From Ulota crispa (taxonomy: Eukaryota > Streptophyta > Bryopsida > Orthotrichales > Orthotrichaceae), in assembly GCA_963920765.1 (NCBI GenBank), contig OY987243.1, positions 6,634,001-6,698,000 on the forward strand: DNA of 64,000 bases. Reading direction: 5' to 3'. Positions within the stretch are counted from its first letter, which is position 1, and each line of letters starts with the position of its first letter. Positions 1 to 64,000 of the stretch are shown here, one piece after another. Made by a program: the position numbers and the translations under genes. The notes below the pieces were generated by a model. It saw only the letters and a program-made list of their open reading frames with translations, did not search any database and was not told where the DNA came from.

Positions 1-941
1 ACAAGCGACACTCTTTGATGCTGCACTTTGACAGTGACTCACAATAATTACCAAGGTGGTACTGCTCTCCAGAATCCAGATCTTGTCCCGCCTCAGATTC
101 AAGCCACGCACTAATGCGTGTCAGCAGCACAGTTAAATGCAAGCGAAAGGTACCGTCGTCCTCTTGCGAACAATCAGAGGCAACAGTAAAACAACAGTGC
201 CCCTCTTCGATCATTTGCAGCATCCCCGTTTTAGCATCTGTAATTCGTCTTAGTGTAACTGTAGCTGCACCGCTTGTGCTGTAGTTTTTCTCCTTCATGT
301 TCTCTTTTTGAGCCCTTCAGCTCTAAGTTAGTGCTTGTCGATTACAGGCTCGTAATAACGATCGATTCGCTTCGGAGAAAGTCCCTCTCTGGCTATGGCC
401 GCAGGGAGTTGGAGGCCGGCGTTCTGAGTTGAGTGTTGACGAGCATGATAGTGGCGATGGTACTAAGCTCCGATGTACACGCTTGGAGTGCTCGGGTAGT
501 CCGACTGGCTATGGTCGTAGAGAGTTCGGAGCCGGCATTCTGAGCTGTGGTTGAAAGTGATGTGAGCTCTGTTGCGAGGTCGAGCTAGTGATAGTAAGTT
601 ACGGAAGGTCTATCTAGTGTCTAGTGGTGCCTGGTGGCAGTTGTGGCTATTCCTGGAGTGGGCGGGACGCGACAGTGGAGCGCGTGGAGATGGATGAAAT
701 AATGAGATTGTGGCGAGATGCTTGGAGGCTTTTGGGTCGTTCTGGAATGAGAAAGGTCGCCGTCGGCTATGGTGGCGGGGCGGGCTGAAATCTGGGCTGA
801 AATCTGCTTGCTTTTCAATCGGGACGGGATCTAAGGTGGTCGGGTGAGGAGAGAGCATGGAGATGGCGGGGAGAGAAGATCGAGCAGCGAGGGTGTGGTA
901 GACGCAACGCGAGTGTAGGGTAGTGAGGACGTCGGGGGTGT
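1..941. promoter_or_regulatory. Upstream region of the F-box gene, with an imperfect 40-bp direct repeat
   Basis: No gene is recognised here. From about 360 the sequence is more GC-rich than most of the window, as expected for a 5' flank or leader of the gene starting at 966. A 40-base segment beginning CTGGCTATGGCCGCAGGGAG at about 390-429 recurs with a few substitutions at about 505-544, 115 bases downstream. The open frames in this stretch are short, overlap in several frames and carry no recognisable domain. Promoter elements were not identified with confidence. Confidence 0.4.
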
Positions 942-965
942 GTGGTGTGTGCTGGACGGGGTTCC

Positions 966-3900
966 ATGATGGGCGTGCGAGGGCGAGGGCGCAGGGCGTG
1001 CACCGTCGTCGACGACGGCAACTCCAGCAGCCTGCTGATGCAACTCCCGGACGAGATTCTCAGGCGCATCATGGACTGGCTCAGCAATCCGAAGGACAGG
1101 AATGCCGTGTCTCGCGCGTGCAAGCGCTTGCACGCCATCGAAGGCCCCGCGCGCGAGGCCGTCTTCATCTCGAATTGCTACGCCATTCGGCCCATGACGC
1201 TGGTGTCGCGCTTCCCGAACGCCAGGTCCATCACTATCAAGGGCAAGCCGCGTATGGAAGACTACTCCTTCATTCCGCATTCGGACGCGTGGGGCGCGTT
1301 CGCCACTCCCTGGGTGGAAATCCTGGTCACGTTCTACAGACCCATCCGGCACCTCAAGATGAAGCGCATGCGGATCTCGGACTCCGACATTGAACGCTTG
1401 ATCAGCGTGTGCGGGGAGACGCTGCAGCGCCTGGAGCTCCCCAAATGCTCCGGATTCAGCACCAAAGGCTTAGCTGTCGTAGCGCGAGGATGCCGCAACC
1501 TAGTGGTCTTGAATCTCTGCGAGGCGGAAGTAGTGAATGAAGGGGCGCCTCTCTGGTTGACCACCGTGGCCAACACGGCCATGTCGCTGCAAGTGTTGGA
1601 TCTCTCGCTCACCGGACTTCAGAATGTGGAACAGCAGGCTGTTGTCGCGTTAGCTAGCCGCTGCCACACCCTAAGGTTGTGTGCAGCGTTGCGGATCGAC
1701 TACCTGCTGCCTGTGCTAAAAGCTGCGCAGGAGACCGTGCGTCAGTTGGGCCTTGGGTAATCACACTCATCATTTTGCCAGCCAACCTTGTATTCGGTGG
1801 CACCAGTATTAGATCGCCCTTCCTTTTTACCCTAAACCCAAAAGTGAGACGATCTGTGAACTCAAGGTTTTATTGGATACGGCAGCTGGAGTGACCTAAT
1901 TCTTTCTCGAATTGGCTAATGGGCCAAGCTTTTAGCATCTGTCACATAGCATTAGACAAAAACTAGGTGTTTTCAGTTTTGTTTTGCTTACGAAAGTGCG
2001 AAGTCAAAGTAAAGGTGGGGGGTTTGCTGCGGTGCAGGTTGTATGCCGAGAATATGGAAGACGTCGACCAGATTGCGGAGGCATTTGGCAGGTGCAAGGG
2101 GCTGGAGAGTTTGAGACCAGTGTGGGATCTTGACGAGAGGTCATTGAGTGTTGTGATCCCCATTGCTCCTCAGATCAAAAATTTAGACCTGACCTACTGC
2201 GTCCTTGAACAAGAAAAACTAGCGGCTCTGCTTGGTGCCTGTGTGAATTTGGAGATCCTTCAGGTGCGTGTTGCCAAGCTAAGTATAGTTATTAAGTATG
2301 CTCTTTGGCTTCAATAATCACAGTATCATGTAAACCCTAGATTTCTTGCTTTTGACCAGGGCACTCTCTCCCCAGAATCCGTAGGGAGGGGTGTCAATTG
2401 ACATTGGGTGCTTAGTTTTCCTGGTGGGAAGCAGAGGGGCTCTGTTAATGATGGCCATGATTTGGCTCGTCAGAGCAGGTCTCTTGTTTTATGGAGATGT
2501 TGTGCAGTAGGGTGATATGTGGTGGTGGTGGTGGTGGTGACCAGTGCACTGATATCATAGGGGACAGAGGAATGCGGCAGGTGGCCACGCATTGCAAACG
2601 CTTAAAGGGGCTGCTGTGTGAAGAGTACACAGCAGGGTTTGTAACACAACATGGGTTGATGGCAGTGGCAAAGCGGTGCGTGAACCTGGAGAGAGTCACC
2701 TACTTCGCCGCCGACATGACCAACGAGGCCCTGGAAGTCCTCGCCACCAATTGTCCCAACCTCTACGATGTCCGTATCTGCCTCGTGCAGAAATACAACG
2801 CCTCCCACCCTGTAAGTTGACGTGTCAATGCATGCATTTGTTACAAAATGCAAACTTGTCAAGTCTTTGTCTTCAGGTTCTAACGACTTTGTTTCAAGAG
2901 TAAAACTCAACTTAGCACTTTATCTCACTACCTTACCTTCTCAAGGCTCTTGGCTTTTCAAGATTATGTACTTAGATATCTCAAGGGTTATGGAAAGAAG
3001 TTGTTTGGGAATGCCTACTTTGCTGAGGGGCAACAAAAGTAGGTACCATCAAACGGCTTTTAACCATTCTTGTTCACAACAAGTGATAGAATGGCACAAA
3101 TGACAGAATCTGATCCTGTGACTTAGGCCCGGTTCAGACTAGCGATTGGACAAAATACAAAAAGTGGCATCCCGTTCGGTCTTTCATCTTTTATAGCATT
3201 TTCACGTTATCCAAGAGTATTGGAGCAAAAAGTTGCTACAAAGCTAAGTGTTCATCTACTGAACAAATTTGGAGCCACCCTCATAACAATCCCAAAACTT
3301 CACCATCTTGTTTGCTAATATGGCTATATTGGTTGATGACATGACAAGTTGAAGTACCGTTTGTGAACATTTAGGGTGATCAAAACTGATGTTTCAACCT
3401 TTGAGATAATTTAGTCCGGTCGCTAGTCTGAACCGGGCCTTAGTCTAATAAACCTTCTAACTGATGGGTCCGGATTTTTCTGAGCAGGTCATAGAGTTGG
3501 AAGCACCAGACGCGACGTTGAACTTGGGAGTGAAGGCGCTGCTAATGAAGTGTCCAGTGCTACGAAGATTATCACTGGGCTTCGACAAATGGCACCGAAA
3601 CGGCACAAACGTGGTGGTGAACGACGAAGGAATGAGTTATATAGGCCAGTACGGCAAAAGCCTGGAGATCATCACGCTGGATCACGTGAACGGCACCACG
3701 GACGCTGGCCTGACCGCCATTGCGTGCGGCTGCCTCAAGCTGCGCAAGATCGAGCTCCGGTGCTGCCCGTTCGGTGACGCCAGCATGAAGGCGTTCGCCA
3801 TGGCGGCTCCGAGCTTGAAGCTGCTGTGGGCGCAAGGGTGTCTGGTGGGGCTGCTCGGCGTGCAGACGCTGGCACGGCGATCGGACATGATCGTGGAGGT

Positions 3901-4081
3901 TGTGAAGCAGGCGAGCACCGACTTCGCCGACTGGCAGTTCGTGGCGTATTCCTCCGCTTGCCCGCCGCGCACAGACCTCCCGGACAACATCGACTTTGTT
4001 AATGACGCATACAATGCACCCCTTTCCTGTGAAGCCTTTTTTCTGGGCCCCGACGTTGCTGCTCTCGAAGACGTGGAATAG
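966..4081 (+). CDS. TIR1/AFB/COI1-like F-box leucine-rich-repeat protein (SCF ubiquitin-ligase substrate receptor), 4 exons
   Basis: Exons 966-1756, 2038-2263, 2545-2811 and 3488-4081 join in phase (introns phase 2, 0, 0) to 625 codons plus TAG; Arabidopsis TIR1 and COI1 are about 590 residues. The start is the first ATG (966; a second ATG follows at 969). The F-box lies at about residues 25-59 (LPDEILRRIMDWL, then RNAVSRACKRLH). It is followed by the family signature KGKPR (about 92-96), PWVE and leucine-rich repeats such as CSGFSTKGL, IGDRGM, MTNEALE and CCPFGDASMKA. Family members act in the nucleus as the substrate-binding subunit of SCF ligases and perceive auxin or jasmonate with an Aux/IAA or JAZ partner. 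Exon 2-4 repeats look closer to COI1 (SYIGQY, APQIKNLDL). By eye, several ligand-pocket residues of both receptors are absent, so hormone binding is doubtful. Intron 3 holds a Harbinger-like MITE. Confidence 0.9.
3123..3442. mobile_element. PIF/Harbinger (Tourist-like) MITE in intron 3 of the F-box gene
   Basis: A 20-base perfect terminal inverted repeat, GGCCCGGTTCAGACTAGCGA, lies at 3126-3145, with its reverse complement at 3420-3439. Both ends are bordered by the trinucleotide TTA (3123-3125 and 3440-3442). A 3-bp TTA/TAA duplication and GC-rich ends of the form GGnCnnGTTC are known traits of PIF/Harbinger elements and their Tourist MITEs. The 314-base unit has no coding capacity. It lies wholly in intron 3 (2812-3487), so it should be removed by splicing. 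Confidence 0.85.
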
Positions 4082-5630
4082 GGATTTTGACGATGCGCAG
4101 AATGATCGACAGTATGAGACTAGTCGTGACTGCCACTACACCGGTTACATCTGATTCGCCGGTCCCCTCGTTTCACTTGCAGCAGCTGCTCTCTCGGAGG
4201 TCTCCCAGTTCTGGCCAGTACTGATTTCTGAGCTTACGTGGTTCTCCTCAAAAGCTGAGGTTCGAAATCTCGCACAACCTAGTCTCCACTTTGCCTTCAG
4301 ATGCGAAGACATACCGTAGACATCTGCCATTCTCAACGGTTTCTAGACAATGGTGATTTGTCTAGGCTATGGTTTCTAGCTAGGCAATGGTTGGTTTCTA
4401 GCTAGGCCGTGGTTGGTTTCTAGCTAGGCAATGGTTGATTGGTTTCTAGACATGGAGAAGCGGAGAATTTGCTTCAATCATAAAAATCTTCTCGTTGAGG
4501 ATAAGAGGTTTTTGTGACTCAGAGAAGAGTGGAAGACAAGAATGATGCTCCACGTCGTTATTCTTTGGTTGTAATTTGAATCTTCAAACGGATCCTATGA
4601 GGTAGTAGTATAACGCAGCGTGCAACATATTGTTGTGCGTGTTGGCAAAGACTTAGCACTAAGCTCTCAGGCTCCAACCTCTTGGTGTTCTTTTTTTGAA
4701 GTTCGAATGAATCAAGAGGCCTTTCTTTCTCTGATTCCTTATCATATGTCCTCAGATTTGGATTATGACTAGTTTGCTCACTCTTTTCCTCTCATAATTG
4801 TGTGGTGGGAAATATGAATTTGCGACTAGTAGGATGTGATTGGAAGGAAGAGCATGGTAAGTCTCTATATGTACTCAACAAATGTTGTTTGATAGCATGT
4901 GGAGAGGCCCTTACTGTTGTGAGATTGGTCCGTTAGGAATGGATTTTAGAAAACACAAGAGGGACCATAGAATTCTTTGGGAAAGGAACATGTTGGTTCT
5001 TTATTGAGTCTATCTCCTAACAAAAGCATCAAGGATGGAGTTTGCAGTGTAAGTCCATAAGAGCATCTCTGCCAATGCTTGCTACACTTGGCTCACTCAA
5101 AGGTTTTCATTTATTTTTGAAGGACCCTCAGACTCCTTGATCTTCACCCATGTTCTTCAAAAAGGTAGCCCTTGCACTTCAACGTGCCCCATACGACCGT
5201 TGATTGAGGGGAATACAAGGTAAAGCTCACCAAACTTAAAATGAATAGTGTTTTGAAAGACCATTACTAGGCATGATAGGGTAGAGTGCCTTGAGGTAAT
5301 TTCAAAATGGCCTAGAGAACTTTTCATCTTATTATGGCGAGTGTCAAACCTTGGGAGGGCATCCGTGGAGATGGTCTAAGAATAGATAGTTGAATCATTC
5401 CCAACTAAAGCTTCATGCACACCTATTTCTCAAACCAAATTTAACCTTCTTCTAAGATAAACAAAGCAGTAGAAAAGATGACACACTAACAATGAAGTAG
5501 GCTAGTAATATGACAAGCAGCTACAATAGGAATGGCTTTCACATAGCAATGTTGTCTCACCTTTTAACAAAGGACCTATTCAAATCTCCTTACATTTGGT
5601 GTAAGTGATCATGACAAAAATTGACCTATA
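4082..5630. other. 3' flank of the F-box gene and AT-rich intergenic DNA, with a 22-bp tandem repeat
   Basis: No gene is seen. The first few hundred bases probably contain the 3' untranslated region. At 4371-4440 a 22-bp unit beginning GGTTTCTAGCTAGGC is repeated three times in tandem (4371, 4393, 4415), with diverged GGTTTCTAGAC copies on both sides. The remainder to about 5630 is AT-rich, and I see no further structure in it. Confidence 0.5.
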
Positions 5631-5631
5631 A

Positions 5632-6248
5632 TAGGGGGTTTTAGATATCTCAAAAAAATGGTGAATAAATGGTCGTGAACAAGTTTTTGTTCATGGTGAA
5701 CGTGAAGTCACAAAAAGGAACAAGCCATGAGGACCTCCTAGAGGTCCTCATGGCTCGTTCACACGTGAACGACATGAAGCCTCTCCCTCCTTGCCTCTCC
5801 CGCTAACTCCAATTGTATTGTTGTTGCTCCTGCACCTGTGCCCATGCCTGTTTGTGTTGTTGCCCGCCTCTTGGCTCTCGCTCTGTGCCTCTGGCTCTCG
5901 CTCTGCGCCTCTAGACAATTTGGATGCAAAGTTGATTGCCAAGTCAAGGTCATTCAAGGAATGGCAATGCGCAAGAAGCGACAATGATGGAGCTGAAGAT
6001 ATCTTGATTAGAAGCGGACAATTATGGAGACAAAGGGTTCCAGATTAGAAGCAATGATGGTGGAATTCAAGGGATCTATACGGAATTAGTGATTGTGGGC
6101 AAAGTTGAAAGGGTGGTGAGTAGTTCATTACAATTCAGATATTTGAATGGGTGATTGTGAGGACATGAACAGTGGCTTGACTAACTTGTTCACCAATTTC
6201 ATTCATGTGAACGAAATTGCCTGTGAACGACATATCTGAAACCCCCTA
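5632..6248. mobile_element. TA-flanked foldback element, GGGGGTTT family, long copy
   Basis: The left end GGGGGTTTTAGATATCTC (from 5634) is the inverted counterpart of the right end ATATCTGAAACCCCC (to 6246). Both are bordered by TA (5632-5633, 6247-6248), consistent with a Tc1/mariner-type target duplication. Subterminal GTGAACAAG/CTTGTTCAC motifs are also inverted. Near the left end, at about 5725-5757, is a near-perfect palindrome centred on GAGGACCTCCTAGAGGTCC. Open frames inside are short and unrecognised. A short relative is at 13338-13503. Confidence 0.65.
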
Positions 6249-6392
6249 ATATGGGATAAAAATTTGTTAGCATGCAATAACAATATAGAGTTGGTGAGCA
6301 TTTTGAATATTGGATGGGGCCATTTTAGTCAATGTTTTTTTCAATGTAGTTTGGGTTCATATTGGTTAAGCTTTAGAGTTTCTACTTATTTG

Positions 6393-7208
6393 TAAGGGAA
6401 AATTGGATGGATAGTTGGATACCCCTGAAATTTTTATTATTTGTACAAATGCCCATTGTTTTCCAGAAATTGCACAAATGCCTTTGGACCATGATCTTCA
6501 AGCGTTCATTTTGTTATGCATGCCGCGTCCTTCTCCCTTTGTGTGCACGTAAAGACAAGAAAGAAGTAGCATGCACACAAAGGGAGAAGCCTTAGCTAAA
6601 TTTGAACCCTCCAAGAGGCCCTTAATTTTTAATGCTCTTATCATTTATTGAGCTTAGGCCGGATACATTAGAAGCAGGTATGAAGTATCTCTACCTTGTA
6701 TGACCTTCCAATTGTACGTCACAAAAAGCATATATATAAATTGGTAATGTAGTCCTTGTATGAAGGACCTTAGCCACATGCACAATTCAAAACAATACAA
6801 AAACATTGTACTTATGAAGCATGTAAATGTACTCACTAGTCATTATCCAAGTACTTCACTCATTTATAAAAATAGAGTAAAATAGAATTTGTGGTTCTAT
6901 TGTACCCACCACTTTGTCCAATTGGGATGCACTACAATGTAACTTTCACGATTACATTGAACTCAAAAGGTGGGTAAGAATAGGGGATTTGTGAGTTGTT
7001 TGTTGTAATAAGTATGTATCTTGGGATCCTTTTTGAGACTTGTTAAGGACCTCTTGGAGGGTTCAAAATTTTACTAATGAAAGCAGTGTGCATAACAACA
7101 CAAATACTTGAAAATTATGATCCAAGAATATTTGTGCAATTTTCTGAAAAACTAGAGGCATTTGTACAAATAGTGCAAACTTCAGGGGTATCCTTCAAAT
7201 TTTCCCTA
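6393..7208. mobile_element. Foldback element with nested inverted repeats
   Basis: Left end AGGGAAAATTGGA...GGATACCCCTGAA (from about 6395) and right end TTCAGGGGTATCC...AATTTTCCC (to about 7206) are inverted copies; TA borders both sides, but the duplication is uncertain. Inside are two further inverted pairs. One is an 18-base perfect hairpin, CTTCTCCCTTTGTGTGCA at 6531-6548 against 6573-6590. The other is CCCTCCAAGAGG near 6607 against CCTCTTGGAGGG near 7050. No coding region is recognised. Confidence 0.6.
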
Positions 7209-7457
7209 TTTTTAATTATGCTTCTTGAGTTTTCACAACCAGTCTTATTTTATTTCGATGTGCAGATATTTATTAGTCTTCTTTTGTTTGTTTTGTCCCC
7301 TGTAGCTAAGGATTTGTGGGACTTGTACTGTACGATTGTCTTCTTATCCTTGGCAGTATATGAAGAATTGATTGGAATCTCAGCTGTTTGTTGCGCAAGG
7401 GGGGGCATCTTGTACACCTGGTCAAGGACTACGAGCTCCCTTTCCCTGGGGTATACC

Positions 7458-8120
7458 TTAACCCCTAAATGCCCAAGCCCTATCTGGGCTTCTTGGACTT
7501 TCCGTGAAACTGAACAATCAATCAATCGTTTCATAAATTCTATCAAGTTTCTTTCAATTGTAGTCGTACAAATTTAAACTAAACATGTTAAAAATTATAT
7601 GGAAAAAGAAAACACATTAATATCACTTATAGTTTGAAAGATTATAACATTTGAACATGAGGATGTTAAAATTGCAAAAGTGACTTAAAGACTTCTAATC
7701 CTCATTTCACATGTCAAATCTAAAAAGTTAGTCACTAAAAAAAAATGAGGTTTAAGGTCATTACATGTCTAACTTTAATTAATTTACGGTTTTAAAAATC
7801 TAATCCTACATTTTCTTTAAATGGATGTCTAATGTGGATTTTTCTCCAAGCTTTAGTGTATTTGAGGCTCATTTTCAAGATCCTCCATCACTAGAAAACT
7901 CAAGATTGCAGTGGACACCCTTGTACAAAATCTTGAGTAGAAAAATCATCAACTTTCACTTTCCAAATCAGATTTTTGATTTTGAAATTAGACTTAAAAA
8001 CAAACTTATATTGAAAACAAAGTACTGAAAATAATGATTTAATAAGATTTTATTCATCTTCAAAGTTTTGTAAAGTTTTGTAAAGACCCAAATCTGGTTG
8101 CTTGGGCATTCAGGGGTTAA
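7458..8120. mobile_element. PiggyBac-like MITE (0.66-kb subfamily)
   Basis: It begins TTAACCCCTAAATGCCCAAG at 7458 and ends with the inverted copy CTTGGGCATTCAGGGGTTAA at 8120, one mismatch in 20. TTAA at both outer edges matches the invariant piggyBac target duplication. The interior carries ACACCCTTGTACAAAATCTT, shared in the same orientation with 35678-36330 and inverted in 35006-35658. It has no transposase. Confidence 0.8.
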
Positions 8121-10014
8121 ATATTAACTTCCACGCTTGTACTTGGTTTCAAAGGATTGGTCAATTTGGGGTAAAATCAAATTTACCTGTACTGAAATTT
8201 AACTTTTGGGACCCCAAGTTTTCAGGAGTGGTTTCTAGTACTGTTTTTTATCAAATTATTTGGGTTTTTTTTCTTAAAGGACAAGTAGAAAGTTACATCG
8301 AAAGTGGTTGTTCACACTCAGTCCCCCGTACCAATGAAATTTCAATTGGTTGAGAGTATAAAGTTGGGAGTTGTCAATTCACACTCCCATGATCAGGTTC
8401 ATTGGATTTTGGTTACATGACAACACTTTTTGGAAGTTTTAGTGCCAAAAAGATAGAGCTTTTCTCCAAGTCTAAATCAACCATTTTGCTTCACCAGATT
8501 CTTATCCCAAGTCTCACCAATTCTTTTGCATAAAATACTCATAACTTTCTTTAATATTCCTTACTACCTTCAATGATCCAACAAATTTGGATCTTTAGTT
8601 GAGGTGGGACTTGTGCAAATGGAATGTGGGACATAATGAAAACTACCTATATCTCACTTTGCTTCATAATTTTTGGACTCTATTTGTAATCTTGAATTTT
8701 ATAAAATTTTATAAAATAGGAACCTTGAAGGTACTCTAAAAATACCCCACTCTACAATGTCCATTTTTGGTTCATTGAAACTCTGACATATACCTTTTTA
8801 GGGTATATTTTGAGTGGAATTTTGCTTTGTTACAATCCACCTTAGAATGATGTGAGAGGTTATTTAGAAATCCCAAGGTTATATTTGTTTTATGAGATCT
8901 AATCAAAATGGTTTCCTATTTTGTGCTTGATAGGGCTTTTTAGCATTACTATTCTTTGCCTTGTAATTATTGTAGCAAAAGAACTTGTGGTATTTAACCC
9001 CTAAAGGACCAAGCCCTTTTTTGTGTGAAAACCACTAAAAACTGCCACTTTTGGGAGAGTGAGTGGAAAAGTAAGAAAAAAGTTTTTTTATAAAATCCAA
9101 CCATAGGATCTTGTCCTAGACTATGGGAGGTACTTGTGGGGAAAATCTTAGGTCATTTGAGATGGTGAGGAGTGAGGTATCAACATTTGAAGTGAAGAAA
9201 AAAAAAATTCCCTGCTGCCCAAAACCTTTAAAAGCCTTTGATCACTCTTATAACAAAAAAATTACTCTACACAAAGTTGAGGTTTATTTTATGCAAGTAG
9301 AAAACCAAGATAGATAAGTGTGGGAAAATTTTCAGATCAATTGGAGTTGTACAACATACTTCAAAAAATCTTTGAATACCGAGAGGTCAAGAAATTTGCA
9401 CATACACTAGGAAAAATTGGAAGCTTTATGTAGAATTTAAAAATCCAAATTACATTAATCAAAAAGGTGCAGTCTTTGGACTCTTAGTACATTACCATTT
9501 GCAAAAATAAAAAATAAAAAATACATATACAGCCTATTCAAAAAAATTAAACATTGGATTTTTCCAAAGGTCAGGTAAATGGAGGGTTGGGTGTACCTCC
9601 GCCCCACCCCCTCTATTTCAGATTGCATGCCTCAATTTGACCCCATGCCCCCTATGTACCAGTTGATTCCACTCACCTCACCCCACGTGCCCCCTCCCAT
9701 TCACTTGGAAGCTTAGAGCATCTCCTGTCTTGCACTTCATATGGAGCACGCCACACGGGCTTTGGAGTGCGCTTTTGTACATGGCGAGGGCCACTCCTGC
9801 CGAGAGACCCAACGTTAGCAGGAAAGTACGCTCGCTACAGACCAAGGGTGGGGCCGCAGGTTCATTACATCCAAAAATCTCATGAGCTGGATAGGGCCCT
9901 TTGCTTTACAAAATCTGTGAGTAAACATAAAGCGTGTTTAAAAAAATTAGCTATTTGTGAGGAGATGCATCTAGAATTGTTTTTTCTTCTTTCGTATTTG
10001 TTATTTCGTATTTG

Positions 10015-10406
10015 TTAACCCCTAAACGCCCATTAGGACGATTATCGTCCTTTGGCCCTTAAAAAAATTCTGTACAACAAAAAAAAAAAGTCGTTTTTCA
10101 TCTGTTTTTTTTTCAAAGTGACCGTAAACACATGATTCATCATAGAAGGCAAAAAACCATCTTATCCAATATGCTCATATTTTTAAGTAACTCAATATGT
10201 GAGAAAATTTAAATTCATGGTGTTGGGTCTCAAGTTGCCTTTATTGCAATTTTCATGAGGTTGGCATGCACTATTGACTTTTGAAACTTTTAGAAGCAAT
10301 ACTATTGGTGCTCATCAACCAAAACACTATTGAAGCTACAATATAATTACTGTTGAACCTACTGTGTGGGCAGGCCACGGCCACCCAATAGTCCTTTAAG
10401 GCTTAA
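10015..10406. mobile_element. PiggyBac-like MITE (0.38-kb subfamily)
   Basis: It starts TTAACCCCTAAACGCCCATT at 10015 and ends GTCCTTTAAGGCTTAA at 10406. The body is homologous over its length to 32824-33185 and 45861-46239, sharing GCTCATATTTTTAAGTA and GCAATTTTCATGAGGT. The right end is diverged. A degraded piece of the 0.66-kb subfamily in inverted orientation follows at about 10516-11100. Confidence 0.7.
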
Positions 10407-13337
10407 GTACAACATGAATGCTTGGAGAGCTTCGTTCAAGGCTTGCCATGAACTTTGTAGCAGAGGACAAAAGAGAATATGTAAATCCACAATTTGAAAG
10501 CGTATCACTTTTCTGTTAACTCCTAAGTACCTAAGGCACCAAATTTTGGTGTTAACAATGTTTTGAAGTTCAATAAACTTAACAAAGTTGCTATTTTTAG
10601 TAGTTTGTATTTTTGAACTATTCTTTTTGAAGTCTAGTTTTGGCATTAAAAAGCTAATTTTGAAAATGATTGATTATGATTTTTCTATTCAAGATTTTGT
10701 ATAAGGGTCTTAACTTTTTGTAGTGTTGAGAGCTCTTGGAAATGAACCTCAAACGCACTAAATCCTTTAGAAAAAGTCACATTAGAAATTCATTTAAAAA
10801 ATTGTAGAGTAGATTTTGAGAAGTCATAAATTGGTTGGGGTTATGCATGTTAGGCCCTTTAACCTCATATTTTTTTGGTGACCAACTTTTTAAATCTGAC
10901 ATGTGAAAAGAAGATTGAACGAATTCAAATCACTTTCACAGTTTTAACACCCTCATGATTAAACATTATAATCTTTCAATCCATAAGAGGTAATGCTGTC
11001 TTTTCTTTTCTAATGAGATCTCTAACATGTCTAGTTTGATTTCATACAGTTACAATTCAAGAAGAGTTGATACAACTTATCAAAATGTTGCCTTTTTTGT
11101 TAAAATTAGAGCAAATTCCTAGAAGCCCCAAAAATGCAATGTCACTTTGGAGTTAAATTGTTCGCAAGAAAAATGGTTCAAGATTTTTTTGTCTCTTATG
11201 ATTTGTGATACATCTATTTGTAAACATCCAAAATTTCATTCAAAACAAGCACTTCCTTTCCAAAGCACATGGCTAATGTTTGGTCATACAATAGAATTTG
11301 TAGCAACTCTACAAACTATGAGTAAGTGAATAAAATACAAAAAGGGACAACCAGCTTTCCAACAGTATGAGTAAAAACTTCTTGCAACCATTCTATATGA
11401 TCAGAATGTAGCTAGTGCACGCCACTATTGCAAGGGGAAGTGAAATGTGCAAATAATAGTATGTATACCTACTAATAATCAAATCATTGAGAAAGCACCT
11501 TGCATCAACCAAAAAAAACTAATAAGAAAGATGAACAACAAAAAAGAATAGTGGACCAAAAGGAAGGCACTCTACACTGAATATTGCATTCATGTTGCCT
11601 TACCTTGAAAAGTTACCTCATGACTCATCACCTGGCCGCTTGAAGGTGCATGAAACTCTCTATATATTTGGATTGAACATGGTGTATGACTTGGAACCAT
11701 CTAGTTTATTTTTTTGCATCATTGTTGACAAGCCGTTTAAAAACTCTTTGTTGCAATACTTTTTGATGAAGATTACTGTGGAGAAACCTAAACCCAATAT
11801 TCAATGTAGTTCTCTCCAAGAAAAGTTCACAAGAAACTACGTAGTATGGGAAATACAGGATGATTACCCAAGATAATAAGAAGCAAATATTAGACCTAGC
11901 TAGTGGTAAACAATCTTTATTTGTTCAGCCACATCATGTGTACTTTGCTTCTACGATGATCTAGAAATTAATTGTGTTTTTTGAAGAGCAACAAAATTCC
12001 ATCTACATAAACAAAACCACATCTTTATCAAAATTTTGTCACAATTTAACTGCTACAACTACTTGTTATCCTGGAAGCAAATTGATCTTTGACTTGACCA
12101 CTAGTCACGTGTTGAGATCCACACCTCCACTATCCTTTGTAACCCAACTTGCGATGCAAATCCTTGGGTTTCAAACACATAACGCATGTAAACATAAATA
12201 TAAACCACCTAGCAACTTGTGTAGGAACTTTACAGAAATTTTGTTTCATACAGCCAAATGAGATATTGCTTTATAACTCTCTAAAAACCAATCAATTCCA
12301 ATGCATCAATATACATGGAGAGGCAAGATTCACGTTTGAGTCTATCATGATTTGGTTAGCGCGAGCATCGTGCAAAACAAATCTAAGATTGTGAATACAT
12401 CAATAGTTAAATAACGGCTAGAGCATCATACATGATGCTTTCATGGAATGGCAACATGTACATTTAAAAAAAAAACCTCCAAGTACCGGCAAACAAATTT
12501 TGAAGTGAGAAAAAAGTTGAAGTATTGGAACAATAAAGCAAGTGAAATGTTAAGACCAAGCAAATTAATGCATTTCCATCCAAAGGATCAAAACATAGTC
12601 AATTTTCACACATCCAAATAGTTATTATCTATTAAAAATTTTGAAAATACTTTAGAATGAAGAATTTACTCACACTCAAATTCCCATAACAATTAAGTTA
12701 ATGAAGGTTCCCAACACTCCAAAGATGCAAATAGCTCCAAAATTGGTAAAGAATGGTTTTTGGAAGGACAAACAAGGTGAATTAGACCAATTAGAATCAC
12801 AATTTGACACCGGTTATGCTTGACATTTTGTTTCACACAACTATTCTATTTAGTCTGAAATTTTGTAGAAGAAAAATAAACCTAATGGATTAGAACAATA
12901 TTGGTTGCACGTTGAAGCCGGATACTAATATTCCAGCGTGTGTTGTAACGCCATGCCAGTTGCTATCCGCCATGTAAAATACTAGAGGATTCAAAGAACA
13001 AGCGCAGATTGTTGGAAAACATTACAATTTACAGCATCTTGAAAGCTTCTACATACTAAATAAAGAAAAATTGAAGAGATCATAAAAGATACATACCAAA
13101 ATGAAAGCATTAACATCTGGACGCAATGACCTCTAATCTCTACAAGTACTAATGCTCTTGTTTGCGGGACCAAGATTACTTGATAATGTTTTCACAAACA
13201 TCATTGCTAACCGAGCTTCATTTCTTCTTATTGATGCAAGGCTTGTATAAAACAAATTCAGATTTGTAGACCAATGTCCAAGCTGTAGTTGTTGTTGCTT
13301 CTTAAATTTCCAATGATGGACTTGGACTTCCTTATTA
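10407..13337. other. AT-rich sequence without recognisable gene
   Basis: From about 10635 to 11050 the sequence resembles, in inverted orientation, the inside of the 0.66-kb piggyBac-like MITEs (AAGCCATAAATT-type and GAGAGCTCTTGGAAATGA motifs), so it is probably a degraded copy. Between 11100 and 13330 I see only AT-rich sequence with short open frames and no domain. Confidence 0.45.
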
Positions 13338-13505
13338 AAGGGTTTCATATATCTCAAAAAAAAATGAACAAATGGTCATGAACAAGTTTTTGACGGCCTC
13401 CAAGAGGTCGTCATGGCTTGTTCACAGAGTAACTTGCCCACGTTTTTCAAGAATTTTATTCACATGAACGATTTTGGTGCTGTATGGCATATATGAAACC
13501 CCCTA
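13336..13505. mobile_element. GGGGGTTT family, short internally deleted copy
   Basis: Ends AAGGGTTTCATATATCTC (from 13338) and ATATGAAACCCCC (to 13503) are inverted copies bordered by TA. The internal GAACAAGTTTTTG and the CCTCCAAGAGGTCGTCATGG palindrome half match the long copy at 5632-6248, so this 166-base unit looks like an internally deleted derivative. Confidence 0.65.
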
Positions 13506-14198
13506 TTGCAAGAGATAACATAGACCAAAAGACTTCATGCACTTGACCTAAAAGCCAACTTCTATCAAACTCAATAATGCCTACCAAGCATTCAAAATTC
13601 ACAAATTGCTCAATACACGTACAGGGTGAATTCCTTGGAATTTGCTCCCGGTGATCCAAGTAAAAGTTTGCTTCAACAAAAGAATTTGAAAGTTCATTTA
13701 CCTCAGCTTTTGCAAGGCTTGATTCATCGCTCTCTGGTTTGGTGAATCCTCCCCTTTTGAAGCAAGTCCCACCCTCATGCTCCCGATTTGCATCTTCTTC
13801 CGGCAGTTTCGTGCAGCAGTAATAATGTCCGCGGATCACGTTACAAAAAAAGACCAAAGTATATAAATAGAACCTACAATCAAGCTCTCCATATTTATAG
13901 AAGACACTGGAATGCACCATCTTGAAGGTGGAATTTGGGGAGGCCGGCCAAGTTTTCCAGTTTGGCGAGTCCACATTGGACCTAAATTCTGACTTCTCGC
14001 AAGCCCTAGCGCAGCATTTCCTCGTTTGGAGCGCAAGGTAGGAGATGCTCTTATGCCTCATGCTTCCTCCATCCTCCCGGGCACTAGCTGGCAACTACCA
14101 CCAATCACCATGCAGATTTTGCTGCATGCCCCCCCTCCTTTTCCCCTCACTAGTTTGCACAATTGTGGGTTGTCAAAGGGGTTCTAACACACCCCCTC
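13506..14198. other. Locally GC-richer segment with an unexplained minus-strand open frame
   Basis: A minus-strand frame stays open from about 14094 down to 13456, crossing the boundary of the MITE at 13336-13505. Its start codon would be TTG. Its predicted protein shows no family I recognise and loses sense at the MITE junction, so I do not call it a gene. Sequence from 13730 to 14050 is less AT-rich than its surroundings. It could be an exon fragment or an old insertion. Confidence 0.25.
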
Positions 14199-14434
14199 TA
14201 AGGTAGAAATACCATAAATGGTTACTGCCGGAAAAGGGTAGAGTAGAGTGTCCTTAAACCAACAAGAGCTAGCTTTGAAAGAGATTTCAAAAAGATGCTC
14301 TTTCCTCGCATTTGATTGGTTCAAATTTATTTCAGAACAAGGTTCTAGAGGTAGCCGTTTAAGGTGCACCTATGAAACCGCAAACGGTCCTAACCCTAAA
14401 TCCACATTTATATTGCATAAAATATTCATTTTTG

Positions 14435-14471
<37 letters not shown>

Positions 14472-14581
14472 ACTTTTCTTTATCCTTGTTTCTCCACAGA
14501 TTGAATTTAAGTTCTCAAGAAATTCCCCAAATCTTCAGGCTAAAGTGCCTTATTTTAACCATTTATGGTATTTCTACCTTA
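14199..14581. mobile_element. TA-AGGTAG family MITE with a 24-base perfect inverted repeat
   Basis: AGGTAGAAATACCATAAATG (from 14201, continuing GTTA) is perfectly inverted at the right end (to 14579). TA flanks both sides (14199-14200, 14580-14581), as for Tc1/mariner-type insertions. The interior includes a run of 32 T residues at 14438-14469. There is no coding capacity. Termini of the same AGGTAG type occur at 17576, 25509 and 40163. Confidence 0.75.
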
Positions 14582-15145
14582 CTCTTTGCTGGCCACATCT
14601 CTTGCCCTTGCAAGCTGCCCACCTTTAGAGTCAACTCTCACATACAAAGGGGAGGAGCTGCTCAAACTGTCCCTCCTCCCCCATATTTGAAAAATACATG
14701 CATAACTTCTTTGTCAAATGTCAAAATGGATAAAATTATATTCCCACATAGGTTTTTGAATTTCACACCTTTAATAAAAATTTCAGAAAATCATAAAAAC
14801 TAGAAAGTTTGTAGGTACATGCCCAAAATCCCATTTGTCCCCCGAGGGGACAATGGTCCTTTAGGGGTTAAGTATGTAGTGGACGGAAAGGTATTAAAAG
14901 GTATAAGAACTTTTCACATTATGAAAATTTTATATTACAAATAATATTCTCTTTTAGGGTTAGCGTTAGAGGTCTATTGCAATTGCACATGACCAACTTA
15001 TTTAAGGTGCCAACACATGTCTTGTGATTCTTGTTTTTGGGTTTCAATGCAAACTTACTTTAAAGCACAATTGTTGGATCTTTGGAATTTTGGGGCCACT
15101 ATACACTAGGAGTCAAGATTGTATTTGATCCAAATTTTTAACCTT

Positions 15146-15283
15146 TACAGTAGAACTCCTCTAAACTAATATGCTTGGGACTGAAGTTGTTAGTTCATAC
15201 AATGGGGTGAGAAGATGGTAGGTAGTGTTATGACATGCCAGATATTAGTTTAGGGGATATTAGTTTAGAGGAGTTCTATTGTA
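15146..15283. mobile_element. Emigrant-like (pogo/mariner) MITE
   Basis: The left end CAGTAGAACTCCTCTAAACT (from 15148) is inverted at the right end (to 15281), and TA lies on both sides. The start CAGTA(A/G)AAC..CTCTA.A..TAATA matches the Emigrant family as I recall it from Arabidopsis. The unit is 134 bases long and noncoding. Outside it, CACTAGGAGTCAAG near 15105 is inverted as CTTGACTCCTAGT near 16085, hinting at a larger foldback of about 1 kb. Confidence 0.75.
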
Positions 15284-15458
15284 CCACTTTTTAGTTCATT
15301 TTTTTAAAATCAACTTCAAGATCTTTAAACCATGAGTTAAGGAAAATTTTGGAAATTAATATGATGCCCAAAAAACAAAATTTGACATGGTCTCCAGGTC
15401 AAGAATTAGTCTTACTAAAAATAAGAAGCCATTTAGTGGATTCCTAGTCTTTATCAAA

Positions 15459-15818
15459 TACTCCCTCTGTCCCAAAATGATCTTCATGTTGACCTTTATT
15501 TAGTGTCCCAAAATGATCTTCTTGTTGGAGGAGGAAGGGAGCTAGCGGCACTTGCACATAGTCCAAAAGCATGGGCATGTTAACCAATCCCATGCCATCA
15601 AGTGAGTGGCCTCGGATGCTCTTCAAAAATGCCTCAAAATTTCAATTTCCAAGCACTTTGAAACCCCACTTTGAAAACTAATTTAAAACTCAAATTTCAA
15701 AACAAAAGGAAGACATCAAACTCTATTCATTGGTAAAAAAATTTGAAAAATAGTTCTTTTTGAGCTTAATCTATGACATTTTGTGTAACACAAAGATCAA
15801 TTAGGGACGGAGGGAGTA
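15459..15818. mobile_element. Stowaway-like MITE
   Basis: CTCCCTCTGTCCCAAAATGA begins at 15461, and GGGACGGAGGGAG ends at 15816. TA borders both ends. CTCCCTCCGTnCC with a TA duplication is the hallmark of plant Stowaway MITEs, mobilised by mariner-like transposases. The 356-base body is noncoding and repeats AAAATGATCTTC just inside the left end. Confidence 0.85.
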
Positions 15819-17071
15819 TCATTGAACTGCTATCATTTTTATATATCTTTTGTGGATAGTTAGCACCTTAAGTTGAAATTGAATATCCATGGCTCAACTT
15901 GGTCTCCTTCATTTCATCTCCTTTGAAACTTTCAAAACTTATAATCATGTCCACGACTTTTAAAGTTCAGTTTATATACATGCAAGAAAAAGTTTCATCA
16001 TTTTCTTACCCCATTAGTGCTTGAGGCCGTTCTTGAGTCAGTATGTGGTAACTTTTGGTAAAAACACCCTCAAGTTTTGATGGCCTTGACTCCTAGTATA
16101 TGGCGGCTCTAAATTTTTGATATAATACCTTGCTCACGTCATATATTTGTGTCTCCTCATCCCACTTATTCACTCAACAAGTCATGAATTTATAATAAGA
16201 TTATAACATTAGAGTTGAAGTTAAAATAGAAGAATGTAAGTTCGCATTCTTCTATTTTAGTAAAAGTAATGTCATGGGTATCTATAGAAGTAAATGAAAG
16301 TAGATCTTATATAGGATCATATGTGGGAGTTATATTCAACAATCTTGTTCAAAATTATATTCAGTCACAATCTAAATGACATATTTCACTTATTTTGGAC
16401 TATACATGCAATTTTGGATTGTGTAAGTTTCTATACATTAAGAGAAATTCCAATGTGCTTGCTAGAATTTCTCTAGTCAACTTACATTTCACTAATTATC
16501 AATTATACAAGCAAATCATGATTGTACATAGCCATGGTGATTGAGGGATTTTTGTCATACACAATCTCCAAAACTAAAATCATCAAACATGAATTGGACC
16601 CACCAATAGAGAAATCTTCTATTTGTGTGTGATTCAAGATTAATAAAAACTTCTAGTTCCTCTATCTACACCTTGCAACATGGTTCTTCTTTATGGATTT
16701 TTGACTATTAACTTTGACAATGCTTAGAGATTACTTAGAAAAAGACTTAACAATCCTATGGAAAATAGCCTAAGTGCTTCCAAAAAAACAAACAAAACAC
16801 AACTATTGTTGTGCTATAGATCTATAGACATGCTCAAAGATCAAGAGATTATGTGACCTCACTATGGGAGGTTAGTTTCATAACTCTATCAACTTGTTGG
16901 AAAGAGTGACTAACTTTTCATTAAAACAAAATGGACTATTCCATGTAAAACAAAATCTCAAATCTCAATTTTAGAGGAAAATGGAATCCATGATTTTGTA
17001 AATATTGCAATATAACTTCCTCACAAACACTCTAGAGAATTGACAAAACATAATATTTGCAAAAAAAGAAG
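15819..17071. other. AT-rich intergenic sequence with a small perfect hairpin
   Basis: No gene is seen. At 16222-16236 TAAAATAGAAGAATG is perfectly inverted at 16245-16259, with an 8-base loop. The remainder has only short open frames. Confidence 0.4.
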
Positions 17072-17480
17072 AAATTGATATATGCACACCTAGGGTTTGT
17101 AGTATGGACACCCAAGGGGGGGGTAAATTTTAAATATTTACCATATACAAGTTGAATTTGGAAAATTTGAATTCACATTTGGATTTAGAGACCTTGATTT
17201 AGTCTAGAACCACAAAGGAGGATACAATTGAATAACGCCCAATAGAAAACCTTAGCGAGGGGACAAATTGTTACTTTTACTCTTGTTTGTAAAAAAAATT
17301 AAGCATTTCCATTGGGCGTTGTTCAAGTATGTCCTCTTTGTGATTCTAGACTAAATTAGAGTCTCTAAATCCAAATGTGAATTCAAAAATTTTCAAATTC
17401 AATTTATTGATAATAAATATCTAAAATTTACCTCCCTAGGGTGTCCATATAACAAACCCCGAGTGTGCATATATCAATTC
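17072..17480. mobile_element. Foldback element (IR family A), copy 1
   Basis: The segment is an imperfect inverted repeat centred near 17276. ATTGATATATGCACAC at the left matches GTGTGCATATATCAAT at the right, and the inner arms carry TTTGGATTTAGAGACCTTGA and ACGCCCAATAGAAAA in inverted orientation. The same arms occur at 24600-24990, and single-arm fragments near 49160-49280 and 54675-54817. It is noncoding. Confidence 0.7.
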
Positions 17481-17573
17481 AAAAAAAATTTGTTATATTT
17501 AAAATTTTATGCCATATTTCTTGACTCCATCTTCCTTGGAATTTTCTTATTTCTTTTGAATTTCAAGTTCCAA

Positions 17574-17880
17574 TAGGATAGGAACACCCATAGTGTCCCC
17601 ATAACCGTCACCTCTAAAATCTTCAAAAATTTGTAGAAGTAAATAGATGTAACTACAAGAATGTACAATATGTGAACATGAAACCTTAGTGTTATGGGTA
17701 CAATGACAATTTGCTCTTTAAAAATTCACAACTTATTCTCACAATATCCAAATAATACATTTGAAAGTGCAAACTCATTGTTTTTCTGCTGCTAATAAGA
17801 TCTTATAATCTGCTAAATGTTTATTAATAGTCATCATGTTCAAAACCCTTAAACTAACGCTTATGGGAGTTCCTACCTTA
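17574..17880. mobile_element. TA-AGGTAG family MITE, copy related to 25507-25818
   Basis: The right end GGGAGTTCCTACCT is followed by TA at 17879-17880. The left end, GGATAGGAACACCC after TA at 17574-17575, is its inverted copy with a few mismatches. The body is homologous throughout to 25509-25816, including CCCCATAACCGTCAC and AATAGTCATCATGTTCAAAA. It lies about 500 bases upstream of the first recognised OTU exon. Confidence 0.75.
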
Positions 17881-18421
17881 TGTCTTTCTTCATTTTTTTC
17901 ATTCTTGACCTGTTTGTTTGTTCAAACGTCTGTTTGTCTGTAGACCAATCTACCTACCTTTGCGCTCCAGTCGGTGATCTCTCACAAACCACACTTTTCC
18001 AGTTCTGAAACACTGATTTGAAACCCCAACTGCTCTCTTTTTCACTAAAACTGGAGCTTTTGTTTTAGGGTATGAAACGGAGCATTCCCACAGTCACAAT
18101 TCTTCAATGAATAATTTCTGCCTGAATTCGGTCTTTCAATTTGCTGTACTTTGCCGTGTAGAAATGTGCAAAGCTCTATGTCTTTTGCAAAAAATCTGGA
18201 AGGGTTTACTAAAGTTCTGAGCTGGTGAACTGAGTACTACACTAGCTTGCTCGCGTACTAATCACGAAGTCCCTACTTAGCGTGGTAGAGACGCTGTGTT
18301 TAACAGAAATTTAGGTCAACAGTGTTGCAGTTTTGAAAGAATCCTCGTTTTTAACGATATACTGTATTTTCAGGAATGGATCTCTGAAGGATCGATAGAA
18401 GCCACTATGAGGTTTTTGCAA
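17881..18421 (+). promoter_or_regulatory. Probable promoter and 5' untranslated exon of the OTU gene
   Basis: Between the MITE ending at 17880 and the first coding exon there is less AT-rich sequence. A likely exon spans 18374-18421, after TTTTCAG and before GTAAGC. Its phase does not extend the coding frame of the next exon, so I read it as untranslated leader. The transcription start cannot be placed. Confidence 0.4.
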
Positions 18422-18672
18422 GTAAGCCCCTGCCTTTCTTCTTTTGTCTTCTCTTTTGATACCATCACATTTCTAAAGGGGTTCATTTCAGTAAAGTGCT
18501 TCAAAGTAGTCTCATCTGGATCTCATGTTATTCACATTATGATCACCATAGTCAGTCATTGAAAACCATGATTCCTTGGTTCGTCAGGGGTTAATAGGGT
18601 GTATGAGTTTGTTTGTTTTGTGGAGGGTAGGCTGCAGGTTATGTGGATTGCGTCCACAATTCAGCTGCAACG

Positions 18673-21186
18673 ATGCAAGAGAACCAGGTTTCATTTTCTG
18701 TAGGAAAAGATGGGGAGACGAAGTACTGGGACGGAGGAGAACAGTGTGAAGTTGTGGGAGAGGGAATGTACGAGGATGGACAAGACGGGATGGCATCAAG
18801 CTCCAATTCTCCTCGCCCGGAGTACGAAGTGGATGAGCAGGAACTTCAGATGGCATTGGCAATGTCGGAGCAGGACCCTCGCCTTGACGAGGAGCTTGCG
18901 AAGCGGCTTAGTGAGCTGGATTCAGTACCTGTAAGCACAAATCTCCATTCCCATAGCTTTTGTTGGAAAACCATGAGCTTCAAGTTCAAGCTTCAAAGCA
19001 TGTTGAAGAATTGCAAGCAGCTCATCTTCATATGTCCACACCTGTTTTTATGTATTGTTTCTGATGGCAGACTTTTTAATTCGTTTCCTGTACAGCTGTT
19101 TTCTTCACTTTGAACTTCATATGTGCAGCATGTGCCGAAAGTGAATACGGACTTTCCCTTCACAGAAGCTTCAAGTGATAAAGAGCGCTTGCAAGAAAGG
19201 TAGTTAAGACGAAGAAAATCCACAACTAAACTACTACTCCCTCTGTCTCTCTAAAAACATCCAAAAAGTTTCCTTGCAAAGGATTAACTGTGGTTTTAGT
19301 CTTTGTGCTAATGACACATGCATTCTAGAATCAACATACCATCTACCAATCAAATGTATGCAAAATCTCCAGCTTTGATGTCGTCGTTTGGACACCCAGA
19401 TTCCATGCAAAAAGTACCATATTTGTGCATGCTGCCATCTCCTCATTATTGATGATTTAAAGATTAGTAGCAACAATGGTATGGTACCTCGTATGGGCAA
19501 GGCCAAGCTTGCTAGGAGAGGAATGCTCTCCAGTTGCTTAACTTGCCCCCATGAGATCATTGAACATGGCAAACACTTTCTCGGCGTTTGAAATCAGCAA
19601 AAGGGAGCTTTTTAGTGGTACAAGAAATGTGTCTGATTTGGGGCTTTTTAGAGGGACAGAGGGAGTAGAAATCATGGTATGTATGGGTTTCTCAGTTTCG
19701 TATGTTGCTGTCTTTTACCAATTGTACCGTGTTTGTGGGAGCTTTCAGGTTAAGTCACTATGGATTGGCTGAGAAGCAAATTGCAGGTGACGGGAACTGT
19801 CAGGTGGTTACGCTACTCTCTTTTATTTGATCTTTACTTTTAGCAAAGCCAAGAGTAATTGCTGACGTGTCAATGCAAATGAAGCTCTTTTTTGAAATCT
19901 GAATTTCTAATATTTATGATGTGAGGTTTGCTTTGCAGTTTCGAGCATTGTCAGACCAGTTGTATCGTACACCAGATCATCACATGCTTGTCAGGAGGAG
20001 GGTGGTCGATCAGGTTAGATTTATTTTAAGATTCTACCTTGTTTATTATACACTTGGAAACACATTTGGAGTTTTTTAGAAGGTTAAGTCTCCCTTGGTT
20101 TTGCACTTTTGATGCAAATTCGGGGGTGTTTGTTTCAGCTTGCAGAAGCACGGGACTCGTACTCTGGCTATGTCCCAATGGAGTACAAGAAGTACCTCAA
20201 GAACATGTCCAAGTAGCTTTACCATCCCTTAGCTCTGCCATAGCATGAGTGCAAGTGTAATGCTTTTTTAGTAGTTTATGAAGTCCACACCTTTTTCTAG
20301 AGACTGATGTGGAGGTATGTTGTGCAGATACGGCGAGTGGGGCGATCACGTCACATTGCAAGCTGCTGCTGACTCTGTAAAGCTTTCTCCTGCTGTTAAT
20401 GTTTTTTTTGCAAAGGCTTTTTTTCCTGCTGTTGAGAATTTTGCAGTGTAGGGCGAGAACTTGGCTTTTATTTGTGAACTGGTTGCACTTCCGTGGGATG
20501 TGGGGTGCAGTATGGTGTGAAGATTGCTTTGATAACCACGTTTAAAGAATCCGGCGTCATAGAGATTTTACCTGCACAGGAGAAGTCAAATCGAGGTTCC
20601 CAACCCTTCTGCATTTCCTCTGCTTATAATCCCCTCTTTGAAAACAGAACCAGATACGAACTGGTCTGCCTCTGAATCCCTGCTATGAATCCACGTGGCT
20701 GTGTTATTCCAGGGCCTATATGTATTTATTGTGTGGTGTTGTGGGCTCTGTTTGCAGGTGTTTATCTTAGCTTTTGGTCTGAGATTCATTATAATTCCAT
20801 TTATCCAATTGAAGGTACGTTCTTTTCATCCTGGATTATCTTTGCTCTATAAGCTAATCTCATGGAAGTCACTCTTATTGTAGTTTTCAGGAAACAGGGC
20901 GTTTTGAGGCACCTTTATCAAAGCAATATACATTACATTTGAAACTTTCTTAAATTTTCCGTCATCATTAACAATATTTTAGAAACAATTCTTGCTGTCA
21001 AGCATTTGATCTCATCTCGATTGGCTTCTAACTTGCGCATTTAAAATGCATTACTGCATGCTATACTATATTGTTTTTGCACGTCATTTTTCAGACTTTT
21101 GGAAATTTGATTTGCATGTTGCATCGTATGTTGCGCCAGATATTGTAAACTCCAGCAAGAAGAAGAAGTCGTGGACTTTGTTTTAA
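18673..21186 (+). CDS. OTU-domain cysteine deubiquitinase with an N-terminal ubiquitin-interacting motif, 9 coding exons
   Basis: Coding exons 18673-18930, 19129-19199, 19749-19803, 19939-20013, 20139-20212, 20328-20376, 20511-20595, 20758-20814 and 21140-21186 join in phase to 256 codons plus TAA. The start is the first in-frame ATG in the exon opening at 18638. Residues about 54-69 (EQELQMALAMSEQD) fit a ubiquitin-interacting motif. The OTU core follows: SHYGLAEKQI, GDGNCQFRALSDQLY with catalytic Asp124 and Cys127, YVPMEYKKYL, WGDHVTLQAAAD, and LSFWSEIHYNSIYP with catalytic His233. A lysine-rich tail ending WTLF closes the protein, as in plant OTU proteins. It should cleave ubiquitin chains in the cytosol or nucleus. 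The intron at 19804-19938 separates the active-site GDGNCQ from FRAL. Intron 19200-19748 carries a Stowaway-like MITE. An alternative last exon at 20891-20907 would replace the Lys-rich tail with four residues. Confidence 0.88.
19235..19667. mobile_element. Stowaway-like MITE in an OTU-gene intron (twin of 28046-28480)
   Basis: CTCCCTCTGTCTCTCTAAAA begins at 19237, and GAGGGACAGAGGGAG ends at 19665; TA lies on both sides. The 429-base body is nearly identical to 28048-28478 in the starch synthase gene. It is inside intron 19200-19748. Long minus-strand open frames here are a property of the repeat and appear in both copies. Confidence 0.88.
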
Positions 21187-24105
21187 AAGCTGAAGTCCTT
21201 GTCCCTCACCGGGAATTGGCAACGTCTCTTAGCAATGACGTGAGTTTTGGCTTTGAGTTTCCTTCGAATTTTCAGGTGTTTGTCATGGCTATGTTGAATG
21301 GGAAGGTATCTTCTAAATATTCTATTGGTTTTCATATTGGCAAAACAATTAAAATTTAAAAAACAGGATTACTTCAACTACTTTTCAAGGATCGACTATC
21401 TGTTTATATTTTATGAAACCTGTGTGATTCTTCAAGTGCTCTACCAAATGAGTGCTGTGTATATTCAAAATCTAATACCAATTTCTATTAGAAGCACGGA
21501 ATGATATCTACTCAGTTCTTTGAAGGTGATATAAACTTCAAATTCAGGGATGCTTGTATTTTGGAATGAAAATTTGAACATACGCAAACCCTTCGAGGTT
21601 TTGGATAAACTTTGAGAAATTGAAACAGGTTGATGTACATTTGTACACCGCTTACGTATAGGAAGTCTGCTTGGCAAATCAAAAAATATATCTAAAACTG
21701 GACGGTAGATTTGTCTCAAACTTTGATGCTCAAAAACAGCCGATGCAATGCATCCATTAATATGATTGGAATTGTAAACACTATTCAGAACTTGCTTGAC
21801 ACTACCTTGAAGTTCTCCACTTAAAAAAGATAAAAAATGCCACCAGTGTAAGCTGGGAATTCTTTACAATTGTGATGATAACAATGGAATATGATAACAT
21901 AGAGTCCAAAGCTTTGCAAATCCTAAGTTTCTTTGCTATTTAGTTTTACAAGTAATAGCCGATTCCGAGTGTTTTAATGTAAATTGTTTTTATAACTTTG
22001 TAAACCTCACCATTGTTATACTTGGTAACAAGACTTGTGGCATAACGCTACATGATCATGACTATCTAAATATTTAAAAGAAGTAAAAAATTTCTAAGTG
22101 GAAAGTAGGATTCTAGATAATTGAGTAGAGTTGGTGACAAAAGGATATGTTCCTCAACTAGATCCTTCTTCATACAGTTCATACCTTATCAAATTTAAAA
22201 CAAGCATGTTTTGAAAGTCAAGAATTGGAGACAAAAAGGTGTTAAAATCGAAGGTGAATCAAACTAGTGAAAGTCGTAGTAGTAATCAGTCAAGATAATT
22301 TTCAAATTTCTGATAAAGGGCTTACAATGTCACTAAGAATCCACCACCAATCTTTTATCAATTTATAAGACACCTACTTGGATTGACATAATTTCAAGTT
22401 TTATAGAGCAATCTAGAGCCAAAAAGTTGTTGTTGGACCTTGATGAACATGGCATATTTATAGGTGCAAAGTGTGCTTGGCATGGGTTAAACACACACAA
22501 GTAATTTATACCTCAAAAATTAACACCTTCTATTTCCCTTTCTTAATTCTTAGTTAATTTTGCATCAAATTTGAAAATAGTTACTTGCTTTATGTGGCAA
22601 GGGTTTGAGTGAGGATTGAATCTTTGTGTCTACAATTTTAATTTAACTAATTAACTTGTTGCTCTTCACCAAATCACTAATTGGAGACACTTAATGCACA
22701 ACCTCCTCAAACTATCACACAATTCCCAAGTGCATCTTTGTTTAATCACAAAGCAACATGGTCAAGTATGGAGTAAGTATGCAAAAACACATAATAAGAA
22801 AAAGGGTGTAGCTCTTGCTAGTGGGTTGCCTAAATAAAAGACTAGGACAAATTTGCCCTTAATGTCATTGGATAACTAGTTATCAATCATTATTGGTAGT
22901 AACAAATATTCTCATTACAATTCTTTATTGGTTGGGGCTTTGTCACATCTACTTTGAAGTTTCTATTATCAACAAAAAAATCTTCATCCATACAAATAAT
23001 TATTTTGTAATTCTAGCCACATTCATTAAGGTGTCTGTAACTTTTAAGGGTTAAGACGCAAAATACACTGATCATGAATTCACTTTTCAAATTTCAAAAT
23101 CTAAAAGCATGTGTAGTATGAAAATTATAGCAATTCAAAGAGTATTATGATGTTTTTGAAAATATTGATAATTTTACATGAGATTTTCCTATGCTTCATT
23201 AGTTTCAAAAAATTTGATTATTGTCTCTTTGTTCAAAAATACCTATCAATTTCGAAACTTGTAAAAAATATATGCTCTTATTCAAAAAATACATATTCCA
23301 AAATTATTTCAATAATCTTAGAACGCCTAGACTTTCAATCAAGAACGTAGAAACGTACAACATGTTAAGGTTTTCATTTGAGCTAGCTTGAATAATTATA
23401 CCAGTACTGCACCTTCAACAAGATTAAGAGATTATTGGCCAAGTGTGAGAATGGTCTTGTGGAATTGATTTCAATCAAACCAAACATGATCCTCCAAGTT
23501 TAGGTACCCGTTGTACTGGTGGTCCTTAGCTAAGAGACTTAGTGTACACCATTTTATGCATGTATCTCTCTATTTTGGATTGGTCCTCCATTAAAAAGAC
23601 AAAGGGGTCATTGAAAATTACACCACAACACTCTTTCAACCAATCAAAAAGATGGTTCAAAAGGAGATTTCTTTTATGTATATACAGATTTGCTCTTTCA
23701 GTGGCATGGTCACTTGGACTCATGTTTGTTTAATAGCAATACTAGTTATTAGTGTACCCTTTGCCCGTCAATGCTTAGCTTGCATGGTTCTTTTTGAACT
23801 TTCTTTTGCTATCAATTTTTCAATTTATAACATGTATAATGTATACATCTATATACATATAGCAGGGCCAATTAACTAAATAAAAGTGCAGTTTGTCTTT
23901 TGATGAAAAAGTCATACTTATATTTTTACGCAGGATATTAGTCTGGTTCAAATAATTAGAAATGGCAGTTTTAATCATGCTCACAATTATACATATCTTG
24001 AGGACAAAGCGATATGGTTTGTATGTTCTACCAGAGCAACAGCTCACTTGGATTTTGTAGATACTACATTTGAAATGATTTATTATTGTACCTGTACAGT
24101 AAAGT
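21187..24105. other. Intergenic AT-rich sequence between convergent genes
   Basis: This holds the OTU gene's 3' untranslated region at its left edge. The rest is AT-rich with short open frames and no recognisable domain, RNA gene or clear repeat boundary. Confidence 0.4.
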
Positions 24106-25430
24106 GGCCTCCAACAAAGTATGTCGGGCCCTCTTTTACTAGTTAGAGTTCATGTCATGTTATGACACAAAGTTGAGGTCAATTGGTCTTATTTTGTATT
24201 GAATTTTTAAAATTTCATTTCTACCCCCAATCCCAACCAACCATATCAAAATTCAACCCCAACAAATTCAAATTCAAATTTTGATAAATTGTTTTGGGTC
24301 ACAAACCATGGTTTTACAAGAAAATTGATTGAAAAACATTGATGATGAATATTTGAGATTTGATTACATGGGTATATAGGTAACATCCATATGCACATCC
24401 ATATGCACATCTTCCATGCTAAAAAAAACCCTCTCAAGTAAAACAAAGTTAATCTTCAAAAGGTTTAGTGTGACTTGTGATATGTCCAAATTTTGTAAAA
24501 TAGATGTTTTTAATTTTAGTAAGCTTTTCACCAAACAAACACAACATGTTTTAAAGTACAAACTTAGTCACAATGTATGAGTCAAATAGCAAAAGGGAAT
24601 TGATATGCGTACCACACCTTCTTGACTATCCCACCACACCCTAGGGTATTTTTTTTTTCTACCATCAAAAAGCTGAATTTGAGAATTTGGAATTTAGATT
24701 TGGACTTAGAGACCGTGATTTTGTCTAGAATCACAAAAGAAGTTCTAATTGAACAACACCCAATGAAAAAGCTTATCTTTTTTATAAACAAAAGTAAAAG
24801 TTATAATTTTCCCCCGAGCTTAGCTTTTTCATTGGGTGTTGTCCAATTACAACATTTTTTTTACGGATTTAGACAAAATCAAGGTCTCTAAGTCCAAATC
24901 TAAATTCCAAATTCTCAAATTTAGCTTTTTGGTAGTAGAAATCTAAAATTTACCCCTAGGTATGGTGGGATAGTCAAGGTGTGGTACGCATATCAATTCC
25001 CATAGAATAATTTGATTATCAAAAGAAAATATCTACTTAACAAAATTTGGACATATCACAAGTCACACTAAACCTTTTGAAGATTAACTTTGTTTTACTT
25101 GAGAGGGTTTTTTTTAGCATGGAAGATGTGCATATGGATGTGCATATGGATGTTACCTATATACCCATGCAATCAAATCTCAAATATTCATCATCAATGT
25201 TTTTCAATCAATTTTCTTGTAAAACCATGGTTTGTGACCCAAAACAATTTATCAAAATTTGAATTTGAATTTGTTGGGGTTGAATTTTGATATGGTTGGT
25301 TGGGATTGGGGGTAGAAATGAAATTTTAAAAATTCAATACAAAATAAGACCAATTGACCTCAACTTTGTGTCATAACATGACATGAGCTCTAGCTAGTAA
25401 AAGAGGGCCCAATATACTTTGTTGGAGGCC
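24106..25430. mobile_element. Long near-perfect palindrome (foldback element), including IR family A copy 2
   Basis: GGCCTCCAACAAAGTAT at 24106 pairs with ATACTTTGTTGGAGGCC ending at 25430, and the two arms of about 600 bases are inverted copies around a centre at 24768. A 66-codon frame is repeated exactly on opposite strands (24246-24446 and 25090-25290), which shows how little the arms have diverged. The inner part (24600-24990) matches foldback copy 1 at 17072-17480. The central loop is about 50 bases. Neither arm encodes a recognisable protein. Confidence 0.85.
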
Positions 25431-25506
25431 GCTATACAGCAACTATGGTTATCAAAGTGACTTTAAAAATTACAAGTTTAGTAAATATTTGTAAACATCT
25501 ATCCTA

Positions 25507-25818
25507 TAAGGTAGGAGCACCCATAAGCATCATTGTCCCCATAACCGTCACTTCTAAAATCTTGAAAAAACTCTGGAAGTGAATAGATGTAATGACAAGA
25601 ATGTGCAACATGTGAACATGAATTCTTAAAAGTGGTTATGGGTGCAATGGCAGTTTGCTCTTTAAAAATTCATAACTTATTCTCACAGTATCCAAATAAT
25701 ACATTTGTAAACTCATTTTTTTTCTGTTCCTAATAGGATCCTATAATTTACTAGTTGTTAATTAATAGTCATCATGTTCAAAACCTTGAGTTTGACGTTT
25801 ATGGGTGCTCCTACCTTA
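25507..25818. mobile_element. TA-AGGTAG family MITE, better-preserved copy
   Basis: AGGTAGGAGCACCCATAA starts at 25509, and its inverted copy TTATGGGTGCTCCTACCT ends at 25816. TA borders both ends. The 308-base noncoding body is homologous to 17576-17878 over its full length. Confidence 0.8.
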
Positions 25819-26685
25819 TCTCTCTATTCAAAAACTAATCAAGAGGGATAATCGTGATACTAAAAACAAAAACCATTAACTACTTTTTTACAAAACTCGA
25901 CAAATAGTTGAGAAGTATTGTTGCTATAGCAGCTTAAAAATAGAGTTGAACTTTTGCATTGAGAACTGGTGTACACACTATACTGGTATCGTTTTCAATG
26001 TAGCCCAAAACTAATTGGAAGTTGTCACGTGCACAAGAGCATACACATTAGTAAAACGACGCAAAAAATTAATAGTTTCATAAATTATTATGTTCCTTAA
26101 AAATAAAAATAAACCGACCCTCAAAATCAAGATGGTACCATACACACAAATAAGTACACGCAGTGCAACATTGGAAAAGATCCCTTACAAACGAAGGACC
26201 TTCCAAAGACAAAGCTGACAGCGCAACACACAAAAAGACTCACCACACATCCAACCTATCAACAGCCATCACTTGTTTATTTATCAAATACAACGTCGTC
26301 GGTATAACCTTAAGTTACAAGTCTCATGAACTCAGTATTGATAATACCCATGGACAGCCGCGAGACACACGCCTTCAAAACCCGGAGGTTAACTTACAGT
26401 TGAAGCAACAATAAGCTTTCAAAACTAAAGACACAGCCTTTCCAGGAGGGACGGAACCAACCTAGCTCATCTAAGAACCGCAATCACATTGTCAAAACTT
26501 CCAACCACAAAATTGCACAGCTCCAAACCCGGGCTCATGAAACCAAGCTCTCAGGGAGGGAGTCCCATCAAAACATGGGCAAAGAAAGAATTTTCGAACT
26601 TCCTACAAAATGGTGATCCAGAGCCGGGGAAGAAGGAAGGGCCGTAAGAATGCAAAAAAAAGGTACACACAGACGCAGAGAGCGT
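25819..26685 (-). other. 3' flank and probable 3' untranslated region of the starch synthase gene
   Basis: The segment lies downstream of the starch synthase stop codon (TAA read at 26688-26686). From about 26160 to 26685 the sequence is less AT-rich than the intergenic DNA beyond, which suggests transcribed untranslated sequence. No other gene is seen. Confidence 0.35.
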
Positions 26686-29600
26686 TTACCAGGTGTACTT
26701 GGCAGCGAGAAGCACTTCCTCGTATCGCTGGGCAGCATGATCCCAGCTCAAGTCCTGCGACATGCCGCGGTGCTGGATGCCTTTCCAACTGTTTTTGAAG
26801 TCGCGGTAAGTCCACATGGCATTCCCAAGCGCGTGAACAAAAGTATCCACGTGGAGATGCTCGAAGGTCCAGCCAAGGCCGGACTCGTTGAACGGGTTGA
26901 ACGACTGCACGGTATCCTTCAAGCCTCCCACGGCGTGCACCACCGGCACAGTGCCGTAGCGCATGGCGTACAGCTGGTTCAATCCACAGGGCTCGAACCG
27001 GGACGGCATCAACAAGATGTCCACGCCAGCAGTGATCCGATGCGCCGTCGTCACGGAAAAGCCCACCCAGCCGCGCACCTTGTCGTGATGGTAGCCTTCG
27101 AAGTGCCGCAGCATCTCCTCGTAGTCCTTGCGTCCAGTCCCCAGCAACACAACCTGGACGGACGACGCTAAATGGTGAGCCTATGAGTGGTGAGACAAGA
27201 TTTGGTGAGCAGGAACCAATTCTGAGCTCAAAATCAATGGAAACACTAAATAAAAAGCAAAATTTTCAAAAGATACAAGTTTCAAATGCACAATTATAAG
27301 ATCCTACATAGGTGAAATTGAGTATTTAGACAAAAAAGTCTAGGCTCACGGCTCACAGCTCATGGATCCCTGCTCATGATATAGCATTCCCCCTACCTGG
27401 ACGTCCTGGTTCATCATCCACGGCATGGCCTGCCCTATGATGTCGATCCCCTTCTGGTGGTCCAGCCGCCCTATGAATCCCAGCAATGGCACGTCAGCAC
27501 GCACTGGTAGTCCTAGTTCTCGTTGTAGAGCAGCCTTGCATTGAGCTTTTCCTGAATCCAACGTCTCCCTGGTGTAGTTGGTGTATCCGTCACTCCGGAG
27601 ATGCACGTCGATCTCCGGGTTCCATTCCTGATCGTCGATACCGTTCACGACGCCCCGGAGCTTCCAGTTGTGATCCCGTATGACCCCGTCCAACCCCCAG
27701 CCTCCCTCTCGTGTCTGCACTTCCCATGCGTAGCCGTGGCTGACTGTCACAATGCGGTGTGCTGTTATCAGCCCCGCCATGAAGACGTTGTTGTGCTCCC
27801 CTCCTATTGGATCACACAGCCGGAACTTGCTCTGGTACTCGTCCGGCAAGCCCAGCCTGCGGTAGTCCGTCACTGGTCCCCGGCCCTGCAAAAAGTGGCA
27901 TAATCCTCAATCCCAAGTGCAACTAAATGTACTTCTCTTCTGTTTAGTGCCAAATGATAATACCGCTGAATCATAATGGAACTGAGCTGGAAAAATGACT
28001 TGTTCCTTAACTGAAGAATTGCAAACATCCAACTCAAAACTTTGATACGCCCCTCTGTCCCTCTAAAAATGTCCAAAAAGCTTCCCTTGCAAAGGATTAA
28101 CTGTGGTTTTAGTCTTTGTGCTAATGACACATGCATTCTAGAATCAACATACCATCTACCAACCAAATGTATGCAAAATCTCCAGCTTTGATGTCGTCGT
28201 TTGGACACCCAGATTCCATGCAAAAAGTACCATATTTGTGCATGCTGCCATCTCCTCATTATTGATGATTTAAAGATTAGTAGCAACAATGGTATGGTAC
28301 CTCGTATGGGCAAGGCCAAGCTTGCTAGGAGAGGAATGCTCTCCAGTTGCTTAACTTGCCCCCATGAGATCATTGAACATGGCAAACACTTTCTCGGCGT
28401 TTGAAATCAGCAAAAGGGAGCTTTTTAGTGGTACAAGAAATGTGTCTGATTTGGAGCTTTTTAGAGGGACAGAGGGAGTATGTTTTTAGAGATCAGAAAG
28501 TGGAGTTAGCCGCCCGCTACCTGATGAGCCATGTTATGAATGACCAGCACTGATCGAGTGTAGTTCATGTATCCGTTGTCCCGGTAATATGCCTGCAGAT
28601 AAACTGGCACCAACGCTGTGTGCCAGTCGTTGGCAATGAACACTAGGTTTCCATCACCATAACAAACACCACCGCAAGGAACATGCCAAGGAATCTGCAC
28701 AAAACAACGTGGATACAAGCGTCAGAGAGAATTTCCCTGTTTTGGATCTTAAACATTGGCACTTCATTGACACGTCAGTCCCAGCAAGCGATTAAGTCTG
28801 CATTTTTTTAAGATTGACGAAATCATCAAAAGATTTGAAGCCAAAACTAACCTCGACAGCAGCTTTGCAGAGCAGGATCATACGAGTCAGCACTTCCTGC
28901 AGACGAATCAGGAATCGTCAGCACCCCAATTGTGACAGTGGCATGCTGTAAACAAGACCTTTCCAAAAAACGTCCTCTGCCTTTCATTGTTGCAGCACTG
29001 TCGAAGTACTTTGAATAATCCATACCTCTCCGGTTCCGCCATATATGTCCTTTGCAAACGCATGAAAGATAGGGTTGTCGATGAAAATGAAATCAACACC
29101 GTCTCGGAAGCTGTGGAAATATCCTACCTCGAAATCCTGAAACATGCAAGAAGTAAAGGTTAACACTCTGCTCAAAATGACAGAAATAAGGAGATTCACA
29201 AACAAGTGATAGAGGTTGCAAATCATAGAGACTTTCAAAATACTGCCTAGGACTCTGACATATATTGTAAAACAAATCTCTAGAAAACAAAAGAGCTAGA
29301 AATGACACTAAATCAGTGTTGGACAATGGAATTAGTCTAGTGAAAGACCTAAAACGATATTGCATCTAGAAAGGTGATGAGCAACCTGTCCAGAAACATT
29401 GTAAATCCTTCGCACACCAGTTTCCCAAGCCTCTGCGTAATTGCTGTACCGAGGTGCTACAACCTGCGCGCAGCGCAAACTAACGTTGACCGCAGGTACA
29501 AATAGGCCAGTTCTATTAAGATGGATATGAACAACCAAATTTACAGAAAAATTAAACGAATAACAAAATATCATAACTTTCATGGGAACTGCAAAAAGTA

Positions 29601-31690
29601 ACTTAAACTGGGGCGAGGCAAGGAGATGATTACCATCGTACGATGCCCTCTCCGAGCCAACGCTTTTGGAAGTGCACCAACGACATCTCCCAAACCACCT
29701 TCGTAACACAAGTAACGACACGTGAACTTCCAAACAAAGAGTAAGAAAGGAGCTGCAACTAGCAAGCTCTAAGCAAGCAACGCGTCCAAATGCAGCTACA
29801 AATCACAGAAAAAGTAGCCTCAGAATGTCGGATTTTCAGAGAGGCTCTACCTGTTTTAGACCAAGGAGCACACTCGGCAGCAACGCAGACGATGTTCATC
29901 ACGTTAGGTCCAGCCAAGGGGGGAGGCTTGTCAGCAGCACTCGGAGCTGAAGCATTGGTCTCAGCGTGCTGCTGCGGTGCTTGTGAGGCAGTGCCCTCAC
30001 GACCGTGATCGCTGTGAAAATCTCGTTTGCTTTTTGTTTCAGGCGAAGTAATATGCCTACTCGCACCTGGCGGAGAGTATGGCTGCACCACACCACGGCC
30101 AGACCTCGCACTCCTCTTCGAAGGAGATGACGAAGGCCAAGCGGCAGCCAGAGGCCTCCCTGACGAGGATGGCGCTGTCTGTGAGCTCGTGGAAGCTTCA
30201 GCAATCTCTGCTGTTGGCTGAGGAGACGAGCTAGCTTGTGGTTCACTTGCTTGTTCCACTTCAATGCTGGGTGGAGGCTGTTCTGCGTTGGTGGACGAAG
30301 TCGAGTATATCTTCTGCCTTTTCTCAATCTGCAGCATTGCTCGATACACTACTCATAGTTTAGTCACAGCCAATTGTGCAGAAAATGTACTCACAAAGAA
30401 ATCACGTTTGTACTGTTAACTTTGAAAGCAGTGCCAAGGCAACAAGCACACCATGAAACCTCATCACTCTAGGGTAGAGGACACTGAACCCTGTTACCCA
30501 CAGCACCTCATCTTCTCGTAAACTGGATTGGTCTTATTAGCAAGCGCTGTAAGCGTAATTTTGAAATTGCGTACATAGTGACAAAAACTTGGTCTTTTAC
30601 AGACTTGGCACTTGCACATCTCTTCACAGTGCTATAAGCTCCCAAAAGCACAATCCTAGGTAGGTTAAAAAGCTCAGAATGAGGCAAACCGTATCCTCTT
30701 CTGCTTTGTATGCGCGAATTTCGACTGAACAGACTTTGTAAATGACGCTCATAGCAACAAGCTCACAGCTCCCGGCAATGAAACATAATTAGAATTACTG
30801 ATGCTAACGCCATGGAGCCTTATAGTTTGATTGCAGGCATCAACCCAATGTGAAACGTCAATTAAGCTCACATGACAAAGCTTTAACAAATCCTGCATAG
30901 CCTCGAGTGATTGGCTCTGTCCCTCAATACATTTCACTGCGCAATGTGAATTGCAGCAGCAGGTGAAATGATCGTAATCAAAATTAGATTAGGAGGCCTG
31001 GTGCTCACTGTCGGATTGAGAGGATATGTGAGCTAAGAATGGAAAATTGAAAACTATTTCCGATTGCAGGGGAGCATCACCGTAACCCTCAATTGCAGTA
31101 AAAACAAAAGAGTGTCTGAGCTCGCCTTCTGTACAGAAATCGTGTCCAGAAATTGTATTTCTGCATTAAAAGAAACAGTTGGATCCGAACAATTTGGAGC
31201 TGCACCCCTGACCAAGGAACTCGAGATTCTCCAGCGACATACAAAGTTCTTGAGATTGGGGTGCTGTAATGCAAGGGGAAGAACTCGAGAATTGACGTAA
31301 TTTGAAAGTGACCGGAGGCCAACATTGCATGCGAGACTCCGTCCGTACCTGATCGAGCAACTCCTTCTGCATTGCCAGCAACCTCTTGCTCTCCTCCAGC
31401 ACCACCGACCTATCCTTCGGGCTGCTGCTGCTGCTGCTATTGCTGCTGCTATTGCTGCTTCCTCCTGTCGTCCCGTTCTCCCCTTCGGCCCTCATGAGTA
31501 CCTCCCGTCTCTGGAGCGGCCGCAAACCCCTGGCGGAGCGCATCCCTTGGACACATTGCCTGCTCGTCGTCCCCTGCATCGGAAAACACGCCCGGGTCCC
31601 CGAGCTCCAATCCATCCGCGCTCGCAGCGTGCGGGACGACGATGACGACGACGGCAACGTGGGCGCGGCAGCGCACTCCAGCATCGCCAT
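26686..31690 (-). CDS. SS2: Soluble starch synthase, class II (GT5 family), plastid-targeted, 9 exons
   Basis: Exons, in gene order, are 31690-31349, 30328-29851, 29698-29634, 29463-29386, 29136-29026, 28896-28852, 28694-28521, 27885-27397 and 27153-26686. They join in phase to 749 codons plus TAA. The enzyme adds glucose from ADP-glucose to starch chains in the plastid stroma. The N-terminal part (about 1-255) is rich in Ser, Ala and Arg, like a transit peptide, then Ser/Pro-rich. The catalytic domain starts near 256 with [20 protein letters not shown], holding the KTGGL ADP-glucose motif at about 272-276. Landmarks follow: [56 protein letters not shown] and [10 protein letters not shown] (second GGL, about 670-672). 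The ending LLAAKYTW is typical of class II. Exon sequence [13 protein letters not shown] and GRGPV also favour class II over I, III or IV. Start: first ATG; upstream sequence lacks another in frame nearby. Confidence 0.92.
28046..28480. mobile_element. Stowaway-like MITE in a starch synthase intron (twin of 19235-19667)
   Basis: It begins CGCCCCTCTGTCCCTCTAAA at 28048 and ends GAGGGACAGAGGGAG at 28478, with TA on both sides. It lies in the intron between exons 7 and 8 (27886-28520). The body differs from the copy at 19237-19665 by only a few substitutions, so both insertions are probably recent. Confidence 0.88.
31424..31462 (-). repeat. CTG/CAG trinucleotide repeat in starch synthase exon 1
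   Basis: A run of CTG triplets with occasional ATT interruptions on the plus strand reads as a poly-Ser/Asn tract on the coding strand ([13 protein letters not shown]). It falls between the predicted transit peptide and the Ser/Pro-rich arm. The long plus-strand open frame over it (poly-Leu) is a shadow of this repeat. Confidence 0.75.
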
Positions 31691-32324
31691 TGCCACGCTC
31701 AGGCCCGTATGTCCCCCCGATCCCCCTGGAACACTACTCCTAGAACAACCGAAGGCAACACAAGGGAAATTGAATTCGCACCGAAGGCAGCGCCAAGCTC
31801 ACATTCCCACCATGCTCCGTCGACGAAGGCAGCGCAGTGAGTCGATGGCGATGGCGATGGCGATGGACACCAAGTGTTGCAGACTAAGTTGTGGTAATGG
31901 AGAGTTGGGCAATTGGATGGCTCTGGCGGGAGTGCCCGATGAGTGTGATGAGCGACACGGGAGTGAGGAGCATACTTGTGAAGTTGTGAGCCTGCGTTTG
32001 CGTCACGAGTGCCCAGGGATCCCCGTCGTCCACAGTGCCTCTGCGTCTCCGCCCTGCGCCCTGCGCCCGCGGCCTCCGTTTGTTTGGCCGTCGCCATTTG
32101 GGCCGTCATTGGGGCCGTGGGCGCCGTGCCGGTGCCGGTGCTGGATTGGTGTGGTCCTGTCCGTGCTTGGTTCGGCGCTGCTGACTGCTGGCTAATCATC
32201 CACCCAGCCTCTCGCCTGCAGTGCATTCCTTCAACACCTGTAAATTCCCCTTTTGCTCTCCAGCATAGTCCCTACACCAGGGTTCTTTTACTTGGCAATT
32301 TTTTTTTTTGCCCTAACTCTTACC
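31691..32324 (-). promoter_or_regulatory. GC-rich 5' flank of the starch synthase gene with a GATGGC tandem repeat
   Basis: The sequence is markedly GC-rich compared with the window, as expected for a leader and promoter. GATGGC is repeated about four times at 31845-31868 (GCCATC on the gene strand). A long plus-strand frame crosses the start codon, but it is made of shadow low-complexity sequence. No other gene is supported. Confidence 0.45.
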
Positions 32325-32572
32325 TTAACCCCTGAGCGCTCAGCACAAGTTCACTCAAATTCAAATCCTTTGAAACCCATTTCAATTAGACTATCACTTA
32401 AAAGAGATTCACAAAAATTGATCGTACCGATTGGTAGTGAATATAGGCCTGGAGCTCTAAGGAAAAGGACATGTCCTTTCACCATACCATTGAAAAGATT
32501 ATAACGGTCAAACAAGGAAATTTTTCAAAACCAAGAGGCCGTATTTTGGCCCCTTGCGCGCTCAGGGGTTAA
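32325..32572. mobile_element. PiggyBac-like MITE (0.25-kb), first of three abutting units
   Basis: TTAACCCCTGAGCGCTCAGC starts at 32325, and GCGCGCTCAGGGGTTAA ends at 32572. The final TTAA (32569-32572) is at the same time the first TTAA of the next element. It is noncoding. Confidence 0.8.
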
Positions 32573-32827
32573 CCCCTAAGCGCCCAACCCAAAGTTTGTG
32601 CAGTGTTAGACCTTATTGCAAATAGTTTGGCACCACAAGTTCAAAAACAATATCTAGAAGAGTTAAGCCACTGATATTGCATGAGGCTTAGGGTTTGCAT
32701 ATGTATGAAAATTTTGGTAAATTTTCATTGTATGGATCAAAAGATTATAATAGTCAAAAGCAACAAACTGTTGAATATGGAAAGGCTAGATTTGGGGCAT
32801 TGGGGCGTTGGGGCACTCAAGGGTTAA
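32569..32827. mobile_element. PiggyBac-like MITE (0.25-kb), second of three abutting units
   Basis: TTAACCCCTAAGCGCCCAAC starts at 32569, and TTGGGGCACTCAAGGGTTAA ends at 32827. Both TTAA borders are shared with the neighbouring units. An internal AAAGATTATAA..GTCAAA motif is shared with the first unit, so the two are related but not recent duplicates. Confidence 0.8.
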
Positions 32828-33185
32828 CCATTAGACTATTATACGCCAAGGAGGACAATTTTAGTCCTTTGGCTCAGAAAAACAGTCTATGTGACAGAAA
32901 AAAATTGCTTTACATCTGATTTTTTTTCAAAAGTGATCATAAACACATGGCTCATCAAGGAAAGCAAAAAACAACCTCATCAAATACACTCATATTTTTA
33001 AGTAGATCAAATTGTGAGAAGATTCACAATCATGGTCTTAGGTCCCATACTACCCTTCTTGCAATTTTCATGAGGTCATGTACTGTTAACTTTTGACTTG
33101 CCACACCAATGACACCACTAGAGTTGATGTAGAAGTCACTATAGCCAAGTTGATCACGGTGATCAACTCGGCGTTTAAGGGTTAG
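32824..33185. mobile_element. PiggyBac-like MITE (0.38-kb subfamily), third of three abutting units
   Basis: It starts TTAACCATTAGACTATTATA at 32824 and ends GGCGTTTAAGGGTTAG at 33185. The body is homologous to 10015-10406 and 45861-46239 (GTGATCATAAACACATGG, GCAATTTTCATGAGGTC). Confidence 0.75.
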
Positions 33186-35005
33186 TAGCTTAATTTGACA
33201 TTGGTTACCATTACACTAAGAAAAATGGATGAAAATATGGATGGGATTACCAATATAGATGGAATTGCCAAACCCCTCCTCAAACAAACACAAAGTTTGC
33301 CAAAATCTAGATAAAAGCAATTAATATTAATAGATTTTATGGATGAATGTGCACGCATTGTTGATTCTTTCCAATTTGATCCAATTTTTCTTTACCTACT
33401 TGTATTCTTGGGTGGGAATTGCTCTGCCTCGACCAAAACAAAAAAAAGAACCAAGTTTGACACATCCTACTCAAATTACCATTTGCTTTAGGCCTCAAAA
33501 TAGAAGGTTTTTCAAATAGAGGTCATGTATTGCAAAACAAGAGATTGACTTCTACGGTGAGGAGAAATAGGGAAAGCAAGGTATTAACAAATGAATTACA
33601 AAATCATTCATTAAAGTGTCTTGGAAAACACAATCAAAAATACTGTTAAAGTAAGTTTCTTGCAAGAAGCACAAAAATTGTAGGGACTTGAGGTTTCCAA
33701 AGGTTCAAAAATGCTAATAGCCGTGACCAATTCCAGACTAGCATGGAAGTTGATACAAGAGCAAACTTCCATGTTGGTTTGAAATTGAAAAACCCAAAAA
33801 TAACAAACAACTTTGCAATGTAATGTTTGCTGTTTTCAGTTTTTCAACTTGAGAACTAACTTGGAAGTTTGCCCTAAAACCTATGCTCTCATGACATTCT
33901 TGTGAACATCCGAAGGTTTCCCTCACTAAATGGCAAGTGGCAAAATATTATATAATTGTTAAACTCTTAACCACACACACAGATCAATAAGTAATATCTA
34001 GGTTTGCTACATTTTATGATATACATAATATTTTCACTTGCATCATAAATAAATTTATGCTCCTATAGTAGTGCTCTTGGATTGATTTTATTTTTCTTTC
34101 CTTATTTTTATTTCATCATTTATTATTTTAATTTATTTACCAATGTTTTTAATCTCTGATTTGATACCAATCCGTCACGGGTTGGTTGTGCAAAAATTAA
34201 ACAATTAGCAAATGTAAACAAAACCGATGCATGAAAAATCTCAAGTTTGTCAACTATCTGTATGTTGATATATCCTTCTGTTACTGTTTATACATTAATA
34301 CTCTGCATGTCTCCCAAACTTTTCTCAACAACTATTCTATGGTTTAGAGAGCACTAGTATGTTTTATCCTGAAAACCAAAAAAATCATAATTAAACAAAT
34401 AGCATAAAACTTTAAAATTACTTCAAAATGTAACTGTGATTAAAATTAAAACTTAAAAACACCTTAGATAAACATGGATTATAAATATTGGGAATTTTCT
34501 TTTTGTGAAAATCACTTGTTTTCACTCCACAATAAATTTTTAGAAGGAATTTTGAATTATTTACATCAATTTTTTTATAAATACAAGCAAACACGATTTG
34601 AGATCTAACTACATTAAAATGATTTTTTTGATCATAGGGGAACATATGGCGCAAAACTAGTTTACAAAACCCCACTTGGAAACCCTTCCCTAGAGAACGG
34701 ACAGCTTTGTTTTATGGGGGGAGATTTGGATACCATTGGGTCATATGGCAATCACATAATATATGTGACAAAATTTTCCTGAATTTCAAAGGAAGATCAA
34801 ATAAAGAAGAGACTTGATTATTCTATCAAATTAGATAGTCAATTTTTTTTAATGAAAATCATCATTTGGTTATTCTTTTAGGCTGCACTTTATAACATGT
34901 ATTTGTTATTTCAGAAATCTAGGATATCCAATGGTCCGCAATTAAAGGTGTTAAGGTTATGAGGTTGGAAGCACATAAAACATTACTTTAAGGACAGGTT
35001 CTTCA
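33186..35005. other. AT-rich intergenic sequence; left part duplicated at 37.25 kb
   Basis: About 33220-33440 (AAAATGGATGA, GTTGATTCT.TCCAA, TTTCCTTACCT-like motifs) resembles 37270-37510 in the same orientation. No gene is seen in the rest, which has only short open frames. Confidence 0.4.
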
Positions 35006-35658
35006 TTACCCCCTCAAGGCCCAAGGGACCAAAATTGTCCTTCCTTGTTTGTAATTTGGGATGCTTAAATTTTCTTCATGATTAATTACAATGATCTTAA
35101 TTTTTTTAAAGTTCTTGTTGAAGTCTTGTTTTAGTATCAAAAGTCTGATTTTGAAAATGACTAATTATGATTTTTCTATTTAAGATTTTTTGCAGGGGTG
35201 TCTATTGCAAATTCTTCACTTTTTAGTGTTGAGAGCTCTTGGAAATGAGCCTAAATTGTACACTAGAACTTGGAGAATTAATCACAATAGAAACTTAGTT
35301 TAAAAAGTTGTAGGGTAGATTTTAAGAAGCCATAAATTGATTAGGGTTACACATGTACTCTACATAGTGCATACTCATATTTTTTTGGTATGCTCAATTT
35401 TAAATTTGAGATGTGAAAGGAGGATTGAAAGACTTCAAATCACTTTTTTAACACCCTCTTGATCAAATGTTATAATCTTTCAATCCATAAGAGATACTGT
35501 TATGTTTTCTTTTGCTATGTGATCTCTAACATATCTAGTTTGAATTTGTATGGTTACAATTTTTAAAAATTGATGCAACTATCAAAATGTTGACATCTTG
35601 TTCATCCAAGAATAAATTCTAGGATACTCGGGAAAGAGCATGGGCCTTGAGGGGTTAA
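35006..35658. mobile_element. PiggyBac-like MITE (0.66-kb subfamily), inverted relative to its neighbour
   Basis: The left end is TTACCCCCTCAAGGCCCAAG (one base changed from TTAACCCC) at 35006, and the right end TGGGCCTTGAGGGGTTAA closes at 35658. The interior (GAGAGCTCTTGGAAATGAGC, AAGATTTTTTGCAGGGGTGT) is the reverse complement of the unit at 35678-36330, only 19 bases away. Confidence 0.75.
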
Positions 35659-35677
35659 GAAGGGATCAAACCGGGGT

Positions 35678-36330
35678 TTAACCCCTCAATGCCCCTGGAA
35701 TTTCAGAGTATATGAGAATTTGCTTGAAAGTGAACAAAATGTCGGCATTTTGATCAATCTTATCAATTTTCTTTGAAACATACCCATACAAATTCAAGGT
35801 AGACATGTTATAGATTGCATAGGAAAAGAAATCACAACCATATCTCTTATGGATTGAAAGATTATAATGTTTAATCATGAGGGTGTTAAAACTGCAAAAG
35901 TGATTTGAAGTTTTTCAATCCTCTTTTTGCATCTCAAACCTAAAATTGAGGGTACCAAATAAATTAGAGTATGTAAAGTATAACATGCATAACTCTAGTC
36001 AATTTACGGCTTCTCAAAATCTATTCTACCATTTTTTTAAATGAAATTTTAATGTGATTTTTTCTCCAAGCTCTAGTGTACTTGAGGCTCATTTTCAAGA
36101 GCCTTCAACACTAGAAAGTGAAGATTTGCAATGGACACCCTTGCACAAAATCTTGAATAGACAAATCATGTTAATTCATTTTCAAGATCAGACTTTTGAT
36201 GCTGAAACTAGACTTCAATAAGAATTTAAACATAACAATAACCACTAAAAAAATATTAAAGAAACTTGAAACGTCCCTGAATAAAACTTAGAGGGGTGCA
36301 ATTTGAGCACCTTGGGCGTTGAGGGGTTAA
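35678..36330. mobile_element. PiggyBac-like MITE (0.66-kb subfamily)
   Basis: TTAACCCCTCAATGCCC at 35678 is inverted as GGGCGTTGAGGGGTTAA ending at 36330, one mismatch in 17. The last TTAA (36327-36330) is shared with the next element. The body matches 7458-8120. Confidence 0.82.
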
Positions 36331-37248
36331 TCGCTAAAGGACCATGGCTTTTATTTTGTCAAAAGACACTCGAAACTATCATTTCTATGGCAAAGAGTAA
36401 AAAAGTTTGAAAATTGGTCTTTTTGCACATTTGACTGTAGGATCTTGTACTAGACTAATACAATAATGTGGAATAAAAATTTCAAAAACTTTGACAACAC
36501 ATATTGCAAGATATTTGCATTTCAAGTGTAAAAAATAAGCTTTTTTGCACCTTTCATGACTAGATTATTTGATTTTGAACTTTTTTAATTTGAAATTTTT
36601 GCACCGTAGAGTTTGAAACTATATTTTTTTGGGGTGGAAAGTTGAGTTGGGAATCTTGGGAAAAAACAAAACAAAAATACTTAATTTTCATTTTTTTTTA
36701 AATAATTAGGTAGAAGAAGGTATGAGATTGAACAAAAACTTAAATTGTTAATAATTCTACAATGGAATTGAAACACAATAATCTCAATGGTGAGATTGTT
36801 CTAGAAAGAAAACTTCACCTTGTAGAATAGTTTTTTGCAAGAATGTTAAATTTGCATTCAAAAATGAAGTTTATAAGTTTTTTTTTAAGAAGATGCTTCA
36901 ATTGCCCAAAAAACAAGATTGTCCATAACTTTCTCATTACTATACTAGTCCAAATGGAATGAATCAAAGCTTCAGATGTAGAAAAAACTATAATCTATGA
37001 GAAAAAAATATTTAAAAAAATTTCAAGTTTTTGTAAAAAAAATTGCTACCTGGACTCTCCAAATTTGTGTTTATTTGGGCATAACTTTTGCTCCCTAGCA
37101 TTGATTGGAATAAAAATTGCATTCCCCAAAAGCTAATGTGTTTTTCTATATTCAAAAAGTTTCAAAAAATCAAGACAAAAATTCAGGCTGTAGGTACGTG
37201 CCTGAAATCCCATTGTCCTATATAGGGACAATGGTCCTTTATGGGTAA
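36327..37248. mobile_element. PiggyBac-like MITE (0.9-kb GGACCA subfamily)
   Basis: It starts TTAATCGCTAAAGGACCATG at 36327 and ends GGGACAATGGTCCTTTATGG near 37245, with the TTAA reduced to TAA. The right-end GTAGGTACGTGCCTGAAATC is shared with 14800-14871, 54843-54905 and, inverted, with 40739. Confidence 0.75.
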
Positions 37249-39014
37249 TTTCTTGGCAAAAATTTGCCTAAATCTTACCTCAAAACTTGAGTGGCAATCA
37301 TAACACTAGAAAACTTCCCTGGGAAAAATGGATGAGTTTGCCAAATCCCTCTCCAAGATTGCACCAAATTCGCGAGCTTTTGGATGAAAGCTACTAATGT
37401 TAATAGATTTATTGGATGAATATACACACGTTGTTGATTCTATCCAACTCTATCCAAACTTTCCTTACCTGCTATCATGGTGGGGTGCGTGTTGCTTTAC
37501 TATGGAAAAACCAAAAATTAAACGATGGATCAAACATTTCAAAATATTTCTCTAATATTTATTGGTAGAAAAATGTATCTTGCATCTATTGCTTTATTTT
37601 TTTCATGAAGAATGGGTTGTTTGTCTCATGATATAATTCTTTATTGATGTTACAAATTCTATTAGAGAGGGGGAAGGGAGAGGGAAAGGCACCCAAATGA
37701 AGGGTCAAAAGTCATTGGATTTTTTTTTCTAATTTCTCTATTATAAAATTTTGGGTGTCAAGCATTGGGTGTGTGTTTGTCACTCAAAATTTGAAATCTA
37801 AGGGGGAGGGAGAAGAAAAGGCAAAGGAAAGAAGGGTGAAAAGTTATTGAAAATTGGAAAAGGGGAGGAAGGAAAAAGTAGGGAAAGGGAGGGTAACAAA
37901 TCACCTCAAAAATCATGGAAAATTAAGAGACATAGCACAAAGTGCATGCAAAGCGTATTTGCAAGTCATGATTTTGGATCATTTTGAGTTATTTATGATT
38001 AAAAAGTTTGTAGTTGTGGGTCTATTTTTGAGTTTATAGGGTGGCAAACACCATGCATTCCCTAGCACTTTGAGTTGAAAAAGATGAATCGTACAATTTC
38101 ATTTGCGCATTCATGTTTCCATTGTTTTCTTACACATTATGAAACCAAAACTCAAGTTTTAGTTTAAACAATCAAATTGCTTGTGCTCAATGCATTTAAC
38201 TAAAAGGGGGAGTAGAAAATTGGCCATTGCTCACTACAAACCCTTTTTCCGTATTTTCATATATACTGTAAGTGTATGAAAACATTACAAACCCCATTTC
38301 CATAAAACAGGTTCTAAGAGAAAACTGTTTTTGAGAAAAATTGTCACTTCGGATGAATGAGAAGTTAAACTTAATGGATGAAAGTCGCCCGAAAGCACCA
38401 AGAAGAACTTTGATCATCATCCCAGATTTTAGCTAAAACGCATTTAGAAGTTAAGTTAACTAAAGATACTAACATTATACTCATTAAGAAGCAAAAATGG
38501 ATGAAGATCAAAGCCTTGCTTTGAATTTATTTTTGGTAACGATTTTAGGCCTCAAATCATGGCAGTAGGTAAGAAATATTTTTACATATACAGCTTAGGG
38601 AAGAGTGGTAATGCTTTTAAATCCCAAAAGTGCAAGGGAGTAGGTAGAATGTAGATTCAAAACTTTTGAGGCAAAATAAATCATGACTTGAAAAATTCTT
38701 GAAGCCAAATCTTCGATAAAGTAGTTTCTTTTTTCCCTTTTCAAGTCTACATGAATTTGATTCAAATCCTTGCTCAAAAATCATGAAGCATCCAGTAATC
38801 AAACCAATCACATAGTTTAGTTGAAGAACAAACTAAACAACTTACTTTTTAAACATTATTTGGATGTAACACATATGCACGCAGCTCCTACAATACACTT
38901 GACATTATTCATTGTTCACATACTGGACGCTGGCACTTGTAGGGGTTGATAGAACTTACTATTGTGCAAATTCTTCCTAACGTGTTGACCAGGGTTTCTC
39001 AAATGTGGCTCAAT
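37249..39014. other. AT-rich intergenic sequence
   Basis: The first 260 bases resemble 33220-33440. From 37660 to 37900 there is a purine-rich stretch (GGGAGGGAGAAG-type runs). No gene, RNA or clear element ends are visible. Confidence 0.4.
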
Positions 39015-39872
39015 TTAACCCCTAATGGACCAGACCCCTTTTTTCTTTATTTATAGAAACATAGTAATATTTGGCAGGTACTTGTGATTGGAATTTTTCA
39101 TATTTTAGGCTAAAAAGTTATGGCCTAATATGTTGTTTTTTACGTTTGTCGGGCAACTTGGGTAGATTTTTAAACTTTACCTTTCTCAAAAAAAAAAAAT
39201 TAAATTGGTTTAGGAGATTTATGTGAATGTAAGAAGCTTTGAATCATTTTGTTTTGATCAACAAGATGAAAATTATGAGGATTTTTAGTTTATGGGTAGT
39301 TATGGATTCTCTACTCCAAAATAAACTTTGAAGACCTTTATTTTACTCAATTTTCAATATTTTGGAAAAACAAAACAAAACCAAAGGATGTAAATTGTTT
39401 ATTACAATATTCCGACCATTGGGATTGGCATCTTTCATTTCCATAATTAAATTCTTAACAATTTTGTGTTTTGAATCATTCTCTACTTCTTTTTACTTAC
39501 TATTTTTTTTTTCATATGTTATACAACTCCAAATGATTTGAAACTTTTTTGACATGTATTTTACTTAGGCGGAATAAGAAATTTAGAGAAGCATCACCCA
39601 CATGACCTTTTTTCCTTAGGAATTTCACCTTCCAAAAGGCAGCCGCCCAATTTTTCAAAAGAGATTTTTGAATATTCAAACCCTTCTAACTTCCAATTCA
39701 CGCGATGGAAAACTCTGAAATTTTGTCCACATCTTCTAAAACTATTCTTCTACAAGATCTTATGGTCACATATGCATAAAAATGTGTTTGTTTTCAAATT
39801 TGGTTGATGCTCTAAAAATGGCAGTTTTGAAGAGTTTTTGGTGGAAACTTTGCTTGGTCCTTTAGGGGTTAG
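39015..39872. mobile_element. PiggyBac-like MITE (0.9-kb GGACCA subfamily)
   Basis: TTAACCCCTAATGGACCAGA starts at 39015, and TTGGTCCTTTAGGGGTTAG ends at 39872. The interior AATTTTCAATATTTTGGAAA and AATTAAATTCTTAACAATTT are shared with 40739-41648 and, inverted, with 60923-61863. Confidence 0.8.
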
Positions 39873-40160
39873 CAATTCTTCTACCAATGTTTTTTATAGT
39901 TTCAAAACATATGTAGACCACTAAATGAATTTTGGATTTTAGCATACTTAGCAATGATTTTAGCAAAGTGATTTTTTACGGTTTTAATTGTTATAATGCA
40001 TGTTTTACGAGAAAAAAGACTGGTGGAACCATCCACGTGTGCATGTTTATCCTTAAAACGACTATTGTTGATAACTTTCATTCAAACTTTGACAACCCTC
40101 ATGTCTCTGTCAGAGATATTTGGCCATTCCATCGATTTATTCAGCTGTATTTTTAAGTTT

Positions 40161-40721
40161 TAAGGTAAGGTAGACGCTCCTATACCCGACCATTTAGGTT
40201 TAAGGGTTTGGGGCTCCTCAAGTCTTGGAATATTCAGGAAAAAAATCCGTAGGGTTAGCTTTTCAACAAGCTATCATGAAATGTAATTTTTGTGGAAAAA
40301 AGTATTGTAGATTTATTTTATATTAAAGGGTAAAGTTGCAACTTATAAAGTGCCTATTAGTAGCTCTATAATAACCTTGAAACTACTTGGATGAGTTCCT
40401 ATAATGGCACTTGATGGTCCCAATCCCAACCATCTCAAAGTACCTCAACAATTAATATGTGACAAGATTTATATGTGCAAAGAGTGTTATGATTGCTCCA
40501 CTTTGAGTTCAAAAGTGGATGGTGAACACATCAAAAGTAGGGTGTGGAATTGGGGACCAAGCGAGAATGGGTGGGTCTAAGGTAGCACCACCCTTCCCCG
40601 ACCGTGTAACAAACCCAACCCCTTGTAACAGGGTTTCATTTTAGAATTGAAATGAAAACCTTGGGTACATAGGGGTTAGGTTTGTTAAATGGTCGGGTAT
40701 GGGTGGTGCTACATTACCTTA
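40161..40721. mobile_element. TA-AGGTAG family MITE, longer relative
   Basis: The left end TAAGGTAAGGTAGACGCTCC (continuing ATACCCGACCATTTA) and the right end, whose reverse complement reads TAAGGTAATGTAGCACCACC followed by the same ATACCCGACCATTTA, form an imperfect inverted repeat bordered by TA. An internal degraded copy of the same end occurs near 40576-40625. It is noncoding. Confidence 0.65.
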
Positions 40722-40738
40722 GCCAGTACCAAAATGGA

Positions 40739-41648
40739 TTAACCCCTAAAGGACCATTGTCCCTTCATGGGACATGTTGGACTTCAGGCATGTACCTATG
40801 GCTAAAGTACTTTGTGTGATTTTTTGAAACTTTTATTGAAGGTGGGGAATTCAAAGATCTATGAAGACATTTAATTTTTTTTTCAATCCAACATTTGATG
40901 AAGAAGTTATGCATGAATTTATGAAAATTTGGGGAGGACTGCCCGTCCGGGCAGCCCAAAAACTTCTTTAAAAATCATATTTTTTGAAATACAAATTTGA
41001 AATTGGTTCTTTTTATTTTTTAGTATGTGAGAAGCTTTGAATCATTCAATTTCAATCAGTGAAATGAAAGTTATGAGGGGTTTCTGTTTGCGGGCAGTTA
41101 TGGAATCTCTACTCTAAAATAAACTTTGAAGTCCTTATTTTACTCAATTTTCAATATATTGGAAAAAAATTAAACATAAGGAAGTTGATTGTTTGTCACA
41201 ACATGATCACCATTGGGATTAGCACTTTTCATTTCCATAATTAAATTCTTAACAATTTAGTCTTTTGATTCATTCTATACTTCTATTTACTTTTGTTTTT
41301 TCCCATGTGTTGTATAGTTACAATTGATTTGAAAATTCTCTCCCAAATACCTAACTTGATCTACTACATGGAAAAATTTAATTGCAACTTTGGGAAAAGC
41401 AATTTTTTTGTTATAAGAGTGGTCAAAGGCTTTTGAAATTTATAGGCAACATGGAAAAAAACTTTTTTTATACTTTAGATGTAAATATCTCACTCCTCTT
41501 CATTTGGAATTTTTCCCAAAGTCTAGAATAAGATCCTACTGTTGAATTTCCCAAAAACAAAATATAAAATCTTTTTTTCAAAAACTCCTAGTAATGACAG
41601 TCTTTAGTGATTTTAGCAGAAAAAAGAGCTTGGTCCTTTAGGGGTTAG
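40739..41648. mobile_element. PiggyBac-like MITE (0.9-kb GGACCA subfamily)
   Basis: TTAACCCCTAAAGGACCATT starts at 40739, and CTTGGTCCTTTAGGGGTTAG ends at 41648. The ends match for 17 bases apart from the last base of the TTAA. It lies 17 bases beyond the MITE ending at 40721. Internal sequence is shared with 39015-39872 and 60923-61863. Confidence 0.83.
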
Positions 41649-41851
41649 TAAGATTCTGGAGAAGATTTGCCAAAATAAGAATTGCGTGGGACCACACAAA
41701 GGAATGACTCAGAGAGTCAGAGGTGTTAGTTCCAAGTGAACTTTATATCACGTACAGCCACCTGTCATTTGCTGTTCCATGCTGGATTTGCATGTCATGT
41801 ATGCCATAACTTTTTTTCCGTATACAGCAGGAATCTTATGATATATTTGTT

Positions 41852-42061
41852 TTAACCCCTAAAGACTGAGCGTGCCGCTGCGACCAGTACAATATGGTTT
41901 TTTTTTTGTATTTGGAATGGATTCACATTTTTACTATATTTGAGATCAAAATAGATCAAAGCGGTTCTAGTGAGTTACTTGAGATCTCAAATTAAAACTT
42001 CTTATTGGTAGCAAATACCAATTATACGGCAGCGTATATACTATGCCCTATGGTCCTTCAA
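41852..42061. mobile_element. Short piggyBac-like fragment fused to the next element
   Basis: TTAACCCCTAAAGACTGAGC starts at 41852. The right side reaches TATGGTCCTTCAACCCC near 42061, where the expected TTTAGGGGTTAA end is replaced by the start of the next unit. It is probably a truncated or mutated copy. Confidence 0.55.
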
Positions 42062-42830
42062 CCCCTAAGCGTCCCAGCAATCCGATTTGGGTCGCTCCAG
42101 ATTTTAAAACCTTGTTTTGAGGCACTGGATCTAACTTTTTGGTCTTGCTATAAACTACAGTTATGAAGGCATTCAAGTTGTCCATGTCAATGGAGTAATG
42201 GCGAGGAAAGCCAAATTGTTGTATAAGCACTACAAGAGATTTGATTTGGTGAAACACCGTAGGGGGCAACAAGGGTGGTTTAGCAAGCAAAATTTTACAT
42301 GCTGCAACTGGTCAATATCCCATGCAAGCTTCCTTGTGTAAGCTTTGTGGTAGCGGGAAAGTTGTTGGCAAGGGTTCAAGCATGTTCTAGACCCTTATTA
42401 TGGCAACTGTCACCGATTGTGCCAGTCATTGTTTTCCGTGCATTAGCAATTTGAAGCCCTAAAACTTGACATAAAAAGAAGTGCAATCTTCAATAATTTA
42501 CAAATGTGTGCATTCACATCTGATCTTGCTGCTCACAAAATTTGAGATGAATTCGAGGCTTATAGAATTTTGTAAAAATCATCAAATAGCAACCACCTAC
42601 CAAAAAATGAAATTATGTCATCACATGTTGTTTGATCAAATGTTATAATCTCCCATCTCTTGCAGTGAATTGTTCCCAAAATTTGCAAGCCATTTTCTAA
42701 GTAGGTGCTCCACTATTTTCAATGGTCATTTTTTGTGGATCATCCAATTGACCAAGATACAATGCATCAAAGTTGTCGGTCTCCAAAAATCTTGATTTTG
42801 GTGGATACGGCTTGGGCGCTTAGGGGTTAA
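42058..42830. mobile_element. PiggyBac-like MITE (GCGCCC subfamily)
   Basis: It starts TTCAACCCCTAAGCGTCCCA near 42058 and ends CTTGGGCGCTTAGGGGTTAA at 42830. The interior is not homologous to the other subfamilies that I can see, so it may represent a separate deletion derivative. Confidence 0.7.
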
Positions 42831-42833
42831 GGG

Positions 42834-43668
42834 TTAATCCCCAAAGGACCAAGGGTGTTTTTTGAGAAAAAATCTCAAATTGACCCATTTGAATATGTGG
42901 ATTGTAATATTATAAAGATTGAAGTGAGAAAAACAAATTCTATTCATTCCTGCAAAACAAGGTCACTAGGCTTTGAGCCCTCCTAGAATAAAAAAATTCT
43001 CTACACAAATATGAGTTTTTTGACCATTCATAAGTATATGATGTTAGGTTCACTAAAAAAATCAAAGGCAAATATACAATCTAGCTTATTTTAAATCATC
43101 CTGCAATGTAAGGAGGTTAAGTGAATTGGCAATACCCTAGTCATTCTTTCATGATTTCTTGTGCAACAAGGAAGCCTTTTATTTGAAATCTAAACAGTAA
43201 AAAATTAGAGACAAGCATTTGAAATATGTGTAAGAGATTCAAGAACTTTGAATATGTAAATTGCTAGACAATAGGACTTAAAGTCATAAGAAAATATTTT
43301 TTCTTGAAACCGCATGGACATAGTTAAAATAGTTTTACTCTTCTTAGAATGTGATTTAAGAGCTCACATTTAATTAAAATTTTGACAATTGTATACCATA
43401 TTTTATTAGCTACATACATGCAAATTTTCAAAGTTGATAAGAGCTTTAACATAAGATTTTCCAAAGATGCCCAAATTCTTTTAGGCACCATAACTTTTGA
43501 ATTGGACATCTGATGGAGGAAAAAATTACATTTTCACTTGAGGAATACATATTTACACCTTGTATAACAATTTTGAGAACATACAATAAAAAATGACTTT
43601 GTATGACCCTACCCAAATTCTCAAATATTTGTATTTGTTGAATGGACACTTGGTCCTTTAGGGGTTAA
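42834..43668. mobile_element. PiggyBac-like MITE (GGACCA subfamily)
   Basis: TTAATCCCCAAAGGACCAAG starts at 42834, and CTTGGTCCTTTAGGGGTTAA ends at 43668. It begins three bases after the previous unit ends, so the two elements are practically tandem. Confidence 0.78.
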
Positions 43669-43963
43669 ATCCTCTTAATTGTTTTTTATCCTTATGTACT
43701 GCAACCAAAGTGGGGAAGCCGTTTGTGACAAGAAAATAAAATGAACTTTTGCACAAAAGCCCATTGAAAATCTTCTTTGTTGTGCAATTTATTGAGTCTG
43801 ATAGCGGAGGAGGAGGCTTTGCATGAAAGAAAGTTAACTTATCATGAGGAAATTTGAGTAAGCTTAGGTACCTTTCTTGAAACGCAAATTACTGTTACAA
43901 GGACATAACTTGTAGAATTTAATTGCTTGTTGAAAATGAAAAAAACAGTAGGAATTTAAAGGT

Positions 43964-44288
43964 TTAAGGACCGTGGTTGATTTGGGGGGTGGGCAATCCT
44001 TTATATGACTATTTGGGGGAAATTTTCAAACTTTTGAATATAGCTCACTCTTTAGCCGTTATGGCCATTTTTTTGTATTTATTGGTGTATTTTTAACCAA
44101 TACTCTTTTAGATTTTTCAACCCTCTAGCCATATGCCACCTCAAATTGGCCTGATTATTGTTCTACACTCTTCACTTTCCAATTTCTCAAACCCGTCCCC
44201 TTTGCCACGTTATCAAATTCCTTAACATGCTCTTGCTACAAACTGAAAAGAGTCAAAATTGACCACAAATAGGTTAACCAGTCCTTAA
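43964..44288. mobile_element. Possible small TTAA-flanked element
   Basis: TTAAGGACCGTGGTTGA at 43964 and TTAACCAGTCCTTAA ending at 44288 are imperfectly inverted, and both edges are TTAA. The right TTAA is the start of the next unit. The termini lack the CCCC of the main family. Confidence 0.4.
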
Positions 44289-45199
44289 CCCTTTAAAGAC
44301 CACACACATTTTCCCAAAATCCACTAGAAACTTAGGCAATAAGATTAGATGTGCATTTGAATCAAATATGGACCCAATTTGAATAATCCAACCGTACAAA
44401 TGTGAAGGACACCTTGTTTGTTGCAATACATCAAAATTTCAGCTAGATCTACCGTTGGAGGTGAAATATTATAATGATTGAGTGAGCCGTATATGGAAAA
44501 TCTCCAGTTTTTCATGCTTGTGTGGTTTTGAATGGTAGCGCTTCATGCAAGCGTTGATTGAGAAGAGCCTTACATTTCTAGAAAGCAGGGTTTCCCACCT
44601 TTCCAACAAGACTAGTTTCACTCAAAATAGACAAAAATAGCAATCACAAGGTGTAGCTAAGTGGACAACAAGGGTCAAAAATCCCATTTTCTTTGCTACC
44701 CTAAAATGGTTCTACAAGAAACTTGAAAATTGTTACAAAAAATCTGATCAGTGAAAGCAATCAAGAATTGGCCTTAAATGTAGGATGACTTTTTTTAAAA
44801 ATAAATTGATAGCATCATTTCAATGGATTCTCAAATAGTATAGTTGTACTACTATCGTATAGAGAAACAATACAAGCATATTTCTTGAGTAATTTGAAGT
44901 TTTTTAAGATTGCACAATTGAAATGTGACATTCTTCTTGGATATTTGATGTATTGTGTTGTTGCTTTGATCCATCTTTGACCAAATATGGATACGTATTT
45001 TGAGGCCACAATGTATAAACACCATTATTTATCAACTCCCATATCCGATTCTATTGTCGTTTTTTGGGTTGGATGCAAAATTCTAGTGATCACAAGCGTT
45101 TTTCAAGATCAGTTTCCAAATTGTTGAGCGATTTTACTGTATAGGCCAAAAACTACTCTCCTGAACCAAAATAAGGTTCGGTGGTCTCTAAAGGGTTAA
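44285..45199. mobile_element. PiggyBac-like MITE with diverged CCCTTTAAAGACCAC ends
   Basis: TTAACCCTTTAAAGACCACA starts at 44285, and GTGGTCTCTAAAGGGTTAA ends at 45199, with one mismatch over 18 bases. TTAA is perfect at both edges. The body is unrelated to the other subfamilies by eye. Confidence 0.75.
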
Positions 45200-45860
45200 A
45201 GGGTTAATTATTTTTCATTGCACAAAATCTTACATTGATTTGTATAGACACAGATTATTTGTCCTTAACTACCGTATCTCACAGCGCGAGGGGACAAAAT
45301 GTGTTGCATTTTATAACATTTTAAGATATATGGGGCTGTGCTGGACTGCGGGGGTTAAATGAAATTTAAATCTGTCGTTTTGACAATTTCACTACAACTT
45401 GACTTGGACTTAATGATTCTCACACTTTGTTTACAAGTGAGGCTAGATAAAATAGATAAGTGATAAAATAGGTAAGTGAATAAAAAGTAAGAATCTGCTC
45501 CTGTTTTGAAATTAGTCCTTTTCATCCCCTGTTGGGGTTCTTATACAAAATTAGGGTCTTCGAATTCAAATGAAATTTTATAATTTTCGAATTCAGTCTC
45601 CTAATGGTAAACATTGAAACTATTATATATATTTTTGGCACGTGTAAAAGTGAAGCATTTTCACCTTGGCCCCACAAACGAGGTGTTAGAGTATAATGTC
45701 CATTGTGAGTTTTAGTATGATCAGTCATTTGATTGCATTGATTGTGTATGGAGGGTGGATATAAGTGATGGTAACGGAGAGATGGTGAATGAGCATTAAC
45801 CTTTTCATAACTTCAGGACCGGGAATACTCCATATTACAAAAATGTGAAGAGGCATAATA

Positions 45861-46239
45861 TTGCCCCTAAACGCCCATGCGTCCTCTGGCCCTGAAAAAA
45901 AAAATTGTACAACAAAAAAAGAGTCGTTTTTCATCTGTTTTTTTCCAAAGTGACCGTAAACACAAGATCTATCATAGAAGGCAAAAATCCATCTTATTAA
46001 ATATGCTCATATTTTTAAGTAACCCAAATTGTGAGAAAATTCAAAATCATGGTGTTAGGTCCCAAGCTACCCTCACTGCAATTTTCATGAGGTTGGCATG
46101 CACTATTGACTTTTGAAACTTTTAGAAGCAATACTATTGCTGCCCATCAACCAAAACACTATTGAAGCTATAATAAAAAACGCTGTTGAACCTACAGTGT
46201 GGGCGGGCCACGGCCACCCAGCAGTCCTTTAAGGGCTAA
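45861..46239. mobile_element. PiggyBac-like MITE (0.38-kb subfamily)
   Basis: The left end is TTGCCCCTAAACGCCCATGC at 45861 (TTAA mutated), and the right end CAGTCCTTTAAGGGCTAA closes at 46239. The whole body matches 10015-10406, including GGGC(A/G)GGCCACGGCCACCC near the right end. Confidence 0.75.
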
Positions 46240-46957
46240 GCCGATTTGATTCCTCCCCCAACTGTGGAGGAAAATGCCTCCCCATATACCCGAGGAGGTT
46301 TTAGTTACAATTTCTAAAAGCTCATTGGTCTTAGGACAAAGCTGACAAATGACATTGGCTGCAGGATCCTCATTTTTGGGGAGCAAAAGGGACCCCAGTG
46401 AAGTTTAGCAATGTTATGGGATTCACAAAGTGCACACGTGGAAAATTAATTCAAAAAAAAAATCAAAAAATATCTGTATAAAGTGACCCATAAATTATAT
46501 CTGCATATAATTGCAAGTATGGTTGTATCTATCATTGCACTTATCAATATTTTTTAGTAGAATTTGAAACTAATGATTAAAAATCCCTTTTATAATTGAC
46601 CTTAGAATGAAAATCAATGGTTTTCAGAAATTTTATTCCTCTATATTTATGTTGTATAGTTTTGATTGTGGTTAATTTTGAAGATGTTTTACAACACTAA
46701 TGAGTTCTACCAGATTTAAATGGTCATTCTTTGATGTGGGAAAGTTAGATTTGTAGGTTGAAACAAACTTGTATATTTTGAAATATGAATTAAATGCACA
46801 CAAAAGATCTTGAGACCTATATCAAAGAAACACTAAAATACATACACAATAATCTAATAGTACGTGGATGCATGAAAAGTGAAGTTTTTGTATGGATGGA
46901 GCCTGCCTAGTTACATTTGTGAATTGTTCAAAATTTACATTCCTTGTTTGAAAGGCA

Positions 46958-48047
46958 TTAACCCTTAAATGCCCAAGGCACCATAATTGTGAATTGTGGT
47001 GTCCAAAAACTTTGGGCAACTTTGAAACCCTTTTGAAGACACATATTTAATTATTTTGAGGTCTTTTTTCGGAGAAGTTGCAAGCTAAACGTAGCTTCAG
47101 CATTCAATTTTAATTTTCTCCATATCTTATTCTATTTGTTTTTGGTGAAAGGTAATAACAAGCGTACCTTTTGTGTCATGAATAGTGTTGTGAATAGTTA
47201 CATGAATAATGCCATGAAAAGTGTCACAAAGCCTATGACAAGTTGCCACTTTGAAAAGACAAGTATCAAGTTGAGAAAAAAGTGAAGATTTATCTTGAGC
47301 ACTCCCTTAGGCAATAAGGGCCCTTTTACTATAATTTCTCATCTAACAAAATCTAAAAGTGTTTTTGGATTAGAATCACTTGGAATTTCTTTGTTATGAA
47401 AATCAGAATTCATTCACCATTGAAGTTTTTTTCATTCATAAGGATTTTTGGTCAATAATTGAAGCTAAATATTTTATTTGTATTAGGCGGTTGCACTTTG
47501 ACAATTGCGTTGCAACCTCATTTGTGAAACTGTAGTCATGGATTTAAAGGGGGACCATCATTTTTTAAATAACAACAATAAACACTAAAGCATCCAAAGT
47601 GGTTGTTTCCCAATTTGTATTCAAAAGTTGCCAATTTACATTAGAAGTTTTGGGCGGCTCCAAAAAAAGCAAAAAAATCTATACTCATCCACATTCAATC
47701 ACCAACCTGTGTGACCAAATTGGGCTTTTTTGGTAGCGCCATCTAGAAGCCTTGAAGTTCAAGATTAGACTGTTCTAATTTTGTTTTGATGTTTAATAAT
47801 GATCTTATAAGGGTGATTCAAAAAATTTAAAACTACCTTTCAAAAATAAGAAAAACATTGTTGGCCCACTACAAGGGAGTATTGTCAAGTTGGACATTGT
47901 ATGTCAATCAAATCACCCTGATTCAAACACTTTTTTGTCAATTTAGATATGTTTTTTGTCAATTTTTTTTTCAATTTGGACATTTTAGTCAATTTGGACA
48001 TGTCAATGCAGATAGTTTTTCTTGTAGTGTGGGCACTTGGGAATTAA
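46958..48047. mobile_element. Possible piggyBac-like element, 1.1 kb
   Basis: TTAACCCTTAAATGCCCAAG starts at 46958, and GGGCACTTGGGAATTAA ends at 48047. The match between ends is weaker than in other units, so the pairing is tentative. No coding region is recognised. Confidence 0.5.
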
Positions 48048-48207
48048 GATTCTTAGCCAAATAGAAAAGCCATATTTTTGAAGTGATTTTCCAATTAGAT
48101 CTTACGCATCATTGTGTTGATGTAAGAAAAAAAAAAAACTTCTATTGTTTAGATTGTGATAATTTGTTGAATCATCACATAGGATTTGTTTGAACGGTTG
48201 TGAGTTT

Positions 48208-48700
48208 TTAACCCCTAAAGGCTCAAGCCTTTTTTTTCTATAAAAGTTATTGAAAACCTCCACTTTGGAAGAATGAAGAAAAAAGTAAGAAAAAGAGTTT
48301 TTTTTAAAATCCAACCACAGTATCTTGTCCTAGACTACGGAAGATACTTGTCCAAAAAATAGCTCTTTTCTGATAAAGAGGAGTGAAATATTGACATCTG
48401 AAATAAAGAAAATAAATAAATTCTTCCCTACTTGAACATTTCAAAAGCCTTTGACCACTCTTAAAGCAACCAAATTGCTCTACACAAGTTGGGATTTAAT
48501 TTTTCATGTAGAAGACCAAGTTAGATATGTGCGGGAGAGTTTTCAAATGAATTGGAGATGTACAACATACTACAAAAAATCATTGAATGCAGGAAGATCA
48601 TGAAATTTGCAAGTACACTAGGCAAAATTGGGGAAATTTAGTAGAATTTAGAAATCAAATTACAATGATTTATAGGGTGAGAAACAAGGACTCCAAAGAT
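48208..48700. mobile_element. Left part of a piggyBac-like element (right end not found)
   Basis: TTAACCCCTAAAGGCTCAAG starts at 48208. The next 450 bases match the left ends at 8994, 50771 and 60923 (ATCCAACCACAGTATCTTGT, CTCTACACAAGTTG, ACACTAGGCAAA). No matching right end follows nearby, so it is truncated, or its partner lies farther off. Confidence 0.55.
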
Positions 48701-48814
48701 ACTACAACTTGAAAAAAAAACTAAAACTAAAACTAAATGCTCACATTGCTATAAACATTAAAACTAAAAAATTGACAAAGAGGCAAAGTTTTGGATGGTT
48801 TCAAAGGTCCACAT

Positions 48815-48922
48815 CATGAGGCTCCATCCTCCCACCTTTTGGCCTGTAGCCCAAGCAAACTCTAACTGGCCACATAGCAGGCCTAGCCATGGCCAGTGCT
48901 AGAGTCAGGATGGAGGCTCATG
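48815..48922. repeat. 108-bp hairpin with 16-base perfect arms
   Basis: CATGAGGCTCCATCCT at 48815-48830 is perfectly inverted at 48907-48922. The loop is comparatively GC-rich and contains CTAGCCATGGCC. No target duplication is evident. Confidence 0.6.
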
Positions 48923-49099
48923 CACTATTTGGTTAGTCAGGTCCCAAACTCCCGATTCCTAATTGTGTTGCACGCTCCCTTGTTCCCCTCCCGCATTCGT
49001 AGTATATTCCCCAACCATTCCTGCATGAGCTCTCGGTGCACTTCCATGACATTTACTCTGCTATTCTCAGCTAGAGCCAACCTAGTATAAAAACCTAAC

Positions 49100-50770
49100 T
49101 AGAGAGTAAATTATTATTTTGATACTTGTTTATAATAAAAATTGAACTTTTCCACATGACGTTGTTTAGATATAACTTCCTTTGTGGTTCTAAACTAAAT
49201 CAAGGTCTTTAAACCCAAATTTGAATTCAATTTTTTCAAATTTAATTTGTTGATGATAAATACCTAAAATTCATTCCCCCTTGTGAATGCCAAAAGTAAG
49301 AGGGGTTGTGTCCCTAGTACCGTCGTTTGGCGGTTTACCAGATAAAATGTGTAAAACCTAAAGGAAAGGTGTATAAGTATATTCTGCTACCTCATATATA
49401 GAAGTAGAGTATCTATTCAAAGTAAAAAGCGTCTATTGTTGGTGCGTGAGCTTCACTCTCTTTCACAGCGTTATGGAATATTTTCCACAATGCTACGCTC
49501 GCCTGCAGTGTTGCAATTTTACTCTCCCTCTTTGTGTGCATGTATCAATTTATCTGACAAACATGTTCATCTATACTATTAAGTGGGAGCCTAACCCTCA
49601 CTGACTCCGCGCCCTTTTCTAGAACCTTTTAGAACTTTTTGGAGTAAGTTGAAGCAATAAAAAAAACCCTAGATATAGAACACCAAGCACCTTCCAGTCA
49701 TGTCCTCTAAAACTTTCTAGAACTTCTTGTTGGAAGTTGAAACAATAAAGGATGCCCCAAATATAAAACACCAAACATTCTCCAACCATGTGCCAAAAAA
49801 TCAACAAAAGACCAATTGCCTTCTAACAAAGTACTTAAGAATAACATTGTGATGAAGGCAATCACTATTTTTGGTTTAAAAAAATGACCAAAATGACAAT
49901 GCATCAAGGTTAGATTTTGAACCAACTATGAGATATTGATTTTCTATGAAGTACATGATGATTACATTCTAGACCAATCGATTTGTAAGGTATTGATTTT
50001 TTGTAAAATTGAATGTTGCATTACCCATACATGTCCAACTCATGCAAAGCTTGTGCATGTATACTAGTGTAGTTTAAATCCAAAATTCAAAAAATAGTAA
50101 TATCACCTTCAAAAAAAAATTATATTCAAAATCGTGTATTTCATTTATCTTCCTAAATTACTTGTTTCTTTTTTTAATGCCTAGATGCATGAGGCACCCA
50201 ATTTGGATGTTTACACAACTCTATCAAATCAATATTTTTAGTAAAAAAAGATCAATACATGAATGCTTTGAAGTCTATTTTTAACATCAAAAATCTGATT
50301 TAAAAATTGAATATTGGTAAATTTTCTACTCAAAATTTTGTACAAAGATGTTCTACCTATAAGTATAGCTTCAAAATCCCAATTGGCCACTTGAGTCTTT
50401 AAGAATTAAAGCAAGCAAAAAATGATGTCTTTAAATAAATAAAAAGCTTGAACTGAAGAAGTAACCAAAAGATTAGGTCTTATATATGACATAAGATTGG
50501 ATCTTGTGGTAGATATAAGATTGGGTTTTATGGTAGATATAAGCTTGTGGCTTAAAATAAACATAAGATTGAATATTAAGGTATACATAAAATTAGATCT
50601 TCAAGCAAACATGAGATTAAGTACCAAAATAAATTTAAAATTGGATTCAAAAAATGACAAAAAATAAAATAAAATATGAATATATTGTAGATTTAATTAT
50701 GCATTCACACTAGATGTTACTATAGAAGAAAGAGCAATATTACATAAGTTGAGCAAGTAAATTATTCACA
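49100..50770. other. AT-rich intergenic sequence with a fragment of IR family A
   Basis: At about 49160-49285 one arm of the foldback family of 17072-17480 is present (TTTGTGGTTCTAAACTAAAT, AAATACCTAAAATT). At 50470-50610 ACATAAGATTGGATCTT-like units recur loosely. No gene is seen. Confidence 0.4.
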
Positions 50771-53700
50771 TTAACCCCTAAAGGATTGCAATTTTTTTTT
50801 TGCAATTTTCAGTGAAAACTACCACTTTTTGGGGAATGGGTAGATTAGGATTTTTTTTTTTTTTTTTTTTAATTTTTTTATAAAGAATATCCAACCATAG
50901 GATCTTGGCCTAGACTATGGGAGGTACTTCTTTGGAAAAAATTAGCTCAATTTAAAGGTTGAGGAGTGAGATATTTACACTCAAAGTGAAGAAATTTTCT
51001 TTTTTCTTTAATACCCAAAATTTTCAAAAGCCTTTGACCAATGATATGTAAAAAAAATTACTCTACACAAAGTTGAAGATTTTTTTTTTATCATGTAGGT
51101 AATCAAGTTAGGTATGTGTGGGAGAAGTTTCAAATGAATTGGATATGTGGATCATACTTTATAAAACCTTGGAATGCCGGAAGGTCTAGAATTTTTCAAA
51201 TACACTAGACAAATTTGAAGGCTTTGCCAAAAATTCAAAAAAAAATCCAACACAATTGAAGCGGTGAAAATTTAGGCTGGTTATTTCAAAAAAAAAAAAA
51301 CACACATGGAGGCTAATCAAAATGTGTAAAATAAAAAAGTTCGCATAGGGCAGATGCAATTGAGGGTTTCGGGTCTCATGAAATGGGGCCATTGTTCCCC
51401 CTATTATACCCTCCATACATGTAAATACTTTGAAGTCCCGCCTTGCTGGCAGAGGGACCTGCAGCTCTCACATATAAATTTTCATTAGATAGTAGTTGTT
51501 GCATTCTTTCGCTGGACCCTTTTCTCCCGAATGCTCTATCCGACCGCACCCGTTGCCGCTGCTGATCCGATCTTCAGGGCCGTTTCCCTATGCCGCAGCC
51601 GGGCACAACACTCCCTGACAGCGGTGAGGTGGTGATCTCAATGCTGATGTGGCTGTCCCTGCTACTCTAGCTCTGCTTTGTCGTTGTAAACGTTGCAACC
51701 TGCTCAGGACTTTCGTCGAAGGTCCTTTGTATCAGATGTATGCTTCTAAACTTCTAAGATCAGTTACAGCAATTTTTTCTTCTGGTAGTTCTGTCTTTAG
51801 TCCCAATACTTACTGCTGGTGCTATGGTCACTGTTACTGCTGATGCTCCAGAAGCTCTAATATTCTAGAGACTCTACTACCTCAAACTCTCTGTTGCTCC
51901 AAGAGCTGTGCGGATTTTGAATCACAAGTCATACAACCAATAGAAAGCATAAATATGAATATTAGGTAAATTTGTATTATGTATATAGTACGCTATTTTT
52001 TTCTCTATAAAAGATTATAATTCATAACTAGCATAACTTTCTGATTCACTATATATTTTTCAATTATTGCCATATAATAATTAAAAATATAAGGTTATAA
52101 GAGAATAATGAAAACTCAAAATAAAATTTGTTGTCTTATATAATGTTTGCATGATATTTTTGGAAACATTTCCTACGTCAACATATGAATTTATTTCCAT
52201 AAGATGGACAATATGTTATGAGGCAAATGATAGGGTGTGAACTATCATTACAAACGACACACGAAGTTTTTGGTTAGTAGTAGTTGTCTGATAACAAACA
52301 TTCTTATTTGACATCGCATAAAATACGAGTGTTATAAAATCCCAATTATGTATAAGAGTTTCACACAATTAGATCTTAAATTGTAAATGTGTCATAGGTC
52401 GATGTGGAGGCACTTGAGTTTTACACTTATCAAAATATATGACATACATGTTCAAGACAATCGTGTCGATAAAGAAAAAAAAAAACTCGATGCTACCATT
52501 TATATGATTGAGTCTAGCATGAATAGGACTTTCGGAACTGGTCGGCAACATCAACGCCGCGCATGAGCGTTGTGTATACAAGTGGATTAGAGATGTGATA
52601 ATATTCTCCCGGATTGCATCATTGCGTCGTACAACCGTCGCTATGAGAAATTCATCAGGAAATTCAATTAAAATACTATGAGTAGAGATGATACGCACCG
52701 ATATCTTGTTTTTTCAGATAATGGCATTGATAGTTTCTAACAGATGCATACGCCACTCCAAAGATCTTTGCGCCGATTTTGCAAATTCATTTGTGTTTTA
52801 TAATATTGAAAGAATGCCAATTTTATTGGCTCAAATTCTGCCTGTATCACAAATATTCTTCTCTAGCAATTCTTGGAATAAATATATGCTAGTGAAAAAG
52901 TTATTTACAGCAATAATATGTCCAAATCTCTTATATGAAGCCAATAATCTCAAAACCATATTATGAGCTAATCATGGTTGTCCTCGAAGTGTTAGTGCTT
53001 ATTATGCTAAAACTTGATCTTTCCCATAATAGATTTCAAAATTTGCCACAAATCCTGAAATCGAGTCTGCAAGGTACCTAACTTTGATTTCCCACTTTTG
53101 AGGCTTTTATGGCATATATTACATAGCCAAGCAATATAATCATTTATAGTATATCATTATTTCGTTAATTGCACCAAATTTTTTAATATTCCATGGTGAG
53201 AGACAACTCTCTTTAATGAAATCAATAAACTAACGTGGCTGTCCTATCTTATCATAATTAGGTGGAGCTCTATTAAGCACGTACTTCGCCGGATTTGTGG
53301 CATGTAGACATTTTATAAACAATATAAACCTAACCCTAGACATGAGGCTAGAAATAATGAGGCAAAGAAATAGAGATCCATGCTTCTGCCAATATGATTT
53401 CCTATTGGATTGTTTTTTAGCCTCATGTACGTAATAATGGCTATATACACTTGAAGTTCTTTTACATAACAAGGTGTCCACAAACAGTTCCTTGAGACCG
53501 GCCATTAGCATCCAAACAAGTAGCGTATCTATTAATCTCTGTTACAATATCTCTAAGAACATTGTGTGGCAAAAAATATCAAATAACTCTATGAAGGTTG
53601 GAAAAAAGAACCATAAGTCCTAAAAAGAAGATTCAACTTCAAAATGAATGGACAATGGGTCATACGTCACAAACTCATGAGTCCAATTTTCATCACGATA

Positions 53701-54905
53701 TGTGAATCTGAAGTTCTCATGCTCTTCTGTGACTTCATCAGTGCAAGTATCATCTTCATCATTTGACTATAAATCCTTAATATAAGGGTTGCTTCCATTA
53801 TTGTTACCTTCCAATAGTAGTGATTAGATAATCTTTTGAGAATTAGAGGAGCCATAATATTCCATATCTAAATTCCCTTGCACTCCCAATGACCTCCTCT
53901 TCCGTCTTAACACACATGCATGACAATGCAGATATATATTCCAAAATTTAGTGTTTATAATGTATTACATTGCAAAAAAAGAGTAATCTAAGAAAAAACG
54001 TGCTACATTTTTCAAATAATTATGCAAATCTTTGTGGACTTGTTTATATTGAAATTTAATATTTTGGTGTAATGAATTTCACACTTCCATCAATGCATAT
54101 TTCCCAAATGTCTTCATTGCATTCATTGATGACATTGTTGCAATTACCTTCACCACATCTTCCTAATAATTCAATAACCATGACGGGGGACATTATTCCA
54201 ACTATCTCTAGCACATCTTTCTAATAATTCAATTACCATGATATGTATGCATTTACATGTAATTAAATTATCCATTAGCAGGTTACTTTCTAATTCCTAA
54301 AGAAGTACTAATCATAATAGTATTGTACAAAAAATTATCTTGTACTTATAGTATCACAATATCATACGATTTACTCTCCATCAGCATAAAGCACTCAAGA
54401 ATAAAAAATACAAAAAATTTGAAAAAACACCCTTGAACATGAATGCTCCATGATATACTCATGTATATTTATTAGTTTTGAAGAGCAAGTACAACCATAG
54501 AAGTTTAATTTTTTTTGGCAAAACAAGAGAGTAGAATTGGTAATTATCATGTGAGAATATAAATATCAATTTACCAAAACTTGTTTAAATGTATAATAAA
54601 AAAAGTGCAAATCGCATATTATAAACATAAAACTTCATCTTTTCCCAAGAAAAATCTATACTACCATTATAGCAAGGGGATTGATATGTGTACCACACCT
54701 TTTTAGACCCTAAACCACATTCTGGGATAAATTTTAGATTTCTACCATCAAATAGTTGAATTTGAGAATTCGGAATTCAAATTTGGACTTAGAGACCTTG
54801 GTTTTCAATAAAAGATTTGGAAAATCATGCAAAGTAGTTTGGCCATAGGTATATGCTTGAAATCCCATTTGTCCCCCGAAAGAACAATGGTTCTTTAGGG
54901 GTTAA
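50771..54905. mobile_element. Candidate full-length (dead) piggyBac-like transposon enclosing the transposase relic
   Basis: TTAACCCCTAAAGGATTGCA starts at 50771, followed by about 400 bases shared with the left ends at 8994, 48208 and 60923. The right end, GAACAATGGTTCTTTAGGGGTTAA, closes at 54905, preceded by ATGCTTGAAATCCCATTTGT as in other right ends. Between them, on the minus strand, lies a decayed piggyBac transposase (52670-53865). At 4.1 kb the unit has the size expected of an autonomous element. A GC-richer block at 51500-51900 and a foldback fragment at 54675-54817 interrupt it, so later insertions are likely. That both ends belong to one original insertion is inference. Confidence 0.6.
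52369..53865 (-). pseudogene. PiggyBac-family transposase relic (DDE_Tnp_1_7 type)
   Basis: Reading from ATG at 53865 on the minus strand gives recognisable piggyBac-derived blocks in order. They are WTHEFVTYDPLSI and FPTFIELFDIF; VLRDIVTEINRYAT with LDANG after a frameshift; KSYWQKHGSLF and CLHATNPAKYV; NYDKIGQPR then FIDFIKE; SPWNIKKFGAINEIMIYYK; KPQKWEIKVRYLADSISGFV; HNMVLRLLASYKRFGHIIAV then NNFFTS; and KNKISV with ISTHS. Similarity fades near 52670, though the frame stays open to 52369. More than ten in-frame stops and at least two frameshifts show it is dead. The Asp expected in the (I/V)DE block is Asn (AAC, 53166-53164), and the Asp expected before NFFTS is Asn (AAT, 52905-52903); both fit G-to-A change. 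The C-terminal third catalytic block and cysteine-rich domain are not seen. Confidence 0.82.
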
Positions 54906-57839
54906 TTAGTAGTTTTAATGTTATAATCACATACATGCAATTATTATAATAACATTTGCTTCAAATGTAATGTATGATTTTTGAAAAGATCAAGATTTTT
55001 TTAGATAAATATAAAATTAAGCTAAAATAATTATTCATAAATTAAATTTGCAATTTTTTATACTATTTTTTATTGACAAAATTTATGAAAATGCAATGCT
55101 TTCATTTTTGGTAATATTTTTTAGTGGCGATTATCGTTTAAAGAGTAGTGACAATGCAAAATCAATGAAATGAAATGCTTGAATTTTGCATAAATGTAAG
55201 ATATTAGAGTTCTAATTAAAACTTGCATGATTTTTGGCAGAAAAATATGGAATTTGGTAAAGAACAGTTGAGTTTTTTTTATTTATATTAATTAATATTT
55301 ATCTTTTATTGAATATGTCTTCATGTTTGAGAGTGCAGAACAAGTTTGTGGATATAATGTTTTTAAAGCAAAGAATAAAAGATGATGTGATTACTATAAA
55401 TCTTGTGCATGAAAATTCTTAAAAATGTGATTAGTGATAGCAAGTATAATTTGTATAAAATATCAAAGTTTATTTATTTTTTAAATGATTCCTTTGAAAA
55501 GAAATCCAAAATTTTTATTTTTATAATTGTCAGTCATTTTCATTAGTTTGTTTATTATTTATCAATTATATGTTGCACATTGTGCAATAATGCTGAAATT
55601 GCATAGAAAAGACACAAAATCACAAAATCTATAGCAAATTCTTGGTGAATGATTAATTAATGATATGTCAGAGACATGACACATTTTAACTAGGCTCTTT
55701 TTTGCGCTGTATTGAGTCTTTCAAACATAAATTTCATGTATTTTTTCATTTGGTAGTTGCATAAATGTATTTGGTTTTGTTTGTTTTTGTCTATGCAAGA
55801 TTTAAAACCACAAAAAAAGACAACCACATTCTTGGAGGAAATTAAATGGTCTTTGAAGGTTTTTCATTCAATGCAAAAAAATGTCAGTGACTACAATTTT
55901 TTTTTTAAATGTTCAAAACTGTGGAGTGTACTCCGCATATATTGGTGATTTGAATATTTATATCCTAGAAAATACAAAAATTAAATAACATTTGTAAAGA
56001 TTTTGAAAAGAGAATATTGCAGAATAATTGAATGCCTTTTACAAGAAAGTAGTGCTTTAAGAAAAGAGGAAGACATACATGTGTTTTTCTTTTTATTGTT
56101 TGATGAAAGTGAGCTCTTTTTATGCATGTTGAGCAAACATTTGTGCACATCTTTAAAAAAATTAAACTTCTTATTTCTTCATAGGACAAATAATGAAGCA
56201 TGCAATTCATTCTTTTTAGAGAACTAATGCCTTCACATTCTACGAGCATTCAAAAAATTTGTTCATAAATTGTATAATATGTATCGATTATCATGATAAA
56301 TATCATAGGATATTTTGCATACGTAGGCTTTACACTACTTATTTTATCAAAATTTTAATACTTAAGTTTTCCAAATGATTTAAAGATTAACAAAATATTC
56401 AAAATTTTGTACTGAAAGAATTTGGTGTCAATTTTGGGCTTACATTAGTTCAAGCACTTTGAGAAATTCACATCAATTGACAAGGACATGTGATGGAGTT
56501 TAGTGAGATGCTTAAACATTAAGGTTTTATGTATGAAAACAATACTTAATTGATTTTTTTTGTAAAGACCCAAGACTATGTTGTAGGTTACAGATATTTA
56601 AGTATAAAATATCATTGTTGTTTAGAATAAAAGCCATTTTAACTCTTGAGTTTTGAAAAAATAAATATCAAAGCCTCTTATTTGTCTATCCCATTTTTTT
56701 GCAAGGAATAGCAATTATTACAATTAAATCAAACATATAAATTAAAAAGTATAAAACAAAAAATCAAATATTATTAAAAAATTATTGTCTTTCATCCTTA
56801 AGACAAAATTTACGTCATAATAGGTCATAATCATCAGAATCTTGACAAGGTTTGCAATTGTAATCTCTTGTAAATGCAAATGATATAAATGTTGAACCAC
56901 CAATTGATACTTTACATTCTTCAAATTCTTTAGCTCCACAATAATCCTTAAGTGTTGAAAAGTATTATAATATTATTTTTCTAATAAGTTAGTTATAAAT
57001 GGTGCTAACTCTTTTGTCACCTTATATTAATTAGATTTTGTACATTCATATATACTAGAAAACTATAAATAATACTAGTAGTACAAAATAATATTGATAT
57101 GCAACAAAAAATGTATGCATTATTATATAATAATTAAATACAAATAAAACATAAACAAGGGAACTTACCGATTAATAATTCCTCTTGTCCATCACATCCC
57201 AAACATGTACATTTTTGTACATTTGATATTATTAGATATTCTTATGTTTCTAGCACCAGTTTTTAAAAATTTAGCTGATTTTAAAATTAATGTTAAATTT
57301 GTATTTGAAAAAATATTGTTTTTTAAATCAGCCGTAAAAAATTATTCCGGTGAATCCTTGTGAATTATAAAAACTGTAACTTACCGCCTGTAATTGTTAG
57401 GAAATTTATCTATTTCAATATTAAGAAAATCTACTCTAACAAATTTAAACCTCAAGAGTTATATACTTAATAAATTATATGAAAATCCTCTTTTTCAACA
57501 TTGTTAGTGTGTTTTGAGTTTTTTTTATGATAGTCCACGGCATGTTGTAGAAGAGCTTTAGATTTAGATTTTAGATTTTGTTACATTTTGTATAATGTAC
57601 TTGATTGGTATCTACTAACCAACTAATACCATATACTTTCATACTTGTTAACAACAACAAAATAATGAAATTTAGAATGTGTTGTTTAGATTTATAATGT
57701 TCTTTAAAATACTTTTTGTAAATAAAAATATCACAACCGCAGTACTTACAATGTTCTAATTTTTTTTCATTATTTATTTGTGATTTTTTTTTTATTCTCT
57801 ATTTTTTTATTGCACATCATGTACTTGGGTATGACGAGA
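54906..57839. other. Extremely AT-rich intergenic sequence
   Basis: This is the most AT-rich long stretch of the window, with short open frames, poly-A/T runs and no recognisable domain, RNA or element end. Nothing supports a gene. Confidence 0.45.
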
Positions 57840-58680
57840 TCGGTTAACTTGGCTTGGGTATTGGTAGTGCAATGGATGGAATCGTGGCTAATGCATGTGC
57901 TCACACCCTAGGGCTGTATGGCGAGAGACTTGGTAGTCTTCCGCATCTTGACATGGTTTACAAGCATACACATACTCCACAATGTACTTGATTTGATGCT
58001 CGCCTGCTACTATGGGGGACGTGAAGGTGCTTGAAATGCCCTGACAACATTCCAAGGTTAAATGGCTATTCCCATTGTGCCAACTTCAGAACTTGTGCCT
58101 GCATGTATGGATTGTCACATAACAAGACGTCCTCGGTATTGTCAATCGTCAAATGTAAATAGACTGCCATTCCACAAGGTGTTTGGAACTCAATATCAAA
58201 TGAAGAAGATTGGCAGATACTCAAGAATTTGATGTGCGTTTGTTGGTCGTTTTGCTACAAAGCACTCTTGGATGAATCCATTCTCAAATTGTCAAGCTCC
58301 CAAAATCACTTCCCAATATAACCGCAGGTGTTTGCTAATTTCTACGTCAGTGAGTCCAAACAAGCCTTCTTTTCTAGCTTGGACGATAGCCATGGTATGC
58401 TGGTTGGGAGATAGCATGTAGTTTTTTGCTAAATACGCCCAATATTTGTAACTAATTTCTAACTTTGCAGGTCCTTGTAATAGTTCTTTTGCTGAAAGAT
58501 TCTCATTGCCCTCGTTATCACTGTAATCATCTTTGTCATCACGATAGCATTTGCGTCTCTCACCATGATGAATTTGCTCTCAAACACTGAAAGTGGATTC
58601 TTCCTCCCTAGGTAAATTGGTTGAAGACTCGTTGAAGAATTTTCCGAAGAACCCGCTGAGGCAAAACCGGAATTAGAAAA
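57840..58680 (-). pseudogene. Decayed coding-like region of unknown family
   Basis: The base composition becomes much less AT-rich than on either side. On the minus strand a frame of about 95 codons (about 58590-58300) is free of stops, with a coding-like composition: blocks RDDKDDYSDNEGNENLSAKE, KYWAYLAKNYMLSPNQ and LTDVEISKHLRLYWEV. Downstream in another frame are EFQTPCGMAVYLHLTIDN and DNPYMQAQVLKLAQWE, separated by stops and frameshifts. I do not recognise the family. It could be the accessory gene of a transposon or a dead host gene. Confidence 0.35.
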
Positions 58681-60922
58681 CTCCTACAACACTCCAATCT
58701 TAGGAACAAGAATGTAGATGACGGAACAACACACTTAGATTGACTAACTGACAGATAGTGGTACTGCGCCTAGAGATGTTGTAGGAAAAACACTAGATCT
58801 ATTGTTAGCCTAGACAGGCAGCAAATGCAAATAAGAATTGAGGTAAGTAGTTAGCTTTGCCTGCAATCTTGTGAAATCTCATAGCTCTAGTAGATGCATA
58901 AACACTTGTCTGACGAAGCAACAAAATCTAAAAATTTAATGGATTAGGCTTTGGGAAAGCCTCCTGGCACGAACACACTAAAATGTGAGTGCTCCAAAAC
59001 GCACCTTGGGATAAATGCAAAATACAAACGGGTTCTAGGTGTAAAAAAAAGAAAAGGGGAAAAAATGCATTATAGTAAATCCAATCTAAAATGCCTTCCA
59101 AACAATGAATATCTTTTTAAAATTTTGATTTTTTATGTGTTTGTTTTTAAACTTAACTAGATAGAAGGGAGAAGTAAAAAGCACTCAAGTGGATATTTTG
59201 CAAGTAGAGTTTAGTTTGTCAAAGTGGGAAAAAACTAAAGAAAAAGGGGAGGGTTGGTTCACCATACCTTATTCGTGTGAGTTGTGGAGTCCTCGTTGGG
59301 GTCAAGCGCTCTCCAACGCTAATACTTTAGGTCAGATCGTCCAACAAGTCCATTGTGCTTTACTCTACCTTTTACCACTCTCTCCTCCTAAATCCTCTCT
59401 TGTCTTGTCTCCTCTCTTTGTAACCTTTGTTAGTAGATCCTTCAATTGCTAATATTTTGTTGTGTTGTGATTTATTTCTAAAACTCAATAGTTAATAAAA
59501 CATGACACCTTTGCCTTTTCCAATGGCAAGAGAACAAAAACACCCACTACCCTCTAGCTTCCCTAGTCAATAAAGTATGACGACATAGAAGGATGTTTAT
59601 GAGGGCAAAACAAAAGGAAAAGAAAGCCAACGATCCTATTTTGCATAAGAGTAATATTACTTTCTCCTTTTTTCCTACATATCATCACTTTTTCTTCTCT
59701 CATTCATTTGTGTTGTTGTGTTTGTGTTGTGCTTTCTAAACTTAGTTTTATTTTCCTCTTTCCTTTGCTTTGAGCTTAAATGAGTAGAATTGTTTTGGGA
59801 GAGAAGAAGGAAGAACCGAATATTATAGCTCCTCCTTTAAGTTTGCTACTCTCATTTGTGGATTATGAGGTAATCACCAAAATTTTAAGCAGTGATTAGT
59901 CCGGCACTTTCTCTTCTCCTTTTTATGGCCAAACCCTAGCTTGCATTCAGGTCTGGCTTTCTTCTCAGCCCCTGCCTCTGCTGAGCTTTCACTGACTAGA
60001 GCCTTCGAGCTCTAACCCAGCAGCTTCAGCACTAGAACTACAGTCCCACAGCCCGTCAGCAGCTGGATTCGGCACCCTTATACGTTGTCTTCGGCAGCTG
60101 CGCTTGTTCTTGCAGCGCCGCGTGACGCGGCCGGGGCTCCGCTCATCTCTTAGTCCTCCGAGTCTGTTGCTGCCCCTCGTTTTGCTCTTCGTCTTGGCTC
60201 CTCGTTGTTGGGACCTCAATGCTGGCCCCTTGGGGTTTCGGTACAGCAGCTCTACTGCTGCCCTCTTTTCTGGTCCAGGGCTTCACCCTTTCTCAAGACT
60301 CGAACTTAAACCATTTCTTCTCTCTAATTTGAAAACTTGACTTATGAGCTAAGTCTTAGAAAATGTTCAAAGAAATAATGGAAAGAAAAGATTTGGAGTC
60401 CTGAGGTCCCGAAAGAAAAGATTTGGAGTCCTGAGGTCCCGACAGAGAGAAAGTCAAACATGAAGAAACTTTAACTCACTAAGACTGGCCATGTCAAATT
60501 AGACCTGTCCTAACTGACAAAACAAAGAAAGAAATAAAAACTAAAACTGGAGATTGTCAGGGCAACTTAGCTATGTCTTAAACCAATTTTAGGGATATGA
60601 AAGTAAAGAAAAGACTCCACATGGACTTTAGGAGATCTTGGCCAGCGGTATTGCCAGTCAGAGCTAAGATTCCCTTAGGATTAGTATGACTAAAAAAAAG
60701 ACAAAAGAAACAAAGAAGAATGCTAGTGCCAAATTGGCTCTAGACAGGTTAGTATGGAAACGACAAAGGAGAATAGAGAAATGATGAGGATGTCAAGGCC
60801 TAACTGGCCCTAGACAAGTTATTACAAAGCCAAAAAAAAGGAACACAAGAGAAAATAATGCACTTTTAATGCCCTAAAGGCCTGAAAGGACCCACAGGTT
60901 CTTCAATGCCTATTTCTATAAC
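58681..60922. other. Mixed intergenic sequence with a GC-rich island and a 30-bp duplication
   Basis: No gene is recognised. 59950-60260 is GC-rich, with open frames on both strands but no domain. At 60381-60440 a 30-base unit starting GAAAGAAAAGATTTGGAGTC is duplicated perfectly in tandem. Confidence 0.4.
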
Positions 60923-61863
60923 TTAACCCCTAAATGCCCAAGTAGTTTTCTCCAGTGAAAGTCATTGTTAACTACCACTTTGGGGGGCATGAGTAGAAAA
61001 GTAGGAAATAAAGTTTGTTTTGCAAATCCAACCATAGGATCTTGCCTTAGACTAGAAGAGGTACTTGTGGGAAAATATCAGGTCATTCTAGATGGAGAGG
61101 AGGGAGATATTTATATCTAAAGTGAAAAGAAAGGTTTCTTTTTATGTGTCCAAAAAAAATCAGAAGCCTTTGTCCACACTTACAATGAAAAAAATTACTC
61201 TACACAAAGTTGAGGTTTATTTTTTCCATGTAGCAGACCAAGTTAAGTATGTGTGGGAGAATTTTCAAATCAATCGGAACTATACAACACATGGGGGAAA
61301 ATAGTAAGTAAAAAGAAGTAGAAAATGAGTCAAATCACTAAATTGTTAAGAATTAATTATTAAAATGAAAAAATGAAAATCCCAATGGTTATAATGTTGT
61401 GATAAACAATCTACTTCCTTAGGTTTAGTTTTTTTTTCCAAAATATTGAAAATTGTGGAAAATAAAGGACTTCAAAGTTTATTTTAGAGGAGAGAATCCA
61501 TAATTGCCCACAAACTAAAACATCTCATAACTTTCATCTCATCGATTGAAGTTGAATGATTCAAAGCTTTCCACATATAAAAAAATCTAAAGAACCAATT
61601 TCAGATTTCTATTTTTAGAACATACAAATTTTGAAGAAGTTTTTGGGCTGCCTAGATTGCCCTCCCTCCCCCAAGCAGTAGAACTTCTTGCATATCTTGT
61701 TTGTCAAATGTCAAAATGACAAAAAAATTAGATTCCCGAGTAGGTATTGGAATTCCCCACCTTCAATAAAAGTTTAAAAAATCTCAAAAACTAGATTAGC
61801 TATAGGTACATGTCCAAAATCTCAACTGTACCCCTGGGAGACAACTAGGCCTTTAGGAGTTAA
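60923..61863. mobile_element. PiggyBac-like MITE (0.9-kb subfamily)
   Basis: TTAACCCCTAAATGCCCAAG starts at 60923. The right end, CTAGGCCTTTAGGAGTTAA, closes at 61863. Left-end sequence (ATCCAACCATAGGATCTTG, CTCTACACAAAGTTGAGG) is shared with 8994, 48208 and 50771, and right-end sequence (TTGTCAAATGTCAAAATG, ATAGGTACATG) with 14690-14871. The middle matches 39015-39872 and 40739-41648 in inverted orientation. It therefore links the small elements to the long unit at 50771-54905. Confidence 0.78.
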
Positions 61864-64000
61864 ACAAGGAAGAAGGCTCAAAAAACAAGGTGGACACAAA
61901 AATAGACTAGAACTTGTATTCTAATTATCCAAAAAACTTGACACAACAACAAAGATTCTTCACAACTAACAATGGGGGTGGTATGAGAGTAAAGATAGGC
62001 TCTCTTATACTTTTTCAATGCCCTCTCCTCAAGTTTATCCTATGATATTTCAAAAAGTTACCTAATTCTACTCTACCTAATAAAAAATAGTAAAAAATAG
62101 TAAAAAATAATAAATATTGACCATACCAAGGGTAACTTTTGGAAAACAACTCCAAATGATAAAAAATGATGCCATTGGATTCCTTGGCCCCAAAATAGTT
62201 GATTTTGGATTTAAGAACTTCAAATTCCAAGCTATAGATCATTGAGAATCTACAAAGAAGGGTTAGGGGTGGATGGATGAAAATTCCAGAATTGAGAGTT
62301 CATCCCAAATTATGAAATTGACTTCCCGAGGTCTTCTAAAGTTGTTGACAAAGTCGGAAAGCACTCCTTGTTTCCGTCAATTGGACTCCGGATGGTTGAT
62401 CTCTTGCAATTTGTCGTACGTAAATTCTTGGTTTCAGCTGTCGGTTATTGTTTGGGGCCTTGCCACTATCGGAATCTTCTGAAGTTTGTCAGAGCGCTCT
62501 AGTAACTTTGGAAACTGTAACAAAAAATTTGGCGGGTTTTTACTGCTGAATGCTGAATTCCTGTGGTATTTAAACCGGAAATTCAATTGGTGAACCATCC
62601 GAAACTAGGTCTTCCATTGTGTGGAAGGATCCGGGAATTTTTGTGGATCCTTCCACAGGGTTCCACAAAACAAGTTAAGTTAATCATCAACTAATGGGAC
62701 ACGGTCAAATGGATTAAGCTAGCTTTGCCGTGTAATTTCCCGACTGATAATCATGCCAAGAATGCAAACAACTAATATGGCACAAACAAAGGGGTTAAGC
62801 CAGCTTTGCTGGGTAATTTTCCAGCAAATAATCACGCCAAGAAGATAAACAAATAATGGGGCACGGTCAAAGGAGTTAAGCCAGCTTTGCCGTGTAATTT
62901 CCCAACGGATAATCACGCCAAAAAGTGAACATGCTAAATTACTAGGGCCGTAAGGGGAATTGAGTTTGGATCTGGTTTTGCTGTTCCTCAATCCCTCTTC
63001 CTAACTAACTCTTGAGGCTGGATATGACTGTTTTTAGAATCTGGTGTTGCTTTTCCAAATTCTCTTTTCTTACTATTCTTGGGGCCTAGTAGGTTACTTT
63101 TCATTGCCTACTTGTTAGAATAGGGATCTAGGGTTCAATTATAGGTCATGCCTTGAAAGTCCCATAATCTTTTATTTTTGATTAAATTAGTGAACTTTGG
63201 TATAAAACAAGCTAGGGTAAACTAGGTATAGCTAGCTGTTTGTTGTTTCGCTCGTAATCTCATTTTTAGTGGTTTTCTGATGAAAATTGCTCTTCAAAAT
63301 AATTAAAATCCCATAAAAAAAAGTTTTGAGACCTTGGTGCTGAACTAGGGGCTCACAATAACGTACATTTAAATGTCAAAATATTGAATACACTGGTATA
63401 ATATTATTTATTTGGTTTCGGGAAAGGTTGAGCATATACTCTGAGTATTCATTTGACGTAGTTCTTAAATTTTCTTTGTTCTCTGATTTAGCTTAGTACT
63501 CCTACCATTTTAAGATTTCATCTCACCTCAAGTTTTTGTAGCATTAATTTAGTAAAAAACTTTTGATTTTTTTGTTTGTTTTTGTGTTTTTCATTTTTTC
63601 ATGTGTAGCTAAGAGTCCATTATAACCTTCCCTTTGATCCCAAAGTTATTCTAGCATGATTTTTTTTTTTTTTTTTTCCTTTTTTTAATCTTTTCGTATG
63701 AAGGTGAGGACATCCTATCATTATCATCCATCTTAAAATTTTCCCAGCTTTTAAGCATGTGGATTTTTTATTTTTGTTTTTACCATGTTAAGCTTTGTAA
63801 AATCATGGATATTGGATTTTCTTTCATCTCAATTTTATCCTAACTTCCAGCTAGTGGAATTTCCTCTTTTTCTATTCTTTAGATTTGCCTTAATTTATTT
63901 TCTTTGTATGAAAAATATATAAAGATAAATAATAATTTGCAAATTGAATATGAAATGTACACGCCCAGTGTTTTTATATACCAAGTATAAGTAAAAGTGC
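61864..64000. other. AT-rich sequence with an 81-bp tandem repeat and a perfect hairpin
   Basis: At about 62690-62925 an 81-base unit containing TTAAGCCAGCTTTGC and ATAATCACGCCAA is present three times (TTAAGC at 62714, 62795, 62876). At 62620-62632 TGTGGAAGGATCC is perfectly inverted at 62645-62657 with a 12-base loop. No gene is recognised up to the window end. Confidence 0.5.

Follow-up and report, generated by a model that had tools for sequence, protein, structure and literature searches.

Few transposons are used as widely for gene delivery as piggyBac, whose natural range is usually considered to comprise animals together with scattered protists, fungi and algae. Terminal inverted repeats beginning with CCY and a C-terminal cysteine-rich domain characterize the superfamily, and Kolobok and Sola3 are other superfamilies that duplicate TTAA. 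While piggyBac is well known from insects and vertebrates, it is hardly documented in land plants. For animals, papers on coral and bat that PMC9942856 cites describe non-autonomous derivatives (MITEs). A review lists PiggyBac among seven angiosperm MITE superfamilies (PMC10004981), and a fern repeat table includes 1,230 PiggyBac entries (PMC6890710). A survey of 207 plants, four bryophytes included, names five primary classes, and neither 'TTAA' nor 'piggyBac' occurs in its main text. Among the matches listed from the titles and abstract openings of the open-licence literature, no piggyBac MITE expansion in a bryophyte was found. The paper on Niphotrichum japonicum (PMC10619864) was discarded as a piggyBac report, as the word used there is 'piggybacking'. 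An earlier note on the DNA described here considered piggyBac not to be a recognized contributor to land-plant genomes; plant labels in small numbers were already in print (PMC10004981 and PMC6890710). The kind of element is already known, but its scale in a land plant looks new.

The analyzed window is a 64-kb stretch of genomic DNA; unit coordinates are positions within this window and L-numbers denote loci fetched from the same genome. The window contains a host gene for an auxin-receptor-like protein, whose closest named relative is found in Ceratodon purpureus (68% over 98%). Judged from this protein the host is a moss, which narrows the plant-lineage host proposed earlier. The repeated units in the window are almost certainly moss piggyBac-superfamily DNA transposons, mostly non-autonomous MITEs (Table 1). 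They are bordered by TTAA (decayed in some cases), start with CCCC or CCCT and end with the inverted copy; the CCCCTAAA and CCCTTTA ends begin with CCY. The copies listed from the genome sit on contigs C1-C10. Exact matches to TTAA plus CCCCTAAA number 11 in the window, rising to 21 when one mismatch is allowed, compared to means of 0.05 and 0.25 in 20 second-order Markov simulations; allowing three mismatches weakens the excess (59 versus a mean of 23). Genome-wide, 30,972 exact TTAACCCCTAAA ends were counted versus 77 for the reversed control, and TTAA precedes 2,742 of 3,244 (84.5%) exact CCCCTAAATGCCCAAG ends. With 172 exact ends per Mb versus a genome mean of approximately 113 per Mb, the window is not special in this respect. 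An Rfam scan of the window returned no match.

Because the plant telomere unit is TTTAGGG and a single unit equals CCCTAAA, the CCCTAAA ends could be read as interstitial telomere repeats. This has a negligible probability: a double unit occurs only once in the window, with one mismatch, at 1830-1843 and at no unit, while each end has a single unit placed between TTAA and family-specific sequence. No runs of CCCTAAA were present at unit borders among the ends found in the window. Facing ends with similar inverted sequence yielded 19 pairings, compared to none in 30 simulated windows; several of the 19 combine ends of neighbouring units and were left out of the unit count. Matching stretches in the real pairs span 9-19 bases, and in the ten units tested the two ends have 10-15 of their first 16 bases in common, less than the 17-24 bases of inverted sequence given in the earlier note. 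Both ends are recognizable in 10 units, eight of which are flanked by TTAA on either side with inverted ends matching at 11/16 or better. Together with about a dozen additional single ends, this agrees with the previous estimate of about 18 units. Six of the seven units offered as examples do carry TTAA at both ends, but at 40739-41648 the left border is TTAA and the right one has decayed to TTAG; this unit and 32569-32827 fall below the thresholds of the facing-end pairing, in which 44285 was paired with 45207 instead of 45199. The most telling unit, the transposase-bearing element at 50771-54905, had been missed.

Table 1. Features of the 64-kb window.
Feature	Position	Strand	Evidence
TIR1/AFB-like auxin-receptor F-box protein, host gene	927..4081	+	PF18511 and PF18791
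MITE, family A, 663 bp, ends CCCCTAAATGCCCAAGC	7458..8120		TIR 15/16
Family B unit, left end; far end not found	8994..9490		Exact TTAACCCCTAAAGGACCAAG end; 78% to 48198-48664
Older family A relative, decayed ends, TTAACTCC on both sides	10516..11156		TTAA at both ends; TIR 10/16
Short MITE, 248 bp	32325..32572		TIR 13/16; TTAA on both sides
Short MITE, 259 bp, adjoining 32325..32572	32569..32827		TIR 11/16; TTAA on both sides
Inversely oriented family A relative; clear right end at 35658, decayed left end	35006..35658		72% to inverse of 7457-8007
Family A relative, 653 bp	35678..36330		75% to 7458-7998 over 548 bp; TIR 12-13 matches
Family B relative, left end TTAATCGCTAAAGGACCA, right end decayed	36327..37250		66% to inverse of 40742-41284
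Family B MITE, right border decayed	39015..39875		Left end recognized; right end TAACCCCTAAAGGACCAAGC
Family B MITE, 910 bp	40739..41648		TIR 14/16; TTAG in place of TTAA on the right
MITE, 835 bp, ends like CCCCAAAGGACCAAG	42834..43668		TIR 14/16; 77% copy in L040
MITE, family C, 915 bp, ends CCCTTTARAGACCAC	44285..45199		TIR 14/16
MITE, right border decayed	46958..47880		Joins both ends of the L034 and L035 transposase-bearing elements
Family B unit, left end; far end not found	48208..48790		Exact end; 78% to 8985-9454
Degenerate full-length piggyBac element, 4,135 bp including TTAAs	50771..54905		TTAA-CCCCTAAAGGA left, TTAA-CCCCTAAAGAACC right
Broken piggyBac transposase remnant inside the 50771-54905 element	52435..53575	-	tblastn
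Family B MITE, 941 bp, internal-deletion derivative	60923..61863		Matches both ends of 50771-54905

The insertion mode could be read from two nested cases in which one copy sits inside another copy of its own family, family C at L063 and family A at L064. In both, the flanks joined with one TTAA align without gaps to an uninterrupted copy. These empty sites are paralogous nested copies from one genome and they bear out the 4-bp TTAA target-site duplication that had been proposed. For 22 full-length copies, including the window's own two, TTAA is found at 21 of 22 left and at all 22 right junctions, the remaining left junction being TTGA. Since these copies were chosen as the best full-length matches to a query ending in TTAA, the flanks carry more weight than this count: no similarity past the TTAA was detected among the 44 flanks of 200 bp. 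Homology running beyond this motif had been named in the earlier note as grounds for refutation.

At least 120 genome matches to the piggyBac transposase family PF13843 (DDE_Tnp_1_7) were obtained (best 1e-73; 116 of 528 candidates scored), compared to none in 14 control genomes. Stop codons are present in 110 of the 120 matches and most transposase matches are now broken. The family is present in full-length members (e.g. L034), and inspection of L031 by eye shows a C-terminus rich in Cys. Asp occupies all three aligned catalytic positions in 20 of 30 copies, the columns being taken from the L011 motifs aligned with the Asp residues of piggyBat; the catalytic triad of Trichoplusia ni (T. ni) piggyBac is D268/D346/D447. 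The transposase matches bat piggyBat at 3e-24 (PDB 9c0f) and T. ni piggyBac at 8e-20 (PDB 6x67), and the moss elements share PF13843, aligned catalytic aspartates, TTAA duplication and CCC-starting ends with both. They differ from these two systems in the land-plant host, in element lengths of 4-6 kb and in their position in the tree, where the 30 transposases examined from this genome are separated from the eight named animal sequences included. This separation also bears on contamination of the assembly with transposase sequences of an animal or another organism, a reading suggested by piggyBac being best known from animals. It is extremely improbable, given that the PF13843 matches sit on large contigs (C1-C11, up to 41 Mb) and that the window carries the plant auxin-receptor gene and a transposase remnant together. 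The best stretch of this remnant is 47% identical over 329 amino acids to the L030 piggyBac transposase (tblastn, E 2e-86), and PGBD4-like proteins of oyster (8e-15) and fish (4e-17) were matched as well.

All 40 scored candidates matched for family A (7458-8120; 3,553 genome candidates, 88-100%, nearly full length), for family C (44285-45199; 2,413 candidates, 92-100%, nearly full length) and for 60923..61863 (8,514 candidates, 88-100%, most full length), each unit itself included. The window transposase stretch, by comparison, had 14 genome candidates, all of which matched (itself included; 64-72% for the others), and two of these fall together with PF13843 matches. The units are short, of high copy number and putatively non-coding, with inverted ends that in three MITEs are shared with transposase-bearing elements. 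In being short, scattered and high-copy with inverted ends they resemble the five primary classes of the 207-plant survey, but the TTAA duplication and the piggyBac transposase set them apart. By description they also resemble the non-autonomous piggyBac derivatives of animals (papers cited in PMC9942856), but differ in the moss host and the very high number of ends.

As a TTAA duplication is not by itself diagnostic of piggyBac, the units could belong to Kolobok or Sola3, with the piggyBac transposases as unrelated bystanders. Many transposase loci indeed lack CCCCTAAA ends nearby: none of 30 has one within its 1.5-kb flanks at up to one mismatch. When ten loci were extended, an end was found beyond these flanks at six. 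L034 (identical to L004) has a matched pair, its transposase (3608-4786) lying between TTAACCCCTAAATGCCTAA ends at 1267 and 7012; L035 has a clear end and a decayed one; a single end was found at each of L031, L032, L033 and L036; and L037-L040 have no end belonging to the transposase. The two-ended link therefore rests on L034, L035 (5.5-5.7 kb elements) and the window element. Three MITEs share both ends with such elements, two with the window element and one with L034 and L035. Compared to the 50771-54905 element, the inverse of 40739..41648 matches the first 371 bp at 65% and the last 102 bp at 81%, and 60923..61863 matches bases 1-373 at 69% and 4034-4135 at 71%. The unit 46958..47880 matches the L035 element at 1-274 (64-81%) and 4868-5441 (73%) and, inverted, the L034 element at 23-585 (79%) and 5542-5746 (64%). 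With a piggyBac transposase inside two-ended CCCCTAAA elements (50771-54905 and L034) and MITEs whose two ends match those of elements with a transposase, an assignment to Kolobok or Sola3 is very improbable, and the piggyBac membership previously proposed from the ends alone gains transposase homology and shared ends.

The shared ends are only 64-81% identical. Judged from these alignments, some MITEs derive by internal deletion from 4-6 kb elements encoding piggyBac transposase, 40739..41648 from an element like 50771-54905. For family A, a tie at both ends was not found among the transposase elements; with L034 it has 62 bp of one end in common, and with L035 21-36 bp. Family C had no match to these elements except a separate copy in L038. 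The family B end at 8994..9490 is 74% identical to the end of L031. A palindromic repeat of approximately 420 bp near several transposases was considered as their second end, but alignment assigned it to a separate repeat family.

A piggyBac transposase supplied in trans would have recognized the ends common to long and short elements, excised them and pasted them into TTAA sites, which would have allowed the short forms to multiply. The earlier note described a burst. The ends are real and far above chance. Within the window, related units are mostly 65-82% alike, and sampled copies of two families lie about 3-5% from their consensus, so that the history looks like several older, family-wise waves and not one fresh burst. 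There is an even chance, in our estimate, that mosses possess a deep-branching piggyBac lineage of their own, which has resided there for long, has split into several sub-lineages and has populated a land-plant genome with well over ten thousand MITEs bounded by TTAA, in the role played by Stowaway and Tourist in flowering plants. The approximately 31,000 exact ends and over a hundred transposase matches extend the range of piggyBac to a land plant at large scale. The moss elements would offer a plant system for studying piggyBac silencing and the origin of MITEs, and these numbers suggest that plant repeat-annotation schemes without TTAA or piggyBac may fail to classify a sizeable fraction of some moss genomes. 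Among the related units of the window, 10516..11156 aligns to 7458-8120 in inverse orientation (72% over 640 bp). Some neighbours are directly joined: 32325..32572 and 32569..32827 have one TTAA in common, as do 35678..36330 and the abutting 36327..37250.

Scanning of the window for TTAA-CCCCTAAA ends returned 11 exact matches; allowing up to one, two or three mismatches raised the count to 21, 33 and 59. The respective means in 20 second-order Markov simulations of the same 64-kb window were 0.05, 0.25, 3.7 and 23. Facing pairs of ends were present in the window and in 0 of 30 simulated windows. The earlier note had described roughly 18 units, each with a TTAA-CCCCTAAA start and an inverted end. 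In the genome, which comprises 274.8 Mb in 157 contigs, TTAA plus the end, taken together as a 12-mer, was counted 15,477 and 15,495 times on the two strands, compared with 41 and 36 for a control with the letters in reverse order. As the density of exact ends in the window (172 per Mb) is only somewhat above the genome average (113 per Mb), the phenomenon is genome-wide and not local. If each insertion has two ends, these 30,972 exact ends would roughly correspond to some 15,000 insertions of this end type; single surviving ends would push this number higher, and further end variants are additional, e.g. 983 ends of family C type. First-look candidate numbers, which like the insertion number are rough and not a repeat annotation, were 3,553 for family A (MITEs like window 7458-8120), 8,514 for family B (like 60923-61863 and 40739-41648) and 2,413 for family C (like 44285-45199). 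All 40 scored candidates of each family matched at 88% or more, nearly always over the full length. The transposase stretch of the window used as query gave just 14 candidates, all of which matched, compared with 528 candidates for the transposase profile PF13843 overall. Divergence from the consensus was 2.8-5.5% for the 14 best family C copies and 3.5-5.4% for 8 family A copies; since the copies sampled are those nearest to the window's, both families are probably older overall.

Nested insertions at two genome loci, a family C copy within another family C copy (L063) and a family A copy within another family A copy (L064), are natural empty sites. Both inserts have TTAA on each side, and the flanks joined via a single TTAA align without gaps to the window's uninterrupted copy. 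The expected TTAA duplication was thus borne out on paralogous copies in one genome, where a single TTAA restores the host copy. The uninterrupted family A copy itself has TTAA at the insertion position. The uninterrupted family C copy of the window has TTGA there, as do 10 of 14 fetched copies including the window's, the other four having no match to the search pattern used for that position; the L063 host copy has TTAA where the insert landed. Among 22 full-length copies, including the window's own two, TTAA was found at 21 left junctions (the remaining one being TTGA) and all 22 right junctions, a count partly built in because these are the best full-length matches to queries ending in TTAA. 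The flank comparison is free of this bias, and homology extending past the TTAA, which would have spoken against the reading in the earlier note, was not found within the 200-bp flanks of these copies. TTAA directly precedes 2,742 of 3,244 CCCCTAAATGCCCAAG ends in the genome; the remaining 502 may be decayed borders. At L065 (C3:20890800-20892950), a family C copy abuts a second one that is inverted relative to it, with a single TTAA common to both.

The piggyBac transposase profile PF13843 gave 120 matches (116 scored of 528 candidates; best E 1.3e-73) on the large contigs C1-C11 and no match in 14 control genomes. Stop codons occur in 110 of the 120 matches, and all three catalytic positions are Asp in 20 of 30 transposase copies. 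A stop-free stretch of 388 residues (L011; PF13843 match at 4e-67) also matches piggyBat (PDB 9c0f, 3e-24) and piggyBac (PDB 6x67, 8e-20). Its 19 protein-database matches comprise eight named animal sequences (25-31%) and 11 without organism label (at most 51% identity), with no named plant protein among them.

MITEs 60923-61863 and 40739-41648 match the window's piggyBac element (table) at both of its extremities, over the initial ~370 bp of the element at 69% and 65% and over its final 102 bp at 71% and 81%, respectively, its middle being unmatched. When the flanks of ten transposase loci were extended, a matched end pair was found at L034, one clear and one decayed end at L035, and a single end each at L031, L032, L033 and L036; no ends belonging to the transposase were found at L037-L040. 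L035 is homologous to L034 (70% over 3.95 kb) and has TTGA as its right border. Each of these two elements shares its left and right ends with MITE 46958-47880 of the window, at 64-81%. The MITE-transposase link is solid for families like 60923-61863, 40739-41648 and 46958-47880. For families A and C, whose ends are of the same kind, no transposase element matching at both ends was found. L038 (476 aa) and L040 (472 aa) contain stop-free transposase frames, and L039 matches in two stretches, perhaps split by an intron. With no CCCCTAAA ends of their own found nearby, these three may be genes adopted by the host, or copies whose ends are of another type; by eye, L038 lacks one catalytic Asp.

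Coordinates of piggyBac features and other repeats (L034 in locus coordinates)
Feature	Location	Strand	Remarks
piggyBac element, 4,135 bp	window 50771-54905		both ends present, broken transposase inside
Broken transposase	window 52435-53575	minus	inside element 50771-54905
L034 transposase	L034 3608-4786		flanked by TTAACCCCTAAATGCCTAA ends at 1267 and 7012
~420-bp palindromic repeat	window 17120-17444, 24595-25004, 49089-49280, 54676-54804		also at L004, L014, L026, L031-L033
Inverted repeat	window 24099-25437		412 bp arms, 98% matched, 515 bp spacer
Repeat pair, 430 bp	window 19239-19667, 28051-28480	same	98% identical
81-bp repeat	window 62668-62924		three tandem copies

When 30 of this genome's transposases were placed in a tree together with 19 relatives from the database, with no true outgroup, all 30 fell in one group with seven database entries without organism label (support 100/99). 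A separate group unites all eight named animal sequences with four unlabelled entries. Several deep branches lie within the group that contains the 30, one of which (ten rows) is shared by the six loci found with CCCCTAAA ends: L004, L014, L017, L018, L026 and L030, whose extended versions are L034, L035, L033, L036, L032 and L031, respectively. The tree fits a long-resident lineage, but other eukaryotes are thinly sampled and the unlabelled entries may come from any organism. The plant-lineage host assumed previously is supported by a window-encoded protein with F-box_5 and Transp_inhibit domains, as in auxin receptors. Its best database match reaches 72%. Among named relatives, Ceratodon purpureus (68% over 98%) comes nearest, ahead of Physcomitrium patens (59% over 66%) and Sphagnum (44% over 96%), with vascular plants at ~35% or less; this makes a moss host very likely. 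A partial starch synthase is also encoded in the window.

Five primary MITE superfamilies, piggyBac not among them, are named in a survey that covers 207 plant genomes, including four from bryophytes; TTAA is absent from its main text (PMC12550479). PiggyBac is one of seven angiosperm MITE superfamilies in a review (PMC10004981), the C-fern repeat table contains 1,230 PiggyBac entries (122 kb; PMC6890710) and one grass genome a single entry (PMC8319324). No report of a piggyBac MITE expansion in a bryophyte was found among the matches listed from the open-licence literature. The earlier note was correct about the thing itself in reading the units as piggyBac-type elements: the transposon is of a known kind, in an unexpected host and at an unexpected scale.

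Other repeats of the window were also recorded (table). The palindromic family has ends like GGGAATTGATATGTGYACACC and adjoins or sits within several piggyBac loci. The inverted repeat may be a recent element, for instance a fold-back, and portions of its arms are similar to sequence close to the L018 transposase. The 430-bp pair is a recent duplication, the second copy of which falls in the starch synthase gene region.
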